Part shown: positions 1 to 64,000 of the stretch, one piece after another
Numbering within the stretch: the stretch's first letter is position 1
Layout of the letters: every line of letters starts with the position of its first letter
Source of the DNA: a virus
Reading direction: 5' to 3' (one strand)
IMG/VR virus record: IMGVR_UViG_3300027754_005427
Location: 1-64,000 of that record
DNA length: 64,000 bases
Notes under the pieces: model-generated
What the model was told of the DNA's origin: nothing
Databases searched by the model: none
The model's input: the letters and a program-made list of their open reading frames with translations, nothing else
Program-made: the position numbers and the translations under genes

Positions 1-272
1 GTTGTAGTCGTTGTAGTTGGTGCTTCTGTTGTCGTTGTTGTCGTTGTTGTAGTCGTTGTCGTTGGTGCTTCTGTTGTCGTTGTTGTAGTCGTTGTAGTCG
101 TTGTAGTTGGTGCTTCTGTTGTCGTTGTTGTAGTCGTTGTCGTTGGTGCTTCTGTTGTCGTTGTTGTAGTCGTTGTTGTAGTCGTTGTTGTAGTTGTAGT
201 TGGTGCTTCTGTTGTAGAACCACCACTATCAAGAGAAAATATTGTTCTTGTTCTTGTTCTTGTATTTTTCAT
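1..272 (-). CDS. Thr-rich TEAP-repeat protein, partial (3' end outside window)
   Basis: From an ATG at 272 the minus-strand frame stays open to the window edge (90 codons). It starts MKNTRTRTIFSLDSGGS and continues as runs of Thr (ACA/ACT/ACG) interrupted by five Glu-Ala-Pro units 12-19 residues apart. Thr/Pro-rich linkers of this type occur in phage structural and surface proteins (family knowledge), so a virion linker is plausible but not shown. There is no clear ribosome-binding site. The opposite strand is also open but would encode poly-Val with GAS units and is the less likely reading. The DNA is a trinucleotide-based tandem repeat, so its copy number may vary or be misassembled. Confidence 0.6.
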   Translation of the reverse strand, partial: MKNTRTRTRTIFSLDSGGSTTEAPTTTTTTTTTTTTTTTTEAPTTTTTTTTTEAPTTTTTTTTTTTTEAPTTTTTTTTTTTTEAPTTTTT

Positions 273-376
273 AAATTTACTACTTACTTATTTCCATAAA
301 ATTAATAATTTATATATTATTTATATTTTAATAAATGTTACTTTTATTCATATTAAATTTTACCAATCAAATAAAA

Positions 377-964
377 TCATCTTGGATCATTAGTATGTAT
401 ATTTATTATTTCTTTTGCTTCTAGAAGTAAATCTTCATTTAAATCTTCATCTTTATAAAACATAGCAAAAGAATCAACTTGTTCTTTTTTATTTGCTATT
501 TTTTCAATTTCTTTATAATAATTTCTTCCTGTATTTTCAATTGGATAATCATGTATTAACAAAGTGCAACCAACAGGAGCATTTATATAAGTATGAATAA
601 AACTAGAAACTCTAAATCTGCCATCTATCAAACAAAGATTAAAACTTTTGCCAACACAATATTGTTGATACAAAGACCAATTTTCTATTTTGCTTATGCT
701 TATTGGGTATCCCCAATTATTATCATCTGAATTAATATCGATATAGTCAATTTTAACATCTTTATCAATGAAATTTAAACTTGCATTTACTGTTTCTATA
801 TACATAGGTACTGTTTCAACAGAACGAATAATTTTAATTGATGGTTCTAAAAAAGCAAGTATTGTGCTTTCTCCAATCCCATATTCGAGATATGAAAAAG
901 ATGAACTTAATTTTTTTAAAAAATATTCTTTTTCTATGTTTGTAAAGGTGCTTTGAATTGACAA
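377..964 (-). CDS. Methyltransferase-like Rossmann protein
   Basis: A 195-residue protein. Residues 26-36 read YLEYGIGESTI, a glycine-rich SAM-binding motif I of the E-x-G-x-G type. It is followed by an acidic turn (SVETV), LCLIDGRFR near residue 110 and LLIHDY near 135. This order (motif I, LIDGR, HDY) is typical of a class I SAM-methyltransferase-like family often found near surface-polysaccharide genes. The likely start is a TTG at 964 because the conserved motif begins only about 25 residues later and no upstream in-frame ATG fits. The exact reaction cannot be read from the sequence. Confidence 0.6.
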   Translation of the reverse strand: MSIQSTFTNIEKEYFLKKLSSSFSYLEYGIGESTILAFLEPSIKIIRSVETVPMYIETVNASLNFIDKDVKIDYIDINSDDNNWGYPISISKIENWSLYQQYCVGKSFNLCLIDGRFRVSSFIHTYINAPVGCTLLIHDYPIENTGRNYYKEIEKIANKKEQVDSFAMFYKDEDLNEDLLLEAKEIINIHTNDPR

Positions 965-1083
965 TATTTTACTTTCTTAATTATTAAATAGTTATTTACA
1001 AAATAATTCTTGCTTTTAATAAAAGAATTATTATATTTACTTTGGAATTAAATAAATTGTCATATTTTTTAAAGGAATTTAAC

Positions 1084-1656
1084 ATGGCAAAGAAATCAGA
1101 CTGCACATATAACAAGATTGTAAAAAAGATTATTACATTTAAACATAAAGGCAAGGACTTTTTATACGAATCTCTTGCCCCTGAAAATCTACCAATTAAT
1201 TATAAACGGTATGAAATACTAGAAGGCATTAAAAAAGAAGAAGTAGAAGATTTCAAAGTGCAAGTTATCTATTTTCCACCAGATATTGAAGCTCATTTTC
1301 AAACTTGGTTTTTTAATTCAGATAAATGTAAAAGTTCGATTGGAAAATTGAAAGCAAATAAGAAGCCTGTGCTGAAGAAGCCTGTGCTGAAGAAGCCTGT
1401 GCTGAAGAAGCCTGTGTTGAAGAAGCCTGTGTTGAAAAAGCCTGTGTTGAAAAAGCCTGTGTTAAAAAAGATAATAATAAACAATAAGTACACTTACATG
1501 TGTGATAAGCCAGTAAAGATAGGTAGCGAGGTTAAATTACCAACTCCGCAGTGGATGCGTGAGTTTCAAGATAGTACATGGGTTGGCAAGGTTACTAGTT
1601 TAAAAAGTGATTATAATGGTGTATGTGAAAGTGTAATTGAAGTATTAAAAAAATAG
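1084..1656 (+). CDS. Hypothetical protein with KKPVL tandem repeats
   Basis: A 190-residue protein. I chose the ATG at 1084 (MAKKSDCTYNK) because AAAGGA lies about 7 nt upstream; a TTG at 1042 is in frame but has no such site. The N-terminal ~95 residues form a mixed domain with W/F-rich segments (HFQTWFF). Then come seven KKPVL units encoded by near-identical 15-bp repeats, then KKIIINN and a C-terminal ~50-residue domain (GSEVKLPTPQW, STWVGKV, YNGVCESVIEVL) that looks like a small beta-barrel. The repeats make a basic, extended linker between the two domains. I do not recognise the family. Confidence 0.65.
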   Translation: MAKKSDCTYNKIVKKIITFKHKGKDFLYESLAPENLPINYKRYEILEGIKKEEVEDFKVQVIYFPPDIEAHFQTWFFNSDKCKSSIGKLKANKKPVLKKPVLKKPVLKKPVLKKPVLKKPVLKKPVLKKIIINNKYTYMCDKPVKIGSEVKLPTPQWMREFQDSTWVGKVTSLKSDYNGVCESVIEVLKK

Positions 1657-1661
1657 TTTAT

Positions 1662-2927
1662 TTATTGTAAAATTTTAAGTCCTATAACAGGAGCTATTTC
1701 TGATAAATATTTAATATTATTTTTGCTTAAAAAAGGCTTATCAGATAAAGCTTCTTCTAATGATTCTTTGATATTTTTCAAGAAGTAATCAAAATGTTCT
1801 TGTAATGCAGACTTAAGTGCTTTTCCATGTTTAACAACTATTTCATAAACATTAATAAGATAATTAAAAATATTATCAGATGTAAACATATCTTCATAGA
1901 ATTCGTTAGCCCAAAAATAACTCTTTAAATAATAAACGGAATCAAGGTTTTGATTTTTTGATAGAATTTCCAATTGTTCTATTTTATCTTGATTATTTAT
2001 TGCTTTAAGAAACGCATCAATAATACTATCTTCTGCATATGAGTTGTTGTTTAATTCAAACAATTTATCTAATGGTAACGCATAATCTTTAGGTACTGCT
2101 TTTGCCCCGAACCATTTATCTGCATTTTTAGATCCTTCTATGTTTATTATTTTTAGTAATTCTTTTTTTAAAAAAGGAGCATTGGTTAAGTATTTATCAA
2201 CATAAAATTTTAATTGAGATACAGCTTTAATATTATTAGCCTTCCAGTCTTCTGAATCTTTTTTACCTTTAGAAGAATAAATTGTTCTGTGGTTTCCGCT
2301 TTTTCTATTAATAATTTCAATAAAGTCTAGCAGATCATTATCTAACAAAGGTTTTGCAGCTTGTTCCATAAAATCTACAAGTTTATTAATTAAAGATGTT
2401 GCATCAATAGTTTCAAAGAATTGTGCCCATGATCCTGTAGCTCTAGAAACAGAAACACTTTTTGTCAATTGATGAGTGGCAGATTGTCCTAGTTCAAAAT
2501 CAGGTAATTCTTGGCCAGTTGTAAAGCCAGTTTTTACTAGATCTACATCAAGTTTTTGTCCTATTTCTTTTTCAGCATTAGAAATATGTTTATCAATGAA
2601 TGTACCTTCTTCTTTATAAGGAATGGGTTTTAATCCATTTTTTTGAATTATTTGTATTAAGTTTTTAATAAACCCATAATCTGCTCCTGAACCAGCATGA
2701 AGGGGAGAATTTCTAATTATGCCTACATGAGTTGACTTAGCACCAATTGAAGAGTAGCCATTTTTTTCAGCTTTAAAAGCAGCTATAAAGTATTCAGAAT
2801 GTCCTTTATCCCATTGATAATAAAAATCAAAAGAAATGACATCTTTAGCAGGAATCAAAACAGCATCATCTTTTTGCCATTTTACGATTATATTTTCAGA
2901 TAGTATTAGCCATTGTTTAAAGTTCAT
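1662..2927 (-). CDS. Tagged protein of unknown function (putative packaged virion protein)
   Basis: A 421-residue protein that begins MNFKQWLILSEN, the N-terminal tag shared by at least 17 proteins here, with an L-S-E candidate prohead-protease site at residues 9-11. After it come a beta-rich region (KWQKDDAVLIPAKDV, FIAAFKAEKNGY), a Gly/His-rich stretch (STHVGIIRNSPLHAGSGAD) and a mainly helical C-terminal half. I recognise no domain. No Shine-Dalgarno is present; TGTAAATA at 2932-2939 sits 4 nt before the ATG, like the other tagged genes. It is the last gene of a minus-strand array of tagged genes that runs down from 12521. Confidence 0.75.
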   Translation of the reverse strand: MNFKQWLILSENIIVKWQKDDAVLIPAKDVISFDFYYQWDKGHSEYFIAAFKAEKNGYSSIGAKSTHVGIIRNSPLHAGSGADYGFIKNLIQIIQKNGLKPIPYKEEGTFIDKHISNAEKEIGQKLDVDLVKTGFTTGQELPDFELGQSATHQLTKSVSVSRATGSWAQFFETIDATSLINKLVDFMEQAAKPLLDNDLLDFIEIINRKSGNHRTIYSSKGKKDSEDWKANNIKAVSQLKFYVDKYLTNAPFLKKELLKIINIEGSKNADKWFGAKAVPKDYALPLDKLFELNNNSYAEDSIIDAFLKAINNQDKIEQLEILSKNQNLDSVYYLKSYFWANEFYEDMFTSDNIFNYLINVYEIVVKHGKALKSALQEHFDYFLKNIKESLEEALSDKPFLSKNNIKYLSEIAPVIGLKILQ

Positions 2928-2953
2928 AGTTTATTTACAATTATTTGTTAAGT

Positions 2954-3943
2954 TTATCTTTGTTTAAGCATCCAATCATCTGGAAGTCCATTTTCTTTAG
3001 CAATTTCAATATCTGAAGGATACCAAACATTGGTTGCATTTTTTGTGTTATTAATGAAGTCTTGGTATGCTGCTCTTCTAGCATTTAAAAAATTCTTAAA
3101 TTCAGGAGGATATTTTCCAAGTTCTTTGTATCTTGTTGCAAGTTCTTTTGTTTGTTTGTTGCTTTTTAATTCAGGTTGAAGCTCAATCCAATCATCTGGA
3201 AGTCCATTTTCTTTGGCAACATCTATGTCTGAAGGATACCAAGTATGTTTTGATTTAATGTTATTAATGAAGTCTTGATATGCCATTCTTTTTTTATTTA
3301 AAAAACTCTTAAATTCAGCAGGATATTTTCCAAGTTCTTTATATCTTATTGCAATTGCTTTTACTTTTTGATTGCTCATTAGTTCATTTTGTCTTTCCAT
3401 CCAATTATCTGGTAGTCCATTTTCTTTGGCAACATCTATGTCTGAAGGATACCAAGTATATCTTGATTTAATGTTATTAATTAAGTCTTGGTATGCGATT
3501 CTTTTTTTATTTAAAAAATTCTTAAATTCAGCAGGATATTCTCCAGTTCCAAGTTCTTTGTATCTTATTGCAAGTTCTATTACTTTTTGGTTACTTGCAA
3601 GTTCACGAGCAAGTTCATGATTAGAATTTTTAGAATCAAACAAGCCAGACATATTGTTTTTATCTAAGATATCTTCATCTGTTGGGAAATAATTAATATT
3701 AATAATTTTAGCAGTTTTTCTGCTTTGCAAGAAGTCTGCTAGCATAACTTCTTCTGAATCAATATTATAAGAAATTTCACCGCTTGTAGTATGAGTACCA
3801 CCAAGTATTGATGTTTTTTTAGAAGGATTTCTGTTGTGGGTTTTTATCCAATCACATAACTTTTGAGTTAATTGATTAGATTCTGCTTCTTTAAAAGGGT
3901 CATGTATACTTTCAGAGATTAATAGCCAGCTTTTAAAGTTCAT
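2954..3943 (-). CDS. Tagged protein with three helicase-associated-like repeats
   Basis: A 329-residue protein with the tag MNFKSWLLISES. From about residue 110 it holds three ~75-residue repeats of the form [AT]xRYKELGxYPxEFKxFLNxxRxAYQDxINN, then WYPSDIxxAKENGLPDxW. A more divergent unit lies near residues 25-85 (LCDWIKTHNRNPSKK, LADFLQSRK). The pattern aromatic - G - P - FL...KR - AY - W - GLP - W resembles the helicase-associated (HA) repeat, a small helical nucleic-acid-binding module; this is only a pattern match. The same unit occurs in the proteins at 9588-11255 and 11271-12521. AATAAATA (3948-3955) lies 4 nt before the ATG. Confidence 0.75.
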   Translation of the reverse strand: MNFKSWLLISESIHDPFKEAESNQLTQKLCDWIKTHNRNPSKKTSILGGTHTTSGEISYNIDSEEVMLADFLQSRKTAKIININYFPTDEDILDKNNMSGLFDSKNSNHELARELASNQKVIELAIRYKELGTGEYPAEFKNFLNKKRIAYQDLINNIKSRYTWYPSDIDVAKENGLPDNWMERQNELMSNQKVKAIAIRYKELGKYPAEFKSFLNKKRMAYQDFINNIKSKHTWYPSDIDVAKENGLPDDWIELQPELKSNKQTKELATRYKELGKYPPEFKNFLNARRAAYQDFINNTKNATNVWYPSDIEIAKENGLPDDWMLKQR

Positions 3944-3946
3944 AGT

Positions 3947-5659
3947 TTATTTATTTTGTTCTTTTTGTTTTTGTATTAAATAATCTTTAACTGTTTGTGT
4001 TTTTGCATTATTGATAGTAAATGGGAAATCTTTTGGTTGTAGTATAAAACTTTTTTCATCAAAAAAGTATTTTAAAACATCAAGTTCTCCAGAAAGACTT
4101 GCAGATTTTACATCGCCAGATGTGATATTTTTCTTTTTTTCATCAATCAAATATTTTAAACCATTAAGGTTTCCATGCATTGCTGCAATACTAACAGCGT
4201 TATAAGGTATTGAGATATTTTTTTCATCAATTAAGTATCTTACAATATCAATATTATTTTGTCTAAAAGCATCTTCAATATCACTGTGTAGTACATTAAT
4301 ATTTTTTTCTTCAATCAAGTATTTTAAAATATCAAGTTTGCCATATTTTACTGCATACATAATTGGATTAGAAGAATCTAATATAATGCCGTGTTTTACA
4401 AAATATTTTAATAGGTCAAGTCTATCTGCCTTTATTGCGTGACCAGCAGCATAATATGGGACGCTTTGTCCTTTTTCGATCAATTCTGTTACTAGAGAAA
4501 AGTCTTCAATTTGAAGAGCTTTGTGAATTTTTAATTCATCAGTAACATTATAAAATTCTTCTTGTTGTTTTGGTGTAAATAAATTAAATTCTTCTTTAGA
4601 AAGATCTTCATGTTGTCTATCTAATATCAATCTATTATGCAGATAAATATCTTTTAATTCTTTTTTAGCAATAACTTTTTTAAGCTGATAATTTTCAAGT
4701 TTCAAACCAGTTTTAACATATTGTTTTAATAATGAAGCAATATTGTTATCATGTATATAATCAAATTGAGGATCTGAAAGTCTATGTACTCTTCCTATGT
4801 AATTAGATTTTTCTATTGGTGATAGTGCTTTAAACCAATTTAAATTATAATTTGTTTTACCTAATTTTGCCTGTTCAGCTTCTTCTTCTGGTGATTTTGG
4901 TATATTTTTGAATACAGTTGTATCAATTCCTTTTTCTTTTAAATATTTAAAGTATAAATCTGGGTCTGATGTTATTCTTTTTGGTGTAGTTTGATAAGGA
5001 TCTTGCATAGTTTTTGCTGTGTCGTTTTTTCGATCTGTAAGTTCAATACCATGTTCTGTTACATCAACTACAGTAATTGCAAGGTCATCAGTTCTTGTGT
5101 TATCATAAACGAAGTAGAAAGTTGATACTTTAGTATCTCTGTAAGTTTGGAACATATTATGTGGGCCGTGTCTTGATATACAGAAAGATTCACCTTTGCC
5201 GAGTACGATACATTGATTTGCTGAGTTTGCCAGATAAACCTTTATCTTAAGGTCTGGTGAATGTTCGATTACTTCTTGGCCTTCAAGATCGCCTTGTATT
5301 GGTGTATTGATAACTTTGCCTTCATGGGTTAAAACATCAATTATTTCAGTCCAATGGATAAAAGATTTAAAATCGCCATCAACAGTAAGGTCATCTTTTA
5401 CTGTAATGATGTTCATTTTTTGGTTTTTTACAAGATTGGCATAATCTTCCAAGTAGTCTTTTAGAACCACAATTTGTGGCTCTTCTTGGTTGTAGTAGAA
5501 TGCAGCGATGGGAAGTAATTGACCTTGTAATTTTTCTGGTATATTTGTTGGAATGATAGATTTTATTTTTTTAAATAAATCATCGTTGCCGAGAAGTTCT
5601 TTGGCAATGTCGCTTGATTTCTTTGCTTCAGTTATTAATAGCCAGCTTTTAAAGTTCAT
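3947..5659 (-). CDS. Tagged ankyrin-repeat protein with C-LG-C head module
   Basis: A 570-residue protein. The tag is MNFKSWLLITEA. Residues ~20-340 form a head shared along its length with the proteins at 24685-27126 and 27130-29886; its core is C-I-V-L-G-K-G-x-x-F-C-I-S (about residues 150-165) followed by TFYFVYDNTR. Residues ~375-560 hold about six ankyrin-like repeats (DLLKYFVKHGI, KLDILKYLIEEKNI, NIDIVRYLIDEKNI, NLNGLKYLIDEK, ELDVLKYFFDEK). Ankyrin repeats bind other proteins, so a host-directed role is plausible if the protein is packaged. CATAAATA at 5665-5672 lies 5 nt before the ATG. Catalytic activity is unknown. Confidence 0.8.
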   Translation of the reverse strand: MNFKSWLLITEAKKSSDIAKELLGNDDLFKKIKSIIPTNIPEKLQGQLLPIAAFYYNQEEPQIVVLKDYLEDYANLVKNQKMNIITVKDDLTVDGDFKSFIHWTEIIDVLTHEGKVINTPIQGDLEGQEVIEHSPDLKIKVYLANSANQCIVLGKGESFCISRHGPHNMFQTYRDTKVSTFYFVYDNTRTDDLAITVVDVTEHGIELTDRKNDTAKTMQDPYQTTPKRITSDPDLYFKYLKEKGIDTTVFKNIPKSPEEEAEQAKLGKTNYNLNWFKALSPIEKSNYIGRVHRLSDPQFDYIHDNNIASLLKQYVKTGLKLENYQLKKVIAKKELKDIYLHNRLILDRQHEDLSKEEFNLFTPKQQEEFYNVTDELKIHKALQIEDFSLVTELIEKGQSVPYYAAGHAIKADRLDLLKYFVKHGIILDSSNPIMYAVKYGKLDILKYLIEEKNINVLHSDIEDAFRQNNIDIVRYLIDEKNISIPYNAVSIAAMHGNLNGLKYLIDEKKKNITSGDVKSASLSGELDVLKYFFDEKSFILQPKDFPFTINNAKTQTVKDYLIQKQKEQNK

Positions 5660-5709
5660 GTAGGTATTTATGGTAGTAAATTTAACTTTACAAGGTCATT
5701 TTTATTTTA

Positions 5710-5857
5710 CTAATTACAAAGATCAATAAATTTTTTCAAATAATCATTAGCATCTTTAGAATCACAGTCATCTTCAACTAGTGCTTTTTTATTTTTATTT
5801 GTACAAATAAAAGAAACTATTTCTAAAGCTGTTGGATTATTTTTTAAAATTAAGCAT
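5710..5857 (-). pseudogene. Out-of-frame continuation of the 5850-7751 gene
   Basis: Directly after the stop of the 5850-7751 gene, another minus-strand frame is open for about 50 codons and ends with TAG at 5710-5712. It has no start codon. It reads GCLILKNNPTALEIVSFIC and continues through KKALVEDDCDSKDANDYLKKF to IDLCN. The composition fits the upstream protein, and it fills an otherwise empty 190-bp gap in a region where genes are 2-20 bp apart. I infer a frameshift (mutation, sequencing error or recoding) near 5850-5870, next to an A/T run. Confidence 0.5.
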
Positions 5858-7751
5858 CCTCATCTAAAACAGAAAGAAAATTAGTCACACAACTATTTTC
5901 TTCTTCAAATTTTCCATGTAATGCATTGATGTATTTTATTTTATTACTATCAATATGAATATTTTCAAATATTTCTTTTAAACCACCATTTTTACAAAGT
6001 TTGGCTAATGTATTTTTGTCTGAATAATGAATTAAGTTGCTAACACCACTCTCTCCATTGCCATCAATCCCACAAATTAGCATATGCAATAGCACATCTG
6101 GATTTTCAACAATGTCAAAGTTTTCGTTTTCTCCTTTTAACAACTCAAGTATATGATAATTTCCAAATACATTGCTCCAATTGTATTCATTCCATGTATC
6201 TGCAAAAACAAATTCTAATAATTCCAAGAAGTCTTTTTGACTTGGCGACTTTTGGATGAAGTAATAAATATTATCTGCGTCATATGGGGTTATAACTTTT
6301 ATAAATTTTACATATTCTTCTCTGATGCTGTTGTGGAATGACTCAAAAATTGTATTAGCTTCATTAGTAGATGTTTTTTCTATTGTTGAAAACTCAAATT
6401 TACTTAAAAACTCAAAAATTTGTTTTTCACAGTTTTCGTAACAATTTAAAATAATTTTTCTACATATTACTTCTAACGGAAATAGTACTTTTCCATTGCC
6501 ATCTTGAATCTTTGTAATTTTTACAAAAGTAGAAATGCTAATTCCTTTTGGCAATATTTCATTTGCTTGATCTATAAACCAACTATGATTTTTGATTTTA
6601 TCATAATAATTATTTGCTAGATTAAACACAAAGTTATCTTTATCACCATCCCAATATTCAATCATTGGATAAAAGACATCATTTTCCAGAGAAGTCTTTG
6701 TGTTTTCTTCAATATAATTTAAAGTTAAATTTATGATCTCGTTGTGATTTTCTAAATTCATGCTTAAAATATGTTTCAAGTTATATAAAGTTTCCATTGG
6801 ATTTTCTTTTAATTGTTCTTTTATAGATTCTCTTATATTATCAGGCTTAGATTTTAAAAATCTATTAAAAGGCTTTACTTCTTTCCCATCTGAATTATGA
6901 AAAGGAACTTCTTTTGGAATTGATTGTTTTAAAAAATCATATTCAAGAGGTAACAAAAAACTAACTTCATTATCTTTACTGTCTTTAAATTGTACATTTT
7001 TTCTTTCTATTCCTTTTTCATCAATAGTTGGCGGGGAATTTTTGAGAGAAAACTGGTATCTTGGTTTATTATTATATAAAAGAATATAAACTGGTACATA
7101 TTTGTATTCTTTATGATAATCACCAGTTGCTGTAGCTGTACACCAATCTGAGCTTCTACCTAAAGAGCAAAACACTCTGTGTCTTGAATTTATTTCATCT
7201 TCAGTATTATTTACTACAGGTGGAACATAATACAAGGAAAATCCATCATGCTCTGCAACTAGTTTTTTGTACTTAGAATCTGCATCAATCGTAATTCCTT
7301 TTTTTGAAAATAATTTATTTTTTGTATTAGAGATTTTGTTTTCTTCTTGTGATTTTTCAATTATATTATTTTTAGCTAATTTTCCTAATCCAAACCATCC
7401 TATTGAACCAATTGTTCTTTTAGTTATTTTGCCATTTGAAATCATTTCTATAGTAACATCTATAGCTCTTTTTAAATCTTCTAATCTAAAGTCTGGTTTT
7501 GTTTTAAAGAATCCTAAAGAAAACCTAAACCAATTTTTATCTTCCAAAACTTGAGTTCTCCCAGAAATTTTTGGTTCAAGACTTTTTTCGTGAATTGCAT
7601 TAGAAATTAGATTTTTAATCGTATCGTTTATCAATTCATACTGGATTAATTCTTTTTTTGGATCTATATATTTTACAAAATCATCCAACATATGATCGAA
7701 CATGTCATATATTAGCGATTCTTTTAGCAACCATTCTTTAAAATTTTGCAT
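5850..7751 (-). CDS. Tagged protein with WCTA-type module
   Basis: About 633 residues from the ATG at 7751, chosen because it gives the tag MQNFKEWLLKES; an in-frame ATG at 7823 would put 24 unrelated residues in front. Residues ~190-245 contain VFCSLGRSSDWCTATATGDY followed by VYILLYNNKPRYQFSL, the same C-x-L-G-x...W-C-T-A layout seen in several tagged paralogues. The rest is helical and lacks a recognisable domain. ATATATA precedes the ATG by 5-6 nt and there is no Shine-Dalgarno. The reading frame probably continued past the present stop (see 5710-5857). Confidence 0.7.
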   Translation of the reverse strand: MQNFKEWLLKESLIYDMFDHMLDDFVKYIDPKKELIQYELINDTIKNLISNAIHEKSLEPKISGRTQVLEDKNWFRFSLGFFKTKPDFRLEDLKRAIDVTIEMISNGKITKRTIGSIGWFGLGKLAKNNIIEKSQEENKISNTKNKLFSKKGITIDADSKYKKLVAEHDGFSLYYVPPVVNNTEDEINSRHRVFCSLGRSSDWCTATATGDYHKEYKYVPVYILLYNNKPRYQFSLKNSPPTIDEKGIERKNVQFKDSKDNEVSFLLPLEYDFLKQSIPKEVPFHNSDGKEVKPFNRFLKSKPDNIRESIKEQLKENPMETLYNLKHILSMNLENHNEIINLTLNYIEENTKTSLENDVFYPMIEYWDGDKDNFVFNLANNYYDKIKNHSWFIDQANEILPKGISISTFVKITKIQDGNGKVLFPLEVICRKIILNCYENCEKQIFEFLSKFEFSTIEKTSTNEANTIFESFHNSIREEYVKFIKVITPYDADNIYYFIQKSPSQKDFLELLEFVFADTWNEYNWSNVFGNYHILELLKGENENFDIVENPDVLLHMLICGIDGNGESGVSNLIHYSDKNTLAKLCKNGGLKEIFENIHIDSNKIKYINALHGKFEEENSCVTNFLSVLDEDA

Positions 7752-7783
7752 ATCGGTATATATAAAAAAACTATAATAAAAAT

Positions 7784-7814
7784 GAACTACTGATTTTTTA
7801 TAAATTAGTAGTTT
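7784..7814. repeat. Hairpin repeat, copy 1
   Basis: GAACTACTGATTT and AAATTAGTAGTTT face each other across about 5 nt, giving a 12-bp stem with one G-U pair. A near-identical perfect hairpin is at 60514-60544. It lies between the vestigial tag ORF (7805-7837) and the start of the 5850-7751 gene. There is no T run after it on the minus strand, so a simple terminator is unlikely. Confidence 0.5.
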
Positions 7815-7837
7815 GTCAGCCACTGTTTAAAGTTCAT
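7805..7837 (-). pseudogene. Vestigial 10-codon tag ORF
   Basis: ATG at 7837 opens MNFKQWLTNY and stops with TAA at 7805-7807. It has the same upstream context as the functional tagged genes (GATAAATA at 7843-7850, 5 nt before the ATG) and overlaps the last codons of the 7827-9584 gene in another frame. It looks like the tag-and-promoter start of a lost or replaced gene; the actual next gene begins at 7751 with its own tag. Confidence 0.6.
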
Positions 7838-9584
7838 GTAGGTATTTATCTATTAGCTCTTGAATTTCTGGTGTTTTCTTTGTGTGATAGTGATTTAAAA
7901 CTTGTGCCATTTTTTGTTTATCTGGGAATTTATTTATGTATTCATTCGGAAAATCAAGCAGACGATTAATAGAAGTTAATTCGAGCTTGCTTATATTATC
8001 TGTTCCTAACAGCTTTGCTATATTTTCTTTGTTAACTGCATAATAAAGCAAAATATAAACACTCTCATTATCAAAATTTGTTTTATAATCTATGATTATT
8101 TCTGCCAGTTTGTCTTTGTCGATTGCAAAATGGAGCAAATTAGAAATATCAAACTCATAAATATTGCTTATATTATATGCTCCTAATAGTTTCGCTATAC
8201 TTGCTTTACTTTTTGCAAAATGAAGCAAATTATAAACATTGTTACTAGAAAGTTTTGTTTTGTATTTTATGATTATTTCTGCCGTTTTGTCTTTATCTTT
8301 AGAAGATTTAAGAAATTCAGCAACAGTACTATCAAAAAGCTTATTTAAGCTATACGCTCCTAATAGTTTTTCTATGCTTTCTTTATCAATTGCATGATAA
8401 AGTAAGTAATAAATTTTATTATCATTAACAACTTTATTACTTCCATATTCTGTATTTTTCTCAATGATTAATTTTGCTATTTCGTCTTTGTTAGTTACTT
8501 TATCAAGTAAAGTAGAAACATCTTTAGTAGAAATCGTTGGTTTGTTATTTAAAATAATTTTAGCCATATCGTCTTTGTCATGTGCAAATTCAAGTAAATA
8601 AAGAACAATAGCATCAGAAAGTTGTGGGTTCTTTTTAATTATTATTTTTGACATTTCGTATGTGTTTTTTGTATTTTTAAGTAACTGGTGAACATTGTCA
8701 TCGGAAAGATCTTGTTTATTTTTAATAACTAAATTTTCTATTTTTTCTTTGTCTTTTGCTTTATCAAATAGATATTCAATGTCTTCATCAGTAAGATATT
8801 TTATTTTTTCTGGTTTTGAATGATAGTTTACAAAATCTAAATCTGGTTTTAATTTGAGTAGTTCTTCTTTATTACTTAAATCATCTAATGAAAAATTATT
8901 TTTTGGTAAATACCCACCGCCCTTGATGGTTATTATTTTGTCATTTTTAAGTAATTCTATTATTGGTTGATGAAATTTTGGAGATGGTTTTGAATTTTTC
9001 ATACCTTTCATTTCGCCTAATATTCCTTTATTTTCGATAAAAGTAAGATTTGCTATATTTTGCGGATCTCTTAAAGATAGGATGTTATCTCCTTCTATAC
9101 CAGCAGCATTACCACAATGCCCACCACTTTTTGCTTCCATTTCGCACTTATAACGATCTAAGGAAACCCATCGCCAGCCTTTCCATTGAGATCCTAAATG
9201 AGATAAATCTATAAAAGTTTCAGCTTCTCTAGCTGGGATTGCTTGGTTTGCTTCTAATTCTTCGTGCCATTCATCTGATTCTTGTGTTAGTTGTTCAAGT
9301 GTGAAGTTTGGATCGGTTAAATTTAGTTTTTGGTAATTAGCCATTAAATAATCTTTAGTGGAATAAATGTGGGTTTGAAAGTTTGATTCTTTTGAATTAT
9401 AAAAGTTCCAAGTATAAAAGTTAATGAAAGTGGATTTGATGTTTTCTTTTATGTTGTGAGCGAAAGCATTTACAAGTTTTGTTACATTTGATTTAATTTG
9501 TTTTATTATTGGATCATTGGATTGCTTTAATAATTGAGCAATGTTTGTGTTTTCAGATAATAATAGCCAGCTTTTAAAGTTCAT
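7827..9584 (-). CDS. Tagged PcfJ-like-head protein with ~35-residue helical repeats
   Basis: A 585-residue protein. Tag MNFKSWLLLSEN. Residues ~130-245 contain KCEMEAKSGGHCGNAAG, NILSLRDPQN, NLTFIENKGILGEMKGMKNSKP: a C...GHCG...LRDP...TFIENKG...KG..N pattern that resembles PcfJ-like phage and plasmid proteins of unknown activity. Residues ~270-560 contain about ten ~35-residue alpha-helical repeats with the signature K[DE]xxAKIIIxxKxxLSxxxVxxLLxxAxxK, alternating with SIAKLLGAYNIS variants. Such solenoids usually bind proteins. Its last codons overlap the vestigial tag ORF. TATAAATA is present slightly further upstream of the ATG than in the others. Confidence 0.75.
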   Translation of the reverse strand: MNFKSWLLLSENTNIAQLLKQSNDPIIKQIKSNVTKLVNAFAHNIKENIKSTFINFYTWNFYNSKESNFQTHIYSTKDYLMANYQKLNLTDPNFTLEQLTQESDEWHEELEANQAIPAREAETFIDLSHLGSQWKGWRWVSLDRYKCEMEAKSGGHCGNAAGIEGDNILSLRDPQNIANLTFIENKGILGEMKGMKNSKPSPKFHQPIIELLKNDKIITIKGGGYLPKNNFSLDDLSNKEELLKLKPDLDFVNYHSKPEKIKYLTDEDIEYLFDKAKDKEKIENLVIKNKQDLSDDNVHQLLKNTKNTYEMSKIIIKKNPQLSDAIVLYLLEFAHDKDDMAKIILNNKPTISTKDVSTLLDKVTNKDEIAKLIIEKNTEYGSNKVVNDNKIYYLLYHAIDKESIEKLLGAYSLNKLFDSTVAEFLKSSKDKDKTAEIIIKYKTKLSSNNVYNLLHFAKSKASIAKLLGAYNISNIYEFDISNLLHFAIDKDKLAEIIIDYKTNFDNESVYILLYYAVNKENIAKLLGTDNISKLELTSINRLLDFPNEYINKFPDKQKMAQVLNHYHTKKTPEIQELIDKYLHEL

Positions 9585-9587
9585 AGT

Positions 9588-11255
9588 TTATATATTTATA
9601 AAGTTTTTATTAATTAAAAATTGTTCAAATGTTTTTGTAGGTTCAACTAATTCTGTTGGGTTTGATTCTGCTAAATATTTAGCATACATTTTATCGTGAT
9701 ATTTTTTTCTATCATCTGGTACATCTGGATTTGCAAACAAATCGTCAAATTCATCATCGTGTCTTATAAAATTCAAAATTATATCTTCAAAGTTATTTTC
9801 ATTTTTCCAATATGGAATTACAAGTAATGGAAAACTTTTATTTAAACAATAATTATATTTTTTACGATCATTTTTTTGAATATATAAAAATTGTTTAAGA
9901 GCATCTTTTGCTATTTCTTGTTTTGTTTTACCTTCTCTTGATCCAAAGTATACTGGATAATAATGTTGTTCTCCATGATACTCCACGAAATATTCTTGAT
10001 CATCGTACTCGAATGAATAATCAAATCTAAAACATTGTCCAGTTGTGATATTGCATTCTTTATCTATATATTCAGAATCTACATCATCAAAATATTTATT
10101 TAATATTTTTCCTACTAATTTAGCAGGTTTTGAAATGCCTTTTTTATCAACAGGTAAATACCAACCTTTTGGCAATCCTGCTTCTTCACCAACTTTTTTA
10201 TCTGTTTTGTACCATTTACTACTAGTGTAATTTGTTTTATTTTTAAGGTCTTGATATGCTTTTCTTTTCTGATATAGAAAGTCACTGAGTGGATTGTTTG
10301 GTAGCGGATCTTCTTTGTCAGGATTTTTTTTATCATTAAAATGAATACCTAAATTTTTTAAGTTCTGATCATTTTTTATTTGGTTATTCAGAGAAGCTTT
10401 TGCAATTGCACAATCAGGACAATTACTACCGTTTGTTCTATTGTAAAGCGGTGCTTTCCATGTGTGTGTTTTATTTTCAAGGCATTTCCAACTTATCATT
10501 TTGTTACTTTTTGGCATTACATCACTAGGAGTAAGCTGCTCTCCGTCATCTTTTTTATTTTTAAATCCAAATTCATCTTTCCCATAATCCCATTCAGATA
10601 CCAATCTTTTATATCTAGCTTTATCAGGATTTGATTCATTTTCAGATAAGCCCTGTAAACTATTGTCTTTATTAATTCTTTTGTTTGTAATTGAACAATC
10701 AGGACAATTTTTACCATTTTTTCTATTGTCAATTCTTGCTTCCCATATGTGTCCTTCTTTACATTTCCAATTTATCATTTTGCTAGACGAGGTGGTTACA
10801 TCAGCAGGAGTAAGCTGTTCTCCGTCATCTTTTTTATTTTTAAATCCAAATTCATCTTTCTCATAATCCCATTCAGATACCAATCTTTTGTATCTAGCTT
10901 TTAAAACAGGATTTGATTCAGTTTCAGATAAAGCCTGTAAACTATTATCATCGCCAATTCTTTTGTTTGCACAAGTAGGACAATTTCTACCATTTGTTCT
11001 ATTGTTAAGCGGTGCTGGCCATGTGTGTTCTTTTTCACATTTCCAATTTATAATTTTCCTACTTCCTGGCGTTACATCACTAGGAGTTAATGTATTATTT
11101 TTTTTATCCCATTCAGATACCAGTCTTTTATATCTAGCTTTTAAATCAGATTCTGGTAAATTTTCAGATAAAGCCTGTAAACTATTTGTTTCAAGATATT
11201 TAGGTGAAAAGGACTTTGCCATTTCAGAGATTACTAGCCAGCTTTTAAAGTTCAT
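9588..11255 (-). CDS. Tagged zinc-ribbon / PD-(D/E)xK nuclease-like protein
   Basis: A 555-residue protein. Tag MNFKSWLVISEM. Residues ~35-290 hold three repeats of RYKRLVSEWD...LTPxDV...INWKCxxxHxWxAxLxNRxNGxNCPxC, which match the treble-clef zinc-ribbon family DUF4379. One helicase-associated-like unit follows (KRKAYQDLKN, GLPKGWYLP). The C-terminal ~170 residues look like a Vsr-type PD-(D/E)xK nuclease: FRFDYSFEYDDQEYFVEYHG then EQHYYPVYFGS, with D and E-Y-H-G-E-Q-H as candidate metal/catalytic residues, and LLVIPYW. A packaged nuclease could attack host DNA on entry (inference). TATAAATA (11260-11267) lies exactly 4 nt before the ATG. Confidence 0.75.
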   Translation of the reverse strand: MNFKSWLVISEMAKSFSPKYLETNSLQALSENLPESDLKARYKRLVSEWDKKNNTLTPSDVTPGSRKIINWKCEKEHTWPAPLNNRTNGRNCPTCANKRIGDDNSLQALSETESNPVLKARYKRLVSEWDYEKDEFGFKNKKDDGEQLTPADVTTSSSKMINWKCKEGHIWEARIDNRKNGKNCPDCSITNKRINKDNSLQGLSENESNPDKARYKRLVSEWDYGKDEFGFKNKKDDGEQLTPSDVMPKSNKMISWKCLENKTHTWKAPLYNRTNGSNCPDCAIAKASLNNQIKNDQNLKNLGIHFNDKKNPDKEDPLPNNPLSDFLYQKRKAYQDLKNKTNYTSSKWYKTDKKVGEEAGLPKGWYLPVDKKGISKPAKLVGKILNKYFDDVDSEYIDKECNITTGQCFRFDYSFEYDDQEYFVEYHGEQHYYPVYFGSREGKTKQEIAKDALKQFLYIQKNDRKKYNYCLNKSFPLLVIPYWKNENNFEDIILNFIRHDDEFDDLFANPDVPDDRKKYHDKMYAKYLAESNPTELVEPTKTFEQFLINKNFINI

Positions 11256-11259
11256 AGTT

Positions 11260-11267
11260 TATTTATA
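11260..11267 (-). promoter_or_regulatory. TATAAATA late-promoter-like octamer
   Basis: Exact TATAAATA on the minus strand, 4 nt upstream of the ATG at 11255. It matches the T4 late promoter consensus; no Shine-Dalgarno lies between it and the start codon. Confidence 0.55.
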
Positions 11268-11270
11268 GTT

Positions 11271-12521
11271 TTAAAGAATTTTATTAATTAAAAATTGTTC
11301 AAATGTTTTTGTAGGGTAAACTAATTCTGTTGGGTTTAATTCTGCTGGTTTTGATTTTGCTAAAAAATTTTCATATATTTTATCATGTTTAACTTTATAA
11401 TCTGATGGTACATTTGGAATTGCAAAAGTTTCGTTAAATTCATTTGTTTCCAAGAATTGTTTAATTCTACTTTTAATAATATCTGGGGTTTCATATAACC
11501 AATATGGAATTACTAAAAATGGAAGATTTTCTTTTACACAATGATCGTATTTTATTTTATCATTTCCTTGGATATATTCAAATTTATCAAGAGCATGTTT
11601 TGCTATTTCTTGGTCTGTCTTTTCTTCTGTTGAGCCAAAGTATACTGGATAATAATGTTGTCCACCATGAAATTCTAAATATTTTTTTCCATTATGTGTA
11701 ATCGAAAAATCAAATGGCAAACATATCTTGTTTTTACAAGCGTCATCTCTATGTTCTGTGTCATTTTCAATTTCAAGTTCTTTTAATATATTTGCTACTA
11801 ATTTTTCTCCAAGGGATTTTTCACCTGCTGGTTTTATTTCACGCCAATTACCTGGAAGTTCGTAAGGAAAATCTTCTTTATTCCAATTTTTAGATAATGC
11901 AACCATATCTGCCCAAGTTATATCATCTGATTCTTCATGTGGGTTTGGATTTCTTTTCTTATTAATTAGCCATAAGGCAAGACTTTTATCTTTTTTATCA
12001 GAGGTATGTTTCGAAGGACTTGCTCCATTTTTCCCATAATAGATTGCAAGTTCTTCTAATCTATCATTACTTTTTTGTTCATTTTTACTTTTTATTATTT
12101 CTATTTGAGAATCCATCCAATTGTTTGGCAGTCCATTTTTTTCAGCTACTTCTATGTCTGAAGGATACCAAGCAGAGTCTGAATTTTTTGTACCATCAGC
12201 CTTCTTGTAGCCTTTGTATGCTTTTCTTTTGTTATGTAAAAAATTCTTAAATTCAATAGGTAATTTAGCAAATCCTTTAGCTTTAATGTATTCGATTGCA
12301 AGTGCTTTTACTTTTTGGTTACTTGCAAGTTCAAGCTTATAAATTTTAGTATTAGTCAAATTTGGATTAGATAAATTTGCATTTAATGGAGGAATAGTTG
12401 TAGTCAACTTTGGATTAGATACACTTGTATTCAATGGAGGAATAGTAGAAGTCAAATTAGGATTAGATAGATTTATATCTTTTTCTTCTTCTTCAGATAA
12501 TAGCCAGCTTTTAAAGTTCAT
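11271..12521 (-). CDS. Tagged PD-(D/E)xK nuclease-like protein with HA-like repeats
   Basis: About 416 residues from the ATG at 12521 (tag MNFKSWLLSEEEE); an upstream in-frame ATG at 12557 would add 12 residues and misplace the tag. Residues ~15-55 carry three copies of SNPxLTxTIPPLN, a Pro/Thr-rich spacer. Two helicase-associated-like units follow (KNFLHNKRKAYKGYKK...WYPSDIEVAEKNGLPNNW; YGKNGASPSKH...ALWLINKKR). The C-terminal nuclease-like domain has LPFDFSITHNGKKYLEFHGG then QHYYPVYFGS, closely related to 9588-11255 but with G-Q-H in place of E-Q-H, which may affect catalysis. GATAAATA (12527-12534) is 5 nt before the ATG. Confidence 0.72.
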   Translation of the reverse strand: MNFKSWLLSEEEEKDINLSNPNLTSTIPPLNTSVSNPKLTTTIPPLNANLSNPNLTNTKIYKLELASNQKVKALAIEYIKAKGFAKLPIEFKNFLHNKRKAYKGYKKADGTKNSDSAWYPSDIEVAEKNGLPNNWMDSQIEIIKSKNEQKSNDRLEELAIYYGKNGASPSKHTSDKKDKSLALWLINKKRNPNPHEESDDITWADMVALSKNWNKEDFPYELPGNWREIKPAGEKSLGEKLVANILKELEIENDTEHRDDACKNKICLPFDFSITHNGKKYLEFHGGQHYYPVYFGSTEEKTDQEIAKHALDKFEYIQGNDKIKYDHCVKENLPFLVIPYWLYETPDIIKSRIKQFLETNEFNETFAIPNVPSDYKVKHDKIYENFLAKSKPAELNPTELVYPTKTFEQFLINKIL

Positions 12522-12526
12522 AGAGG

Positions 12527-12564
12527 TATTTATCTTTATAAATTTAAATTTAAACACATAAATA
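12527..12564. promoter_or_regulatory. Divergent late-promoter-like pair
   Basis: Two octamers face away from each other: GATAAATA on the minus strand (12527-12534), 5 nt before the ATG at 12521, and CATAAATA on the plus strand (12557-12564), 4 nt before the ATG at 12569. They appear to drive the tagged genes on either side. Confidence 0.45.
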
Positions 12565-12568
12565 TATT

Positions 12569-13231
12569 ATGTTAAAATTTAGAAATTGGCTCATGAGATT
12601 TGAATCTACAGAGATTGATTTAAACAATCCTCAACCATTACCAGTTATGTCTCTGAAATCATTATCTGATATTAAAGGAACAAAAGAGGAACGATTTTTA
12701 AAAGTAGCGAAAAGTGTTTCAGAAAAGTATAATCTTGCAAAACCAACAAGTTATTTAGACGGTGGATTTTATGCTAAAGTATATAATACAGAAGATCGTA
12801 ATTTAGTAATAAGGGTGGCGAGGAATGAAGAGTCTGAATGCGAAAAGAAGATAAATGAAAAAGAAATACAAGAAACAGGAGGTGTGGTTAAGGTATACCA
12901 TCAATATGAAGAAGATTACTATGACGAAGATTACGGTGAAGAAAATTACATTATAAGCTACAAAGAAAAAGTTGATACTAACTGGCTAGGGTATTTAAAA
13001 AAACAATATAATGAAATTTCAGAAGAATATAAAGTTTTAATAGATGTTATACAATGGAAATTATCATCTCAATCAGAATTTTACGCAAAACAAGGTCTTG
13101 AAATATTAAAAAAATACAAAGAAACTGATAATCTTGTGAATGCAGTAGAAGCTGGTATAAGTAGTGATGATTTGCATAAAGATAATATAGGCGTAAACAA
13201 GAGTGGCAATATAGTTGTTATTGATTGTTAA
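12569..13231 (+). CDS. Tagged protein-kinase-like protein
   Basis: A 220-residue protein. Tag MLKFRNWLMRFES. The body looks like a minimal protein-kinase/phosphotransferase fold: a Gly-rich loop (YLDGGFYAKVYNTED, ~residues 66-80), a beta-3-like strand (NLVIRVARNE), then near the C terminus DDLHKDNIGVNKSG and VVIDC, which correspond to the HxDxxxxN catalytic loop and the DFG strand. The protein stops right after the metal-binding Asp, as in some short phage kinase-like proteins. The usual beta-3 Lys appears to be Arg, so activity is uncertain. The 3' end overlaps the convergent gene by 14 bp. If packaged, it could phosphorylate host targets early in infection. Confidence 0.65.
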   Translation: MLKFRNWLMRFESTEIDLNNPQPLPVMSLKSLSDIKGTKEERFLKVAKSVSEKYNLAKPTSYLDGGFYAKVYNTEDRNLVIRVARNEESECEKKINEKEIQETGGVVKVYHQYEEDYYDEDYGEENYIISYKEKVDTNWLGYLKKQYNEISEEYKVLIDVIQWKLSSQSEFYAKQGLEILKKYKETDNLVNAVEAGISSDDLHKDNIGVNKSGNIVVIDC

Positions 13232-14231
13232 TCAAGCATAAGAATTCTTCATGTTTGTAACCTAAAAATTCTTCAACATATTTTATGTTAACTTTAATTG
13301 AACTGTCTAATTTATCTTGAACTAATTTAATTAATTCAATTTCTCTATCATTTAAAGGATTAGCTATTATATGTAATTCTAATTGATCTATTGATACTTG
13401 TATTGCCTTATATCTTTTAATACCAAACTTATCGAATTCTAAACTTCCAATCAAAGGCCATTTTTTATCACCGTTTGGCATTATAAACATATTCCTTGTT
13501 CTACCTTGTATTGTTTTTATAGTTTGCAATGATCTACCACAATGACAAGTGCCTAATTCAATATGATCTCCATGTTTATATCTTCTTATATATTTGTTTG
13601 AAAGAGTTGATATTATTAATCCTCCATCAGTATCAACTTCAACGATATGGTTTTCCATTACATGATATACATTTTTATTATCTGGGCATGTAATTGCTAT
13701 TGTTCCACATTCTTCACTTGAATAATTTGTACCACCTTTTTCTCCAGTTCCTTTGCTATCTATAAAATTACTAATTTTAGATAAATCTAATTGCTTTAAT
13801 ATAGAAGGCAAACAACTAATGTAATGTGGGTTCTTTTCTTCTAACCACTTCTGTATTACTGAAATTGGTTGATAATTCATGCAATATACATTACCTTGAT
13901 TTTTTGCTTGAAGCCCCCAAGAATTCATATCGCAAATATTAATATTAGGTTTAATTGTTGCCATGTTTTTAGAGACATCCCATTTTCTCCAGATGATCTC
14001 TCTTAAATTACTAGCAGCAAACCACACAGAATCATAATATGACTTTTCAACTGAAACTGGTTCACCTGTTGATCCAGAACTTTTACAAGTGGAATATCCT
14101 TTTTCCATTTTTAAATCTTGTAAATCTGATCTTGTCATAATTTTAAAATCTTTAATGAAATTAAAATCTGGTTTGAAACTCCATTGTGACTTTTCCAAAT
14201 TATTTATTAATTTTAAAACATCTGCGTTCAT
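13218..14231 (-). CDS. CapK/PaaK-like adenylate-forming enzyme
   Basis: About 337 residues. The start at 14231 gives a 4-bp ATGA overlap with the upstream gene, implying translational coupling. Residues ~50-60 read SSGSTGEPV, the ATP-binding P-loop of adenylate-forming enzymes. NYSSEECGTIAI (A5-like), YKHGDHIELG and CHCGRSLQTIKTIQGR (the hinge region of phenylacetate-CoA ligase/CapK proteins) follow. CapK-type members sit in surface-polysaccharide loci and activate a carboxylate; the substrate is unknown. It is shorter than typical PaaK (~430 residues), mostly at the N terminus. Its neighbour is a methyltransferase-like gene. Confidence 0.75.
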   Translation of the reverse strand: MNADVLKLINNLEKSQWSFKPDFNFIKDFKIMTRSDLQDLKMEKGYSTCKSSGSTGEPVSVEKSYYDSVWFAASNLREIIWRKWDVSKNMATIKPNINICDMNSWGLQAKNQGNVYCMNYQPISVIQKWLEEKNPHYISCLPSILKQLDLSKISNFIDSKGTGEKGGTNYSSEECGTIAITCPDNKNVYHVMENHIVEVDTDGGLIISTLSNKYIRRYKHGDHIELGTCHCGRSLQTIKTIQGRTRNMFIMPNGDKKWPLIGSLEFDKFGIKRYKAIQVSIDQLELHIIANPLNDREIELIKLVQDKLDSSIKVNIKYVEEFLGYKHEEFLCLINNQ

Positions 14232-14683
14232 GAAATAAAATTCCAAATGTAAAAAGAATATTTATCGAATTTTATTGTTTGTTTAGGTTTTATATTAAAA
14301 TCATTTTCGGTTGGGAAGAAATTAGCTATCTTCATTTCTGGTAACTTCTCATTAAATGATCTTGCTACGAATATTTTACTATGATTAGCACACATTAATA
14401 ATAAATTATCAGTTGCTTCTTTGGTAAAATTTAAAACTCCATCTCCTATAATATTCGTGTAAGATTTTCTATTTGTTGTCCATTCTTGTACTATAACATT
14501 TGAACCTTGATACCAAGGATCTATATCCATTTGACAATCACTTAAAGTTATTAACTTATGTGTACAGCCTAAAAGCAATACACTTCCTTTTAATAAGTTA
14601 TCGCTGTAAATTTTTACATCTTCTTCATTAGGTGACAAAGGATGAATTAATTCATTCATCCAATAATTTTTATTAATTTCCAT
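14228..14683 (-). CDS. Small SAM-methyltransferase-like protein
   Basis: A 151-residue protein. Residues ~34-42 read VLLLGCTHKLI, a motif I variant (LLG-x-T-x-x-L), followed by DCQMDIDP as the acidic turn and NIIGDGVLNF as a motif-III-like segment. This fits a short class I methyltransferase family in which the motif is LLGVT rather than DxGxG. It overlaps the CapK-like gene by 4 bp, so the two probably act on the same product. TATATAAA (14688-14695) lies 4 nt before the ATG in the late-promoter position. Confidence 0.6.
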   Translation of the reverse strand: MEINKNYWMNELIHPLSPNEEDVKIYSDNLLKGSVLLLGCTHKLITLSDCQMDIDPWYQGSNVIVQEWTTNRKSYTNIIGDGVLNFTKEATDNLLLMCANHSKIFVARSFNEKLPEMKIANFFPTENDFNIKPKQTIKFDKYSFYIWNFIS

Positions 14684-14708
14684 GTGCTTTATATAAGTGT
14701 GAAAATAA

Positions 14709-14744
14709 AAAAACTCTTCTTCAAATTAATGAAAAAGAGTTTTT
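14709..14744 (-). terminator. Hairpin terminator after the Gly-rich protein gene
   Basis: On the minus strand AAAAACTCTT and AAGAGTTTTT form a 10-bp stem around a 16-nt loop, followed by TTATTTTC. It lies directly downstream of the 14766-15797 gene and upstream of 14228-14683, separating their transcription. Confidence 0.65.
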
Positions 14745-14765
14745 GGTTATTTAAAATTAAAAAAT

Positions 14766-15797
14766 TTAAGAAACGGTAACTGTTCTCCATGTGCCACCGA
14801 CAAATACTTCCATGTTTCCTGATGCTGTGTTATAACAAAAGAAACCATTGGTTCCACCACCAGAAGCATTATTTCTTGCAGTAGCATCAGCATATACTGG
14901 CATTCTTGTCATAGAGGAAAAATAAATTTGACCTTCTCTACCAGCACCACTATTAGTGCCTGCTGTAATGTAAACATCACCACCCCTATCTGTTCCAGCA
15001 CTATTGCCAGCAACCAAGTTAACATCACCACCACGACCATTTACTGAGCCAAGACCTGCTTGAAGATTAATATCTCCACCAATTACAGTTTTACTGGAAT
15101 AGGAATTACCAGCATATATTTGTACATTTCCAGCAACAGTACCATCATTAGAAACACTACCAGCAACTATTTCTACATATCCAGCAGCTTGCGAGAAATC
15201 GCCATCATAATCGCCAGCATTAAGTGAAATACTGCCACCATTACCACCATCTCCTCTTCCTTCACCAGCATATACAGTAAAGTCACCGCCATTACCACCG
15301 CCACTAGCTCCACGACCAGCTGCCATGTAGATTTGACCGCCATTACCAAAAATTCCGCTGTCAAAACTTCCTGGCCCACCATAAATATAAACATCACCAC
15401 CATCAACCTCATCATCAGCACCATAACCACCTTCAATGGTTACCTCTCCGCTATAAGATGAAGTTGGGCCACCTTCACCACCAGCGATATAAACATCACC
15501 ACCTTCACCATTTCCATTACCAACGCCACCAATAATTTCAATATTACCACCATCGTTGTCGCCAGTTGAATTACCAGTTCCACCATATAAATTCAAGTTT
15601 TGTGCATTATCACTTGGGCCTCCATCACTTGGCCCTGATATAATAGTTAAAGCATTGGTATCGCTACCAACAATGCTTAATATGCCAGTAAAACCTGAAG
15701 AAACAAGATTTTCTGATTTTACAACATCATTTAAAATTCTTGGATAAATATTTGTTACTGAACCTTGACCTACGCCCTCGTTTGAAGTTGCTCCCAT
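14766..15797 (-). CDS. Gly-rich repetitive tail-fibre-like protein
   Basis: A 343-residue protein. Residues ~55-290 consist of about eleven imperfect 18-25-residue units of the form GG[DN][VI]xI[YAT]AGxG..., rich in Gly, Asp, Ser and Ala, which would make a beta-solenoid or polyglycine-helix-like rod. The C-terminal ~45 residues (YADATARNN...GFFCYNTASGNMEVFVGGTWRT) match the end of many phage tail fibres (CYN...G..EVF..GTW). A strong Shine-Dalgarno (AAGGAG, 7 nt before the ATG at 15797) and its own terminator suggest high expression. A virion appendage is the best guess; receptor binding is inferred. Its GC content is above that of its neighbours. Confidence 0.7.
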   Translation of the reverse strand: MGATSNEGVGQGSVTNIYPRILNDVVKSENLVSSGFTGILSIVGSDTNALTIISGPSDGGPSDNAQNLNLYGGTGNSTGDNDGGNIEIIGGVGNGNGEGGDVYIAGGEGGPTSSYSGEVTIEGGYGADDEVDGGDVYIYGGPGSFDSGIFGNGGQIYMAAGRGASGGGNGGDFTVYAGEGRGDGGNGGSISLNAGDYDGDFSQAAGYVEIVAGSVSNDGTVAGNVQIYAGNSYSSKTVIGGDINLQAGLGSVNGRGGDVNLVAGNSAGTDRGGDVYITAGTNSGAGREGQIYFSSMTRMPVYADATARNNASGGGTNGFFCYNTASGNMEVFVGGTWRTVTVS

Positions 15798-15946
15798 AGT
15801 ATTCTCCTTAGTAGTTAAAAATAATCTTACTTTATATATTGTTTTTTTTAAAAAAATTTTTATAAAAATACATCAATTAATGTGAAGGATTTATGAAGTA
15901 TTGGCAACTTTGATAATTAAATAATTTATTCATATAGATAGGTAAT

Positions 15947-16261
15947 ATGACAACAACAAAAAACATTGCTTTTTGGTTTTTATTCACAATGATATTATCA
16001 ATAAGTGCGGTAGATTTATATCTTATAATAAGATTTCAAAATGTATTGATATATGAAGAAAAGAATTTATTAGGTGTTTGGCTAATAAAGTTAGACTCTG
16101 GATCGGTTGCTTTATTTTCAGCGTTAAAGATGTTTGGAACATGTTTAAGCTTGATGATTTGGAAAAAGATATTGATAAGCAATCACAAGTATGGATTTAC
16201 CATTGGGATTGTAATTTTATTATTTCAAATATTTTTATTTTGTTGGCTATTGTTTTTTTAA
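15947..16261 (+). CDS. Small integral membrane protein
   Basis: A 104-residue protein with three or four hydrophobic segments (FWFLFTMILSISAVDLYLI, SVALFSALKMFGTCLSLMI, and GFTIGIVILLFQIFLFC plus its flank), separated by short charged loops (RFQN, EEKN). The layout resembles small DUF5658-type membrane proteins, but I cannot confirm a family. The ATG follows AGGT. Its 3' end overlaps the convergent glycosyltransferase gene by 4 bp. Confidence 0.6.
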   Translation: MTTTKNIAFWFLFTMILSISAVDLYLIIRFQNVLIYEEKNLLGVWLIKLDSGSVALFSALKMFGTCLSLMIWKKILISNHKYGFTIGIVILLFQIFLFCWLLFF

Positions 16262-17229
16262 TTAAAAATCAAATTATTCAAAAAATTATCAGTAGCGATA
16301 CTCCAACTATATTGTTCAGCATGTTCTCTACATGCTTGAACATCTAAATTAGAAAATGCATTTAATATAGCTATATCTAATATTTCATTACAGAATACTG
16401 TTTTTTCATCTTGTAGATCTAAAGCACCATTAATTGGATAAGCAGCAACAGGCAGACCACAAGATAAGGCTTCAAGCATAACTAGTCCGTAGGTATCTGT
16501 TTTAGAAGGGAATACAAAGACATCGGCATTGTGATATGCCTTGATTAGTTCATCTCCAGTTTTTTTGCCTAAGAAATAAACATCTTTATATTTTTGTTTA
16601 TAGTAAGGAAGAAGAGGCCCATCACCTACCACAATTTTTTGTATAGCTAGAGTAGATTGGCAAAATGCATCTAAGTTTTTTTCTTTTGATATTCTGCCGA
16701 CATAGAGTGCAGTATTATTATTTGCAAGATCACTTTTACATTTAAATAAATCAAGGCTTACGCCTTTTGGAGATACTTTCATATTATTATGATTTAGCCA
16801 AGATAGTTTATTGATAAGGTCGTTAGTGCAGCAAAGTACTTTAGATGATCGACTATGGAACCATTTAAAGTAAGCTCTTGTGATGAATAGTGGAATGCTG
16901 GTATAAGATTTTATATATTCTGGAAACATAGTAAGATAAGATGTGGTAAATTTAATATCATTTTGCAAGCAGAAGTTTCTTGTTAAAAGTCCTAGCGTAC
17001 CTTCTGTAAAAATATGCACAGCGAAGTTACCAGTGAATAGATCTTTGTCAAATTCGACATCATAAGCAAGTTTAACATCATTAGAGAAAGGGCAGTTGAA
17101 AGACTTGAAATCATGACTTGACAAAAGATGACATGATTCTTTTATATTAGATTGGTAGTTATACATGGTAGTAGCAACACCATTTACATCAGGATAAGAT
17201 GTATCAGATATTAGTATAATTTTCTTCAT
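16258..17229 (-). CDS. GT4-family glycosyltransferase
   Basis: About 323 residues from the ATG at 17229, which has GGAG 4 nt upstream. The N-terminal Rossmann domain begins KKIILISDTSYPDVNGVATT, typical of GT-B enzymes of family GT4. The C-terminal half has ALYVGRISKEKNLD, VGDGPLLPYY, VYFLGKK, FVFPSKTDTYGLVMLEALSC and GLPVAA, with the E-x7-E-type nucleotide-sugar site. It overlaps the upstream phosphoesterase gene by 26 bp; this pair (GT4 plus LpxH-like phosphoesterase) also occurs in bacterial genomes. It probably adds a sugar, often mannose in this family, to a lipid or polysaccharide; donor and acceptor are unknown. Confidence 0.85.
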   Translation of the reverse strand: MKKIILISDTSYPDVNGVATTMYNYQSNIKESCHLLSSHDFKSFNCPFSNDVKLAYDVEFDKDLFTGNFAVHIFTEGTLGLLTRNFCLQNDIKFTTSYLTMFPEYIKSYTSIPLFITRAYFKWFHSRSSKVLCCTNDLINKLSWLNHNNMKVSPKGVSLDLFKCKSDLANNNTALYVGRISKEKNLDAFCQSTLAIQKIVVGDGPLLPYYKQKYKDVYFLGKKTGDELIKAYHNADVFVFPSKTDTYGLVMLEALSCGLPVAAYPINGALDLQDEKTVFCNEILDIAILNAFSNLDVQACREHAEQYSWSIATDNFLNNLIFN

Positions 17230-17881
17230 ATTTCTCCAAGGTAATAGTGCCATCGTTCACTAATAAGAAGGTAGAATCTTTTTCAGTCCAGCATCCAGAG
17301 TTAAAATAGATTCCATCATTTGCTTCTGGACAATGTGTATGCCCAACGCAAATCAAGTCACATTTCATTTTATCTTTATATTTAATTGCTTTTTTTTTAA
17401 CTTTTTCAATACATTTCAAAAAGGTTTTGCTGCTCATTTTAGCTAATTTAGCCCAATAGAAATCGTTGTCGAGTTTTTGTAGAAAGTTATATAGATAATC
17501 AGCTACTCTTACAGTTAAAGGGTAGTCTGCTATAAAGTCATCAAATTTATCGCCATGAGTGCAGATAATTTTCTTATCACCTGAAACAAAGATATATTCT
17601 TCATGTACATTAGATCCTAGTAAATGAGATACTATTTCACTAGGGCCATCATGATTTCCATGAATCCAGATAACATCAATTAGAGTAGACAGATGTCTTA
17701 ATTTTGCTAATATTTTGAAGTGGCTACTTTTAAGTCTTCTGAAGTCCCAAGAGTCAAAAACATCACCATTTAGTATGAGTCTTTTGGTAAGTGGTAAATT
17801 ATCGAGAAAGTGGTTTAGATCTTTAGCTTGGCAATTATCGCTGCCTAGATGAATATCTGATATAATGATGGCATCTTTCAT
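17204..17881 (-). CDS. LpxH-like calcineurin-type phosphoesterase
   Basis: About 225 residues. The start at 17881 gives MKDAIIISDIHLG. All metallophosphoesterase motifs are present: SDIHLG, NGDVFDSWDF, WIHGNHDG, THGDKFD and VGHTHCPE. This arrangement is that of UDP-2,3-diacylglucosamine pyrophosphatase (LpxH-like) enzymes, which hydrolyse a pyrophosphate in lipid A synthesis. Homologues paired with GT4 enzymes may act on other lipids, so the substrate is open. TATAAATA (17886-17893) lies exactly 4 nt before the ATG with no Shine-Dalgarno. Confidence 0.82.
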   Translation of the reverse strand: MKDAIIISDIHLGSDNCQAKDLNHFLDNLPLTKRLILNGDVFDSWDFRRLKSSHFKILAKLRHLSTLIDVIWIHGNHDGPSEIVSHLLGSNVHEEYIFVSGDKKIICTHGDKFDDFIADYPLTVRVADYLYNFLQKLDNDFYWAKLAKMSSKTFLKCIEKVKKKAIKYKDKMKCDLICVGHTHCPEANDGIYFNSGCWTEKDSTFLLVNDGTITLEKYEENYTNI

Positions 17882-17885
17882 GTGA

Positions 17886-17893
17886 TATTTATA
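17886..17893 (-). promoter_or_regulatory. TATAAATA late-promoter-like octamer
   Basis: Exact TATAAATA on the minus strand, 4 nt before the ATG at 17881 of the phosphoesterase gene, which also serves the downstream GT4 gene. Confidence 0.55.
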
Positions 17894-17933
17894 GCACATT
17901 AATTAGAATATGTTATATTGTTGTGCATTATTC

Positions 17934-17964
17934 AAAATATCTTCACAATTGGGTCAGATATTTT
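17934..17964 (-). terminator. Possible hairpin terminator
   Basis: AAAATATCT and AGATATTTT form a 9-bp stem with a 13-nt loop. On the minus strand the stem ends in TTTT, just after the stop of the 17970-19688 gene. It is weak and AT-rich. Confidence 0.4.
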
Positions 17965-17969
17965 CTAAA

Positions 17970-19688
17970 TTAATAAAATTTATATTTATTTGATCTACCA
18001 GTACCATTTTCAATAGAATCTATAACATATTCATATTTTTCTTTCATATATTTATTATCTTTAGATTCTTGTAATTTTTGTTGTAAAAATGGCAAAAATT
18101 GTTTCCCATTTTCTCCTAATCGAGCCAATGCAGTTCCTAATCCATCCATAAATAAATCATCGTTAAAATATGGTAATAAACGACTGTAAAATTTTATGAC
18201 AGTAGGTGTATCTGCATCTCCATTGCTTAAAAAACCAAGGATATGCTTGATGATTCCAAATGGCCCTCCCCAACTTTTATCTTTTTCAGCTTCATATATT
18301 TTTAAAAAGTATTCTGAAATTTCAACTAATTTACGAATTAAAGGTTCTGTTAATTTGCCTGTACCAGAAAAATCTAAAACAATATCAGTAATTTGACTGT
18401 AAGCTTCTGGTCTACCATATTCAGGATTGTTTATTTTTAAAGATGGATTGCTTGGGTCAAAAGATAAGATTGCATTAGTTGCTAAGTCTTTTTGAAGTTC
18501 TTTAAATTTTGGATTATCTCTAGCTAATTTTTCTCGATCATAAGTTCTTAAATTAGAAAATTCTTGGTTATTTAAAAGTTCGGGATATTTTAAAAATAAT
18601 TTTCTTTTGAAATCAGCAGCATAAAGATTGTATACAAAAGTATTGATAGTCCATTCAGAGTTTATTAAATTAATAAGCTTAGCTTTATTTTCTTCATCAA
18701 GGACTAAATTTGGATCAAGTAACTTTTGTAATATGTCTCTTGCAATTTCTGGTTCTCTTTTTTTTTCTAACATCTTAAACAGACCATCAGCTGTTTGGGG
18801 ATAAAATATTTTTGTCATATCTATGCGTTGTTTTCTAGCACTATCATCAGGGTCAGCAGTTCCAAATGTATCTGAATGCCAGCCACCTTTGCGAATATAT
18901 TTAGCTGGTTTTATTTTACCTTGTTTTGAATCAATCCATTTTTGAACTTGTTGTTCGAATCCATCTAAAGAATTTCCATAAACACTTTCTTCTAATACTG
19001 CTATTGATTTACCTGCTTTATTATCAAATCTACGGATAAGCACTCTTGCTAATGGTTTTTCAATATTTTTATCATCTTTAAGACAAAGATAAGCTATAAA
19101 TCCACCATTTTTTATTTCACAAAATACGCTTTCTCTGTTTGCTCCACCTTGAAGATTCATACATGATGTCCAATTACGATTAGTAGACATTGCAGCAATA
19201 TCTTCAGGAATGCTACTGAAGACTATCATATATGGTGATGTAGATTTAACTCCAACTCTATACTTAGACGAAGTGAATGTAGATAAAAGGCCTTTATAGT
19301 ATTCCTTGTTCCATTTTAATTCATCTTGATATTTTAAGTCTGAAATTTGTTTGTTTTCATAAGATGATTTTATTTTATTTTCTTCTTTTTTAGCTTCCAT
19401 TTCTAATATTTTTCCAATTTTCATTGGTCTTTTTGAAATTTTATCAGCAGCTAATCCTTTAGGATAATCTAATATTTCATACTTTTCATGGTCTTTAAAA
19501 TAGTTTTCTATATCTTTGTCAATTTTTGAATCTTCTGATTCTTCTGATTCAAATGGAATATAAACTCTGCCTTCTGTAGGAAACCAATTTTCAAATGCAA
19601 AAGATCTACTGTAAGAAGAAGATTTTATTTCATTTTCCCAGTTCTTAACATCTGTTTCAATTAACAATAGCCATTTTTTAAACTTCAT
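17970..19688 (-). CDS. Tagged protein with TSCM-type head and helical C terminus
   Basis: A 572-residue protein. Tag MKFKKWLLLIETD, with L-I-E as the candidate cleavage site. Residues ~160-225 read MIVFSSIPEDIAAMSTNRNW, TSCMNLQGG, then FIAYLC and PLARVLIRRF. This MSTxRxWTSCMNL...IAYL...ARVLIR signature occurs in conserved T4-like phage proteins of unknown function and parallels the W-C module of the other tagged proteins. The C-terminal ~280 residues are helical, with HEAT-like segments and repeated L-[NP]-P phrases. No catalytic motif is obvious. TATAAAT ends 2 nt before the ATG. Confidence 0.72.
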   Translation of the reverse strand: MKFKKWLLLIETDVKNWENEIKSSSYSRSFAFENWFPTEGRVYIPFESEESEDSKIDKDIENYFKDHEKYEILDYPKGLAADKISKRPMKIGKILEMEAKKEENKIKSSYENKQISDLKYQDELKWNKEYYKGLLSTFTSSKYRVGVKSTSPYMIVFSSIPEDIAAMSTNRNWTSCMNLQGGANRESVFCEIKNGGFIAYLCLKDDKNIEKPLARVLIRRFDNKAGKSIAVLEESVYGNSLDGFEQQVQKWIDSKQGKIKPAKYIRKGGWHSDTFGTADPDDSARKQRIDMTKIFYPQTADGLFKMLEKKREPEIARDILQKLLDPNLVLDEENKAKLINLINSEWTINTFVYNLYAADFKRKLFLKYPELLNNQEFSNLRTYDREKLARDNPKFKELQKDLATNAILSFDPSNPSLKINNPEYGRPEAYSQITDIVLDFSGTGKLTEPLIRKLVEISEYFLKIYEAEKDKSWGGPFGIIKHILGFLSNGDADTPTVIKFYSRLLPYFNDDLFMDGLGTALARLGENGKQFLPFLQQKLQESKDNKYMKEKYEYVIDSIENGTGRSNKYKFY

Positions 19689-19908
19689 AGATTTATATAT
19701 TAATTAAGATTAATAAAATGGTTACATTCACTTGCTTTTAGGCATGTGCAAGTAATTATTACATGAATAATATATTTTGACAATTATATTAATATATACA
19801 GGTAAGACATAGGATTGTTTTACTTTATTTTTGATAATTAAGAATACATTAATCTTTATGATTTTCAAAAAAATTAAAGATAATGAGTCTAACAGAAAGG
19901 AAAGTTGT

Positions 19909-20661
19909 ATGATAATAATATCAAAAGAAAAAAGTTTAGTGCCTTTAATATTTGCACACATACCCAAGACAGCAGGTGGATCTATAAAAGATTACTTTGA
20001 TAAAACTTCAAGTAAACTTAAGAAAATTAACAAAATATCTTTTGGTCACAATAACTTATTATTCATAAAAAATAAAATTTGCAATGACAAACATTTGAGT
20101 AAAAAACTTCCTTTTAAAGATTATTTTAAATTTACAATATTTAGAAATCCTTGGGAAAGAATATTATCAGAATTCACTTTCAGAAGCAGAGATAATATTT
20201 TAAAGAAGGCTAACAAGACATCGGCTAAAAGAAAGTATTGGATTAATGTAAAAGAAAAGAATTATAATTTCAAAGAGTGGATTTCTTATATTACCGAAAC
20301 AGAAAACATAAATGATTTAATGAAAAAATACAGTTATTATAATTTTGTAGAGTTAGATGGAAAAATAGGAGTTGATTATATAATAAATTTTCACAATTTA
20401 AATGAAGACTTTGAGTTAATAAAAAAAATAAGTAATAAAAACCATGGAAGCTTAACCAAAGAAGGAATGCATGTCCATGACAGTAATCATAAATTTTTCA
20501 AAAATTATTATGATGATAAAACCATAGAGTTAGTAGCTAATATATACAAAAAAGATATAGAATTATTTAAATTTAGTTTTGATGATTACGAATACATTTA
20601 TCTTGATGAATTTCAAAATAAAGAAAAAATAAAAAATCTATTGGAAAGGAAAACTATATGA
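19909..20661 (+). CDS. Sulfotransferase-family protein (copy 1)
   Basis: About 250 residues from the ATG at 19909, chosen because AAAGGAAAG precedes it and the downstream paralogue starts at the same alignment point (MII[IT]SKxK). HIPKTAGGSIKDYF is the 5'-phosphosulfate loop and FTIFRNPWERILSEFTFR the 3'-phosphate-binding region of carbohydrate sulfotransferases, which use PAPS. The C terminus (IELFKFSFDDYEY) is shared with the next gene, which it overlaps by 4 bp (ATGA). A glycan sulfotransferase role is inferred. Confidence 0.8.
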   Translation: MIIISKEKSLVPLIFAHIPKTAGGSIKDYFDKTSSKLKKINKISFGHNNLLFIKNKICNDKHLSKKLPFKDYFKFTIFRNPWERILSEFTFRSRDNILKKANKTSAKRKYWINVKEKNYNFKEWISYITETENINDLMKKYSYYNFVELDGKIGVDYIINFHNLNEDFELIKKISNKNHGSLTKEGMHVHDSNHKFFKNYYDDKTIELVANIYKKDIELFKFSFDDYEYIYLDEFQNKEKIKNLLERKTI

Positions 20662-21338
20662 TAATAACATCAAAGAAAAAAGTATTAATTCCATTAATAT
20701 TTGTACATATACCGAAAACAGCAGGAGGATCTGTAAAACATTACTTTGATTATTCAGATAAATTTAAAACAGGTCATAAAACTATAGGCGAAATAAAAGA
20801 ATTAATTTCAGATAGAGTAAATTTTAGAGATTATTTTAAATTTGTAATTTTTAGAAATCCTTGGGATAGGATGCTATCAAATTTCAATTATAGATTAAGC
20901 ATGGTTGATCAAACCAATGACCCTTACTGGAAAAGTATAAAAAATAAAAACTTTTCTTTTAATGATTGGGTTAAAAAGGTAACAGATGAAGTTGGAATAA
21001 AGAAGTTAAAAAAGCATAATTCATATTTCAGTTACATAAATATTAATAGTAATATTGTAGTTGATTATATAATAAACTTTCACAATTTAAATGAAGATTT
21101 TAAAGTAATAAAAAAAATAAGCAACATAAAAATTAGGAAGAAATTAGAATCTAATCATGGAAATTCACATAAAGCAAAGCATAAGAATTTCAAGCATTAT
21201 TACAATTCTAAATCTATAGATTTAGTAGAAAAAATACATAAAAAAGATATAGAATTATTTAAATTTAGTTTTGATGATTACAAAAGTGCAAATTTAAAAA
21301 AATATTGCAATTTAAATAAACTTAAAGGGATAATCTAA
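20658..21338 (+). CDS. Sulfotransferase-family protein (copy 2)
   Basis: A 226-residue protein and tandem paralogue of the preceding gene. It has HIPKTAGGSVKHYFD (5'-phosphosulfate loop), FVIFRNPWDRMLSNFNYR (3'-phosphate region), and the shared VDYIINFHNLNEDF and IELFKFSFDDYKS segments. It is shorter in the middle than copy 1. ATGA overlap with copy 1 indicates translational coupling. The two genes probably arose by duplication and may sulfate different positions of one glycan. Confidence 0.8.
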   Translation: MIITSKKKVLIPLIFVHIPKTAGGSVKHYFDYSDKFKTGHKTIGEIKELISDRVNFRDYFKFVIFRNPWDRMLSNFNYRLSMVDQTNDPYWKSIKNKNFSFNDWVKKVTDEVGIKKLKKHNSYFSYININSNIVVDYIINFHNLNEDFKVIKKISNIKIRKKLESNHGNSHKAKHKNFKHYYNSKSIDLVEKIHKKDIELFKFSFDDYKSANLKKYCNLNKLKGII

Positions 21339-21340
21339 CA

Positions 21341-21805
21341 TTATTTGCCTTGATTTAATTTTTCTTCTATTGCTTGTTTTTCTTCAGCTGTAAAATAATT
21401 GCTTTTTTTAAGATAATTTTTAAGTGAAATATATAAATTCTTTAATGCATTTGCACTTATTACACCTAAGTATTGTAATACTTTAAGCAATATTTTACCA
21501 GCAGATCTAAGAATATAAGAAATTGATTTATATGAAAATTTAAGAAAAAGTAGAGCACCAGCGACTGCAAGTGTTCCCATTTCTTTAATTGCACTTTGAA
21601 TAAATTTCTCAAACAAGCCATCGCCATCAGAAACAAATATCTTCCTTGGGTTTGTATTTTTTCTTCCTGCGAATGTTCTTGAATATGCTGGCCCATCTTT
21701 TGGTGCTAGATCAAATCCTAAAAACTCACAAAATAATTGATTTCTTTTTAAGTTATAGGTTCTTAAAAAATCTTCTTCAATCATGTAAATTTCAAATGTT
21801 TTCAT
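21341..21805 (-). CDS. Hypothetical protein with amphipathic/hydrophobic core, possible tag
   Basis: A 154-residue protein. The N terminus MKTFEIYMIEEDF resembles T4 internal-protein leaders (MKTYQEFIAE) more than the local W-L form, so it may be a divergent member of the tagged set; this is weak. Residues ~75-140 are hydrophobic or amphipathic (LAVAGALLFLKFSYKSISYI, LLKVLQYLGVISANAL) and could associate with membranes. The tail is charged and helical. AGGGAT lies about 6-10 nt before the ATG. It overlaps the zinc-ribbon gene by 14 bp. The function is unknown. Confidence 0.6.
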   Translation of the reverse strand: MKTFEIYMIEEDFLRTYNLKRNQLFCEFLGFDLAPKDGPAYSRTFAGRKNTNPRKIFVSDGDGLFEKFIQSAIKEMGTLAVAGALLFLKFSYKSISYILRSAGKILLKVLQYLGVISANALKNLYISLKNYLKKSNYFTAEEKQAIEEKLNQGK

Positions 21806-21971
21806 TTTTATCCCTAGAATTTAAATATATTATTGCACAGTATTTATAATTTAATTTTTCACAGTTGCATTCTGGGCAATTAATTGGATCTCCTTGCCCT
21901 TTCCAATAGCTACCAGAATGGAACTTTATTTTACAAAAACAACATTCATAGCAATCAACCATTTCTTGCAT
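21792..21971 (-). CDS. Small zinc-ribbon-like protein
   Basis: A 59-residue protein from the ATG at 21971 (MQEMVDCYECCFCKIKFHSG). Two Cys clusters (C-Y-E-C-C-F-C and C-P-E-C-N-C) are spaced like a zinc ribbon, with GSYWKGQGDPINCPEC between them. Such mini zinc-ribbon proteins are frequent in large phages. It overlaps the next gene by 14 bp. An upstream in-frame ATG at 22046 would give an unsupported hydrophobic extension. Confidence 0.65.
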   Translation of the reverse strand: MQEMVDCYECCFCKIKFHSGSYWKGQGDPINCPECNCEKLNYKYCAIIYLNSRDKNENI

Positions 21972-22006
21972 GTTAATATATATAATTATTATTAAATTAA
22001 AATTAT

Positions 22007-22684
22007 TTAATAGAATGGAATGTTTTGAACAGTAGTGTAACCACAAGTGTTTTTCTCATAGCAAACATTATTAATAGCTCCAAATATTTTTATTTTTTTT
22101 ATGTTATTTGACATAAAAGCATCAACTTGAATTTCAATTTTATCATGTAATTCTAAAAGTTTTTTTGCTCCAAATTTACTTAATAAATAAGCATAAGTAC
22201 CAAAAAACTTTTCAGGTATTACTAAATCTTCGTTAAATGGTAAAGGCTCACCAGCACGAAGCCATCCAAGTAAAATCATTCCCCATTTAGTATTCATTTT
22301 TTTAACAAGATTATCATTAGTTTTTATTAAGTTTTTTGGTACTGATGAATCATCTTCTAATATTAAACAATAATCTTCTTTTGATGTAGATTCACTTAAA
22401 AATCTTTTCCAACATTTTAAATGACTTAAGTAACAACCAACTGCACCTTCTGTAAGAGATGAATTTGTTTTTCTTTCTTTTTTTACTATAGTTTCTTTTA
22501 GTTCTTGTACTGCTTTTTTTGAAATTTTATGTTCGTAATTTAACCACATGCGATTTCTAGTATCGATAGCTTTTATAATATTGATTCTATAGTCAATATT
22601 ATTCCATTCCTTGATAAATTGTTTTTTTCTATTGCCACATTCCTCTAGATTAATTACATATGCACCAGTATATTTTGTAAACAT
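22007..22684 (-). CDS. GT25-family glycosyltransferase (copy 1)
   Basis: About 225 residues from the ATG at 22684 (MFTKYTGAYVINLEEC), the same start as its paralogue at 23387. Family GT25 features: AYVINL then R-K-K-Q-F near the N terminus, LTEGAVGCYLSHLKCW, DYCLILEDDSSVP (the EDD metal/nucleotide-sugar site), WGMILLGW and YLLSKFGAKKLLE. GT25 enzymes transfer galactose or glucose in LOS and glycoprotein synthesis. TATAAATA (22689-22696) is 4 nt before the ATG. Confidence 0.85.
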   Translation of the reverse strand: MFTKYTGAYVINLEECGNRKKQFIKEWNNIDYRINIIKAIDTRNRMWLNYEHKISKKAVQELKETIVKKERKTNSSLTEGAVGCYLSHLKCWKRFLSESTSKEDYCLILEDDSSVPKNLIKTNDNLVKKMNTKWGMILLGWLRAGEPLPFNEDLVIPEKFFGTYAYLLSKFGAKKLLELHDKIEIQVDAFMSNNIKKIKIFGAINNVCYEKNTCGYTTVQNIPFY

Positions 22685-22688
22685 GACA

Positions 22689-22696
22689 TATTTATA
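22689..22696 (-). promoter_or_regulatory. TATAAATA late-promoter-like octamer
   Basis: Exact TATAAATA on the minus strand, 4 nt before the ATG at 22684. The surrounding sequence CTTTATAAATATGTC is identical to that before the paralogous gene at 23387, so the promoter was duplicated with the gene. Confidence 0.55.
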
Positions 22697-22700
22697 AAGT

Positions 22701-23387
22701 TTATTTTTTTTTAGCAGTTTTAAGATTTTGAATATCAGTATAACCACAACCATTTTTTTGAATGCAAATATTATCAACAACTCCAAATATTTTAACTTCT
22801 TTTATATTGTTCGACATAAAAGCATCAACTTGAACTTCGACTTTATGATGTAATTCTAAAAGTTTTCTTGCTCCAAAATTACTTAATAAATAAGCATGAG
22901 TGAACCAAAATTTATTAGGTATCAATAAATCTTCATTGAAATCAAAATATTCATTAATAGCTTGCCATCCAAGTAAAATCATTCCCCATTTAGTATTAAT
23001 CTTATTAACTATATTACTAGTAGTTTCAAATAGATCTTTTGGTATTGTTGAATCATCTTCAAATATTAAGCAATAATCATTTTCTGATTTAGATTCTTTG
23101 ATAAATCTTCTCCAACACTTTAAATGACTTAGGTAACAACCAACTGCACCTTCTGTAAGAGATGAATTTGTTTTTCTTTCTTTTTTTGCTATAGCTTCTT
23201 TTAATTCTTCTACTGCTTTTTTTGACATTTTATGTTCGTAATTTAACCACATACCATTTGTCGTATCGACAGCTTTTATAATATTGATTCTATCATCAAT
23301 ATTATTCCATTCCTTAAGAAATTTTATTTTTCTATCACTGTTTTTATCAAGGTTAATTACATACGCACCAGTGTATTTTGTAAACAT
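22701..23387 (-). CDS. GT25-family glycosyltransferase (copy 2)
   Basis: A 228-residue close tandem paralogue of 22007-22684. It has GAYVINLDKNSDRK, LTEGAVGCYLSHLKCW, DYCLIFEDDSTIP, WGMILLGW and THAYLLSNFGARKLLE. The C-terminal KTAKKK is unique to this copy. TATAAATA (23392-23399) lies 4 nt before the ATG. A third, more distant GT25 is at 53913-54632 and a fourth runs off the window at 63504-64000. Confidence 0.85.
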   Translation of the reverse strand: MFTKYTGAYVINLDKNSDRKIKFLKEWNNIDDRINIIKAVDTTNGMWLNYEHKMSKKAVEELKEAIAKKERKTNSSLTEGAVGCYLSHLKCWRRFIKESKSENDYCLIFEDDSTIPKDLFETTSNIVNKINTKWGMILLGWQAINEYFDFNEDLLIPNKFWFTHAYLLSNFGARKLLELHHKVEVQVDAFMSNNIKEVKIFGVVDNICIQKNGCGYTDIQNLKTAKKK

Positions 23388-23391
23388 GACA

Positions 23392-23428
23392 TATTTATAA
23401 AGTTTATTTTTTTTTTCTCTTATAAATA
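23392..23428. promoter_or_regulatory. Divergent TATAAATA promoter pair
   Basis: Exact TATAAATA on the minus strand at 23392-23399 and on the plus strand at 23421-23428, each 4 nt before an ATG (23387 and 23433). The 45-bp intergenic region holds little else, which makes it a clear example of the late-promoter arrangement. Confidence 0.6.
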
Positions 23429-23432
23429 TAGA

Positions 23433-24122
23433 ATGATTGATGGAAATACAAAATTAGTTCATTTTGGCAATGATTGTGCCTCTGGTATCATAATAAATGA
23501 TATTCTTAATATTAAAGAAAAACAGTTATTTCAACTTGGATTTTACAGCTTCAATGATATATTAGAATATTTAAAAGAATCAAAATACGAAGAAATATAC
23601 GATAAATCACATTTGTTTTTTGATAATATTAAAATAACTGAATTTTATAGTGATTTTAATGAATACAAACTTGGGCCGAGTATACTTAATAAAAAATATA
23701 ATTTTAATTTAAATCATGATTATTTTATGCAAGACTATAAAATTATGAATTATGAATTCATAGTTAATAGCTTCAACACTAAAATAAAAAACTTCAAAGA
23801 ATGTTTGGAATTAGAAAACAAAATTATATTCATTACATTCACTAATGTTGATATAAAATTATTAGAAATGATAAAGTTACTTAAAGAAAAAACCAATAAT
23901 TGGTTTAAGTTAATAATATTCACCAACAATAAAAATTTAAATTACTGCTTTGAGCAGGTAGAATTAATTTATTTGAACAATGAATATGATATTTGGTATT
24001 TAAGACCTTTAAAAGATAGACTTGTTCTCTACAAAGAAATTTACAGTAAATTTTATGAAATTACAATAAAACATATTAAACTGCCATGTTTTGAAGATAC
24101 ATTTTATTACAAAAACTTATAA
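23433..24122 (+). CDS. DUF1796-like putative papain-like cysteine peptidase
   Basis: A 229-residue protein. The N terminus VHFGNDCASGIIINDILNIK and FYSFNDILEYL resembles DUF1796, which begins with G-x-x-C and P-F-D-W and is predicted to be a papain-like cysteine peptidase. A later NHDYFMQDYK could hold the His, and KNFKECLELENKIIFITFT matches the following strand region. The match rests on pattern only. It has no Shine-Dalgarno and an exact TATAAATA 4 nt before the ATG. DUF1796 genes are often found among surface-glycan genes, as here. Confidence 0.5.
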   Translation: MIDGNTKLVHFGNDCASGIIINDILNIKEKQLFQLGFYSFNDILEYLKESKYEEIYDKSHLFFDNIKITEFYSDFNEYKLGPSILNKKYNFNLNHDYFMQDYKIMNYEFIVNSFNTKIKNFKECLELENKIIFITFTNVDIKLLEMIKLLKEKTNNWFKLIIFTNNKNLNYCFEQVELIYLNNEYDIWYLRPLKDRLVLYKEIYSKFYEITIKHIKLPCFEDTFYYKNL

Positions 24123-24138
24123 TTTTAAAAAATATGTA

Positions 24139-24167
24139 TTGCATAATACAACTAACCTTTTTATAAT
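24139..24167 (+). promoter_or_regulatory. Sigma-70-like promoter
   Basis: TTGCAT (24139-24144) and TATAAT (24162-24167) are separated by 17 bp, a near-consensus host-type promoter. It lies 27 bp upstream of the ATG at 24194, which has AAAGGA as ribosome-binding site. It probably drives the two small membrane-protein genes, in contrast to the TATAAATA genes nearby. Confidence 0.55.
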
Positions 24168-24193
24168 GCTAAAAATTGAAAGGATTTACATTT

Positions 24194-24481
24194 ATGAATT
24201 ATATGATTGCTGGATTTAGTTTTTTAATTGGCATTTACTCATTGCCTTTTATGTTTAATGTTTTTGAATCAAAACATGATATATCAAATTTAAAACTATA
24301 CAATAAAATTGTTTATGTTTTTTCTTTGTTCTTGTTTGTTACCTTTCCTTTTGTTAATTTTTCTAATTGCTTAGATATATTATATTTTAAATATTATATT
24401 TTTTCATATGTATCAGGAGTTTATGGAATTGCATTTCTGTTATTTTCTTCTTTAGATTTTATCAATATTAAAAAATCTTAA
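24194..24481 (+). CDS. Small three-TM membrane protein
   Basis: A 95-residue protein from the ATG at 24194, preceded by AAAGGA with 9 nt spacing. Three hydrophobic segments are visible (MIAGFSFLIGIYSLPFMF, IVYVFSLFLFVTFPFVNF, YYIFSYVSGVYGIAFLLF), with little soluble sequence. No family is recognised. The downstream 48-residue membrane protein is likely in the same transcript. Confidence 0.6.
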   Translation: MNYMIAGFSFLIGIYSLPFMFNVFESKHDISNLKLYNKIVYVFSLFLFVTFPFVNFSNCLDILYFKYYIFSYVSGVYGIAFLLFSSLDFINIKKS

Positions 24482-24497
24482 TTTAAGAGAACTAAAC

Positions 24498-24644
24498 ATG
24501 AAAGAAAATGATGAATTAGATAAATTAAACCATGTTGATTGGTTCATAGTAGTAATACTAATACCTATTATGATAATAATTTCATTTTCTTTTATGATTA
24601 TAAGGGATATTATTAATATTTTATTTGGAATAAAAATTTCTTAA
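24498..24644 (+). CDS. Very small single-TM protein
   Basis: 48 residues, MKENDELDKLNHVDWF followed by one long hydrophobic segment (IVVILIPIMIIISFSFMI) and a short tail. AAGAGA lies about 7 nt upstream of the ATG. It follows the previous membrane-protein gene by 16 bp. Such short TM proteins in phages can be lysis or superinfection proteins, but nothing here decides that. Confidence 0.5.
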   Translation: MKENDELDKLNHVDWFIVVILIPIMIIISFSFMIIRDIINILFGIKIS

Positions 24645-24684
24645 TAATACAACAATAATTTAAAGTTAATTGATTATATAATCT

Positions 24685-27126
24685 ATGAACTTTAATTTTC
24701 AAGAATGGCTGTTGATATTAGAAGAATTAAAACCAAAAGCTTTGGCTTTTAAAATACTTGGTAATACAGTAGATAAAACTGGCAAGCCTGTTCTTAGTAC
24801 TGATCCTAACATTATAAAAACAACAAATGAATTCAATAAGATATTTACCGCTTCTGGTATTCCTGAAGCACAACAAAAAAACATTTATCCAACGGCAGCT
24901 TATGTGTACAAAACAAACCCATCAGTTAGCGAAGGAGAATTCTCTCAAGATTTAAAAGATTATTATAAATTTGTAATAGCCAACCAACTTCCTGTTTTAT
25001 CATTTAATGATGATGGAAATGTAACTGGTAATAATATTATAGGAAAATCTAAAAGTGAAGGAAATCCATATTTGCATTATGCTGATTGGGCAACTATTAT
25101 ACATACTAAAAATAGCGAAAGTGAAGATGAAGTAAAAAAGAAATTCCACCAAACTTTATACAAATCTACAGGTGATGTAAGCGATCAAGAACTAGTTGCA
25201 AAATCACCAGATGAAAAGATAAAGGTTTATAAATCTAATGCAGTTGACAAGTGTATTATTCTTGGTAGAGGTCAAAAGTTTTGCATATCTCAACCTGGCA
25301 ATTCAATGTTTCAATCTTACAGGAATACCAAAGATTCAACTTTCTACTTTGTTTATGATAATACAAGAAACGATGATCTTAAAGTAGTTGTAGTTGATGC
25401 CACAATAAGTAAAATTGAAATTACTGATAGCTCAAATAGAACAGATAAATTCATGCAAGATCCATATGTAACCGATAAAGTAACAGAAATAACCTCAAAT
25501 TCAAAATTATACTTAAAATATTTAAAAGAAAAAGGCGTTGATATAACTGTATTTAAAAACGAGCAAAGAACAGCAAAAGAAAATGAAGAACATGAAAAAT
25601 TAGGTAAGGAAAATAAAGACTTAGCATGGTTTAAATCTTTAACATATGAAGAAAAGAAAAACTATGTTGGCAGAGGACACAGACTTTCAAGTGAACAATT
25701 TAATTGGCTAGTTTCAATTAACTCTGAACCACTTTTAAAACAACATTTATCACTTGGTATAGTTTTGTATGGTAAGCAGTTGAACCTTGTTCTTAATGAT
25801 CCTTATTTTAAAGATTTAAAATTAAATTATCTTAACGCAAGAATGAATGGTCTTCCAGAAAGACAGCTAGCAATAAAAGAATATTTAGCCATGCCACCAA
25901 AATACAAACAAGAGTTGGCAGAAAAATATGGAGATAAACTTAAAGATTATATTAATGTTAATAAGCTTCATGTTTTAGAATATATTAATCTTAAAGAAGA
26001 AGAAAAAACAGAAATTGAAAGATTGTTTAATTATGGTGACAATCTTGTCAAAAATATTCAGAGAAAATTAGGCATTGAATATTATATTGATCTTCCAGAA
26101 GATAAAAAAATAGAAGTGCGAAAAATATATGGAGCACAACTTCTAGAAGAAATTGAAAATTTTAACCTTGAATACTATCTTGATCTTTCAGAGGATAAAA
26201 AAACAGAATTGAAAAAATTATTTTTATACACTGATGCTAATAATGGCTCTAGACTACTTCAAAACAAAATTCAAAGATTTGACATTCAAACTTATCTTGA
26301 TCTACCAGAAGATAAAAAAATAGAAACAAAAAAGTTATTTGGAAAATATATTAAAAACCAGATATCTCCATACTCTTATGGTGGATTGTTTGCAAAGTAT
26401 ATACATAACCCAACTTTAGAATTTACTGATGAAGAAAAAGAATTGATTAATTGTGGAACACAAACTTTCTTAATCGATATTTTAGACCAACCAAACAAAA
26501 ACAATGTTAAATTTATGACTAAAATGCTTGAAACATGTCCAAACGCAGTAGATTTTCAGTATTTAAATGACAGACACGCATTAACTACCATATTTCAAGA
26601 ACTCAAGGGTGAAAAAGTTAAATTTATAAATTTACTGCATCTTTTAAGTAATTATTCAAATCAAATGCGATTGGATAATATAGATATTATATTTAATTAC
26701 ATGATTAACATTCTTGGTAATGTTTCTAAATACATATTTATGTTTAGAAAATTCTTTGAAAAGTTTGCTTCAGATTTAAGCAGTGCCAGCAGTCACGATA
26801 GATACGAAGGTTCGCAACATCATTCTAAAGTAGAGAAGAATTTCTTTAATGAAAATAAAACTCTTAAGTTGTTTAGAAAAATATTTGATGGAAATCCATA
26901 TCATATGGAAAAATATAGTACAAATGATTTAATTTCAACTATGAAATTTATTGTAGATACAATTGGAAAAGAAAAGTTTCCAAGAACTACAAGAGATTTA
27001 ATAAAAGAAAAAGCTGGAGAAGAAGGTTATAAATCTATATTCCCAGAAGAAGAAACAGAAACATCTCCAGCAGATTACGATAAAGCATACACAAGAGATT
27101 CTACTAGAGAAGCAAGGATTATATAA
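24685..27126 (+). CDS. Large tagged paralogue A1 (C-LG-C head, helical repeats)
   Basis: An 813-residue protein. Tag MNFNFQEWLLILEE. Residues ~20-370 form the head shared with 3947-5659 and 27130-29886; its core is CIILGRGQKFCISQPGNSMF then TFYFVYDNTRNDD. Residues ~430-560 contain four repeats of about 33 residues with [YE]YxDLPEDKKxExKKLFG. The C-terminal domain (LHLLSNYSNQM, KYIFMFRKFFEKFAS, FIVDTIGKEKFPRTTRDLIK) ends in a charged tail and is also conserved in the next gene. Catalytic function is unknown. TATATAAT-like sequence lies directly before the ATG without Shine-Dalgarno. Confidence 0.75.
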   Translation: MNFNFQEWLLILEELKPKALAFKILGNTVDKTGKPVLSTDPNIIKTTNEFNKIFTASGIPEAQQKNIYPTAAYVYKTNPSVSEGEFSQDLKDYYKFVIANQLPVLSFNDDGNVTGNNIIGKSKSEGNPYLHYADWATIIHTKNSESEDEVKKKFHQTLYKSTGDVSDQELVAKSPDEKIKVYKSNAVDKCIILGRGQKFCISQPGNSMFQSYRNTKDSTFYFVYDNTRNDDLKVVVVDATISKIEITDSSNRTDKFMQDPYVTDKVTEITSNSKLYLKYLKEKGVDITVFKNEQRTAKENEEHEKLGKENKDLAWFKSLTYEEKKNYVGRGHRLSSEQFNWLVSINSEPLLKQHLSLGIVLYGKQLNLVLNDPYFKDLKLNYLNARMNGLPERQLAIKEYLAMPPKYKQELAEKYGDKLKDYINVNKLHVLEYINLKEEEKTEIERLFNYGDNLVKNIQRKLGIEYYIDLPEDKKIEVRKIYGAQLLEEIENFNLEYYLDLSEDKKTELKKLFLYTDANNGSRLLQNKIQRFDIQTYLDLPEDKKIETKKLFGKYIKNQISPYSYGGLFAKYIHNPTLEFTDEEKELINCGTQTFLIDILDQPNKNNVKFMTKMLETCPNAVDFQYLNDRHALTTIFQELKGEKVKFINLLHLLSNYSNQMRLDNIDIIFNYMINILGNVSKYIFMFRKFFEKFASDLSSASSHDRYEGSQHHSKVEKNFFNENKTLKLFRKIFDGNPYHMEKYSTNDLISTMKFIVDTIGKEKFPRTTRDLIKEKAGEEGYKSIFPEEETETSPADYDKAYTRDSTREARII

Positions 27127-27129
27127 TCT

Positions 27130-29886
27130 ATGAACTTTAATTTTCAAGAATGGCTGTTAATATTAGAAGAATTAAAACCAAAGGCTTTGGCTTTTAAAAT
27201 ACTTGGCAATACAGTAGATAATGCTGGCAAGCCTGTACTTAGTACTGATCCTAATATTATAAAAACAACAAATGAATTCAATAAGATATTTTCTGCTTCA
27301 ATTCCTGAAGCACAACAAAAAAACATTTATCCAACAGCAGCTTATGTGTATAAAACAAATCCATCAGTTGGCGAAGCAGAATTCTCTCAAGATTTAAAAG
27401 ATTATTATAAATTTGTAATAGCCAACCAACTTCCTGTTTTATCATTTAATGATGATGGAAATGTAACTGGGAACTATATTATAGGAAAGCCAAAAGATAC
27501 AGGAAATCCATATTCACATTATATTCATTGGGCATCTGCTGTACATTCTAAAAATAGCGAAAATGAAGATGAAGAAAAAAAGAAATTTCACCAAAGCTTA
27601 CAAAAATCTACAGGTGATGTAAGTGATCAAGAATTAGTTGCAAAATCACCAGATGAAAAGATAAAGGTTTATAAAGCTAACGCAGTAGACAAGTGTATTA
27701 TTCTTGGTAGAGGTCAAAAGTTTTGCATATCTCAACCTGGTAATTCACAATTTCATGGTTACAGGAATACCAAAGATTCAACTTTCTACTTTGTTTATGA
27801 TAATACAAGAAATGATGATCTTAAAGTAGTTGTAGTTGATGCCACAAGAAGAGGTATTGAAATTACTGATGGAAAAAACGACACAGCAAAAACTATGCAA
27901 GATCCATATGAAACTACACCAAAAATAATAACATCAAATTCAGATTTATACTTAAAATATTTAAAAGAAAAAGGTGTTGATACAACTGTCTTTAAAAATG
28001 AACGAAAAACACCAAAGGAAGAAGCAGAAAACGAAAAATTAGGTAAGGGTAATCTTGAATTAGCATGGTTTAGATCTTTAACATATGAAGAAAGAAAGAA
28101 CTATATTGGAAGAGGACATACTCTTTCAGATGAACAATTTAATTTTCTATTTACAACTAGATCTGAGCCACTTTTAAAAATATATGTATCAACTGGTATA
28201 ATTTTGTATAGTGAGCAGTTGAACCTTGTTCTTAACAATCCTTATTTTAAAGATTTAAAATTAAATTATCTTAATGCAAGAATGCATAATTTTCCAAATA
28301 AACATCTGTTTGCAGAAGAATATTTAGCCATGCCACCAAAACAAAAACAAGAATTAGTAGAAAAATATGGAGATAAACTTAAAGATTATATAGAAATTAA
28401 AAATATTAAAATTAAATATTATGTTAATTTACCAGAAGATAAAAAAACTGAAATTAAAAACTTATTTGGAAATGATTTTTTTAATTCAATGTTAAATAAT
28501 TCTAGGTATTCTCTTAAGATTGAAGATTATCTTAATTTACCAGAAGATAAAAAGACCGAAATTAAAAATTTATCTAAAGATAATGTTTATCATTTATTTG
28601 GATATCAGTCTACTAAAGTTGAAGATTATCTTAGTTTACCAGAAGATAAAAGAACCGAACTCGAAAACTTACTTGGAGATAATTATAAAAGATTAATAAT
28701 ATTTAATTCAATTAACATTGAAGATTATCTTAATTTCCCAGAAAATAAAAAAGCTGAAATTAAAAACTTACTTGGAAATGATTCTAAAGATTTAATAAAA
28801 TATCAGTCTATTAAAATTGAAGATTATCTTAATTTCCCAGAAGATAAAAAAACTGAAATTAAAAACTTTCTTGGGTATAATTATAGAGATTTAATAATGT
28901 ATAGGTCTATTAAAATTGAAGATTATCTTAATTTCCCAGAAAATAAAAAAGCAGAAATTAAAAAATTATTTGGAGATAGTTTCAAAAGTTATCTAATTTC
29001 AGATCATAGTGGTAGTTATATTAAAGCCGAAGATTATCTTAATTTACCAGAAGATAAAAAAACTGAAATTAAAAACTTTCTTGGAGATAGTTTCAAAGAT
29101 TATGTATCAAATTTTTATGATTTATTTAGAAAATATGAAAAAAATCCAAGTTTGGAATTTAATGATGAAATAAAAAATTTAATTACTTGTAAAAATGCTG
29201 ATTTTGTATCTGAAATTTTAAGACAACCAAACAAAAACAATGTTAAGTTTTTGACTGATTTTTTAAGATCAAGTTGTAAAGGTTTAATAGATGATATATT
29301 AAGTAGCGGTGATAGTATTAGGGATACATTTGATGAATTTTACGATAAAAAATTTAAAAGTATAGACAAAGTTAAAGTTATAAATTTATTGCATCTTTTA
29401 AGTACTTATTCAAATCAAATGCCAATGAGAAATATATCAAATTTAATTAGCAATATTAGAGCTTATCTTGGTAGTAGTTCTAAATACATTGTTATGTTCA
29501 GAAAATTCTTCCAGAATTTTGCTTCAAAATTACAAGATGCCAAAGAAGTTAATCGTGATCAAGAAGACATGCATCATTCTGATGTAAGTAAAAATCATGA
29601 AAACACTAGTATAAAATTATTTGCAGATATCTTAAGTTCTTTTGGAAAAATATTAGATAAAGATGCAATTTCAACTATTAAATTCATTGTAGATACAATT
29701 GGAAACGAAAAGATCCCAAGAACTACAAGGGATTTAATAAAAGAAAAAGCTGGAGAAGAAGGTTATAAATCTATATTCCCAGAACAACAGCAACAACAAC
29801 AAGCATCTCCAGAAGATTACGATAAAGCATACAGAGGAGATTCTACTAGAGAAGGAAGAGATTATAAGATGAATCGCTTAAGATAA
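27130..29886 (+). CDS. Large tagged paralogue A2 (C-LG-C head, nine helical repeats)
   Basis: A 918-residue protein, tandem duplicate of the preceding gene; the sequence around both ATGs (GATTATATAATCTATGAAC) is identical. Same tag and head (CIILGRGQKFCISQPGNSQF). Residues ~425-660 hold about nine repeats of the form [IV]EDYLNLPEDKKTEIKNLxGxx, roughly twice as many as in A1, so the repeat block has expanded. The C terminus repeats the conserved domain (HLLSTYSNQM, FIVDTIGNEKIPRTTRDLIK) and then QQQQQQ. A helical solenoid for protein binding is inferred. Confidence 0.75.
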   Translation: MNFNFQEWLLILEELKPKALAFKILGNTVDNAGKPVLSTDPNIIKTTNEFNKIFSASIPEAQQKNIYPTAAYVYKTNPSVGEAEFSQDLKDYYKFVIANQLPVLSFNDDGNVTGNYIIGKPKDTGNPYSHYIHWASAVHSKNSENEDEEKKKFHQSLQKSTGDVSDQELVAKSPDEKIKVYKANAVDKCIILGRGQKFCISQPGNSQFHGYRNTKDSTFYFVYDNTRNDDLKVVVVDATRRGIEITDGKNDTAKTMQDPYETTPKIITSNSDLYLKYLKEKGVDTTVFKNERKTPKEEAENEKLGKGNLELAWFRSLTYEERKNYIGRGHTLSDEQFNFLFTTRSEPLLKIYVSTGIILYSEQLNLVLNNPYFKDLKLNYLNARMHNFPNKHLFAEEYLAMPPKQKQELVEKYGDKLKDYIEIKNIKIKYYVNLPEDKKTEIKNLFGNDFFNSMLNNSRYSLKIEDYLNLPEDKKTEIKNLSKDNVYHLFGYQSTKVEDYLSLPEDKRTELENLLGDNYKRLIIFNSINIEDYLNFPENKKAEIKNLLGNDSKDLIKYQSIKIEDYLNFPEDKKTEIKNFLGYNYRDLIMYRSIKIEDYLNFPENKKAEIKKLFGDSFKSYLISDHSGSYIKAEDYLNLPEDKKTEIKNFLGDSFKDYVSNFYDLFRKYEKNPSLEFNDEIKNLITCKNADFVSEILRQPNKNNVKFLTDFLRSSCKGLIDDILSSGDSIRDTFDEFYDKKFKSIDKVKVINLLHLLSTYSNQMPMRNISNLISNIRAYLGSSSKYIVMFRKFFQNFASKLQDAKEVNRDQEDMHHSDVSKNHENTSIKLFADILSSFGKILDKDAISTIKFIVDTIGNEKIPRTTRDLIKEKAGEEGYKSIFPEQQQQQQASPEDYDKAYRGDSTREGRDYKMNRLR

Positions 29887-29891
29887 TAACC

Positions 29892-30713
29892 TTATTTTTT
29901 CTTTACTTCTGTTTGATTTAAAATTTCTTTATAATCTTCAATATTATTGAATGCTATTAAAAATCCGCTATTGTGACAAAAATTAGCTTTTTCATTAGGT
30001 GAAAATTTAACTATATCAACATTGTTACTTACCATTCTGTATCCACCTTTTTTATTTCTACTATCTATAGTTAATATAACATCAACTTCAATTTTCCTGT
30101 CTTTGCAATACTTTTTAGTTGGAAGATTTTCAATTTTAAATCCATCTTTTATTTTGCAATTAGTTAAATCTAATATTTTAATATTATTAAACAAAAAATG
30201 CTTTACACCATCTTCTATAATTTGCATAAATTCTTTATTGTTTTCAATTTCTTCACAAATAGATTTTCCAATTTCTTTCATTAGTGAATATATTGGATCA
30301 GTAATTTCCCCAGTAATTTTAGAAAAAACTGATAAGATAGAGTTCCTAATAGGACTGAATATTATATTTAAACTTTCTTCAGATACATTGGCAAACTTTG
30401 CTGCTGCTTTTTGTCCATAACTATCATATATTTCAACAAATTTAAGTTGCGGAAAATCTTCTCTGTAATCTTTTCCATAAAGATAATCAAGAACCATAGT
30501 AAAGCCACAAATTTGTTCCTTTATGTGATGATGATCAAAATTATGTAACTCTGGATTAAAAGATAATCCTTGATCAACAACCCAATATAAAGCACTTTCT
30601 AAATGTTCTGTAGTAGCTTTTGTTCTTAATGCTCTTTGATTTGTTTTATATATTAATACACAAGTAGCTAAGAAATCATCTTCATGTGCTCTTCCATCAT
30701 GTACAATTATCAT
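29892..30713 (-). CDS. MYG1/DHH-like metal-dependent hydrolase
   Basis: A 273-residue protein. The N terminus VHDGRAHEDDFLATCVLI corresponds to the HxGxFHxDD motif of MYG1/UPF0160 proteins, and WVVDQG then NFDHHHIKEQ corresponds to the DHH(Q) motif. MYG1-type proteins are DHH-superfamily phosphoesterases/exonucleases acting on RNA. The C-terminal half matches less well, so the substrate is uncertain. AAAAGG precedes the ATG by 7 nt. It lies convergent to the large tagged gene, with 5 bp between the stops. Confidence 0.65.
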   Translation of the reverse strand: MIIVHDGRAHEDDFLATCVLIYKTNQRALRTKATTEHLESALYWVVDQGLSFNPELHNFDHHHIKEQICGFTMVLDYLYGKDYREDFPQLKFVEIYDSYGQKAAAKFANVSEESLNIIFSPIRNSILSVFSKITGEITDPIYSLMKEIGKSICEEIENNKEFMQIIEDGVKHFLFNNIKILDLTNCKIKDGFKIENLPTKKYCKDRKIEVDVILTIDSRNKKGGYRMVSNNVDIVKFSPNEKANFCHNSGFLIAFNNIEDYKEILNQTEVKKK

Positions 30714-30862
30714 AATTGAACCTTTTATTAAAAAATTAAATTTATTATATTTAATTTATAAGATAAGACTAATTATGTCAAGTTTAATAAAAATATACTT
30801 GCAATTATTAAATGTTAATATTAATATGCTTAATAACAATATTTAAAAACTTAAGGATATTT

Positions 30863-31531
30863 ATGAATATTATTGATTTTACAAATGACCTTGATAAAAC
30901 TAATTTAACCTTTAGGGAAGTTGAAGAGCAGATAAAAAACTTCACATTAGATTTTACAGGTACAAAAAATGAAGAATCAGAATATAGAATAAGTTTTCCA
31001 AGATACATTACGCCTTTTTACGAATATGTTTTCAACAAACAAATTGTTCCAACTCAAATTCATTATGTTAATTATCTTTACATATCAAAAAACATTGAAT
31101 GGCTTAATGAACAAAAATTCTCAGATAAAATCATGAGAGGCTTGGAATTTAGACTAAAACAAACTTATCCATCTTTAGTAAGAGATTTACACTTTTGTTT
31201 ATTTTTAAAAGAGAAAAGCAATTTTGATAATATTATTTACAATATAGATTTAGACTTTAAACATGGAATAGATATTTTAATTAAAAAAGAAAATAAAAAT
31301 TTTGGTGTCAATCTTTATACTAGTACTAGAAGAGGAATGGAATTTAGAGAGAAGAAAAGTAAGAGGCACACATATTTTGATGATGTTTCAAACATAGAGT
31401 TACCAGTAGATTTTCACGGAAGTAGAATATGCGGTAATTTCTTTTTATATGGTGACAGAGAAATGAATTTATTATCAAAAATAATTGATAGTAAATTACA
31501 ATTAGAAAAAGAAATATCTTACAATCTATGA
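30863..31531 (+). CDS. Hypothetical protein, possibly PD-(D/E)xK nuclease-like
   Basis: About 222 residues from the ATG at 30863, which has AAGGATA upstream. Residues ~135-180 read DLDFKHGIDILIKK, NFGVNLYTSTRRGMEFREKK, similar to the D...(D)...[hydrophobic]..K core of PD-(D/E)xK nucleases where R/K-rich strands follow. No clear E-x-K is present, so this is tentative. The N terminus includes TPFYEYVFNKQIVPTQIHYV. It is convergent with and overlaps the next gene by 13 bp. Confidence 0.5.
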   Translation: MNIIDFTNDLDKTNLTFREVEEQIKNFTLDFTGTKNEESEYRISFPRYITPFYEYVFNKQIVPTQIHYVNYLYISKNIEWLNEQKFSDKIMRGLEFRLKQTYPSLVRDLHFCLFLKEKSNFDNIIYNIDLDFKHGIDILIKKENKNFGVNLYTSTRRGMEFREKKSKRHTYFDDVSNIELPVDFHGSRICGNFFLYGDREMNLLSKIIDSKLQLEKEISYNL

Positions 31532-31728
31532 GCTTTTTTTATATTCTTTAAAATTCCGTTGGCTAATTTAACAATTAAATCAGAGATTTCTATATCTCTA
31601 TTAGAAATTTTGTTTTCAACAATATCATTGTAAATAATTTGAGATGCTTTTTTCAAAGCATCTATTTGATTTAATACTTCAATTTTATTTTCAATAATAA
31701 TACCCACGGCTTTATTAACATTAATCAT
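31519..31728 (-). CDS. Small helical protein
   Basis: A 69-residue protein, mostly alpha-helical by composition (MINVNKAVGIIIENKIEVLN ... ISDLIVKLANGILKNIKK). The start overlaps the upstream gene by 8 bp, so the two are probably cotranslated. No family is recognised. Confidence 0.5.
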   Translation of the reverse strand: MINVNKAVGIIIENKIEVLNQIDALKKASQIIYNDIVENKISNRDIEISDLIVKLANGILKNIKKAHRL

Positions 31729-32224
31729 TTTGACAAGTATTATAAAGTTTAAATATTTCGTTATCTAAGGTTTGTAATTTAGAAGGTTCTTTTTCCGATA
31801 AAAAACATTCATCGTCAAAGTATTCTGGTTTATTATTTAATAAGTATCTGCCATCAAACATTACTATGAGTTGATCATTATATTTACCAACAAAATCATC
31901 AATTGATTGCACTTCTTCTTTTATAGAATTGTATTTTGAAGTTTCAGCAACCATAAAAACAATTTGATTGTATTCAACTTTATTATCTTTATTTTTTCTA
32001 AGGACTGTGAATCCACTTTTTGAAGTTCCAATATATTCAATTATATTAGAAGCAATGTATTCAATTGATTCTTCGATTGTAGTTCCGTTACCAAAATCAA
32101 TTAAGCTATTTGCATTTTCAATTACGCTATATCTAAATGGATAATTTTGATAATTCTGATCTAGCCACTTTCTGGTGTCTGAAATTAATTCTGTTATATT
32201 TTTATAGTTTTTAACTTCATGCAT
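31721..32224 (-). CDS. Hypothetical protein
   Basis: About 167 residues from the ATG at 32224 (MHEVKNYKNITELI); AAAAGGA lies 8-9 nt upstream, while an ATG at 32233 is too close to it. Visible features are TRKWLDQNYQNYPFRYSV, a short Gly-Thr turn (FGNGTTIEESIEYI) and FMVAETSKYN. I do not recognise a domain. It overlaps the 69-residue gene downstream. Confidence 0.55.
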   Translation of the reverse strand: MHEVKNYKNITELISDTRKWLDQNYQNYPFRYSVIENANSLIDFGNGTTIEESIEYIASNIIEYIGTSKSGFTVLRKNKDNKVEYNQIVFMVAETSKYNSIKEEVQSIDDFVGKYNDQLIVMFDGRYLLNNKPEYFDDECFLSEKEPSKLQTLDNEIFKLYNTCQND

Positions 32225-32320
32225 TTGGCACATCCTTTTGTTTTTAGAATTCGACTACATGTTTATTATATAAAAAATGTAATCAAAAGCAATTTTAGTT
32301 ATTAAGTTTTATTTAAAAAG

Positions 32321-32833
32321 CTAAAATGTTTTTTTCTTAACAAACCAAGCATATGGAGATATTCCGCATAGTTTAGAAGTACCGCATGCTTCACAATATC
32401 CTTTGTGATATTGTAAATAATACTGTGCAAAAATATCTTTGTTGTACCATGTATGTTGACCATATATGTCATTTATACAAAATAAACTTTCTTCAGTCAT
32501 TTCACTTATTATGAAAAAATGGCCTTCTATTTTTTTAAAATCAAACATAAATGTTGATTTCATTATTATTATGTGATTTGAATTTAGAGCATCTTCTATT
32601 TCTTTTATAGTTGGTAAGTTTTTACATTTTACATCGATGCCACTAATACTATTTAAACTTTTTTCAAAATATGGTTGATGTGTTCCTTCTTTTGTACACT
32701 TGCATTTTCTTTTATATTTAGAATAATCTTTATTATAATTAATTTCTATTTCAAGCCATTTCAATACATTTAATATAGCAACTGGACCGCATGATGATTT
32801 GTTTTTTTGTGCAATCCATCTTGTTGTTGTCAT
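32321..32833 (-). CDS. C39-like papain-fold cysteine peptidase
   Basis: A 170-residue protein. QKNKSSCGPVAILNVLKWL near the N terminus matches the catalytic Gln/Cys motif of peptidase C39 (Q...CGPxAxxN). GHFFIISEM (~residue 118) gives the catalytic His, and INDIYGQHTW the following Asp/Asn. A Cys-rich tail (CEACGTSKLCG) may bind zinc. There is no signal peptide, so it would act in the cytoplasm; C39 relatives cut double-glycine leaders or other peptides. A strong Shine-Dalgarno (GAGGTG) precedes the ATG. Confidence 0.65.
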   Translation of the reverse strand: MTTTRWIAQKNKSSCGPVAILNVLKWLEIEINYNKDYSKYKRKCKCTKEGTHQPYFEKSLNSISGIDVKCKNLPTIKEIEDALNSNHIIIMKSTFMFDFKKIEGHFFIISEMTEESLFCINDIYGQHTWYNKDIFAQYYLQYHKGYCEACGTSKLCGISPYAWFVKKKTF

Positions 32834-32887
32834 ATTACACCTCGTATTAAGAATTGTAATTTATTTATTCATAATTAATCAAATAAA

Positions 32888-33043
32888 TTATGTGCTTTCT
32901 TCTAAATTTATAGTTTCTTCATGTAATCCATAAGGACAATTTTTGCAGCCACTTTTGCAACATTTGCCTCTTTTTAATAGAAATTCCTTAGTAAACACCA
33001 TTAATCCATTTTCATCGTAATAAAAGTCTATGTTTTCTTGCAT
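32888..33043 (-). CDS. DUF5522-like small Cys-rich protein
   Basis: 51 residues: MQENIDFYYDENGLMVFTKE, then FLLKRGKCCKSGCKNCPYG. The pattern D-F-Y-x-[DN]-E-x-G-x-M-V-F-T...H/K-R-G-x-C-C-x-x-G-C-x-x-C-P-Y is that of DUF5522, a short protein common in Bacteroidetes. Here the usual CCGxGC has K for G. Four Cys suggest metal binding. Function is unknown. Confidence 0.65.
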   Translation of the reverse strand: MQENIDFYYDENGLMVFTKEFLLKRGKCCKSGCKNCPYGLHEETINLEEST

Positions 33044-33176
33044 TTTTATTAAATTTCACTTATTTTATATTAAAAATTAATAATATTATTCATCTTTTTA
33101 AAAGTTAAAGGCAATTTTCAATGTTTTCTCTTATTTTTTACCAAACAATATTACTTTTATTAATTAATACTATCAA

Positions 33177-33857
33177 TTAATTGTTTTTATCTAAACTGGT
33201 TAATTCAGCCAATACATTTGCATTTAAATTTTCTTCAACGAATTTTATATCATCTTCATCAAAATATTTCATGTATTGTTTTTTTGAATAAAAATTTTCA
33301 TCTTTGTATTGCATACTATTAACTTGTCTGATTTCTGCTGCTTTACCTGGGTTTATATTTTCTGATGGAAACACTATGGTAGGAGATTTAAGTTTCATGT
33401 TAAATTTTTCAGCTATTTTTTTCAAAACATCTTCAGTTTGTAACAGTAAAGAATCATATTTTATAAATATTTTTTTACCTGCTGTGTCGCAAAATAACCA
33501 TGATTCATTCATTTTATTCCAAAGAAATATAGGGTTTAATTCTTCGAATTGAGGAATTTTACTTGATCTATCTTTATATACGAATTTACTTCTAATGAAT
33601 TTTTTAAAATCAAAACCTTTCGTTGCAGGAAATATATTAATTTTATTTTTTCTATTTGAATAAGTATAAATCGAATAAAGCCAAGAAAAAGGTTCTTTGA
33701 AAACAATGATTGTATTAGCTTCTAAATCTTTTTTTATATGACCGTGTTTCCAAGCGTGTTGGTTAACTAATGGAATTACATCAAAATTTCTTAATATTAA
33801 AAATTCTAAAAAATTTGTTCCGCTTCTCATTAATCCGTGTATTTTTACAGAAGTCAT
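33177..33857 (-). CDS. Sulfotransferase-like protein
   Basis: A 226-residue protein. HGLMRSGTNFLEFLI at residues 7-21 is a 5'-phosphosulfate-loop-like P-loop (xRSGTxxL), followed by TIIVFKEPFSWLYSIYTYS, the 3'-phosphate region with K-E-P in place of R-D-P. FIKYDSLL resembles the later sulfotransferase motif. The start overlaps the upstream gene by 4 bp (ATGA). It probably sulfates a glycan; the acceptor is unknown. Confidence 0.65.
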   Translation of the reverse strand: MTSVKIHGLMRSGTNFLEFLILRNFDVIPLVNQHAWKHGHIKKDLEANTIIVFKEPFSWLYSIYTYSNRKNKINIFPATKGFDFKKFIRSKFVYKDRSSKIPQFEELNPIFLWNKMNESWLFCDTAGKKIFIKYDSLLLQTEDVLKKIAEKFNMKLKSPTIVFPSENINPGKAAEIRQVNSMQYKDENFYSKKQYMKYFDEDDIKFVEENLNANVLAELTSLDKNN

Positions 33858-34642
33858 ATGCCATTTCCGCCATTGTTAAAGCCACCACCAAATTGACCAC
33901 CACTAAATTGACCAAATCCCATATTGCCACGCATATTTTGACCGCCCATATTACCACCACCGCCACTCTGAAATGCTAAACCACCAACCCCAGACATAAT
34001 ACCCTGCATCGCCATAGAATAAAAGGGATTATTCATACCAATTGCTTGAACACCGCCACCTTGATTGAATCCACCACCTTGATTGAATCCACCACCTTGA
34101 TTGAATCCACCACCTATTAAACTGCCACTTTGATTGAATCCACCACCTTGATTGAATCCACCACCTTGATTGAATCCACCACCTTGATTGAATCCACCAC
34201 CTTGATTGAATCCACCACCTTGATTGAATCCACCACCTTGATTGAATCCACCACCTTGATTGAATCCACCACCTTGATTGAATCCACCACCTTGATTGAA
34301 TCCACCACCTTGATTGAATCCACCACCTTGATTGAATCCACCACCTGTAGAAAGTGGAATTTGATAAAGCTTCGAGATTTGGATGCCTGGAGTATTATTT
34401 TGTGTGTATTGTGCAGTGCCTTGAATGCCTCCTGTATTTTGTTGAAAACCGCCAAAACCGCCAACGCCACTAGAACTGCTTCCAGTATTAAAATTAATGT
34501 TTTGATTTGCTATTTGAGGCTGTACTGTATTATTTAAAGCAGGAGGAAATGAAGGACTTAGTGGTAAAATACTTCTATATTTTTGAGCTTGAGAAGTAGA
34601 AGCTATTATCAAAAACAAAAAAATTACAATTGTTTTTTTCAT
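33854..34642 (-). CDS. Secreted low-complexity GGGFNQ-repeat protein
   Basis: A 262-residue protein. Residues 1-19 (MKKTIVIFLFLIIASTSQAQ) form a classic signal peptide with an A-Q-A/Q-type signal peptidase I site. The rest is Gly/Asn/Gln-rich, with about 15 tandem GGGFNQ hexapeptides encoded by almost perfect 18-bp repeats, interrupted once by SGSLI. The C terminus continues as Gly/Met/Asn-rich sequence. It may form an extracellular matrix, adhesin or amyloid-like layer; this is inferred from composition. A secreted protein translationally coupled to a sulfotransferase is unusual for a phage. Confidence 0.7.
   Translation of the reverse strand: MKKTIVIFLFLIIASTSQAQKYRSILPLSPSFPPALNNTVQPQIANQNINFNTGSSSSGVGGFGGFQQNTGGIQGTAQYTQNNTPGIQISKLYQIPLSTGGGFNQGGGFNQGGGFNQGGGFNQGGGFNQGGGFNQGGGFNQGGGFNQGGGFNQGGGFNQGGGFNQGGGFNQSGSLIGGGFNQGGGFNQGGGFNQGGGVQAIGMNNPFYSMAMQGIMSGVGGLAFQSGGGGNMGGQNMRGNMGFGQFSGGQFGGGFNNGGNGI
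34051..34346. repeat. 18-bp tandem repeat array
   Basis: Near-perfect 18-bp units (TTGATTGAATCCACCACC on the plus strand) are repeated about 12 times from ~34130 to 34346, plus 3 at 34051-34115 after an interruption. They are in frame within the GGGFNQ protein. Perfect identity between units implies recent expansion and likely copy-number variation. Confidence 0.85.
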
Positions 34643-34649
34643 GATTTAT

Positions 34650-35027
34650 TCAACCAATTTCTTCAATCGTACCAGACAATTCAATGATTGGTATTGCCTC
34701 CCAGTTAGTTAAATTATTGCTAAAAGATGGTTTACCATGATTTTTATAATTAACTGCTATAGTGATATGTTTTATTTTGTTTTCTGAGAGCATATCTGTA
34801 ATTACTCCAACCGCTATTACTTGCTCGTCAAAAGCAAGTGTAACTGCTTCTATTTCAACCTTTTGTCCTATCATATTTTTTATATTTTCATTTATAGTTT
34901 TAGAAGCTTTGCCTTTATTAATAGTCATATGATGACAAACTATTTTCCAATCCTCATTAAAAAAAGGGGAAAATTTATCTTTAAGTTTGTTTTTAGATTT
35001 TTCGTCTAAGACTATTGCTGTGTACAT
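34650..35027 (-). CDS. 2H-phosphoesterase-like protein
   Basis: A 125-residue protein. It begins MYTAIVLDEKSKNKLK and has CHHMTINKG (~residue 34) and IKHITIAVNY (~residue 86), two H-x-T-[hydrophobic] motifs spaced as in 2H phosphoesterases, which open 2',3'-cyclic phosphates in RNA repair or degrade 2'-5' or cyclic oligonucleotides. The N-terminal strand and V-T-L-A-F resemble the phosphodiesterase domain of tRNA-ligase-like proteins. T4 Acb1, which cleaves CBASS cyclic nucleotides, has the same fold, so an anti-defence role is possible but unproven. Confidence 0.6.
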   Translation of the reverse strand: MYTAIVLDEKSKNKLKDKFSPFFNEDWKIVCHHMTINKGKASKTINENIKNMIGQKVEIEAVTLAFDEQVIAVGVITDMLSENKIKHITIAVNYKNHGKPSFSNNLTNWEAIPIIELSGTIEEIG

Positions 35028-35053
35028 GAATTATATATTAAATAAAATCATAA

Positions 35054-35422
35054 TTAATTATCATAATTTTTATTTTTAATAATTTCATAGTTTCCAATTG
35101 AAATTACATCATATTTAGAAAATATTTTAGGAATCTGAACTTTATTTAAAATTTTATCTTTACTCCATATTAAAGCATAAACATCACTAGGTAAATTTTC
35201 AATTAAATAATTAAATGTAAATTTACCTAAGCCTTTATTTCTATAAGATTCACAAATATGAAAATTAATTAAATTATAATAATAAGCAGAAAATCTTTGA
35301 AGCGTATAATTTGTTTTTTCAAATAATAAATATCCTATTTTTTCATGATTATGAAATAAATTTATATATTTGTTTTCTTCTAAAGTTATTTCGTAGCCTT
35401 CTTGATAAAAATCGATTACCAT
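35054..35422 (-). CDS. GNAT-family acetyltransferase
   Basis: A 122-residue protein. The acetyl-CoA loop is visible as ESYRNKGLGKFTFNYLI (Q/R-x-x-G-x-G type) at ~residues 66-82, preceded by a strand LINFHIC. The following LPSDVYALIWSKDK is consistent with the beta-5/alpha-4 region. The substrate is unknown. It is divergent from the Fe-S carrier gene at 35530. Confidence 0.7.
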   Translation of the reverse strand: MVIDFYQEGYEITLEENKYINLFHNHEKIGYLLFEKTNYTLQRFSAYYYNLINFHICESYRNKGLGKFTFNYLIENLPSDVYALIWSKDKILNKVQIPKIFSKYDVISIGNYEIIKNKNYDN

Positions 35423-35459
35423 ATGTAAATATATATTACTAAAAATATTTTATTTTTTT

Positions 35460-35485
35460 ACATATAAGTATTTTTACTTATATGT
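35460..35485. promoter_or_regulatory. Perfect 11-bp inverted repeat between divergent genes
   Basis: ACATATAAGTA and TACTTATATGT flank a TTTT spacer. The repeat sits in the 107-bp region between the divergent GNAT and A-type carrier genes, 45 bp upstream of the latter's ATG. No T run follows in the direction of either gene, so an operator or 5'-mRNA hairpin is more likely than a terminator. Confidence 0.5.
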
Positions 35486-35529
35486 TATATTAAATTAATT
35501 AGCATTTTAAATTTTAAAAGGATAAAGCC

Positions 35530-35880
35530 ATGGCAATTTCAATTACAAACAGAGCTAAGAACGAATTCATTCATATTATTGAAGAGCAAAAATCACAAGA
35601 TCCAGAGTTTGCAAACAAGAAACAATACTTAAGGATTAGAGTTGTTGGAGGTGGTTGTTCTGGATTTCAATACAAGCTTACAGTTGATGATCAAGTAAAT
35701 GAAAACTTAGATGATTGTCAAACAATTAATGAAGTAGAGGTTGTAATTGACAAAAGAAGCATAATGTATATTTCTGAAGCAAAAATTGATTATTTAGATG
35801 ATTTGAATGAAAGAGGATTCAAAATTGAAAATCCTGATACTAAAACAACTTGTGGATGTGGCAAAAGCTTTTCTTTTTAA
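35530..35880 (+). CDS. A-type iron-sulfur carrier (IscA/ErpA/HesB family)
   Basis: A 116-residue protein. All three conserved Cys of A-type carriers are present: GGGCSGFQYKL (~residue 48) and the C-terminal TTCGCGKSFSF (C-x-C). LRIRVVGGGCSG and VVIDKRSIMYI are typical family segments. These proteins receive and deliver 2Fe-2S/4Fe-4S clusters. A phage copy could support Fe-S enzymes during infection. AAAGGATAAAGCC precedes the ATG. It lies upstream of two small genes in the same direction. Confidence 0.9.
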   Translation: MAISITNRAKNEFIHIIEEQKSQDPEFANKKQYLRIRVVGGGCSGFQYKLTVDDQVNENLDDCQTINEVEVVIDKRSIMYISEAKIDYLDDLNERGFKIENPDTKTTCGCGKSFSF

Positions 35881-35903
35881 ATAATGTTTCAACAGGAGAA
35901 AAA

Positions 35904-36353
35904 ATGAGTCCAGATAAAGAAAAAAGACTTTATGATAATTATCCCGAGTTATTTTATTCAATGAATGATAAAAATCCAGAATTAACATTAATGTGGGGAA
36001 TTGAATGTGAAGATGGTTGGTATGATATTATTGATTGTTTATGTTATGAAATTATTAAAAAATCAAGAAAGGAAAGGTCTGTAGAAAGGTCTTTAGAAGA
36101 ATACGAAGAAGCAATGAAAAAATTTGAAAGAATTCCTTCTGTAATTCAAATTAAAGAAAAATTTGGATTGTTAACAGTTTGTATTAATAATATTAATAAG
36201 GAGCATAAAGCTTTAATTGATTTTGCCGAGAGATTAAGTTCTAAAACATGTGAATTTTGTGGTACATCTAAAGATGTAAAATTAACATCTGTTGGGTGGA
36301 TAAAAACACTTTGTCCAGAACATACTGATTTATTTAATGGTAGAAAGGTATAA
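35904..36353 (+). CDS. Conserved phage protein with C-terminal zinc-finger-like motif
   Basis: About 149 residues from the ATG at 35904 (GGAGAAAAA upstream). It matches a widespread phage family of unknown function: YDNYPELF, GIECEDGWYDIIDCLC, IQIKEKFGLLTV, then DFAERLSSKTCEFCGTS and GWIKTLCPEH. The CxxCG...CxxH residues probably bind zinc. Nothing indicates an activity. Confidence 0.7.
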   Translation: MSPDKEKRLYDNYPELFYSMNDKNPELTLMWGIECEDGWYDIIDCLCYEIIKKSRKERSVERSLEEYEEAMKKFERIPSVIQIKEKFGLLTVCINNINKEHKALIDFAERLSSKTCEFCGTSKDVKLTSVGWIKTLCPEHTDLFNGRKV

Positions 36354-36363
36354 TTTAAAAAAT

Positions 36364-36636
36364 ATGAATGTTAACAATGTAAAAATAACTGTGGATATTG
36401 GAGATGGAACTTTATGGACATATGAAAATATTTGTAGTTTCGTTACAAAAGAAAGGTTGTTAAATGAAAATGACGACAGTACAAAAATTTATAGTATGAA
36501 CATAGATTCTTTAAATGTAAAAATAGAAAAAAAAGAAATGCTAGATACATTACAGGAAATATCAAAAAAATTAGATATTTTAATTAACAAAGAAGATAAA
36601 AAGCCAGCGTGTAGAAAATCTAAATCAAATAACTAG
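36364..36636 (+). CDS. Small hypothetical protein
   Basis: About 90 residues from the ATG at 36364 (MNVNNVKITVDIGDGTLWTY); an in-frame ATG at 36337 is possible and would overlap the previous gene. It has a beta-rich N-terminal half and a helical, Lys-rich C-terminal half (MLDTLQEISKKLDILINKED) that could form a short coiled coil. No family is recognised. Confidence 0.5.
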   Translation: MNVNNVKITVDIGDGTLWTYENICSFVTKERLLNENDDSTKIYSMNIDSLNVKIEKKEMLDTLQEISKKLDILINKEDKKPACRKSKSNN

Positions 36637-36673
36637 CTTGTTTAATTTATAACAATATACTATAATTAATTAG

Positions 36674-36727
36674 GGCTGGGGATGGTATAATGGTGGTTAT
36701 ACGGGGAAATAGGTGGTATCCCCAGCC
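36674..36727 (+). ncRNA. Structured RNA candidate, tRNA-like stem
   Basis: GGCTGGGGA (36674-36682) pairs with TCCCCAGCC (36719-36727), a perfect GC-rich 9-bp stem in very AT-rich DNA. Inside, GTATAA and TTATAC form a 6-bp hairpin around TGGTGG. Further AT-rich inverted sequence flanks the stem (about 36661-36740). A 7-bp acceptor-like stem and a D-arm-like GGTATAATGGT suggest a degenerate tRNA, but there is no anticodon or T arm (54 nt total). Strand is assigned from neighbouring genes only. Confidence 0.4.
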
Positions 36728-36769
36728 TAATATAATTATAATATTTAAATAAAAAAACATATATAACGC

Positions 36770-37516
36770 ATGAGCAAAATAAATTTATCATATTGTACAA
36801 CATGTTGTAATAGACTATGGCAATTAGCTTTAACTCTACAAGATAATTTAGAAAATTTAAATAAAAAAGAAGAACTCATATTAGTAAATTATGGGAGTAC
36901 TGATAATTTAAACCGCTACATAAAATCAAGTTATTGGTGTCAAAAATTAATGGATGATAATAGATTTAAATATATAGATGTTTTAGATGTAAGCAATTAT
37001 AATTGCTCAAAAGCAAAAAATATAGCACATAGATTTGCCAGCGGTAAATTTCTAGTTAATCTTGATGCTGACAATACTAATTATCTAATTAATAAAAGAG
37101 TTTTAAATACTGATAATAGAGATGAAGTTTTGATTCATTTATGGAATAAAATCATGGGTGGAACTTTTGGAAAAATATGTATACCTAAAGATATTTTTTA
37201 TAAATTAGGAGGATATGATGAGTCTTTTCTTCCAATTGCATACCAAGATAACGATATAATGAACAGAGCAAAAGCTATGAATATTAAAGTTGTTGAAAAT
37301 CTAATATCCATAGGTGTAATAACAAATACCATAGAAGAAAAAGTAAATCAAACAGGATTAAAAAGTTGGTGGTCATGCTTACAAACTAATAAAACCACAT
37401 CAGAATTTAATATTTCAAACAATAAATTAATAGCAAACAAAGATACTGGGTGGGGATATGCAAAAGTAAAAATAAATTTTGGAAAAACACAAGAATTTAA
37501 AGAAATATTTCCATAA
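36770..37516 (+). CDS. GT2-like glycosyltransferase
   Basis: A 248-residue protein with a GT-A fold pattern: INLSYCTTCCNRLWQLALTL at the start, VNYGSTDNLNRYI, the metal-binding NLDADN (~residue 96), GGYDESFLPIAYQDND and RAKAMNIKVV. It fits family GT2 or the N-terminal galactosyltransferase type. Donor and acceptor are unknown. ATATATA just before the ATG may be a weak late promoter. Confidence 0.75.
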   Translation: MSKINLSYCTTCCNRLWQLALTLQDNLENLNKKEELILVNYGSTDNLNRYIKSSYWCQKLMDDNRFKYIDVLDVSNYNCSKAKNIAHRFASGKFLVNLDADNTNYLINKRVLNTDNRDEVLIHLWNKIMGGTFGKICIPKDIFYKLGGYDESFLPIAYQDNDIMNRAKAMNIKVVENLISIGVITNTIEEKVNQTGLKSWWSCLQTNKTTSEFNISNNKLIANKDTGWGYAKVKINFGKTQEFKEIFP

Positions 37517-37609
37517 GCAAAATAATAATTATCATTGACTTATTTAAACAATATATTATATTTACATTGCGTACATTTGCCTTATATATTTAATAAAATA
37601 GAAATTATT

Positions 37610-38515
37610 ATGAATTTATCACTTTGTTGCATTTCTAATGTTTTATCTAATGAAGGCACTAGATTCAGAAGAATTACTTATAAAAGTTTTTCTAGTGTAA
37701 GTAAAAATGAAGCAATTAATAAAATAGGACTTATTGCTTTACATAATCTAGAAGTTTGCTTAAAAACAATTAAACAATGTGTAAACATTGGTATTTCTGG
37801 CTATAGAATTAGCAGCGATTTATTTCCTTTGCTAAATCATCCTGATATATGTATGGAAATTGATGATTTGCCAAATATAAAAGATATAAGTTTTTTATTA
37901 AATCAAATCAAATGCTTTGTTAAATCAAATGGAATAAGAATTTCTGCCCACCCAAGCGAGTATATAAGTCTTACTTCTGAAAACCCAAATACAATTTCTA
38001 ATTCAATTAATGACCTTGAACTACATGCTGATATATTTAATAGACTTGAATTACCTCTGAATTATCTATCGCCACTAAATATACACATTAGAAAAGATGG
38101 TAATGAAGAAGAGCTATCTAAAGTATTCATGAAAAATTTTCAAAGACTATCTGATGGTGTTAAAAAAAGATTAGTATTAGAAAATAATGATAATGTTAAA
38201 GGTGTTTGGAGTACTAAAAAACTAGTTGAAATATTTTACCAGAGACATAACATTCCTATTACTTTTGATTGTTTACATCATAAATTTCTTGCTGATAATT
38301 TATCAGAAAAAGAAGCATTTGATTTAGCTTACAAAACTTGGGATTGCCAACCACTTTTTCACTATAGTGAATCAAAAGACGGTACTAAAGCACATGCAGA
38401 TATGGCAAAAGAAATACCAAATTCTTATGAAAAAAATGTTATGTTCGATGTAGAATTAAAAGGCAAAGACTTAGCTATATTAGATTTAATTAAAAGAATT
38501 AATTTAAAAAAGTAA
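37610..38515 (+). CDS. uvsE: UV damage endonuclease (UvdE/UvsE)
   Basis: About 301 residues from the ATG at 37610. It follows the family throughout: LCCISNVLSNEGTRFRRITY, GYRISSDLFPLLNHP, RISAHPSEYISLTS, NIHIRKDGNEEEL, LVLENNDNVKGVWS, PITFDCLHHKFL, HYSESKDGTKAHAD and MFDVELKGKDLAIL. UvdE is a TIM-barrel, metal-dependent enzyme that nicks DNA 5' of UV photoproducts and starts alternative excision repair. A phage copy would protect its DNA in sunlit water. It is convergent with folA, overlapping by 17 bp. Confidence 0.9.
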   Translation: MNLSLCCISNVLSNEGTRFRRITYKSFSSVSKNEAINKIGLIALHNLEVCLKTIKQCVNIGISGYRISSDLFPLLNHPDICMEIDDLPNIKDISFLLNQIKCFVKSNGIRISAHPSEYISLTSENPNTISNSINDLELHADIFNRLELPLNYLSPLNIHIRKDGNEEELSKVFMKNFQRLSDGVKKRLVLENNDNVKGVWSTKKLVEIFYQRHNIPITFDCLHHKFLADNLSEKEAFDLAYKTWDCQPLFHYSESKDGTKAHADMAKEIPNSYEKNVMFDVELKGKDLAILDLIKRINLKK

Positions 38516-38951
38516 AAATAGAATATTCAGAATAATGATCTTTAGATATTAATTTTAAAATTTTTGGTAATTTTGGAAAAAAAACATCTGCTTCATAACA
38601 CCCATTAATCAAAGTTAAGAACAAGAAATTTAAATTCTGGTGATTTATTGCTTCTTCATAAATAGAGGCTCCTCCAATAATAAAAGGAGTTTGTTTTTTA
38701 AGCCAACAATAATCTAATGCTTTTTGAAGAGAATTAAACTTTAGATCTTTAGAAATTATTATATTTTCTCTATTTGGAAGAGGTTTTACTGGTAATGATT
38801 CCCAAGTTTTTCTTCCCATTATTAATGGACTTGTATTAGTTATTTCTTTAAAAAACTTCAAATCACCTTTTATATCCCAAGGTAATTTTCCTTTATAACC
38901 GATGCCATGATTTAAGTCCATAGCAGCAATAATATTAAATTTATTTGTCAT
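38499..38951 (-). CDS. folA: Dihydrofolate reductase
   Basis: About 150 residues from the ATG at 38951, which overlaps the thyA stop as ATGA. FNIIAAMDLNHGIGYKGKLPW, MGRKTWESLP and PLPNRENIIIS, FIIGGASIYEEA are the NADPH- and folate-binding segments. The enzyme regenerates tetrahydrofolate used by ThyA; coupling of the two genes is typical of T4-like phages and many bacteria. The length is slightly below the usual ~160. Confidence 0.93.
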   Translation of the reverse strand: MTNKFNIIAAMDLNHGIGYKGKLPWDIKGDLKFFKEITNTSPLIMGRKTWESLPVKPLPNRENIIISKDLKFNSLQKALDYCWLKKQTPFIIGGASIYEEAINHQNLNFLFLTLINGCYEADVFFPKLPKILKLISKDHYSEYSIFTFLN

Positions 38952-39799
38952 ACTGCAACTTGACCTTTTATGAAATCGTGTGAGTTGTAATTTTTCAATA
39001 CAGAGTCTACACAAGACCAATCAAAAATATTATTAAATTTAGTAGTTTCAATAGAAGGAAAAGACAAAGGAGTTCTTTTTAATTGAGTCTTTACTGCATC
39101 TATGTGATTTACATACAAATGAACATTATCTAAATAACCAGTTACCAATCCAGCTTCAAAATTGCTTTCTTTTGCTAATAAATGTAACAATAAAGCATAT
39201 GAAGCGATATTAAATGGTAAGCCAAGAAATGTATCAACACTACGCATGTGAAATGCTAAATGAATTTTATTATCTATCTTGGTTACAGTCCAAACAAAAT
39301 GACATGGTGGTAATGCCATAGAATCAAGTTGCGAAGGATTCCAAGCAGAACAAACCATTCTTCTATCATCTGGATTGCTTTTTAAGGTATCGACTATTTT
39401 TTTAAATTGATCATAGCCTTCTCCATTAAAATTACGCCATTGAACACCATAAATTGGGCCAAGTTCATTTTCTTTTAACTGATATTCTTTCTTATGTTCT
39501 TCGCTTAATCCTTGTGGAATAAGTTTTGGTGAACACCATTCATTCCAAATATTGCATTTGCGATCTTTTAGCCATTGTTTATCATGCAAGCCTTTTATGA
39601 AGAATTCCAACTCAACTTTTATTGAATTAAAGTTCATTTTTTTAGTTGTTAAAAGAGGAAATCCTTGATTCATATCATGCTGAAATAAAACATGAGGTAT
39701 AGCAATGGTATCTATGCCAGTTCTATTTTTGCAAATAATTCCATCTTTTAATATATTTCTTAATATTCCTAAATATAATTCTTCTGATGAATTTTTCAT
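38948..39799 (-). CDS. thyA: Thymidylate synthase
   Basis: A 283-residue protein. Diagnostic segments: RTGIDTIAIPHVLFQHDMNQ, GPIYGVQWRNF, DDRRMVCSAWNP, LPPCHFVWT (catalytic Cys), HMRSVDTFLGLPFNIASYA and GYLDNVHLYVNHIDA. It methylates dUMP to dTMP with methylene-tetrahydrofolate. GAGGACAAA precedes the ATG. It is translated together with folA and supplies dTMP for phage DNA in an AT-rich genome. Confidence 0.96.
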   Translation of the reverse strand: MKNSSEELYLGILRNILKDGIICKNRTGIDTIAIPHVLFQHDMNQGFPLLTTKKMNFNSIKVELEFFIKGLHDKQWLKDRKCNIWNEWCSPKLIPQGLSEEHKKEYQLKENELGPIYGVQWRNFNGEGYDQFKKIVDTLKSNPDDRRMVCSAWNPSQLDSMALPPCHFVWTVTKIDNKIHLAFHMRSVDTFLGLPFNIASYALLLHLLAKESNFEAGLVTGYLDNVHLYVNHIDAVKTQLKRTPLSFPSIETTKFNNIFDWSCVDSVLKNYNSHDFIKGQVAV

Positions 39800-39970
39800 T
39801 TTGTCCTCAATCTATAACATTCAACATTTATTATTTTACTAAATAGTTAAAATTACGGCAATGAAATTTAAAACAATAAAACTAAATAATTAGCACATGA
39901 AAAATTTAATATTAAAAAAATAATTTAATGAAGAAAAATACAGGTTTAAAAAGGAAATTATAAAAATATT

Positions 39971-40723
39971 ATGGTAGAAAAAATTAAAACATGCATTTGT
40001 GAAAATTTTCCATTAAGTTTAAACAATCAACTTTATGAATTTATAAAAGAAGAAAAAAGAATTAACAATGCATCAATTGCAGCAAGAACAGTCAATCTCT
40101 GGAAAGCTGGAAGAAAAATAAAGGTTTACTTTTCAATATTTAATGAAAATCCAAAAATTATTGATGAAATTCTTTTCGTAGCAAATGAATGGAGCAAGCA
40201 CTGTTCAATTCATTTTGTTTTTGAAAAACAAAAAGAAGCTTCTGATATTTATGTTTCGCTTAAAATTGGGAATGGATTTTATTCTGCTATTGGTTTGCAA
40301 TCAAAAGTATATATTTCAAAAGATAAACCATCAATGAATCTTGATCCATCTTGGGGATTAAAGTTTGGATTTAGTAAAAGAAAAGAATTAAGATTTAAGT
40401 ATTGCAAGTCCTTAGTATTGCATGAATTTGGACACTCATTAGGATTAATACATGAACATCAAAGAAGCAACAGGCCTTTTACTTGGGACAAAAGATATAT
40501 TAAAGAAAATTATTTAAAACTTGGTATGCCAACATTTAAAAGTGCTAAAGGAAATATTTTAAAAGTTTGTAATGTAAATGATATTGTAAAATCTAGATTT
40601 GATTATAAGTCAATTATGATTTATCCTTTTGATAAAAAAATGGTTAAAGAAAGGTTTGGAATTAAAATACCTTTAGGATTATCAAAAAATGATAAAATAA
40701 AAATATCAAAAATTTATCCATAA
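39971..40723 (+). CDS. Astacin-like (M12A) zinc metallopeptidase
   Basis: A 250-residue protein. LVLHEFGHSLGLIHEHQRSN carries HExxHxxGxxHE, the extended zinc site of astacins, and SIMIYPF (~residue 214) is the Met-turn. The N-terminal part (LWKAGRKIKVYFSIF, IHFVFEKQKEASDIYV) fits the family's first subdomain. No signal peptide or tag is visible, so where it acts is unclear: virion, host cytoplasm after lysis, or envelope. About 170 bp upstream holds no gene. Confidence 0.82.
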   Translation: MVEKIKTCICENFPLSLNNQLYEFIKEEKRINNASIAARTVNLWKAGRKIKVYFSIFNENPKIIDEILFVANEWSKHCSIHFVFEKQKEASDIYVSLKIGNGFYSAIGLQSKVYISKDKPSMNLDPSWGLKFGFSKRKELRFKYCKSLVLHEFGHSLGLIHEHQRSNRPFTWDKRYIKENYLKLGMPTFKSAKGNILKVCNVNDIVKSRFDYKSIMIYPFDKKMVKERFGIKIPLGLSKNDKIKISKIYP

Positions 40724-40739
40724 TTAATATAATAATTAA

Positions 40740-41396
40740 ATGAATAATAAAAAATCAAAAATTAACATTAAAAAAAATAATTTAATTAAACAAAATGAAC
40801 ATCTAAAGGAAATGATAAAGAAGTTAAATTTAGAATTAAAAATTGTTAAAGAAAAAAATAATTTACAATTAAACGATGTTAAAGAAGCAGAAAAAACCCA
40901 AAATAATAAAGGAATTATAATACATGGAATTAATAAATTACATGACAATTGCTTTAATCTTCCTTGTATTTTTATAAGATTTCATGAAAGAAATATAAAA
41001 CTAAAAATAAACCGTAAAAGATCTTTTGGAACAACTTATACATATTCTGGATTTTTTGATAATTACAATATAGGTTTGAATAGTAAAAAAATAATCAATA
41101 AAAAATATAAGAAATTTAATTTAAATATTTTCTTTTATTTTAATAAGAAAGACAATCATTTGTATGTAAGTTCAGAAGGAAGTATAAGAAAAGAAAAAAA
41201 TATTATTGAATATATATTTTTCACAGAAAATAATAAAAAGCATTTTAAAAAATATAAATATGTAGAAGAAGAAACATTTAATTGGCCAATAATTCATAAT
41301 TTAAAAATTAAAGATATTAATTCAAATGAAGAAGAAGAAGTTAAAATTAAAATAATGAAATCTAATCAAATACATAAAAAAAACCCTAAAAGTTAA
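40740..41396 (+). CDS. Coiled-coil hypothetical protein
   Basis: A 218-residue protein. Residues ~10-50 are a Lys/Glu-rich helix with heptad-like Leu/Ile (LIKQNEHLKEMIKKLNLELK), likely a coiled coil. A beta-rich domain with many aromatic residues follows (GTTYTYSGFFDNYNIGLN, FNLNIFFYFNKKDNHLYVSS) and then an acidic/basic tail. It could be a small structural or fibre-associated protein; no family is recognised. It follows the metallopeptidase by 16 bp. Confidence 0.55.
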   Translation: MNNKKSKINIKKNNLIKQNEHLKEMIKKLNLELKIVKEKNNLQLNDVKEAEKTQNNKGIIIHGINKLHDNCFNLPCIFIRFHERNIKLKINRKRSFGTTYTYSGFFDNYNIGLNSKKIINKKYKKFNLNIFFYFNKKDNHLYVSSEGSIRKEKNIIEYIFFTENNKKHFKKYKYVEEETFNWPIIHNLKIKDINSNEEEEVKIKIMKSNQIHKKNPKS

Positions 41397-41409
41397 TAAA
41401 TATATAACA

Positions 41410-41706
41410 ATGAATAAAGATATAGCTAATTTACTTTTTAAGACAGTACCAAAAATTACTTTCAAGGTAAACACAATTGATTACTCTGAGATATTTGAAA
41501 ATCTTTTACCTGATAATAATTTTGAAAATATAGAAAAACAACTTAAAGATAAGACAGTTTACATACCTTATGTTGATTACCCTTTAAAACATGGTGATGA
41601 ATTCGTACTTACAGGAATTCAAGCAACTAAAGTAAAAAACATGTATATTAATAAAAAGCCCAAAATACTTGAAATATTAAAAATTGAAAGCATTTTTGCT
41701 AATTAA
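41410..41706 (+). CDS. Free-standing copy of the RCC1-protein N-terminal domain
   Basis: A 98-residue protein. PKITFKVNTIDYSEIFENLL...NIEKQLKDKTVYIPYVDYPLK and HGDEFVLTGIQATKVKNMYI aligns along its length with residues 4-85 of the RCC1-repeat protein at 49154-50533. It is therefore a single-domain relative, perhaps a virion or fibre-attachment module. Its activity is unknown. Confidence 0.65.
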   Translation: MNKDIANLLFKTVPKITFKVNTIDYSEIFENLLPDNNFENIEKQLKDKTVYIPYVDYPLKHGDEFVLTGIQATKVKNMYINKKPKILEILKIESIFAN

Positions 41707-41722
41707 AAACAGGAGTAAATAA

Positions 41723-42694
41723 ATGAATTTTTTACTAGCACCAGGAATAGGAGATGTAACTTGGGCATTTTTTAAAATTCAATCTGTAGCAAAAAAATAC
41801 AACAGTGATATAAATGTAAAAATTGCTTGTGAAGAGATTAATCTTATTGCAAAAAGATCATTAGATTTCATTAAAAGATTTGATTTTATCAATAGTGTTG
41901 AATTGCAAGTCTTTCCAACAAATAATTCTAAGCATAGTGTAATTTTAAAACCAAATGAAAAAACAAACAAGAATGGAATATACAGATACATCAATAACGG
42001 AGAAACTAATAAATATAAAGATATTGATTTTGTTTTAATTGCAAACGGCTCTTTAGAGAGAGGAATTGCATTAGATAATTGGTTTCCTGAATATAAAATA
42101 AATTGGAATATTATGGAAGACCATTATAGTTTTACAAAAGAAGAATTAAATACAGCTAACGAATTAAAAAATGAAATAGGTGAATATGTAGTTTTTTATC
42201 TTGGCCCTTTGACAGGTAATTCAAAATGTGGAGCCAATAAAGATGCTCTTTGGAAACCAGAAGATTGGGAAAGACTAGGTGAATATATTTACAAAAAACA
42301 TGGCTACAAAATAGTATTAGTTGGTGCAAGCTATGATTTGACTTATTACAACAAATATTTAAAAAAACATATTAAAAATAAAAAGCATTGGGTTATAAAA
42401 ATTGGTTCATATGAAATAAATCAAACTTTTGCAATTTGCAAGAAAAGTAAGTTTGTAATTTCATATCCTTCAGGAATAGGAATTGTTTCGCATTATTTAA
42501 ATGTTCCCACTTGTATATTCAATAGGCCAAAGGGTAATTCTTGGCACAATAGCTATTATGTATCATTTAAAGAAAGCATGGCAGATGCTTGGGCATATCC
42601 AAACAGCAGTAAAAATAAAAGATTTTTATCTGCCATCTATACAAAAGACACAGCAGAAAGTATTTTTAATTTTGTTGATAATAATTGGTGTTAG
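41723..42694 (+). CDS. GT9-like glycosyltransferase (heptosyltransferase type), copy 1
   Basis: A 323-residue protein. It begins MNFLLAPGIGDVTWAFFKIQ, the G-x-G-D motif of GT9 enzymes. The second domain has PEDWERLGEYIYKKHGYKIV, LVGASYD and FVISYPSGIGIVSHYLNVP, which match the nucleotide-sugar-binding half. GT9 members transfer heptose in LPS cores, but phage relatives may use other sugars. AGGAG precedes the ATG by about 8 nt. The next gene is a second GT9-like copy. The MNF start is coincidental; the rest of the tag is missing. Confidence 0.75.
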   Translation: MNFLLAPGIGDVTWAFFKIQSVAKKYNSDINVKIACEEINLIAKRSLDFIKRFDFINSVELQVFPTNNSKHSVILKPNEKTNKNGIYRYINNGETNKYKDIDFVLIANGSLERGIALDNWFPEYKINWNIMEDHYSFTKEELNTANELKNEIGEYVVFYLGPLTGNSKCGANKDALWKPEDWERLGEYIYKKHGYKIVLVGASYDLTYYNKYLKKHIKNKKHWVIKIGSYEINQTFAICKKSKFVISYPSGIGIVSHYLNVPTCIFNRPKGNSWHNSYYVSFKESMADAWAYPNSSKNKRFLSAIYTKDTAESIFNFVDNNWC

Positions 42695-42703
42695 GTAAAA
42701 AAA

Positions 42704-43516
42704 ATGAACAATGATATATGCTTTAAAAAGATTTTAATTACAGGTGGAGTTGGAGATTTTTTAGCAATAGATTCTTTTTTAAGTTATAATCAAAAAAGAA
42801 ACATAGAAAAAATAATACTAGCAACAAGAGCATCTAATGAAATAAAATCATTGTTTAATGTAAAAAATACATATTACTCAAAATTAAAAAAAATTCAAAT
42901 ATTAAAATATAATTTTTTAGATAATCCTGCTTTTAACAGCAAAGAAATGGCAAAAGAATTTATTCCAATAAATGGATCTTTTTGGAATAATATTTATGAT
43001 GGTAGTATATCAAATATGTTTAAATTAATAAGATCTAAAGATTTAAAATTTCATGAATCTTCATTTTTAAATTTAAATATCAATATTAAAAAATTTAAAT
43101 TACCCGAAAAGTTTTTATTAATTTTGCCTTTTTCAAAAAATAAAGTAAATGAAAATCGTGATTTTAATGATGATGATTGGGAAAATTTAGAATCTTATTT
43201 AAGTAATAACAAAAAAAAAGGAGTTTGTATTGGAATAGAAAATAAAAAAATACCACAAAGTAAAAATTTAATAAACTTAATTAATCAAACAACAATGTTA
43301 GAAAGTATAGAAATTTTAAAAAAATCAACAGGATACATTGGAATTGATTCATGGATTAGTGTACTTGCACCAAAAGCTTTAAACAGAAAAAATATTTATA
43401 TAAAAACAATCAGCAAACACTGCTTTAGATTTTCTTCAATTTATTTTAAACCTTTTGTTACTAAAAATTTTATTTTTAGTAACTTGAAAGAAATAAATAA
43501 TTTTCAACAAAAATAA
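42704..43516 (+). CDS. GT9-like glycosyltransferase, copy 2
   Basis: A 270-residue protein. ILITGGVGDFLAIDSFLSY gives the GT9-type G-x-G-D start; FLLILPFSKNKVNENRDFND, GVCIGIENKK and GYIGIDSWISVLAPKA match the C-terminal half. It is smaller and more divergent than the preceding gene, 10 bp away. Donor and acceptor are unknown. Confidence 0.65.
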   Translation: MNNDICFKKILITGGVGDFLAIDSFLSYNQKRNIEKIILATRASNEIKSLFNVKNTYYSKLKKIQILKYNFLDNPAFNSKEMAKEFIPINGSFWNNIYDGSISNMFKLIRSKDLKFHESSFLNLNINIKKFKLPEKFLLILPFSKNKVNENRDFNDDDWENLESYLSNNKKKGVCIGIENKKIPQSKNLINLINQTTMLESIEILKKSTGYIGIDSWISVLAPKALNRKNIYIKTISKHCFRFSSIYFKPFVTKNFIFSNLKEINNFQQK

Positions 43517-43578
43517 CACAATATTATATTTGTAATATGTAAATACATTCAAGTATTAAATATTGCAAAAGGAATAAA

Positions 43579-44187
43579 ATGAAAGATGAAAAAATAATTA
43601 AAAGAATTAAAACTTTGTATAAAAATTTTAATCCTTACTGTTTAGAAGAAAACGATACATATTTTTCTAAAAATATAGAAAAAAACAAAGACTTAGTTCC
43701 TACCTATGGAGAAATATTACCAAAAGCAGTATCTAAATTAATAGTAAATTTAAACATAAAAGAAAACGATGTGTTTGTTGATCTTGGATGTGGAAATGGA
43801 AAAGTTGTCTTACAGTTTTATTTGCAAACGCAAGTTAAACATTCTTTAGGAATTGAATTTTCAACAACAAGATTTAAACAAGCAGCTGAAGTAAAAAACA
43901 AAATTATTTTAACTCCAAATAAAAAAATAGAATTTATAAGAGGAAATTTCTTAAATAAAGAAATAAATTTATCACATGGTACTATTTTTTATATTGCATC
44001 AACCTGCTTCTCAGATAAAACCATGATTAAAATATGGAATAAAATAATTAAAAACAAAAATTTAAAAGCAATAATGGTTTTAAAGGAATTTCCTAATGAA
44101 TGTGATTTTTCAAAAGTAAAAAGTATTAAGGATATAGCAGTTGGATGTTCTTGGGCGATAAGCCAAACAAAATTATACTATTTTTAA
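43579..44187 (+). CDS. DOT1-like SAM-dependent methyltransferase
   Basis: A 202-residue protein. TYGEILPKAVSKLIV then VFVDLGCGNGKVVLQFYLQT and KHSLGIEFSTTRFKQA follow the DOT1 histone-H3-K79 methyltransferase core (x-Y-G-E..., D-L-G-S/C-G-x-G, G-I-E). IEFIRGNFLN and IFYIASTCFSD fit the next motifs, including an N/S-T-x-x-F-like site. Bacterial DOT1-like enzymes methylate various proteins. AAAGGAATAAA precedes the ATG. It ends exactly where the convergent SET-like gene ends. Confidence 0.75.
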   Translation: MKDEKIIKRIKTLYKNFNPYCLEENDTYFSKNIEKNKDLVPTYGEILPKAVSKLIVNLNIKENDVFVDLGCGNGKVVLQFYLQTQVKHSLGIEFSTTRFKQAAEVKNKIILTPNKKIEFIRGNFLNKEINLSHGTIFYIASTCFSDKTMIKIWNKIIKNKNLKAIMVLKEFPNECDFSKVKSIKDIAVGCSWAISQTKLYYF

Positions 44188-44934
44188 CTATTTTAAAGCA
44201 AATGTATTTTGTTTTGAAATAGTTAACTCATCACCACTGTTTATTTTAACATTAGAAACAAAATAAACCTTTTCATTTTTTATAAAATAATTAATATTAG
44301 AATCTTCATTTACTTTGTAAATATTTGCAAAACCTAAAGGAATTAAAAAATTATTTTCCTTATTATAAAAAAACAATTTACTTAAACTGTGATTTTCACT
44401 TAAATAAAAAACATTTTTAAAATCAATAGTGTGAGATATTTCAACTGTTTCATTCTTTGCAATTTTTTCACTTGCATAAACACCATTTTTTTTAATTTCA
44501 ATTTTTCTACTTACAAAAACAGGTTTTTCTTTTTTTTTATTTGCATAAATTATTTTATTCATTATTTTTAAATTCTTATTTTTAAACCATTCATTGCCAT
44601 AATCTATGGTAATTTGCTGATTCTTTTCGATGGCTTTAACTGTTTTATAAATAATTTTATTTTTTAAAACAGTAAAAGATAAATTGTTAATTCCAGCAGA
44701 TGCATGATTATAAATAGATCCAAATCCAAAAGCTAAAGAATTTTTTTTACCATCGTAATGATAAGTATAATCGTTTGTTAATTTTAAATCTTCACATATT
44801 TCATTGTTATAAACATGCTTTGAAATTGCAACTTCAATAATTGTTTCTTTTGGAATATACTCTGATGTGAATATTCCATATCCAATATTTTTAACTTTAG
44901 AAACAAACAATCTTTTGTCTATAAATATTTTCAT
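44188..44934 (-). CDS. SET-domain-like protein with two SET-like halves
   Basis: A 248-residue protein. In the first ~115 residues, VKNIGYGIFTSEYIPKETII, FGSIYNHASAGINNLSF and QITIDYGNEWF match the SET-domain G-x-G, N-H-[SA] and [DE]-Y-G motifs of lysine methyltransferases. The second half (KNGVYASEKIAKNETVEISH, PLGFANIYKVNEDSNINYF, NSGDELTIS) repeats this order with the NHS motif degraded, suggesting an internal duplication with one active copy. Substrate unknown. It faces the DOT1-like gene, an unusual pairing. Confidence 0.72.
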   Translation of the reverse strand: MKIFIDKRLFVSKVKNIGYGIFTSEYIPKETIIEVAISKHVYNNEICEDLKLTNDYTYHYDGKKNSLAFGFGSIYNHASAGINNLSFTVLKNKIIYKTVKAIEKNQQITIDYGNEWFKNKNLKIMNKIIYANKKKEKPVFVSRKIEIKKNGVYASEKIAKNETVEISHTIDFKNVFYLSENHSLSKLFFYNKENNFLIPLGFANIYKVNEDSNINYFIKNEKVYFVSNVKINSGDELTISKQNTFALK

Positions 44935-44997
44935 TTAAACATTGTAATTGTTATTATTAAATAAATCAAGAAATTAAAATAAAACATTTAGTGTTTT

Positions 44998-45948
44998 TTA
45001 AAAATCATTAATGATTTCGCCATTTGCCCTTGTAACCAACGCAGCAAATGTATTAATTAATATATTGCTATTAATTGTCCTTACAGATCCATCTCCCATT
45101 AATGCATTCATAACATTAGTGTGAAATGAATAAGGTTGACCAGTACCTTCAGTTCCAAATGGAACCATATTATAAGATGTATAATCAAAACCATTTGTAC
45201 AATTAAAAGCACAATTGCCAGGGTAAGTTGTTCCAGTAGGATCAGAAGATATTAAATCTAAATCTGATGCAGGTCTACACCAACCTCCGCCATTTACTTT
45301 AACTGCTGGTATAGATCCAATTTTAACGCCTTTTCTATATAAATAAGGGCGACCAGCAGATTCTACAATAGCTAATGTGTTAGACAGACCATCCATTACA
45401 GATGCTATTTTTACTGTTTTATTCTTTTCAATAATTCCAGGTATTGCAAATCCTGTAGTATTTACATTTGTAGCAAGTGGACTTACTCCTGTAATTGCTG
45501 CATAATCTGTTATAGCAACAATATCCCATACTCCAGTTTGAGGATCACCATCTAATCGTTCTAAGCTAGAAGGACATTGAAATATTTTAATTGGTTGTTT
45601 TGCAATTGGTAAATTAGCTACGGAACTCCAAGTTGTTTTTAAATCATAAGATTTAACTAAATTACCTTGCTCTAAGAATGGCAAAACTGCAACTGCCCAG
45701 CTTATTCTTGGTAATGTTGTAACTCCGTTTGGCCTTGTACTAGTTGGAAAAGTTTCATTGTTTGCTGAAACATAAGAATGGATAGAAAGTCCAATTTGTT
45801 TTAAGTTATTTGCACATTGCATTTTGGCAGCAGAATCTCTAACCTTTTGTACTGCTGGTAGCAATAAACCAATTAAAATTGCAATTATTGCAATTACAAC
45901 TAAAAGTTCAATTAGTGTAAATCCTTTGTGGCTATTTTTAACAAACAT
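44998..45948 (-). CDS. DUF1559 prepilin-like protein (planctomycete type)
   Basis: A 316-residue protein. [19 protein letters not shown], then [20 protein letters not shown] is a type IV prepilin-like N terminus with the G|FTLIE peptidase site, followed by [26 protein letters not shown] at the C terminus is the H-x9-D-G region of DUF1559. Hundreds of DUF1559 copies occur per planctomycete genome and few elsewhere, so this gene points to the host. In a phage it may be a host-derived pilin-like or surface protein. AAAGGTAG lies ~9 nt before the ATG. Confidence 0.85.
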
Positions 45949-45968
45949 AATTTAAACTACCTTTCGTT

Positions 45969-46211
45969 TTATAATTCCTGATCTTTATGCCAATGTATTT
46001 TATGGTCGCCTCTAGTATGTTTTTTATGGTGAATAATACTTTTTTTTATAGGCATATGGCCTCTATTGCTGAAAAGTGTATCTGGCTGCACTTCACCTAA
46101 TTTGATTATAATTTTATCGCCTTTTGGAGCTTTAGGATTATCTAAATTAAACATTTTTTTCTTTTTGTTTTCGCTCATAATCAACCAGTTTTTAAAAGTT
46201 TGGCCAAGCAT
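45969..46211 (-). CDS. Small tagged basic protein
   Basis: An 80-residue protein. MLGQTFKNWLIMSENKK contains the tag with four extra N-terminal residues. The rest is basic and His-rich (KKSIIHHKKHTRGDHKIHWH), compatible with nucleic-acid or metal binding, like T4 internal proteins that are small and basic. The ATG is preceded by TTTATTAA without a clear octamer. It lies 20 bp downstream of nothing but the prepilin gene start, reading in the same direction. Confidence 0.6.
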   Translation of the reverse strand: MLGQTFKNWLIMSENKKKKMFNLDNPKAPKGDKIIIKLGEVQPDTLFSNRGHMPIKKSIIHHKKHTRGDHKIHWHKDQEL

Positions 46212-46247
46212 TTAATAAACCTTTTTTAAAAAAACAACTATTATATC

Positions 46248-46255
46248 TATAAATA
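46248..46255 (+). promoter_or_regulatory. TATAAATA late-promoter-like octamer
   Basis: Exact TATAAATA on the plus strand, 4 nt before the ATG at 46260 of the HNH gene. Confidence 0.55.
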
Positions 46256-46259
46256 ACTT

Positions 46260-46655
46260 ATGAAAAAAATATTTAATATTTTCTTAGATCAAATTAATAA
46301 TTTAATTACATTTATTTGGAATTTATTATCATCTAAAAAGATGATAAAGTTTAACATGGCTGAAGCCAAAACTATTCTTTCTATAAGAAGTGGCAAGTGG
46401 CGTTCAGTTAGGAATAATTTTTTAGAAGAAAATCCATGTTGTAAAGTATGTGGAAGTAAAGAAAACTTAGTTGTTCATCACATAATTCCTTTTCATGTAG
46501 ATAAAAGTAAAGAATTAGATACGAATAACCTTATACCATTGTGCCAAAACAAAACAATGAACTGTCATTTTATATTTGGACATTTATTAAACTGGACAAA
46601 AAACAATCCAAATATTATTGAAGATTCTAAAATATGGAACGACAAGCTAAAATAA
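46260..46655 (+). CDS. HNH endonuclease
   Basis: A 131-residue protein. CCKVCGSKENLVVHHIIPFH, NNLIPLCQNKTMNCHFIFGH give the full HNH motif with two CxxC-type zinc clusters. The first ~30 residues are amphipathic (IFNIFLDQINNLITFIWNLL). HNH proteins of this size in phages are homing endonucleases or packaging-associated nucleases; nothing here decides. TATAAATA lies directly upstream. Confidence 0.82.
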   Translation: MKKIFNIFLDQINNLITFIWNLLSSKKMIKFNMAEAKTILSIRSGKWRSVRNNFLEENPCCKVCGSKENLVVHHIIPFHVDKSKELDTNNLIPLCQNKTMNCHFIFGHLLNWTKNNPNIIEDSKIWNDKLK

Positions 46656-46717
46656 TATCATATTTTTAAATTTATATTAATATATAATTATAAGATTTAT
46701 TTTAAATAGATAAATCC

Positions 46718-46739
46718 TAACCTTGGTTAACAAAGGTTA
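46718..46739 (+). promoter_or_regulatory. 5'-leader hairpin
   Basis: TAACCTT and AAGGTTA pair across GGTTAACA (46718-46739), about 30 bp before the ATG at 46771. It could stabilise the 5' end of the mRNA or be an operator. The transcription start is not known. Confidence 0.4.
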
Positions 46740-46770
46740 AATTAAACTGTTTATAAACAAAGGAGAAATT

Positions 46771-46998
46771 ATGGCTAGTTTTCAAGTAAAGCTTGTTCCA
46801 GATGAAATTAATATCGGAAGCGAAGGTTATTTAGATACTTCTGTTTCTAATGGACTTTCTAAACAACGCACTGTTAATGTTATTAACACTGTTACTAGTG
46901 GTGGTGTTAGTGTAATGCATGTAGCATTAGCTGATGGCATGTATTTCAATGATACACCAGAAACATTATCAAATGTTCCTGGCATTATTTTAGATTAA
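46771..46998 (+). CDS. Small beta-rich protein, probably highly expressed
   Basis: A 75-residue protein, MASFQVKLVPDEINIGSEGY then NTVTSGGVSVMHVALADGMY. It has a strong Shine-Dalgarno (AAAGGAGAA), a leader hairpin and a strong terminator (47014-47042), the only gene here with all three. A small structural (decoration or head/tail) protein is plausible. No family is recognised. Confidence 0.6.
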   Translation: MASFQVKLVPDEINIGSEGYLDTSVSNGLSKQRTVNVINTVTSGGVSVMHVALADGMYFNDTPETLSNVPGIILD

Positions 46999-47013
46999 AT
47001 TATTAAAGATTTG

Positions 47014-47045
47014 AAAAAGGCCTCTTATTTAGAGGCCTTTTTCTA
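47014..47045. terminator. Strong rho-independent terminator
   Basis: AAAAAGGCCTCT and AGAGGCCTTTTT form a perfect 12-bp stem with a TATTT loop, followed by a short T-rich tail. It separates the 46771-46998 gene from the convergent 47052-48131 gene and can work in both directions. Confidence 0.85.
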
Positions 47046-47051
47046 TTTGTA

Positions 47052-48131
47052 CTATCGTTTCCGAGTAATTAAATCTAAGTCAATTAACTTTTGATTTATC
47101 TTAACACCTCTACCTGTTCCTTCATGGCTTATGCAATCTTTATCGAAAATATGAAAGCTAAATATTCCATCATTGCCACGAATTCTACCATACCAATCCC
47201 TGCCAGAATCAAATTTATTAACATGATCATTTGTATTTTCGTGACATTTCATACAGCTTTTTGAATCTACATTAATAAATGCACCATCATAATTTTTAGG
47301 AACTATATGAAAATCTTCTTTTGTACTAGGAGCAGCAGAAGGATTTTTAGTAGTTCTCCAAAATTTATCTACGCAAGATTTAAAAGTTGTATTTTTAAGT
47401 AAGAAAACTACATTTTCATCGTTAATTTTAGGTAAGTAATCTATGTCTGCTATTGAAGAAAAGACTTTATTAGGTTGATCATCTTCTAATTTAAGAGTGA
47501 CTACAGAATCATTGTTTTTAAGGTGATCAATTAATTTTTTCAAATCTTCAAACTCAGAATAATTTGGCCAACGACTTTTAATAGTATCAATCAAGTCATC
47601 TACAGTTGGAAATGGTCTAAAAACATTTGGCCTCCATTTTCCATCTATCTTCCTTCTAGTTCTAATTTCAAATACAATTGGTTCATCATTAAGCTTAACA
47701 AATAAAACTTCACCAATTAAAGTATCTTCTGGAAATTCCCAATTATAACTTCCATCATTATTTCTTTCATATTCAATTTTTTTATTATTAGGTAAATTAA
47801 TAAATTTTAATTCTGAAAAGTTTTTTACCCTATGCATTCCAGCAGGTTTACCCCAAGGGAATTCAACATTGCCATTTCCAAAAGGTTCACTGTAATTAGC
47901 AGAAATATTGTAAGAAGGGCTATGAATGCCTCGCAAAGCTCCTTCAAAATCTTGATATGCCTTTGGCATAGTTTTATCGGAATAAAAATAAACAGAATCA
48001 GATCTGATTCTAGAATTTATAATTTGATCTTGAATCTTCGGAAGAATTGAAATAACTTCATTTTTTTGTTCCTCATCTAAAAATGTATCCATTCCAATTG
48101 TTAAACTTAAAAACATAAATATAGCTTGCAT
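47052..48131 (-). CDS. Planctomycete-type secreted CxxCH (heme c-like) protein
   Basis: A 359-residue protein with a short N-terminal hydrophobic segment (MQAIFMFLSLTIG), perhaps a signal peptide. Conserved-looking segments: PKAYQDFEGALRGIHSPSYN, FPWGKPAGMHR, FRPFPTVDDLI, FHIVPKNYDGAFINVDSKSC with SCMKCHEN (a CxxCH heme-c site), and WYGRIRGNDGIFSFHIFD. I know this combination from planctomycete conserved proteins. A c-type heme would need export and host maturation. AAAGGAG precedes the ATG. This is likely a host-acquired gene. Confidence 0.7.
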   Translation of the reverse strand: MQAIFMFLSLTIGMDTFLDEEQKNEVISILPKIQDQIINSRIRSDSVYFYSDKTMPKAYQDFEGALRGIHSPSYNISANYSEPFGNGNVEFPWGKPAGMHRVKNFSELKFINLPNNKKIEYERNNDGSYNWEFPEDTLIGEVLFVKLNDEPIVFEIRTRRKIDGKWRPNVFRPFPTVDDLIDTIKSRWPNYSEFEDLKKLIDHLKNNDSVVTLKLEDDQPNKVFSSIADIDYLPKINDENVVFLLKNTTFKSCVDKFWRTTKNPSAAPSTKEDFHIVPKNYDGAFINVDSKSCMKCHENTNDHVNKFDSGRDWYGRIRGNDGIFSFHIFDKDCISHEGTGRGVKINQKLIDLDLITRKR

Positions 48132-48275
48132 AGCATAGTCTCCTTTACACTAAGATAATAAGTACTAAACTTTTTATATCATAAAAAATTTACTTAACAA
48201 TAGTAAAACATATTTTATTTGTTTTTTATTTTAAAAAATGATAAAATATAATTATAAATTTATTAAGAAGGAATT

Positions 48276-49157
48276 ATGTCAAAAATAAAATTAACTATTG
48301 GTTGGGCTTGTCATGATGATGCAGAAGGTAGCTTTTGGACTGCTAGTGCTTTGAGACTTTATCATTTAGGTAATTCAAGAATAAGAAGCGATATTCAAAT
48401 ACTAGTAATAGATGATTATCCAAAAAAAACAGAAGGCTTAAATAATTTAGTTAATATTGTTGGAGGCAAATATGTTCATCAGCCTAAAGGAAAAGGCCCA
48501 GCACATGCTAAAAATTCTGTTTTTGAACATGCAGATGGTGAATATGTTTTATTGTTAGATAGCCATGTTATTCTTCAAAATGGTGCTATAGATTATATCT
48601 CAAAGGGAATTAATAATAATACAATTAAAAAAGATATGTGGTGTGGCCCACTTTTAAATGAAAACAAAGATGTTATTGCAACTCATATGGAAGCAAAGTG
48701 GCGTGGAGATTTCTTTGGTGTTTGGAGAATTAGAAATCCTTTGCAAAAAGTTTTTGAAATTCCAATGCATGGCACTGCAATGTTTTTAATGAAAAAAGAA
48801 TATTGGCCAAAGTTTAGTAATAACTTTAGCGGATTTGCTGGTGAAGAAGGTTATATCCATGAAAAAGTAAGAAATAACGGTGGGAAAGTATATTGTCATT
48901 CAGCTTTAGGATGGATACACAGATTTTTAAGAAGCAAGCCTATTACTTACACATGTACTTTAGAAGATAAAATTTACAATTACTTAATTGCTTTTTATGA
49001 AACAGGTAAAAATCCACAAGCAGTAATTAATTTCTTTTCTAAAACACAACCAGAACCAGTAATAAATACGGCTAGGAACCAAGCCCTAGCCGTTTATTCA
49101 GATTTATTAAAAAAGTTTTCTAGTCTTACTGATGTCCCAGATATAGAACCAGATTAA
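48276..49157 (+). CDS. GT2-family glycosyltransferase
   Basis: A 293-residue protein. IGWACHDDAEGSFWTASALR, ILVIDDYPKK, GPAHAKNSVFEHADGEYVLL and LLLDSHVIL (D-x-H metal site, as in GalNAc-transferase-like GT2/GT27) are visible, with GFAGEEGYIHEKVRNNGGKV in the acceptor region. It probably transfers a hexosamine-type sugar; the acceptor is unknown. AAGAAGGAATT precedes the ATG. A strong hairpin lies inside its 3' end (49068-49093). Confidence 0.8.
   Translation: MSKIKLTIGWACHDDAEGSFWTASALRLYHLGNSRIRSDIQILVIDDYPKKTEGLNNLVNIVGGKYVHQPKGKGPAHAKNSVFEHADGEYVLLLDSHVILQNGAIDYISKGINNNTIKKDMWCGPLLNENKDVIATHMEAKWRGDFFGVWRIRNPLQKVFEIPMHGTAMFLMKKEYWPKFSNNFSGFAGEEGYIHEKVRNNGGKVYCHSALGWIHRFLRSKPITYTCTLEDKIYNYLIAFYETGKNPQAVINFFSKTQPEPVINTARNQALAVYSDLLKKFSSLTDVPDIEPD
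49068..49093. other. Perfect 9-bp hairpin inside coding sequence
   Basis: ACGGCTAGG and CCTAGCCGT pair across AACCAAGC, within codons 265-273 of the GT2 gene. It is GC-rich in AT-rich DNA and followed by TTTATT. It may be an intragenic termination or RNA-processing site near the convergent RCC1 gene. Confidence 0.4.
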
Positions 49158-50533
49158 GCCTTCCTGATTCCAAAGGTAGTCTCATATCCAGCGGAAACAT
49201 ATATCCAGTTGGTGTCTGCCATAATTGTTTGAACTGGGGATGATCTATTGTCGGCATCATCTACTCCCAATCGACCACTGCCATTGTCGCCCCAAACCCA
49301 ACATGTTCCGTCATTCTTGATCGCAGCGGAATGCTCCTGTCCTCCGTCAACCTGCTTCCAATCAGTACCATATGTAACCGTTTGAATTGGTGAAGATTTA
49401 TCGTCTGTTGTTTCATCGCCCAATTGACCATTACCGTTACTTCCCCAAGTCCAGCATGTTCCGTCATTCTTGATCGCAATCATGTGATTGTCGCCACATG
49501 AAATTTGCTTCCAGTCAGTTCCTCCAGCTATGGTTTGAATTGGTGAAGATTTATCGTCTGTTGTTTCATCGCCCAATTGACCATAAGCGTTTTCGCCCCA
49601 AGTCCAACATGTTCCATTGTTCTTTATTGCTGCGGTAAATTTTTCTCCACAAGAAACGGATTTCCAGTCAGTTCCGCCACAAACTGTTTGAACTGGTGAT
49701 GATTTATTTATAATTGTGTTGTCGCCAATTTGACCCTTACCATTCCTACCCCACATCCAAAGAGTTCCATTGTTTTTTATTGCTGCCGTGTGATTACCAC
49801 CAGAAGCAATCTGCTTCCATTCAGTTCCACCGCATACTGTTTGAACTGGTGATGATTTATCATCAGTTGTTTCATCACCGATTTCTCCATATTCGTTATA
49901 ACCCCAAAGCCATAATGTTCCATCAGTCTTTATTGCAGCACAATGTTCGTAGTAGGTTCCAACCACCATTGTTTTCCAATCAGTTCCACCAGCAATTGTT
50001 TGTACTGGAGAAGATCTATAAACAGTTGTGTTATCTCCCAAACCACCATCGCTATTCTCACCCCAAGTCCAAAGTGTTCCATCATCTTTCAAACCAGCGA
50101 TGTTGTAGTAGCCACAATTGATTTCAACCCAATTGCTACCACCGCAAATAGTTTGAACTGGAGATGATCTGTTATCTGTTGTATTGTCGCCAAGTTCACC
50201 ATTATCATTTGATCCAACACCCCATACTGTTCCAACGATTGGTGTGACAGGAGTTACAGGAGGTGTTGGAGGCCCAAAATATATTATTTCTAAATTTATA
50301 TTTGGTTGCACTTGATTAGCAACATAAAGGTTATAAACATACATAGCCTCTTTGCCATATAATGTAAATTCATCTCCATCTTTTAAAGAATAATCAACAC
50401 CTTCAATATAAACAGTTTGATTTTTTAAATTATTCAAAATGTTATTGAAATTTTGATCAGGAACAAGCGTACTGTAAAGTTCCTCGTAATTAATTGTTTT
50501 TACTTTGAATGTGATTTTTGGTTGTAGTTGCAT
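49154..50533 (-). CDS. RCC1-repeat (seven-blade propeller) protein, possible virion appendage
   Basis: A 459-residue protein. Residues 1-90 are the domain also found alone at 41410-41706 (KITFKVKTINYEELYSTLVP, YSLKDGDEFTLYG). A Pro/Thr-rich linker follows, then seven RCC1 repeats starting with [LC]W[TLMV]WGxNxxGxLGD...SSPVQT, expected to close a seven-bladed beta-propeller. Phages use such propellers as fibre tips or receptor-binding domains (inference here). AAAGGA precedes the ATG. GC content is clearly above the neighbours, suggesting acquisition. The 3' end overlaps the GT2 gene by 4 bp. Confidence 0.8.
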   Translation of the reverse strand: MQLQPKITFKVKTINYEELYSTLVPDQNFNNILNNLKNQTVYIEGVDYSLKDGDEFTLYGKEAMYVYNLYVANQVQPNINLEIIYFGPPTPPVTPVTPIVGTVWGVGSNDNGELGDNTTDNRSSPVQTICGGSNWVEINCGYYNIAGLKDDGTLWTWGENSDGGLGDNTTVYRSSPVQTIAGGTDWKTMVVGTYYEHCAAIKTDGTLWLWGYNEYGEIGDETTDDKSSPVQTVCGGTEWKQIASGGNHTAAIKNNGTLWMWGRNGKGQIGDNTIINKSSPVQTVCGGTDWKSVSCGEKFTAAIKNNGTCWTWGENAYGQLGDETTDDKSSPIQTIAGGTDWKQISCGDNHMIAIKNDGTCWTWGSNGNGQLGDETTDDKSSPIQTVTYGTDWKQVDGGQEHSAAIKNDGTCWVWGDNGSGRLGVDDADNRSSPVQTIMADTNWIYVSAGYETTFGIRKA

Positions 50534-50602
50534 ATTTTTCCTTTAATAGAAATAGGTTATAATATTATTTATTAAAAATAGTCATTATTATTTATTAAAA
50601 TA

Positions 50603-51502
50603 ATGACTATAATAAATCAAATGGGTAAAATAGCTTTAAAAAGACCAGGTGCATTAGGTGATATTATAATGAGTTTTAACTTTATTGAAAAGTTAAAAGA
50701 AAATCATGAAGTTTATTATTTTTGTCACACTAGTAGTTTTAATGTTTTAAATAATTTTGTGACAAAAAATAAAATTGTTAATTTCCATGTTCTTGAAGAT
50801 TATAAAGAAGAAGAATATGATGAAACAATAAATTTAATTGGATATCCACTTCATGAAGGTTATCCACATGAAAAAATGAAAAAACATTTACTTCAATATT
50901 TATCAAATGAAATGGGAACTAATTTTTCATTTGATCAATTCGTATTAGATTTACCAAGTTTTCCTAAAAAGATTAAAAACAGAAATAGTCCTAGATATAT
51001 TACTTTTCAAACTAAGACTGGTTGGTCTACATACAAAGAATGGTGGGGATGGCAAGATTTAATTAACTTAATAAAATATAAAAGACCAGATATTGAAATT
51101 TATCAAATAGGTGGATCTAAAGATCCACAAATAGAAAATACAGATGGTAGTTTTTGCGGTGATTCATTTGAAGAAAATATTGCTGCTCAAGCATGGTCGA
51201 ATATTCATATCGGATTAGACTCTGTATTTAATCATACTACCAATATAAATTGGCGTAACAAAGGTAAAATAAAAAGCATTATACTTTTTGGATCTACACA
51301 AGCAGAAGCAAGCGGGTATCCACACAATGAAAATATATCACTGGGATTATCTTGCCAACCATGCTTCAAAGAAGATCCAAGAATAAGCAGAGTTCCATTG
51401 GGATTATGTGACAATCCTCCAAATCAAACTTATGAAAATCCACAACATGCTTGTATGAAAGGCATTAAACCAGAAATGGTTTTTGATAAAATTAAATTAT
51501 GA
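50603..51502 (+). CDS. GT9-like glycosyltransferase, copy 3
   Basis: A 299-residue protein. RPGALGDIIMSFNFIEKLKE is the GT9 G-x-G-D loop; IEIYQIGGSKDPQI, NIHIGLDSVFNHTTNINWRN and KSIILFGSTQAEASGYPHNE are the C-terminal nucleotide-sugar region, with the GST/P-x-x-S phrase of heptosyltransferases. A Cys-rich end (SCQPCFKEDP, HACMKG) is also family-like. It overlaps the fusion gene downstream by 4 bp, so they likely act together. Confidence 0.8.
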   Translation: MTIINQMGKIALKRPGALGDIIMSFNFIEKLKENHEVYYFCHTSSFNVLNNFVTKNKIVNFHVLEDYKEEEYDETINLIGYPLHEGYPHEKMKKHLLQYLSNEMGTNFSFDQFVLDLPSFPKKIKNRNSPRYITFQTKTGWSTYKEWWGWQDLINLIKYKRPDIEIYQIGGSKDPQIENTDGSFCGDSFEENIAAQAWSNIHIGLDSVFNHTTNINWRNKGKIKSIILFGSTQAEASGYPHNENISLGLSCQPCFKEDPRISRVPLGLCDNPPNQTYENPQHACMKGIKPEMVFDKIKL

Positions 51503-53907
51503 AAGAAACATCTAAGTGTCAAGAAGGAAGAAAAAAAGCAGGTCATTTTGATCTATATTTAAAAGGAAAAGGAATTGACATTGGCTGTGGCGATGACAAG
51601 TTAATAGTAGAACAAGGTACTGTAGATTGTTGGGATTTAAACAATGGTGATGCAATGTTAATGGAAAGCATTGCAAATGATACTTATGATTTTGTTTATT
51701 CTTCACATTGCTTAGAACATTTAAAAAATGTTGAAATAAGTCTTTATAATTGGTTTAGAATACTTAAAAAAAATGGACATCTATACTTCATAGTTCCAGA
51801 ATATATTCTTTACGAAAAAATGACATTTCCATCTATATTCAATAAAGATCACAAACAAACATTTTCATATTACATCACAAAAGAACAAGTAAAAAGAAAA
51901 AATCATTATCATTATACAGATATAATTAAAATAATTGAAAATCTAAACATGGAAGTTGAAGTTTCAAAACTAGAAGATGATAACTACGATTACAGTAAAG
52001 GAACCGCTGGAGATCAAACTTTAGACGATGCATCGGCACAAATTTTATTTGTCGCAAGGAAAAAAGAAAAAACTCCAGTTAGTCAAATGAGAGCAGATGA
52101 TTGGGTTTTAACTCGTCATAAAAAAGGATATTTTGTTGATGCTGGCTGTTGTGACGGTGAAAATATAAGCAATACTTACAAGCTTGAAAAATTAGGTTGG
52201 AATGGAATATGCATAGATGTTTTTCCAAAGAATTTTGAAAGAAGACCCAATTCTAAAGTTGTTAATGCTGCACTTTATGGAATAAAAGATTTAGAGTTAG
52301 ATTTTACAATATCAAAATCTCCAGAAATAAGTGGCATCACTGATTATCTTGGAAAGCAAGGAACAGCAGCTTATACTGGGTGGAAGCCATATGTAGACAA
52401 AACCATTAAAGTAAAAACTCAATTATTACATGAAATATTAGATGCAAACAATGCACCTAACTTTATTGAATATTTAAGCATTGATATTGAAGGAGTAGAA
52501 TTAGAAGTATTACAAACTTTTCCTTTTGATAAATATAAATTTGGTTGTATTTCTTTAGAACATAATTATGATGAGCAAAAAAGAAATTTAATAAAAGAAC
52601 TTTTAGCAAGAAACAATTATAAATTTTTCAAACAAGAAAAAGCAGATGATTGGTTTTACTATGATGAAGATAAAAATACAACTATAGTTGAAGATAAAAA
52701 TCCTACTATAGTTGAAGATAAAAAACCAGCTATAGTTGAAGATAAAAAACCAGCTAATGATGCAAGAGAATTAACTTTTGAATTTGTAAAAAGTAAAAAA
52801 ATTGGTTTATGCATGATCGTCAAAAACGAAAGCAAAATAATTGAAAGATGCTTAAATAGTGTAAAGCCATTAATTGATTATGTTTGTATTACAGATACTG
52901 GATCAACAGACAATACAATTCAAATTATTAATGATTGGTGTAAAAATAATAATATTGCTGGTGAAGTTACATGTGATCCTTGGATTAATTTTGCACATAA
53001 TAGAAGTTTAGCATTAGAAAAAATTAGAAAAATACAAGATATTGATTATGCTTTAATGATTGATGCAGATGAAATTTTAATGTACGAAGAAAATGTAAAT
53101 TTTTCAAAAATAAAAGAAAGTTTAAACTGTGATCTTTATAATATAACTTGTAAACTTGGAAGTGTAGAATATGCAAGAACATCAATTACAAAAAATGATA
53201 TGCCTTATTTTTACAAAGGTGTTGTTCATGAATATTTAGAGTGCAAAGAACACATTAAAACTAGAGAAACAATAAAAGGAATTTATAACATTCCTTTTCA
53301 AGATTCTGCTAGAAATCAAAACATAGAAAAATATCAACATGATGCCAAAATTCTAGAAGATGCTCTTAAGACAGAAACAGATCCTTTTTTAATTTCAAGA
53401 TACACATTTTATCTTGCTCAATCTTATCGTGATTCACTTGAAAAAGAAAAAGCAATTTATTGGTATAATAAAAGATCTAAATTGAAATTTTGGGATCAAG
53501 AAATTTACATTTCATTATATAAAGTAGCAAAGTTAAAAGAAGAACTTGAATATCCAGAAGATGACATCATCCAAAGCTACATGATGGCACATGAAGTAAG
53601 CCCAGAAAGAATCGAAGCCATTCACGGAGCAGTTAGTTTTTGCAGAAGACATGGAAGAAACCATCAAGCGTACACACTGGCTAAACACGCCATATCAATG
53701 CCTGTCAACAAAACAGGTCTATTTTCAGAAAATTGGATATGGGATTACGGAATACATGATGAATTTACAATTTCATGTTATTGGTCTGGTCATTACAAAG
53801 AAGGTTTAGAAGTATCCGAAAAACTTCTAGATAAAATTCCAGAAGAACAAAAAGAAAGAATTTTAAAAAATACAGGATATCTAAAAGAAAAATTAAATTC
53901 TAAATAA
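51499..53907 (+). CDS. Three-domain fusion: methyltransferase + FkbM-like methyltransferase + GT2
   Basis: An 802-residue protein. Domain 1 (~residues 15-190): GIDIGCGDDKLI, YSSHCLEHL, type 11 SAM-methyltransferase. Domain 2 (~205-395): FVDAGCCDGENISNTYKLEK, YLSIDIEGVELEVLQTFPFD, an FkbM-type methyltransferase. Linker (~395-420): four IVEDK-type repeats. Domain 3 (~430-800): IGLCMIVKNESKIIERCLNS, ITDTGSTDNT, LMIDADEI, a GT2 glycosyltransferase with TPR-like helices behind it. One chain could glycosylate and methylate the same glycan. It begins with an ATGA overlap to the GT9 gene. Confidence 0.85.
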   Translation: MKETSKCQEGRKKAGHFDLYLKGKGIDIGCGDDKLIVEQGTVDCWDLNNGDAMLMESIANDTYDFVYSSHCLEHLKNVEISLYNWFRILKKNGHLYFIVPEYILYEKMTFPSIFNKDHKQTFSYYITKEQVKRKNHYHYTDIIKIIENLNMEVEVSKLEDDNYDYSKGTAGDQTLDDASAQILFVARKKEKTPVSQMRADDWVLTRHKKGYFVDAGCCDGENISNTYKLEKLGWNGICIDVFPKNFERRPNSKVVNAALYGIKDLELDFTISKSPEISGITDYLGKQGTAAYTGWKPYVDKTIKVKTQLLHEILDANNAPNFIEYLSIDIEGVELEVLQTFPFDKYKFGCISLEHNYDEQKRNLIKELLARNNYKFFKQEKADDWFYYDEDKNTTIVEDKNPTIVEDKKPAIVEDKKPANDARELTFEFVKSKKIGLCMIVKNESKIIERCLNSVKPLIDYVCITDTGSTDNTIQIINDWCKNNNIAGEVTCDPWINFAHNRSLALEKIRKIQDIDYALMIDADEILMYEENVNFSKIKESLNCDLYNITCKLGSVEYARTSITKNDMPYFYKGVVHEYLECKEHIKTRETIKGIYNIPFQDSARNQNIEKYQHDAKILEDALKTETDPFLISRYTFYLAQSYRDSLEKEKAIYWYNKRSKLKFWDQEIYISLYKVAKLKEELEYPEDDIIQSYMMAHEVSPERIEAIHGAVSFCRRHGRNHQAYTLAKHAISMPVNKTGLFSENWIWDYGIHDEFTISCYWSGHYKEGLEVSEKLLDKIPEEQKERILKNTGYLKEKLNSK

Positions 53908-53912
53908 TTAGA

Positions 53913-54632
53913 TTATCTATTATAATTTATAATGTAATCATTTTGATTTTTAAAATTAATATTTGCTGTGTTTATATTCTGGACATGGGTTTTCATTTTT
54001 GAATTTTGAAAACATATGACTTTAATCAATCCAAGTATAATTATTTCTTTAGAATAATCTGACATAAATGCATCAACTTGTTTTTCTATTTTATTATGTA
54101 GCCTCAAAAGAGTTTCAGCACCATGGTTACTAAGTAAATACGCATGTGTTAAAAAAAATCTATCCACTATAGCTAAATTATTATTTAAAATTTGATATGG
54201 AGTCGTACTAGCCCATCCTAAATTTATCATCCCCCATTTAATTTTTACTTCATTTACAACTTTGTTTATTTTTGAAAAAATATCTTCTGGTATTGTCGAA
54301 TCATCTTCTAAAATCAAACAATAATCGCCATCTTTATTTTTTAAGCACTCCTCCCAACACTTCATATGACTCAAATAACAACCAACTGCACCTTCTGTCA
54401 AAGACTCATGAAATTTTCTTTTTTTATTTTTAATCGCACTAATTAATTCTGTAGTGGCATCTATAGAAATTTTATTTTCACAAGCAAATTTATGCCACAA
54501 ATCTCCTCTGCTATCAACTGCTTCTATGAATTCCAATTTCCAATCATTATTCCATTGCTTAAGAAATTCATTTTTTCTCATGGAATCATCCTTGAGATTT
54601 ATGACAAACGCACCTTTATAATTATAAAACAC
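53913..54632 (-). CDS. GT25-family glycosyltransferase (copy 3)
   Basis: A 239-residue protein from a GTG start at 54632; AAAGG lies 5 nt upstream. GAFVINLKDDSMRKNEFLKQ, LTEGAVGCYLSHMKCWEECL, DYCLILEDDSTIPEDI, WGMINLGWA and LTHAYLLSNHGAETLLRLHN are the GT25 motifs. It is a more distant paralogue of the pair at 22007-23387 and, unlike them, has a Shine-Dalgarno. Confidence 0.85.
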   Translation of the reverse strand: MFYNYKGAFVINLKDDSMRKNEFLKQWNNDWKLEFIEAVDSRGDLWHKFACENKISIDATTELISAIKNKKRKFHESLTEGAVGCYLSHMKCWEECLKNKDGDYCLILEDDSTIPEDIFSKINKVVNEVKIKWGMINLGWASTTPYQILNNNLAIVDRFFLTHAYLLSNHGAETLLRLHNKIEKQVDAFMSDYSKEIIILGLIKVICFQNSKMKTHVQNINTANINFKNQNDYIINYNR

Positions 54633-54683
54633 ATTAACCTTTCACTATGTAAAACTGGAATATCTTAAGTTAAAATTAATACA

Positions 54684-55076
54684 CTAAACAATAGCCAAGT
54701 TTGTATCAATTGCCATTAATTCTTCTAGCACTATAGCAGTTTGAATTGCTTTTCTTTTAGTTGCAAATGAACTTGCCAACATTGATCTTGCATTACCATA
54801 GTTCAACATCAATGATGTCATTTTTTCTAAAGAATTAAAAGTTATTATAGAATCATCAATTGCAATTATTTTTGGCAAAGGCAATCCTAAACTAGAAGCT
54901 TCTTTTGCCAATGCATAAGCTCCAGATAATAACGCAATATCATTTGCAGATATACCAATGCTAAAACCTTGGCCAGAATTCCATCCAGAATTTAATAGTT
55001 TTTTCCATTGATTGTTAAGTTCTATTAATTTTTTAATTCTAATAAAATATAATCGGAAGCTTTCTACAATACTCAT
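54684..55076 (-). CDS. Hypothetical protein
   Basis: About 130 residues from the ATG at 55076 (MSIVESFRLYFIRIKKLIEL), which has AAAGG 7 nt upstream; an in-frame ATG at 55112 would overlap the sulfotransferase gene. The middle is small-residue-rich (GWNSGQGFSIGISANDIALL, SGAYALAKEASSLGLPLPKI) with a following TSLMLNYGNARSMLASSFAT. It could be a small structural protein; no family is recognised. Confidence 0.55.
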   Translation of the reverse strand: MSIVESFRLYFIRIKKLIELNNQWKKLLNSGWNSGQGFSIGISANDIALLSGAYALAKEASSLGLPLPKIIAIDDSIITFNSLEKMTSLMLNYGNARSMLASSFATKRKAIQTAIVLEELMAIDTNLAIV

Positions 55077-55086
55077 TTTTAAACCT

Positions 55087-55881
55087 TTAAACATTAATGT
55101 TAAATTTATCATAATAATTTGTTAAATATTCTCCCAAAATTTCCTTTGGGCTTGTACTTGTCTTTTCTAATTTACTTCTGATTGCATGAAGATTATCTAA
55201 TCCCCATGCTTTATCTTTAGTCTCTGCACAAACATTATCGATGTTATTAAAATTGTAATTTTTATATTCATCTAAACCAATAAAATCATATATCTTTTTC
55301 ATTGTTTCAACTGGGGCTTGAACTAAATCATCATAATTAACTAAATGCAAACATTCTAAATGATTTTTTATTCCATGCACAGTACTTTGATATGGATCAG
55401 AAATATATTCTTCCCATAATACTTTAGCTCTATTTTCTGTGCTAATGTGTAATCTTTTACTTCTCAATGTGTTGTCAACAAAATTATCTTCTTGCTTGTT
55501 ATTTATAATCAATTTTATATATGATGTTATAACTTCACTAATTGGTCTAACAGTGCAAATTATCTTAGGATTAGAACTTACAAACATTTTTGCTGGAATT
55601 ATATTTCTTGGCCAGCCTCTATGCTTATCAAATACTACATCTGTTTTAAATTGATTGTAATAGGAATCAATTATAGCCTTGTAAACACCATTAGACAAGC
55701 CTTCTGCATCAAAAGTGTAGTTGGAGTTTAATTTAGAAAAAGCCTCGTTATTTAAGCATAACAAGTCCAGCAAAGGACTTGTTGGTGTAACTTTTATTTT
55801 TGAATTTTGACCTAAAATAGAACCAAGCAGCGTTGATCCACTTCTTGGTAATCCACTAAGGAAAAATATAGATTTTTTCAT
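55087..55881 (-). CDS. Sulfotransferase-family protein
   Basis: A 264-residue protein. FLSGLPRSGSTLLGSILGQN is the classical P-R-S-G-S-T 5'-phosphosulfate loop, and IICTVRPISEVITSYIKLI the 3'-phosphate region. HLVNYDDLVQAPVETMKKIY and a helical end complete the sulfotransferase fold. It is coupled to a GNAT gene by an ATGA overlap. PAPS-dependent sulfation of a glycan is the likely role. Confidence 0.83.
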   Translation of the reverse strand: MKKSIFFLSGLPRSGSTLLGSILGQNSKIKVTPTSPLLDLLCLNNEAFSKLNSNYTFDAEGLSNGVYKAIIDSYYNQFKTDVVFDKHRGWPRNIIPAKMFVSSNPKIICTVRPISEVITSYIKLIINNKQEDNFVDNTLRSKRLHISTENRAKVLWEEYISDPYQSTVHGIKNHLECLHLVNYDDLVQAPVETMKKIYDFIGLDEYKNYNFNNIDNVCAETKDKAWGLDNLHAIRSKLEKTSTSPKEILGEYLTNYYDKFNINV

Positions 55882-56330
55882 GTTTTCACCATGTAAACTG
55901 CATTTAAACCATAATAATCAATAGTTTTCTGATTTTGAAATCCAAACTTATTCCAAAAGTTTTCAGATTCAAGAACAGACATAAGAACTTTTGGATTTGA
56001 CTTTATTCTTAATACTTGATCGACCAAAGCAATTCCATATCCCTTACCTCGATGTGATTTTTCAACACAAAGATCATGAATGTAATGACAATCAGGACCT
56101 TCAACTTTTTTATAATTCTCATTTATTGGGTAATATTCCCACAAAGTGTAAGGAAAAGAAATAATATATCCTACTATTTCCTTATTAATCTCACAAACGA
56201 AACAACCTTCTGGGTATCCTAATATCTTGGAACGAAAAGATTCACTACCCTCATAGTAATTATCAGGATAACTACTTGTTCCAATGTGATCTATGAAATC
56301 AAAATCTTCTTTTTTTGCATATCTAATCAT
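55878..56330 (-). CDS. GNAT-family acetyltransferase
   Basis: About 150 residues from the ATG at 56330 (MIRYAKKEDFDFIDHI). YIHDLCVEKSHRGKGYGIAL is the acetyl-CoA motif A, with R-G-K-G-Y-G loop, preceded by EIVGYIISFPYTLWEYYP. The C-terminal ESENFWNKFGFQ is the family's usual N-F-W-x-K-x-G-F phrase. The substrate is unknown. It ends 4 bp into the sulfotransferase gene. Confidence 0.82.
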   Translation of the reverse strand: MIRYAKKEDFDFIDHIGTSSYPDNYYEGSESFRSKILGYPEGCFVCEINKEIVGYIISFPYTLWEYYPINENYKKVEGPDCHYIHDLCVEKSHRGKGYGIALVDQVLRIKSNPKVLMSVLESENFWNKFGFQNQKTIDYYGLNAVYMVKT

Positions 56331-56390
56331 AGTTTTATTATAGCGTTTGATATATATATTGATATGCAAAATTAATAGGGAGTAATTGTC

Positions 56391-57350
56391 ATGAAATCAT
56401 TTATGGAATATGTACAACTGAAAAACGAAGGCTACTTTGATTTTTTCAAACCGAAAAAACCTGCTCCTGCTGGTGCTTCAACTGCTCCTACTGGTGCTTC
56501 AACTGCTCCTACTGGTGCTTCTGACAGAGAGAAAAAAAGAAAGCCTTTAGGTACTTATGATCCTTACACTGCCAAATATAGTCCTCTAACGAAAGATGGA
56601 CCAAGCTATGTAAATGATAAGCGTATGTCGCCTGATAAAGCAGCAGCAGCCGAAGATCAATATGATAAAAACAGTGCGACTGCATATCCTATAGAAAAAC
56701 AAGATCCTGGCATGAAAGCATTAATAGACCAGGGCAATGCTGTGGATAAATTTAAAAAATTAGAAGACGATATTAAATATGGAAGATTTTCGTACGATAC
56801 AAGCAATGTTCCAAAAATGATGCTTTTTATGTTGAATAATCATATGGATGGCAGCTATATGCCATTTTTCGGTTCTTTGGTAAAAAACAATGCGGTTAAA
56901 ATGATTCCATATGATCTCGCTTTGAGAACTATGGAATTAAACTTTGGAAATAACTCAAGTACGATGGCACTTAAATCTTTTCTCGCAAGACATCTTATGG
57001 AAAAAACTCCAAGTAAAATACAAGGTTTAGAATCATTGGAGTTAATCAGACAAAGTTTAGTATCAACTGATAAATGGGCAAAAAGAATTTTACATACACC
57101 TGATTTCTTACAACACATAAAAGAAGAAGATATAAAAGACATTTTGTTGAAATTCTTTGAAAGAAGACCAGACTTGGCGAAGAAATATTACGAAGAAAAT
57201 GGCGAAAGAATGCGACTTAATCAAAAGTACAAACAAGCAAATGACTCAAGATATCAGAAACCAAATGATATGGAAAATTTAATCTATTCCATGTTTGGCG
57301 GAAAAAACGAATCATTCAAGACACATAAAAAATCACTATTCGAATGGTAA
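56391..57350 (+). CDS. Tagged-like protein with Ala/Pro linker
   Basis: A 319-residue protein. MKSFMEYVQLKNEGYFDF is a divergent tag (MKxFxEYxxxxNE). A PAPAGASTAPTGASTAPTGA linker follows, then a soluble helical body (KFKKLEDDIKYGRFSYDTSN, LKSFLARHLMEKTPSKIQG). GGGAG lies 9 nt before the ATG, unlike most tagged genes. It is followed 3 bp later by another tagged gene. No domain is recognised. Confidence 0.6.
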   Translation: MKSFMEYVQLKNEGYFDFFKPKKPAPAGASTAPTGASTAPTGASDREKKRKPLGTYDPYTAKYSPLTKDGPSYVNDKRMSPDKAAAAEDQYDKNSATAYPIEKQDPGMKALIDQGNAVDKFKKLEDDIKYGRFSYDTSNVPKMMLFMLNNHMDGSYMPFFGSLVKNNAVKMIPYDLALRTMELNFGNNSSTMALKSFLARHLMEKTPSKIQGLESLELIRQSLVSTDKWAKRILHTPDFLQHIKEEDIKDILLKFFERRPDLAKKYYEENGERMRLNQKYKQANDSRYQKPNDMENLIYSMFGGKNESFKTHKKSLFEW

Positions 57351-57353
57351 ACT

Positions 57354-57677
57354 ATGAACTTTAAAGAATGGCTACAAAATCGTGATCCCGAAATGTTGAA
57401 TGAAGGCAAAAAACCATTCAAAAATTTCAACAAAGAAAAAAACCATCCAGAAGGTGGACTTAAACCATCATATGCCAAAAAATTAGGTATTCACGCAGGT
57501 ATTGAAACTAAGCGTGAAGCCGAAAGAAAAGGCGGTGTTGATAAAATGTCTAAAAAAACAAAAGCTAGAAGAAAATCATTTTGTGCAAGAATGTGTAAAG
57601 CAGGAACAGAAAAAAGTAGAAATGATCCTGAAAGCAAACAAAGAGCAGCTTTGAGAGTTTGGAAGTGCAGATGCTAG
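57354..57677 (+). CDS. Tagged DUF6321-like basic protein
   Basis: A 107-residue protein. Tag MNFKEWLQNRDPEMLNEGKK with a possible L-N-E site. The body HPEGGLKPSYAKKLG, ARRKSFCARMCKAG and ESKQRAALRVWKC matches DUF6321, a basic phage protein of unknown function (P-E-G-G-L..., R-R-K-S-F-C-A-R-M..., A-L-R-x-W-x-C). It is very basic, like T4 internal proteins that bind packaged DNA. The gene starts 3 bp after the previous stop. Confidence 0.7.
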   Translation: MNFKEWLQNRDPEMLNEGKKPFKNFNKEKNHPEGGLKPSYAKKLGIHAGIETKREAERKGGVDKMSKKTKARRKSFCARMCKAGTEKSRNDPESKQRAALRVWKCRC

Positions 57678-57694
57678 TTTTTAAGGATAATTAA

Positions 57695-58306
57695 ATGAAT
57701 ATAATAAAAACTTGGCAAGAATACATAGAAAAAAACTTACTTGATTTAATTAATGATCCTCTTGAGGGTAACCTTTACTCTAGTCATTTAAAAAGAACAA
57801 AAGAACCTGCAATGTTTTATAAACAAAAAAACATTGTAAATCTTATAGAATTACTTAAACCTAAAAATATATTAGAAATAGGATTCAATGCTGGTTTCTC
57901 GACATTGCTAATGAAAATAATTGATCCAGAAATAAACATGACTTGTATAGACATAAATAGTCACTCTTATGTAATACCATGTTACAAGCAAATATGCAAG
58001 GATTACAAAAATATAAAACTTATATTAAAAAACTCAATAATAGCATTGCCAGAATTAATTGAAATGAAATTAAAATTCGATATAATCCATATAGATGGAG
58101 ATCACAATGTAAAACAAGCAGAAAAAGATTTGAATTTTTGCTTAAGCTTATGCACTTCAAAAAGTGTAATTATTATAGATGATACAAACTTACAAAGTAT
58201 AAATGATTTGTGTGAAAAATACATACATAAAAAAGTTGTAAAAGAATGCACTCTATGTAAAGTAGAATGTGAAAAATACAAACATAAATTTTTAGAAGTA
58301 TTATGA
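57695..58306 (+). CDS. Class I SAM-methyltransferase
   Basis: A 203-residue protein. NILEIGFNAGFSTLLMKIID is motif I (E-I-G-x-N-x-G), MTCIDINSHSY the acidic turn, and FDIIHIDGDHNVKQAEKDLN the O-methyltransferase-like motif with H-I-D-G-D-H. IIIDDTN follows. AAGGATAATTAA precedes the ATG. ATGA overlap with the next glycosyltransferase gene suggests sugar methylation. Confidence 0.78.
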   Translation: MNIIKTWQEYIEKNLLDLINDPLEGNLYSSHLKRTKEPAMFYKQKNIVNLIELLKPKNILEIGFNAGFSTLLMKIIDPEINMTCIDINSHSYVIPCYKQICKDYKNIKLILKNSIIALPELIEMKLKFDIIHIDGDHNVKQAEKDLNFCLSLCTSKSVIIIDDTNLQSINDLCEKYIHKKVVKECTLCKVECEKYKHKFLEVL

Positions 58307-59064
58307 AAATATACATATCTTTAACCAGTATATTTCAAAATCAAAATATTCTTTTGAAAACATTGAAAAGTATAAAAGAACAAACACTAAAGCCAAACGA
58401 ATGCATAATTTACTTGTCTGAAAAACCTTATCTTTTAGATGCTGGATTTAAAGGTAGAATACTTAACAACGACTTAAGTATTTTCTTAAAAGAAAATGAA
58501 CTTTTTAAAATCAAATGGTGTAAAAATACAGGGCCGTATAGAAAACTTTTGCCTTTATTGAAAAAAAAACTAGAAGAAGATTGTTTAATTATAGCAATAG
58601 ATGACGATACTGAATATCATCCTTCATTAATAGAAAATTATGTTAATGATTATAAAGATAAAAACTGTTGTATATCTTACAGAGGATTTACAATGATGAA
58701 AAATAATGAAAATAAAATAGATTATGATGTAAGAGGAAAATTTATAAATAATAATCTATTTAATTTTCATGTGGGAAAAGCAGGTGTCTTATATCATCCT
58801 AAATTTTTCAGTAAAACAAAAGATATAATTTTCAAAAGAAAAATTTACACAGAGTGTTGCGAAACTGGTGATGATATTTGGTTTAACTTTATGCGTATAG
58901 CAAATGGAATAAATTGTTATATTGATCAAAAACCATATATGACAAATGATTTTACTAATCCAATTACTGCTTTGTGGTTTAATTTTAATAGTGTCAATAA
59001 ATTAGATACAATTAATATTAATAAAACAATTGAAAAATTAATTAAATTAAATGTTTTAAGTTAA
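58303..59064 (+). CDS. GT-A-type glycosyltransferase
   Basis: A 253-residue protein. ISLTSIFQNQNILLKTLKSI and TLKPNECIIYLSE are typical of GT2-like N termini; LIIAIDDDTEYHPSLIENYV provides the D-D-D metal site, and GVLYHPKFF, CCETGDDIWFNFMR the acceptor region. It is translated together with the methyltransferase upstream. Donor and acceptor are unknown. Confidence 0.75.
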   Translation: MKIYISLTSIFQNQNILLKTLKSIKEQTLKPNECIIYLSEKPYLLDAGFKGRILNNDLSIFLKENELFKIKWCKNTGPYRKLLPLLKKKLEEDCLIIAIDDDTEYHPSLIENYVNDYKDKNCCISYRGFTMMKNNENKIDYDVRGKFINNNLFNFHVGKAGVLYHPKFFSKTKDIIFKRKIYTECCETGDDIWFNFMRIANGINCYIDQKPYMTNDFTNPITALWFNFNSVNKLDTININKTIEKLIKLNVLS

Positions 59065-59150
59065 TTAATCTTACAAACATAAAAATTAATATCATCTGAC
59101 AAATAATAATTTCTTATTAAATATTTAATAGTAACTAATTTTATCAAATG

Positions 59151-59897
59151 CTAATTTTTAGAGTTGTTTAATTCAAATATTTCTTTCAACTCTGGAAAAA
59201 GTTCAAATAATTTTTTAACCAAGATTGTCCTGTGCTCGTAATGTCCTTTTCTTTGCCAAATAGCATTTCCTGTAAAAATCTCTTTGAATCTTAAATTATA
59301 TCTTTTGTTGAATTTTTTTGTTTGTAAAATTGAAACAATGCTTAGGAAAATATCTTCTCCATTCCATATTGGATTACATTCTTGAACATAAGGTTCTATT
59401 AAACATGACATTTCAATTGCTTTTTTTACAATAAACCTAGAAGTCATTGCAAATTGTGTTAAAATTACTGGGACATTTTCAGATAATGCATCCTTTCTAA
59501 TATATGAATCTTCTGTTATATACCTTCCTCTAAAACCATGAATTAAGTTTTTTTCGTTTAACCATTTTTCATGACAAAAAATTATCGAGTCGTTGTCAAT
59601 CAAAAAATCATCATCCTGAAAAACAATGCAATTTGTATTTGTATTTGTATTTGTATTTGTATTTGTATTTTCGGAAGCTAAAAACCTACAATAAAGACCA
59701 ACTTTTTTATTTTCCTCAAAATGCTTTAAATGTAAAACCTTTTCATCATTTGAATAATTTTCAAAATAAGTTTCTTCTAATGCATGAGATATTATTATCT
59801 TTTCAGTTAACTTGTTTTCTAATAAACTTGGTATAATATGTTCAATTAAGTTTTTTGGTCTTTTATAATTTAAAATAACAAATGATATTTTTTCCAC
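59151..59897 (-). CDS. GT2-like glycosyltransferase with NT microsatellite
   Basis: A 248-residue protein from a GTG start at 59897, with AGAGG 7 nt upstream. ISFVILNYKRPKNLIEHIIP is the GT2 start and CIVFQDDDFLI the metal site. Between them lies an in-frame run of seven Asn-Thr pairs encoded by a 12-bp/6-bp microsatellite (59629-59671). Changes by one unit keep the frame, so it would adjust loop length rather than switch the gene off. Confidence 0.7.
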   Translation of the reverse strand: MEKISFVILNYKRPKNLIEHIIPSLLENKLTEKIIISHALEETYFENYSNDEKVLHLKHFEENKKVGLYCRFLASENTNTNTNTNTNTNCIVFQDDDFLIDNDSIIFCHEKWLNEKNLIHGFRGRYITEDSYIRKDALSENVPVILTQFAMTSRFIVKKAIEMSCLIEPYVQECNPIWNGEDIFLSIVSILQTKKFNKRYNLRFKEIFTGNAIWQRKGHYEHRTILVKKLFELFPELKEIFELNNSKN

Positions 59898-59911
59898 TAT
59901 TAAACCTCTTT

Positions 59912-60490
59912 TTAAATTTTATAAGCGTAAACAGTAAGATCATTTGGTAAATAATCATTCCTTATTACATATTCACTAGTAACTGATTTCATCAAAAATA
60001 AAACATCATCTGTTGTACAATGTTTCATATCAACATCTTTGTTCTCGCAAGAATCAGAAAGCAAATTGAAAGCAATTCCTTTTTTGCATAAGTTAAACAT
60101 TTTCTGAATTGTATTTTGTGTTATTTCTTCCCAATTATCTTTAAACGCAAAAATTCCAGATGCAAAACACCAATCAAATTCTCCTTCAGTCTCAAATACA
60201 GATTGATTCAAGAAATTACCTTGAAATAAACCCTTCCATTTATCCTCATACTTTTGCTTAGCGGTAATGATGGCAGAATTTCGCAAATCAATTCCAAGAT
60301 AATCATCAAAATGATAGCTCAAATCACCATGACCACAACCAACATCCAAAACACTATCCGTAATCTCCAATCCAGATATTTCCATCAATACCTTGAATCT
60401 TATTTTTTGGGTGTGTTCGTTGCTCCATCCTAATGACCTAACACCAACTTCTTTTCCAAACTTTTCTTGATATGTTTTTTCCAAATCCAC
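59912..60490 (-). CDS. Class I SAM-methyltransferase
   Basis: A 192-residue protein from a GTG start at 60490 (AGGA upstream). SVLDVGCGHGDLSYHF is motif I, YLGIDLRNSAI the acidic turn, and FDWCFASGIFAF motif III-like. KMFNLCKKGIAFNLLSD continues the fold. The family (methyltransferase 25/31 type) methylates small molecules or sugars; the context of glycosyltransferases favours a sugar. Confidence 0.78.
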   Translation of the reverse strand: MDLEKTYQEKFGKEVGVRSLGWSNEHTQKIRFKVLMEISGLEITDSVLDVGCGHGDLSYHFDDYLGIDLRNSAIITAKQKYEDKWKGLFQGNFLNQSVFETEGEFDWCFASGIFAFKDNWEEITQNTIQKMFNLCKKGIAFNLLSDSCENKDVDMKHCTTDDVLFLMKSVTSEYVIRNDYLPNDLTVYAYKI

Positions 60491-60513
60491 TATGTTTTCC
60501 TATGAATTATGAA

Positions 60514-60544
60514 GAACTACTAATTTAAAAAAAATTAGTAGTTC
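60514..60544. repeat. Hairpin repeat, copy 2 (perfect 13-bp stem)
   Basis: GAACTACTAATTT and AAATTAGTAGTTC pair across A5. It matches the hairpin at 7784-7814 almost exactly. Here it lies between the methyltransferase gene start and the tRNA region. No T run follows. Confidence 0.6.
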
Positions 60545-60556
60545 GTTGTAAATTAC

Positions 60557-60609
60557 CCCGATTATATCTGAAAAACAACGGAATTCGACCATTTCACCAT
60601 ATAATCGGG
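60557..60609 (-). ncRNA. Long imperfect hairpin next to tRNA-Arg
   Basis: CCCGATTATAT and ATATAATCGGG form a perfect 11-bp stem; TGAAA and TTTCA can extend it inward. On the minus strand it reads ...ATGGTGAAATGGTCG..., similar to ATGGTATAATGGTGG in the RNA candidate at 36674-36727. It is 3 nt from the 3' end of the tRNA, so it may be a processing signal or a degenerate tRNA. Strand follows the tRNA. Confidence 0.35.
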
Positions 60610-60612
60610 TAG

Positions 60613-60685
60613 TACCCCTAGCAGGATTCGCACCTGCGACCAATAAATTAGAAATTTATTGCTCTATCTCCTGAGCTATAGGGGC
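60613..60685 (-). tRNA. tRNA-Arg (anticodon UCU)
   Basis: 73 nt fold into a full cloverleaf: acceptor GCCCCTA/TAGGGGT (G1-U72 wobble), D arm GCTC/GAGC, anticodon stem ATAAA/TTTAT with loop TTTCTAA (anticodon TCT), T stem GCAGG/CCTGC. The T loop is TGCGAAT instead of TTCGAAT, which is unusual. CCA is not encoded. It reads AGA/AGG, the Arg codons favoured by this AT-rich genome. Confidence 0.92.
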
Positions 60686-60704
60686 AAAAAATTATTATAA
60701 TCAA

Positions 60705-60731
60705 AAAATAATTATTTTTCCACTACAAACA
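60705..60731. repeat. 27-bp direct repeat, copy 1
   Basis: A 27-bp sequence starting AAAATAATTATTTTTCCACT is repeated without change at 61456-61482. The two copies flank the tagged gene 60743-61411. Confidence 0.85.
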
Positions 60732-60742
60732 TATAAACTAAA

Positions 60743-61411
60743 TTAAGTGTCTAAATTTAATTTTTTATTTTTTTCTAATTCTTGTGTGTAAGTTATAGGT
60801 GAAGGAAGACCACTTTGCTTAGTTGAAACAAGTTTTAAGTTAAACCTTTGAGCTATTTGTTCAAAATTAGGTATTTTTTTTCCTATTTCTGGCGAATAAT
60901 AAAGTGTATCCCATATAATTTCTTTTCCAAAAACAAGTGCTTCATCGTAATGAGAGCGAGTAGGATTGAGTGGAGTAATTGGAAGTGATTCTGTAGAATT
61001 GTCGTCTAAAAGATTTGTAGATACATCTTTTGCATAGTAATATTCAATTCGCCCAATACCAGAAATAACAAGTTCTGTATTCCACACACCTTTAGCTTTT
61101 TCGCCAATAGAAACAGAAATTTGTTTGATGCTATTTATTATATTGTATATTCTTTCTTCAAAGTCATCTAACGCAATCGTTTTGTAAACTTTAACTTTAT
61201 TATTATACTTCTTATTGATTATCGCAGCCCTGCCTCTTGCTTTTTGCTCCATTTCCTTGGCTTGTTTTGGATTTTTGTAGGCATGGTCAGGATTAGAATT
61301 CCAAGAAATAATTTTTTCTTTATCTTTTTTAGAATTAGGAACTTGCGGAGTCCTATTGAAAAGATCTTCTTTTATTTGAAAACTTTCCATCCATTTCACA
61401 AATGATTTCAT
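60743..61411 (-). CDS. Tagged protein of unknown function, flanked by direct repeats
   Basis: A 222-residue protein. MKSFVKWMESFQIKED is a divergent tag with I-K-E as the candidate site. The body has a basic segment (KEMEQKARGRAAIINKKYNN), VKVYKTIALDDFEERIYNII, and a C-terminal RSHYDEALVFGKEIIWDTLY. No family is recognised. CATAAATA (61416-61423) lies 4 nt before the ATG. A perfect 27-bp direct repeat flanks the gene, which suggests gain by recombination. Confidence 0.65.
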   Translation of the reverse strand: MKSFVKWMESFQIKEDLFNRTPQVPNSKKDKEKIISWNSNPDHAYKNPKQAKEMEQKARGRAAIINKKYNNKVKVYKTIALDDFEERIYNIINSIKQISVSIGEKAKGVWNTELVISGIGRIEYYYAKDVSTNLLDDNSTESLPITPLNPTRSHYDEALVFGKEIIWDTLYYSPEIGKKIPNFEQIAQRFNLKLVSTKQSGLPSPITYTQELEKNKKLNLDT

Positions 61412-61455
61412 GCATTATTTATGAAGCCATTTATGAATTCATAATATTTTATTTC

Positions 61456-61482
61456 AAAATAATTATTTTTCCACTACAAACA
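61456..61482. repeat. 27-bp direct repeat, copy 2
   Basis: Identical to 60705-60731. It lies 45 bp upstream of the ATG of the tagged gene between the copies. The ~130 bp from here to 61610 hold no gene, apart from a GGAGAATCAAA ribosome-binding site for the next one. Confidence 0.85.
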
Positions 61483-61610
61483 GGCAATATCCTGTCCCGT
61501 ATAAATAGAAGAAAATTTATTTTAAGAAAATATTCATTTTTAATTGAATATTTCCCAACTTGAAACGAACAAGATAGTAGGAAGATAACTTTAACCCACG
61601 GAGAATCAAA

Positions 61611-62045
61611 ATGATTCGAGAAGATGAAGAAAACATTCTTAATTGTAATTGCAGCAGGTATTACATCGTACCAATGGACAAAATGGCTGATTTAATGGGA
61701 ATACCATTAACTTTAGATGAGTTTGGAATGGATGAAAGAGATTATGATGTTACACACAAAGTATTTGAGGCTGGTGGTGATTTTGTTAACCTTGAAACTG
61801 GCGAAATGGAAGCAGAACCAGTCAAAATAGTCAAGAAATACAAACTTGATGCAGATGGCAATAATGAAGTAATAATCGAAATTAGAGCAATTAAATCGAC
61901 TGCCCATAGGTTTCTAATGAAAGGAGAACTAACAAGGAACGAGTATGTCTTGAAAAGAACAAAAGAACTAGGATTAAATGGTATTGACCTGATCAATAAC
62001 ATTGAAAAGCTTTACGAAGAATACAAACAACTAACAGCCAGCTAA
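61611..62045 (+). CDS. Hypothetical protein
   Basis: A 144-residue acidic protein with CNCSRYYIVPMDKMADLMGI at the N terminus, a beta-rich middle (GGDFVNLETGEMEAEPVKIV, NNEVIIEIRAIKST) and a helical C terminus (YVLKRTKELGLNGIDLINNI). CGGAGAATC precedes the ATG. It is followed 11 bp later by a zinc-ribbon protein, probably in one transcript. No family is recognised. Confidence 0.6.
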   Translation: MIREDEENILNCNCSRYYIVPMDKMADLMGIPLTLDEFGMDERDYDVTHKVFEAGGDFVNLETGEMEAEPVKIVKKYKLDADGNNEVIIEIRAIKSTAHRFLMKGELTRNEYVLKRTKELGLNGIDLINNIEKLYEEYKQLTAS

Positions 62046-62056
62046 GGAGAATTACA

Positions 62057-62485
62057 ATGGAAAGAGAATGCGAAGATTGCGGAATTACATTTACAGACAA
62101 TAGGTACTTTAAAGGAGAACTTCCTAAAAACGCTTTTTGCCCACTTTGTTGTTTAGAGAGATTTTTTGCAGATGTAGACCATGGAAATAAAATTCTCAAA
62201 GAAGAAACTTGGAATTTTAGATCAAATTGGAAAGCAAAAGTTTGGAATAGCTCATCCCTATACGAAGAAGGCTCTGATTTTATTCATATAGATATAAAAC
62301 AAGAAAAACTTGAATTACAATTAGCCATTAAAAAAAGAGAAGGTTCTACTGATGAATTCCTTGTTTGGATTGGAGACAAGCAGTTTATATGTAAAGCAGA
62401 ACCAATAGATGAAGAAGCAAGGCATGAACAAGGTAAAATATTAAGTGAACATAGTCCTTTAGAGATATTGGACAAAGAAATATGA
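62057..62485 (+). CDS. Zinc-ribbon protein
   Basis: A 142-residue protein. MERECEDCGITFTDNRYFKG and AFCPLCCLERFFADVD give two CxxC knuckles of an N-terminal zinc ribbon. The C-terminal ~90 residues are beta-rich and charged (EKLELQLAIKKREGSTDEFL, VWIGDKQFICKAEP). AAGGAGAATTACA precedes the ATG. It may be a small regulator; function is not shown. Confidence 0.65.
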   Translation: MERECEDCGITFTDNRYFKGELPKNAFCPLCCLERFFADVDHGNKILKEETWNFRSNWKAKVWNSSSLYEEGSDFIHIDIKQEKLELQLAIKKREGSTDEFLVWIGDKQFICKAEPIDEEARHEQGKILSEHSPLEILDKEI

Positions 62486-62538
62486 TCTCTTAGTTCACTT
62501 TGCTGGACTAAAGAAGCTCCTTAGTTCACGCAAACCGC

Positions 62539-62575
62539 TTTCCCTTAACTAAGGACATTCTTTAGTTAAGGGAAA
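62539..62575. terminator. Bidirectional hairpin terminator
   Basis: TTTCCCTTAACTAA and TTAGTTAAGGGAAA form a 14-bp stem with a 9-nt loop between convergent genes (62485 and 62581). CTTAGTTCAC occurs twice just upstream, and the whole stretch repeats variants of CTTAGTT/AACTAAG. T runs are short, so strength is uncertain. Confidence 0.65.
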
Positions 62576-62580
62576 TTAAC

Positions 62581-62931
62581 TTAACCATTCCAATATTTGA
62601 CTGGAATTAGTCTTTTGGGAAAATGTTTCAAAGCTATGGCAATACGATGATGTCCATCAGTTAAAGTTTGATTTTCATCCTTATCAACATGAATTTCAAT
62701 TGGAGTCTTAATTCCATCTTTTAAAATCTTATCAAGTAAACCTGTTTTTTTGGCATTATCATATTTAAAATCCAACAGCTTTTTGTCATCACCATTAGCA
62801 AAATCAAATCTTCCACGAAGATCATCGTGATCTTCAAAACTAACCGAACCAATTATTTCTTTGGCAGACAAAGATTTTGGCAAATGTTCAAATTGCGTAT
62901 TTTTGTTTTCTAAAAATTCTTTAAATCTCAT
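62581..62931 (-). CDS. Tagged ParB/sulfiredoxin-fold-like protein
   Basis: About 116 residues from the ATG at 62931, which gives the tag MRFKEFLENKN; an upstream ATG at 62946 would add MINNY. LDKILKDGIKTPIEIHVDKD then TLTDGHHRIAIALKHFPKRL matches the ParB N-terminal/DNase-like fold with its D-G-H-H-R motif. Members are nucleotide-binding or nuclease-like. Here only this domain follows the tag. GATAAATA (62937-62944) is 5 nt before the ATG. Confidence 0.72.
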   Translation of the reverse strand: MRFKEFLENKNTQFEHLPKSLSAKEIIGSVSFEDHDDLRGRFDFANGDDKKLLDFKYDNAKKTGLLDKILKDGIKTPIEIHVDKDENQTLTDGHHRIAIALKHFPKRLIPVKYWNG

Positions 62932-62936
62932 GTAAT

Positions 62937-63041
62937 TATTTATCATAAAAATATCAAGAAAATCTTAAAATAATCTAATATATATTAAATAATTTTTAGT
63001 TAAAAGAATTTTAATATTATTTTTAATATAAACAATAAATA
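62937..63041. promoter_or_regulatory. Divergent late-promoter-like pair
   Basis: GATAAATA on the minus strand (62937-62944) and AATAAATA on the plus strand (63034-63041) each lie 5 nt before the ATG of a tagged gene (62931 and 63047). The ~90 bp between them are AT-rich, without other visible sites. Confidence 0.45.
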
Positions 63042-63046
63042 ATATT

Positions 63047-63499
63047 ATGAAATTTAAAGATTATGTTGAAAAAAGAGATCTGCTTGAAGCTAACTGGTGG
63101 GAAGACGATAAAGAAACTCTTGGAAAAATCAAAGAAATAATAGCAGGTGTAGTAATGAAGTCTGGTAAAACTCCAGATGAATACAAAAAGATAACAGAAT
63201 CATTGTATGAACTTTTATATTCTTTTTATAGATCAATAAAAATTATAAAAGAAAAAGAATCTAAGGATAGTAGCTTTTCTACTTTGAAAAAAAATGGTTT
63301 ACTTGATATGACTAAAGATATTGAAAATAATAAAAATATAAAAAAAGCTATTATGAATAAATTAAACAATGATGGTATTGTGTCTAAAATTGAAAAAGAA
63401 ATAGTAACAGCAGTAGAAAAAGAAATAGAAAATGAAAATATGTCAGACGCAAAAAGATATGCAGATGGCAAAGATCAATCTAATAACGCTTTTAGATAA
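63047..63499 (+). CDS. Tagged helical protein
   Basis: A 150-residue protein. MKFKDYVEKRDLLEANWWED is a divergent tag with L-L-E as the candidate site. The rest is helical and Lys/Glu-rich (ITESLYELLYSFYRSIKIIK, IEKEIVTAVEKEIENENMSD), probably coiled-coil. Function is unknown. AATAAATA lies 5 nt upstream of the ATG. It is convergent with the GT25-like gene, 4 bp away. Confidence 0.65.
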   Translation: MKFKDYVEKRDLLEANWWEDDKETLGKIKEIIAGVVMKSGKTPDEYKKITESLYELLYSFYRSIKIIKEKESKDSSFSTLKKNGLLDMTKDIENNKNIKKAIMNKLNNDGIVSKIEKEIVTAVEKEIENENMSDAKRYADGKDQSNNAFR

Positions 63500-63503
63500 T
63501 TAC

Positions 63504-64000
63504 TTATAAAATCTTATTATTAATCCTCATAAGTCTAGGATCTTTTTTCTTGTCATCTTTTTCTGGTGATGTGCTAACTCCATCTGCCTGATCATAAGCA
63601 AATATTCCAAATTGTAATATTGTATAAATATCACTTCTAAGCATTACATCAATTGATGTTGTAATACCATTTTTAACAATGCTAGACAAAAGTCTTTTTG
63701 CCATCACTGGGTCAATAGAATAAGAATGTGTTCTTAAACAAAATCTATAATTGCAATTCAACTGACCATGAATTGGGATACTGCCCCAATAATTATTTTG
63801 AAGCTGCTCAATACTTCCTAAATATATAATCGCATTAAATGCTGGATGATGTGTAAAGTTTTGTAAAACAATTGCATCATGCTCCAAAGCAATAATTGGT
63901 CTATCTATTTCAACACAATGTGCCCAAAGTGCAACATGACTTAAAACATTACAAATTTCAGTAAAAGCTAAAGCTTCATTTACAACTTTAACCCATTTTA
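63504..64000 (-). CDS. GT25-like glycosyltransferase, partial (5' end outside window)
   Basis: The frame is open from the window edge to the stop at 63504. It includes NEALAFTEICNVLSHVALWA, IDRPIIALEHDAIVL (the E-D-D-like site, here E-H-D), and later YLGSIEQLQ and YSIDPVMAKRLLSSIVKNGI, matching the GT25 order seen in the other copies. No start codon is in view; a TTG at 63887 is internal. E-H-D instead of E-D-D may change metal binding. The C terminus carries a charged tail (EKDDKKKDPRLMRINN). Confidence 0.65.
   Translation of the reverse strand, partial: KWVKVVNEALAFTEICNVLSHVALWAHCVEIDRPIIALEHDAIVLQNFTHHPAFNAIIYLGSIEQLQNNYWGSIPIHGQLNCNYRFCLRTHSYSIDPVMAKRLLSSIVKNGITTSIDVMLRSDIYTILQFGIFAYDQADGVSTSPEKDDKKKDPRLMRINNKIL

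Follow-up and report, generated by a model that had tools for sequence, protein, structure and literature searches.

The window, the whole stretch of DNA analysed here, comprises bases 1-64000 of an 86,926-base virus record (G000), an 86.9-kb fragment from an uncultured phage related to the T4-like huge phages. Many of its genes open with a similar short peptide, the tag or leader, ahead of bodies that differ from gene to gene (Table 1). The initial annotation had counted at least 17 such genes, and all 17 listed starts are true open frames on the implied strand, with a leader of the [FY]xx[WFY][LIVM] type. A blind pattern applied to all window ORFs (M, up to 3 residues, F/Y, 2 residues, W/Y/F, an aliphatic residue, and E within 10) returned 17 tagged genes, namely 16 of those listed and an eighteenth, unlisted gene at 21341-21805 with the leader MKTFEIYMIEED. 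The gene starting at 46211 (MLGQTFKNWLIMSEN) escaped this pattern because its lead is longer. A genome-wide search for further tags had been proposed; over the 86,926 bases of the record, the blind pattern adds just that eighteenth gene, with no match in the final 23 kb. Looser patterns also matched the HNH-like ORF 46260-46655, whose start is hydrophobic; we judged it to be a false positive.

Table 1 Genes of the window that start with the tag, with the leader, the residue that follows it and the features of each protein.
Position	Strand	Length (aa)	Class	Leader	Next residue	Features
1662..2927	-	421	tagged	MNFKQWLILSE	N	homologue is a tagged 704-aa protein in G007
2954..3943	-	329	tagged	MNFKSWLLISE	S	internal repeats; linked to 9588/11271 family
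3947..5659	-	570	tagged	MNFKSWLLITE	A	FCIS/WCTA-type domain and ankyrin repeats (PF12796, 2.4e-15)
5850..7751	-	633	tagged	MQNFKEWLLKE	S	WCTA-type domain; tagged homologue in G006
7827..9584	-	585	tagged	MNFKSWLLLSE	N	N-terminal domain and helical repeats
9588..11255	-	555	tagged	MNFKSWLVISE	M	DUF4379 zinc fingers (PF14311, 2.1e-42) and endonuclease-like part (phrog_559, 1.1e-22)
11271..12521	-	416	tagged	MNFKSWLLSE	E	endonuclease-like (phrog_559, 2.6e-13)
12569..13231	+	220	tagged	MLKFRNWLMRFES		weak kinase match (phrog_18305, 3.6e-5); no nearby [LIVMF]xE
17970..19688	-	572	tagged	MKFKKWLLLIE	T	body also in jumbo phages Lu11, Atu_ph07 and LR756504
21341..21805	-	154	tagged	MKTFEIYMIE	E	not in the initial list
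24685..27126	+	813	tagged	MNFNFQEWLLILE	E	FCIS-type domain
27130..29886	+	918	tagged			paralogue of 24685..27126
45969..46211	-	80	tagged	MLGQTFKNWLIMSE	N	longer lead
56391..57350	+	319	weaker tag	MKSFMEYVQLKNEG		tag kept in 88% identical relatives
57354..57677	+	107	tagged	MNFKEWLQNRDPEMLNE	G	
60743..61411	-	222	weaker tag	MKSFVKWMESFQIKE	D	
62581..62931	-	116	weaker tag	MRFKEFLENKNTQFE		DGHHR motif; ParB-like, weak
63047..63499	+	150	weaker tag	MKFKDYVEKRDLLE	A	tag kept in G001 relative

Counted over called starts with a slightly wider pattern, the tag occurs at 18 of 103 gene starts, a number that may include the false positive 46260-46655, compared with 4 of 215 internal methionines (p=1.1e-6). 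Most tags had been described as carrying [LIM]-x-E within 14 residues, and the slightly broader [LIVMF]xE indeed lies within that distance in 13 of the 17 listed tags and at residues 15-17 in those of 57354 and 60743; it is absent near the starts of 12569 and 56391. Leaders with [LIVMF]xE are about 8-17 residues long, and four or five tags in the window are weak. Several tags in the 1.6-12.5 kb cluster have most codons in common, so part of their likeness reflects recent local duplication or exchange.

The bodies were initially called unrelated, which is overstated: they do form about 13 families, but 24685, 27130 and 3947 share a domain of ~360 aa (41-45% identity; the first two are paralogues), and 2954, 9588 and 11271 are linked to one another. 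In several tagged proteins, a variable head domain is joined to ankyrin or helical repeats. Among the proposed cargo identities, ankyrin holds for 3947, the nuclease is better described as endonuclease-like (9588 and 11271), the kinase reading of 12569 corresponds to a weak match, and the ParB-like reading of 62581 goes no further than its motif and weak matches. A domain whose core reads FCIS or WCTA recurs in 3947-5659, 5850-7751 and 24685-29886, and also in another contig (L257:10177-12051); by eye, it resembles PcfJ-type domains. It has no Pfam match, and its structure model is poor (pLDDT 67), with no PDB match at E<=0.001. A tblastn search with 24685-27126 and two tagged proteins of relatives gave no match in cultured phages.

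Other genes of the window deserve mention in their own right. The gene at 44998-45948 (-) encodes a DUF1559 pseudopilin with an N-methylation motif (PF07596, 1.8e-39; PF07963, 2.1e-9). This family is typical of Planctomycetota, a possible hint at the host. At least five RCC1-repeat proteins, encoded at 49154-50533 and in the final 12 kb of the record (L002), lie beside a collagen-like GxT-repeat protein and tail-collar-like proteins; these are probably fibre or adhesin genes. This phage genome also encodes a SET-domain protein (44188-44934 (-); PF00856, 1.7e-11), an untagged astacin-like metalloprotease (39971-40723 (+); PF01400, 1.5e-8) and a secreted-looking protein (33854-34642 (-)) with many near-identical GGGFNQ repeats, whose repeat region differs between G000 and G001. 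Genes resembling those for glycosyltransferases, methyltransferases and sulfotransferases are numerous in 13218-23387 and 41723-60490, as would suit glycan synthesis.

Tags and cargo in related phages

The tag is not confined to the window. Two relatives, G001 (101 kb, up to 96% nucleotide identity to the record) and G003 (165 kb, with 38 of the 103 record proteins in common, median 81%), carry 18 and about 22-26 tagged genes, respectively, and tagged genes make up about 4-17% of the genes in relatives. A degenerate DNA pattern for MNFKxWL[LIVMF] matches at least 119 viral-contig stretches, many with several tagged genes. The two full records behave alike, with 25 of 350 genes tagged in G006 (251 kb) against 2 of 684 internal methionines, and 31 of 820 in G007 (511 kb) against 5 of 1535. 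Altogether, enrichment of the tag at gene starts is present in five genomes or fragments. It is absent from the first 400 kb of Atu_ph07, though S77 is present there, and from the first 50 kb of RaK2, while the first 50 kb of P-SSM2 contain no tag. The 636-kb phage LR756504 displays only a related F..F[LI]NE set (p=0.064 for the strict pattern). Given Atu_ph07 without enrichment and LR756504 with only a related set, the expansion is a property of some lineages.

Tag and body are separable. A NUDIX hydrolase body is tagged in L131 and L155 and untagged in L181 (58-65%); a 2H-like body is tagged in L143 and untagged in the G001 relative, the ortholog of 34650-35027 (-) of the window; and a tRNA nucleotidyltransferase body is tagged in G003 and G006 and untagged in W01. 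Likewise, one C39 peptidase of G003 is tagged, and that of the window (32321-32833 (-)) is not. Further tagged cargo in relatives includes a NIF-type phosphatase, an AAA/zeta-like kinase, a SNF2-type helicase and a PARP-like protein whose match to PF00644 (1.8e-4) is below the cut-off of that family and for which no PDB sequence match was obtained. Across contigs, 379 tagged bodies, some false positives included, fall into 213 single-linkage families.

The DNA ahead of the tags also has features in common. In G000, G001, G006 and G007, tagged genes more often have TATA[AT]A no more than 24 nt from the start codon, an enrichment that could partly reflect tagged genes being operon-first more often and that is not seen in G003, and Shine-Dalgarno-like motifs are rarer before tagged genes. 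Along 1662-63499 of the window, a TATAAATA-like element ends a few bases before tagged start codons. The T4 late promoter is TATAAATA, which the TATA[AT]A element resembles, and the upstream signals could fit late expression, possibly from near-leaderless or leaderless mRNAs. A TATA-like element so often placed right before the start codon, the scarcity of Shine-Dalgarno-like motifs and the codons common to several neighbouring tags are also what one would see if the shared start were mainly a DNA-level element, either a promoter/start region or a recombination site serving gene exchange, with the peptide as a by-product. We give this explanation hardly any weight, since the amino-acid pattern is kept across genes and phages in many different peptides, with variable spacing of the E site.

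Head genes, protease and capsid cut site

A gp21-like protease, which the initial annotation had advised looking for, was not found in the window's own 86.9-kb fragment: Pfam gave no S77 (gp21) or Gp23 match in G000 or in G001-G003, which says little because all four are fragments. Of 23 tag-bearing contigs, 10 do have S77 above the cut-off, and among the 9 that exceed 140 kb it is present in 7. Where head genes are present in relatives, they include those for a gp21-type protease (S77), a gp22-like scaffold and a gp23-like capsid protein. In G006, the head genes stand in T4 order around the protease (phrog_207, 1.5e-49), its neighbours being scaffold-like and gp23-like, and tagged genes cluster near them (9 of 34 genes versus 16 of 316 elsewhere, p=1.8e-4).

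The same association appears in a sample chosen by capsid protein alone and not by tag, for which 80 loci were returned and the 79 newly numbered ones counted. In these, tagged genes number 96 of 907, against 5 of 3249 internal methionines, and occur in 44 of the loci; homologous genes from related loci inflate the p-value of this comparison but leave the roughly 70-fold gap between the two rates untouched. In all 32 distinct capsid proteins checked, [IM]NE followed by xxT stands directly before the conserved mature region. From the T4 precedent, this conserved [IM]NE appears to be the end of the capsid-protein propeptide. The closest link of the window lineage to such head genes is a 7.7-kb contig (L342) that contains the protease gp21, scaffold gp22 and capsid gp23 together with a C39-peptidase gene, whose product has 93% protein identity to that of 32321-32833; judged by sequence, the link consists of one shared, possibly mobile gene. 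As far as sequences can establish them, the tag, its enrichment, its modularity and, in relatives, the co-occurrence of head genes with a matching capsid-protein site are secure.

Proximity to head genes could also mean that the tag marks parts of the prohead core, which would build the prohead and then be degraded or kept as structure, none of them being an injected effector. In G006 and other MCP loci, small featureless tagged genes do flank the head genes, and the T4 core proteins gp22, gp67 and gp68 are cut by gp21 (PMC9026906). Nevertheless, most large tagged bodies of the window lie far from head genes and have ankyrin, nuclease or enzyme-like domains, to which the cargo of relatives adds NUDIX, C39, PARP-like, SNF2 and kinase domains, and an NMNAT enzyme with such a leader sits in mature virions (PMC9602691). 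As a general explanation, we therefore consider it unlikely.

A T4-type leader and its possible role

T4 IPII and IPIII start with MKTYQEFIAE and IPI with MKTFKEFTSTTTPVSTITEA, as read from T4 DNA. Mutants of IPIII indicated that ten residues suffice, with positions 4 and 7 mattering most for targeting and positions 8 and 10 governing processing (PMC9026906). These mutation-sensitive positions 4, 7, 8 and 10 correspond to the [FY], [WFY], [LIV] and E of the phage tag. The per-residue frequencies at the core positions are partly forced by the selecting pattern, and the independent evidence is the shuffling test only, in which [LIVMF]xE occurs in 189 of 260 tags compared with a mean of 96 and a maximum of 119 in shuffled ones.

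Cyanophages provide a link to virions. In S-SM1, the putative cytidylyltransferase T4-GC190 (L262:48256-49419) starts with MKKFSAFLNEA, and a proteomic study detected it in purified virions (PMC3037559). Its relatives start with MKSFSQFLTE (P-SSM2), MKKFSDFLSE (ACG-2014d) and MKSFLQFLKE (S-SCSM1). The S-SCSM1 homologue, named NMNAT, was detected by mass spectrometry in the virion proteome, and its authors thought it unlikely to be structural and discussed both virion carriage and carry-over (PMC9602691). The tag pattern merely leans towards virion proteins in S-SCSM1 (2 of 48 versus 1 of 241). A CTS-like leader would explain why NMNAT/cytidylyltransferase has repeatedly been found in cyanophage virions.

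In some nucleus-forming jumbo phages, proteins are sorted into a compartment, and a short, amphipathic-looking leader could in principle send proteins to a membrane, a phage-made compartment or another site in the infected cell, in a manner unconnected with the virion. This seems very improbable to us, as such a signal would not be expected to contain an acidic [LI]xE site like that of the capsid-protein junction, and the S77/gp23 head-gene association, the match to T4 residues and the cyanophage mass spectrometry all point to the head.

Capsid targeting, the central element of the initial reading, thus gains strong support from the T4 residue match, from the gp21-type protease and matching capsid cut site of relatives, and from the tagged cyanophage enzyme in virions. 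To call it a new injection system went too far: the principle is that of the known T4 CTS, with much more cargo, of larger size and greater variety. In our assessment, the leader probably belongs to a greatly expanded T4-type capsid-targeting system, serving PARP-like, NUDIX, C39-peptidase, nuclease, kinase-like and ankyrin proteins. Late in infection, the aromatic pair F-x-x-[WFY] would let tagged proteins bind the prohead core, and a gp21-type S77 protease would cut after the [LI]xE-type site during prohead maturation, the freed bodies staying in the head with the DNA. We infer this packaging and cleavage with good support. Many bodies might then enter the next host by ejection and take effect ahead of phage gene expression, an effector role suggested solely by analogy with T4 IPI-III and Alt, and some small tagged proteins encoded beside head genes may instead be structural core components.

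A literature search for the tag in huge phages, with subscription journals outside its scope, retrieved no paper describing it. The concept of the T4 CTS and T-even Ips is known; what appears to be new, by that search, is the scale, together with a probable effector content and a tag that seems to serve as a general address label. More tentatively, and with somewhat less than even confidence, we propose that a widespread group of T4-related huge phages possesses a general head-loading code, in which a leader of ~10 residues suffices for a protein to be packed and delivered. Each genome might thereby hold some 25-40 exchangeable, pre-made effectors, many built as tag, enzyme and repeats and reaching about 100 kDa, as an injected arsenal for counter-defence and take-over. 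With a readable packing label, candidate injected proteins can be listed from among the genes of huge phages annotated as "hypothetical protein"; such a label also offers a genome-only route to new anti-defence proteins and makes the question of injection by giant phages directly testable. Natural leaders, with cargoes beyond the small T4 IPs, also suggest themselves for phage-based protein delivery.

Comparison with known systems

Three other groups of phage proteins resemble the tagged ones in part. MuF-fused and polyvalent proteins likewise include ART, NUDIX and 2H domains, for which packing in heads and injection are predicted, but they are tied to heads by fusion or genome context, without a short cleavable tag (PMC5512222, PMC9503650); fusion to MuF, portal or another head domain is not a feature of our proteins, as Pfam gave no such match in those scanned. 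The ejection proteins of phiKZ and SPN3US are also numerous head proteins, some of them having propeptides that a prohead protease cuts after xE; these propeptides are mostly longer than 100 residues, end in AxE or SxE and include no single shared short leader (PMC5694885), whereas the leaders described here are short and end in [LIVMF]xE. T4-GC190/NMNAT is closer, being an enzyme of a T4-like phage with an F-x-x-F-L-x-E leader that is found in virions. Such proteins number one or two per cyanophage genome, and the available portions of the two papers do not remark on the leader (PMC3037559, PMC9602691).

The nearest system is that of T4 IPI-III and Alt. Both have a short N-terminal leader with paired aromatics followed by an aliphatic residue and xE, a leader common to unrelated bodies and a variable gene set. 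An S77 protease belongs to the T4 system and, here, is encoded by 10 of the 23 tag-bearing contigs and by L342. More precisely, the leaders described here span at most 20 residues, have aromatics at i and i+3 and then an aliphatic residue, mostly end in an [LI]xE-type site and precede otherwise unrelated bodies, as in a T4-type CTS. The T-even Ip family has at least 10 members (PMC12373910). T4 has few and mostly small cargoes (about 8-20 kDa, plus Alt), whereas about 18 to 40 are found per contig here, many of them multidomain, far larger than the T4 IPs and up to 918 aa, so that the size and diversity beyond the T4 set noted in the initial annotation are borne out. The leaders differ as well, with W preferred at the second aromatic position and a variable distance to the E site.

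Follow-up and report, generated by a model that had tools for sequence, protein, structure and literature searches.

Two nuclease genes with capsid-targeting-like tags in a metagenomic phage contig: candidates for natural injectable cargo

A minus-strand array of tagged genes

The window considered here corresponds to 64,000 nucleotides (positions 1 to 64,000) of the IMG/VR virus record IMGVR_UViG_3300027754_005427, a metagenome assembly of 86,926 bases with 27.5% G+C, referred to as G000. Between 12.5 and 1.7 kb, the minus strand presents an array of seven genes, all starting with the same type of N-terminal peptide (the tag), in the order NUC2, NUC1, and the genes of a 585-aa protein, a 633-aa protein, a 570-aa ankyrin protein, a 329-aa protein and a 421-aa protein (Table 1). 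Five of them share an identical tag DNA, ATGAACTTTAAAAGCTGGCT. An earlier note on this DNA had proposed the presence of two tagged nuclease candidates, and both open reading frames were confirmed, with the tag at both starts; for NUC2, an alternative GTG start at 12557 is possible, but it would make the tag internal. The neighbors of NUC1 and NUC2 in this operon-like array are tagged non-nucleases. The frequency of the tag at gene starts is far above chance: in the whole G000 record, the pattern M-x(1-3)-F-x-x-[WFY]-[LIVM], used for the chance count, occurs at the start of 18 of the 94 predicted genes versus 0.88 expected, with a single internal occurrence in 21,089 aa.

Table 1. Coordinates of the features discussed, in window numbering
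Feature	Positions	Strand	Basis
NUC1, 555-aa tagged zinc-ribbon nuclease-like protein	9588..11255	-	ORF; DUF4379 x3; phrog_559 and homing endonuclease families
NUC1 capsid-targeting-like tag MNFKSWLVISE, (L/I)xE motif ISE at residue 11	11223..11255	-	Tag scan
NUC1 DUF4379 treble clef 1	10962..11123	-	E 4.2e-19
NUC1 DUF4379 treble clef 2	10692..10826	-	E 2.2e-13
NUC1 DUF4379 treble clef 3	10407..10547	-	E 4.3e-15
NUC1 HA-like unit, limits approximate	10158..10328	-	Aligned to the corresponding units in NUC2 and the 329-aa protein; repeat family D17
NUC1 Vsr-like (EDxHD-type) nuclease domain, D412/E425/H431/D463/K466 kept	9726..10142	-	Alignment; AlphaFold2 pLDDT 84; 1VSR probability 0.96
NUC1 A378, codon GCT, altered motif 1; Glu in 89/96 relatives	10122..10124	-	Alignment
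NUC1 C terminus PTKTFEQFLINKNFINI, like the T4 capsid-targeting sequence MKTYQEFIAE	9591..9641	-	96% DNA identity to the NUC2 end (repeat D18)
NUC2, 416-aa tagged nuclease without zinc ribbons	11271..12521	-	ORF, family matches, tag; ATG at 12521
NUC2 tag MNFKSWLLSEE, LSE motif at residue 10	12489..12521	-	Tag scan
NUC2 linker, 48-nt (16-aa) tandem repeat	12347..12490	-	Repeat family D16
NUC2 two HA-like units, limits approximate	11826..12269	-	Repeats D1, D2, D4; unit alignment; Pfam HA below cut-off
NUC2 nuclease domain, E239/D271/E283/H289/D321/K324 all kept	11406..11825	-	Alignment; AlphaFold2 pLDDT 87; 3R3P, 1CW0/1VSR top folds
Variable slot; the sister phage G001 has two other tagged zinc-ribbon nucleases (471 and 392 aa) in its place	9595..13225		
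Tagged 421-aa neighbor	1662..2927	-	Gene call and tag
Tagged 329-aa protein, repeated HA-like units, without nuclease	2954..3943	-	Repeat comparison
Tagged 570-aa ankyrin-repeat neighbor	3947..5659	-	ORF and domain match
Tagged 633-aa neighbor, missing in the G001 cluster	5850..7751	-	Comparison with G001
Orphan tag MNFKQWLTNY*, exact end of syntenic block	7818..7837	-	Tag scan and G000/G001 comparison
Tagged 585-aa neighbor, G001 counterpart 97% identical	7827..9584	-	ORF and comparison

In both proteins, a modular region, which is a candidate for DNA binding, precedes the nuclease domain, with three DUF4379 repeats in NUC1 and sub-threshold HA-like units in both. The three DUF4379 matches are above the Pfam cut-off (whole-protein E-value of 2.1e-42; 4e-19 to 2e-13 per repeat), and each of them corresponds to one W-K-C..H-x-W..C-P-x-C unit, in agreement with the DUF4379-like treble-clef repeats previously noticed in NUC1. 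As for the "HA-like unit" of the earlier note, a unit of about 71 aa does exist and is common to three tagged proteins, namely, NUC1, NUC2 and the 329-aa protein, most of which consists of such units, but the HA label is weak, the match to the Pfam HA family (helicase-associated, PF03457) reaching 13.1 bits versus a cut-off of 28.4. NUC1 looks chimeric at the sequence level; its first approximately 130 residues show 86% DNA identity to a zinc-ribbon nuclease of the sister phage G001, and its nuclease end clusters with NUC2 in both the repeat comparison and the tree. The C terminus of NUC1, PTKTFEQFLINKNFINI, may also have a capsid-targeting function.

The nuclease domains and their active sites

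The nuclease domains of NUC1 and NUC2 are 51% identical, and their motifs FDYSF...EYHGEQHYY and FDFSI...EFHGGQHYY represent the core of a large family (phrog_559, E-value of 1.1e-22), with a second PHROG match to phrog_9084, "homing endonuclease" (2.4e-11). The named sequence relatives are the gene of phage AR9 annotated as "group I intron VSR" and similar phage genes; sequence and profile searches in the PDB returned no nuclease relative, and nothing informative was obtained with PADLOC and NCBIfam. Two AlphaFold2 models of the nuclease domains, computed from 45-row alignments of relatives, keep the PD-(D/E)xK core in the arrangement alpha-beta-beta-beta-alpha-beta, with a core pLDDT mostly above 90. 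The best PDB folds found by Foldseek for NUC2 are I-Bth0305I (3R3P; TM-score by target of 0.66 to 0.70, probability of 1.00) and then Vsr (1CW0/1VSR; 0.60), and Vsr is among the top matches of NUC1; the E-values of these matches are modest (0.004 to 0.08), the probabilities and target-normalized TM-scores good. Thus, the models and the fold comparison bear out the Vsr-like, PD-(D/E)xK fold anticipated from the sequence. The identity of a Vsr mismatch repair endonuclease was rejected, since no Vsr family match occurs in Pfam or NCBIfam, and the nuclease domain is to be grouped with the EDxHD homing endonucleases of phages and not with Vsr repair enzymes.

The catalytic residues were examined over 96 relatives, where D271 (NUC2 numbering) is conserved in 96, D321 in 95 and the motif 1 Glu in 89, and where residues 110 to 118 of the conservation table are conserved by design of the search pattern, as is, in part, the segment E-[YF]-[NDH]-G-x-Q-H. 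The full conserved set is present in NUC2 (motif 1 E239, D271, E283, H289 and D321), and both nucleases of the G001 slot have a complete catalytic set as well. In NUC1, the set is incomplete, motif 1 being SKPAK versus SKGE-K in the family, which corresponds to E378A. By analogy with Vsr and from the family name EDxHD, the motif 1 Glu would be catalytic. NUC2 should be catalytically competent, and NUC1, in which this Glu is missing, is probably a weaker enzyme, a nickase or only a binder. It follows that the altered active site suspected for one of the two proteins is found in NUC1 and not in NUC2. The EFHGGQHYY sequence of NUC2 was also considered as an alteration and discarded, since the N/D/H and x positions of E-[YF]-[NDH]-G-x-Q-H differ across the family.

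The replacement in NUC1 raises the alternative that we are dealing with packaged DNA-binding proteins, devoted to protection, compaction or silencing, in which the nuclease fold serves for binding and not for cutting. The 329-aa protein, tagged and composed of HA-like units but lacking a nuclease, would fit this explanation, as would the Vsr-like FASTKD4, reported to bind without cutting (PMC11879112); however, the complete catalytic set of NUC2 and of both G001 proteins argues against it, and we judge it quite unlikely.

Turnover of the nuclease slot and nature of the tag

The comparison of G000 with G001, also a metagenome assembly, showed an identity of 97.3% up to position 9594 and of 95.9% from position 13226 onward, with neighboring genes at 96 to 99%. 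The 3.6 kb between these flanks is swapped: G000 carries NUC1, NUC2 and a kinase-like gene, and the G001 slot is not empty but occupied by two other zinc-ribbon nucleases. Furthermore, G000 has an additional cassette, the 633-aa gene, and the orphan tag (7837 to 7818) lies exactly at the end of that block, so that the tags look like recombination seams and the nuclease slot appears to turn over by cassette exchange.

Relatives were collected by means of the tag DNA pattern and of domain alignments; scans for close relatives with NUC1 or NUC2 peptide patterns alone gave no matches, these patterns being too specific. Among about 127 distinct nuclease relatives in viral contigs, the tag occurs, apart from the window pair, in the two genes of G001 alone, and the tag-nuclease fusion is known from two metagenome contigs only. 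A match of L346 to a loose pattern (MTFRNFV) was taken as chance. The matches in bacterial genomes were untagged relatives, and no cellular tagged nuclease was found among them. Untagged nuclease relatives also occur inside tagged phages, i.e., G001 (834 aa), G002 (456 aa) and G005 (465 aa), the last one adjoining what we take to be thymidylate synthase and dihydrofolate-reductase-like genes; surroundings of this kind are a typical site of free-standing homing endonucleases. In a tree computed from 63 domains, a single clade (support 96/89) unites the window and G001 pairs with the untagged L249 and L250, and within it L249/L250 are sister to NUC1 plus NUC2 (98/88). It follows that this clade has seen repeated gain or loss of the tag, or its exchange.

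These observations have to be weighed against the possibility that NUC1 and NUC2 are ordinary free-standing homing endonucleases moving among the phages of this lineage, which acquired the tag by recombination in a tag-rich region without any role for it in the nucleases. Their nearest relatives are indeed homing endonucleases, the slot is hypervariable, as mobile genes would be, and the tag DNA recombines, as indicated by the orphan tag. On the other hand, the tag is intact, in frame and accompanied by the cut motif in all four slot nucleases of the two phages despite strongly diverged bodies, other members of the family in tagged phages lack the tag, and the array neighbors are tagged proteins other than nucleases; we therefore consider this explanation unlikely.

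The similarity of the tag itself to the T4 leaders, where IpII and IpIII start with MKTYQEFIAE and IpI with MKTFKEF, makes it very probable that we are dealing with a capsid-targeting sequence of the T4 type. In particular, F3 and W6 of the tag reproduce the spacing of T4 Y4 and F7, with the aromatics three residues apart (F-x-x-W), even though M-N-F-K-x-W-L is offset by one residue from M-K-T-Y-Q-E-F-I. In T4, the first ten residues are enough for capsid targeting, with residues 4 and 7 directing it and residues 8 and 10 controlling the processing, and gp21 cleaves after L/I-x-E (PMC9026906). The (L/I)xE motif of the window tags ends at residues 9 to 13. In a set of 56 tagged proteins, drawn from further viral contigs besides the window, [LI]xE was found at residues 6 to 16 in 47 proteins versus 9.8% of internal 11-mers, and a Glu occupies position 9, 10 or 11 in 50 of them versus approximately 20% expected; since L7 and a hydrophobic residue at position 8 were preset by the scan pattern, the information in these counts lies in the glutamate. 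The 56 proteins include nucleases, NUDIX hydrolases, a GNAT acetyltransferase, a polyA-polymerase-type nucleotidyltransferase and an ankyrin protein.

A T4-type gp21 protease and the capsid protein gp23 are encoded in 6 of 17 tag-bearing records, including four of the five largest (>250 kb), and in the gp21/gp23 records small genes starting with MK[TS]F-x-E-[WFY] adjoin the portal-protease-scaffold-capsid module. Both proteins are absent from G000 (87 kb) and G001 (101 kb), which are fragments, so that the link between tag and protease rests on the other tagged phages. The tag might instead be something other than a packaging signal, such as a peptide by which host-takeover proteins synthesized after infection dock to a membrane or a complex, in keeping with the lack of a protease gene in the G000 fragment; considering the matched T4 leader spacing and cut motif, and the association of the tag both with phages encoding gp21/gp23 and with genes adjacent to the head module, we regard this as very improbable. 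The same spacing, motif and association support the proposal of the earlier note that the tag would mark packaged, injectable proteins.

A putative capsid-targeted homing endonuclease

The fold, the catalytic residues, the similarity of the tag, the cut motif and the turnover of the slot, all established by computation, are best explained, in our opinion, by NUC1 and NUC2 being homing-type endonucleases which a large T4-related phage has fused to a capsid-targeting sequence, thus converting them into injectable cargo, and we hold this explanation to be probable. More tentatively, it is possible to hypothesize that the loading of sequence-specific endonucleases into the capsid is a natural trait of large T4-related phages, which would inject them as finished proteins at infection against a rival phage, a prophage or a host locus, with cassettes swapped at the tags.

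From these elements we infer packaging, cleavage, ejection, a DNA target and cutting, in the following terms. F3 and W6 of the tag would dock the NUC proteins on the prohead core, and a gp21-type protease would cleave them after (L/I)xE; the proteins would remain in the head with the DNA and be ejected together with it. After entry into a new cell, the zinc ribbons and the HA-like units would guide the protein to a specific site; this target, carried most likely by the host chromosome or by a resident or competing phage, would be cut or nicked by the nuclease domain prior to any phage gene expression. A packaged nuclease of this kind must be selective, or inactive in the head, because an unspecific one destroys the DNA of its own phage, and a self-protection device is needed, since the infectivity of T4 heads carrying staphylococcal nuclease is lost once the enzyme is activated (PMC9026906). 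A long sequence-specific target, by analogy with I-Bth0305I, whose target is nearly 60 bp (PMC3943268), would solve the problem.

Several known systems share parts of this arrangement. I-Bth0305I and the phage EDxHD homing endonucleases, such as g147 of Bacillus phage AR9, have the same catalytic fold and motif set, and a modular DNA-binding region at the N terminus; different from them, NUC1 and NUC2 have a capsid-targeting-like tag and DUF4379 or HA-like modules and are encoded within an array of tagged cargo genes, and NUC1 has lost the motif 1 Glu. E. coli Vsr has the same fold (1CW0/1VSR), but NUC1 and NUC2 show no Vsr family sequence match and a different domain context. IpI, IpII and IpIII of T4 and its injected ADP-ribosylase Alt present, like the NUC proteins, a short N-terminal leader with an aromatic pair and (L/I)xE, and the T4 internal proteins, like the NUC array, comprise diverse, nonhomologous and hypervariable bodies behind a common leader; IpI to IpIII inhibit host restriction enzymes, and none is reported as a DNA endonuclease in the same source (PMC12373910).

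In the engineered T4 IPIII-staphylococcal nuclease fusion, a capsid-targeting sequence carries a nuclease into the head, as proposed here; up to 200 copies are packaged, and the phage DNA is digested on addition of Ca2+ (PMC9026906, PMC3012670). That fusion is man-made and unspecific, whereas NUC1 and NUC2 are natural and probably sequence specific. A precedent for a homing-type nuclease working as an anti-rival weapon is the intron endonuclease gp210 of PhiPA3, which cripples co-infecting PhiKZ; gp210 is an HNH enzyme expressed in the cell, and the abstract and outline of the source report no packaging signal (PMC11620839), while the NUC proteins carry the tag. A search of the literature for phage endonucleases packaged in nature yielded nothing beyond the engineered T4 fusion and papers on gene editing; its coverage was partial, and it counts as weak evidence of novelty. 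The parts are known, and within that coverage we could not find their combination described.

Homing endonucleases are usually regarded as selfish genes, expressed after infection. If our explanation is true, a natural capsid-targeted homing endonuclease would be an injected weapon or takeover tool acting before transcription, which raises the question of how the phage shields its own packaged DNA. Moreover, the tag offers a way of listing, from sequence alone, the arsenals of injected proteins in large T4-related phages.

C-terminal ends and upstream sequences

In both tagged (bearing a putative capsid-targeting peptide at the N terminus) Vsr-like nuclease proteins, NUC1 and NUC2, the C-terminal end resembles a T4 capsid-targeting sequence, and in NUC1 it is preceded by LVE. 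T4 Alt likewise carries a propeptide at its C terminus that is cut by the prohead protease gp21 (PMC9026906).

Immediately 5' of the ATG of the window's tagged genes, we noticed A/T-rich stretches, such as TATAAATAAACT, and no clear Shine-Dalgarno site was seen there. These stretches resemble the T4 late-promoter core but lie very near the start codon.

Features of the sequences examined
Feature	Location	Strand	Remarks
NUC1 and NUC2 C-terminal ends, PTKTFEQFLINK	window 9591-9641 and 11274-11330	-	Like T4 capsid-targeting sequence
834-aa untagged protein of sister phage G001	L249:2033-4534		About 10 HA-like repeats, then nuclease domain as in NUC1/NUC2
813- and 918-aa tagged proteins	window 24685-27126 and 27130-29886	+	Long, in tandem; starts near-identical
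220-aa protein, tag MLKFRNWL	window 12569-13231	+	Weak kinase match; inside variable slot
Orphan tag, MNFKQWLTNY-stop only	window 7818-7837	-	Exact end of block common to G001

Other tagged proteins

The 813-aa/918-aa pair has a relative in the ankyrin gene (570 aa), which is also tagged. The 220-aa protein is encoded on the strand opposite to the others in the slot. In tagged proteins of other large phages (L058, L069, L107, and related loci), the tag is followed by a common TATVYHRT/TATIFHRT start; they may represent an enzyme family, for example ADP-ribosyltransferases. The tail-fibre region at 64-87 kb of the record (L007, L008) encodes many proteins with RCC1-like and collagen-like (Gly-x-Thr) repeats.

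Possible insertion at tag sequences

The orphan tag, which coincides exactly with the end of the G001-shared block, is a sign that new tagged genes are inserted at tag sequences.
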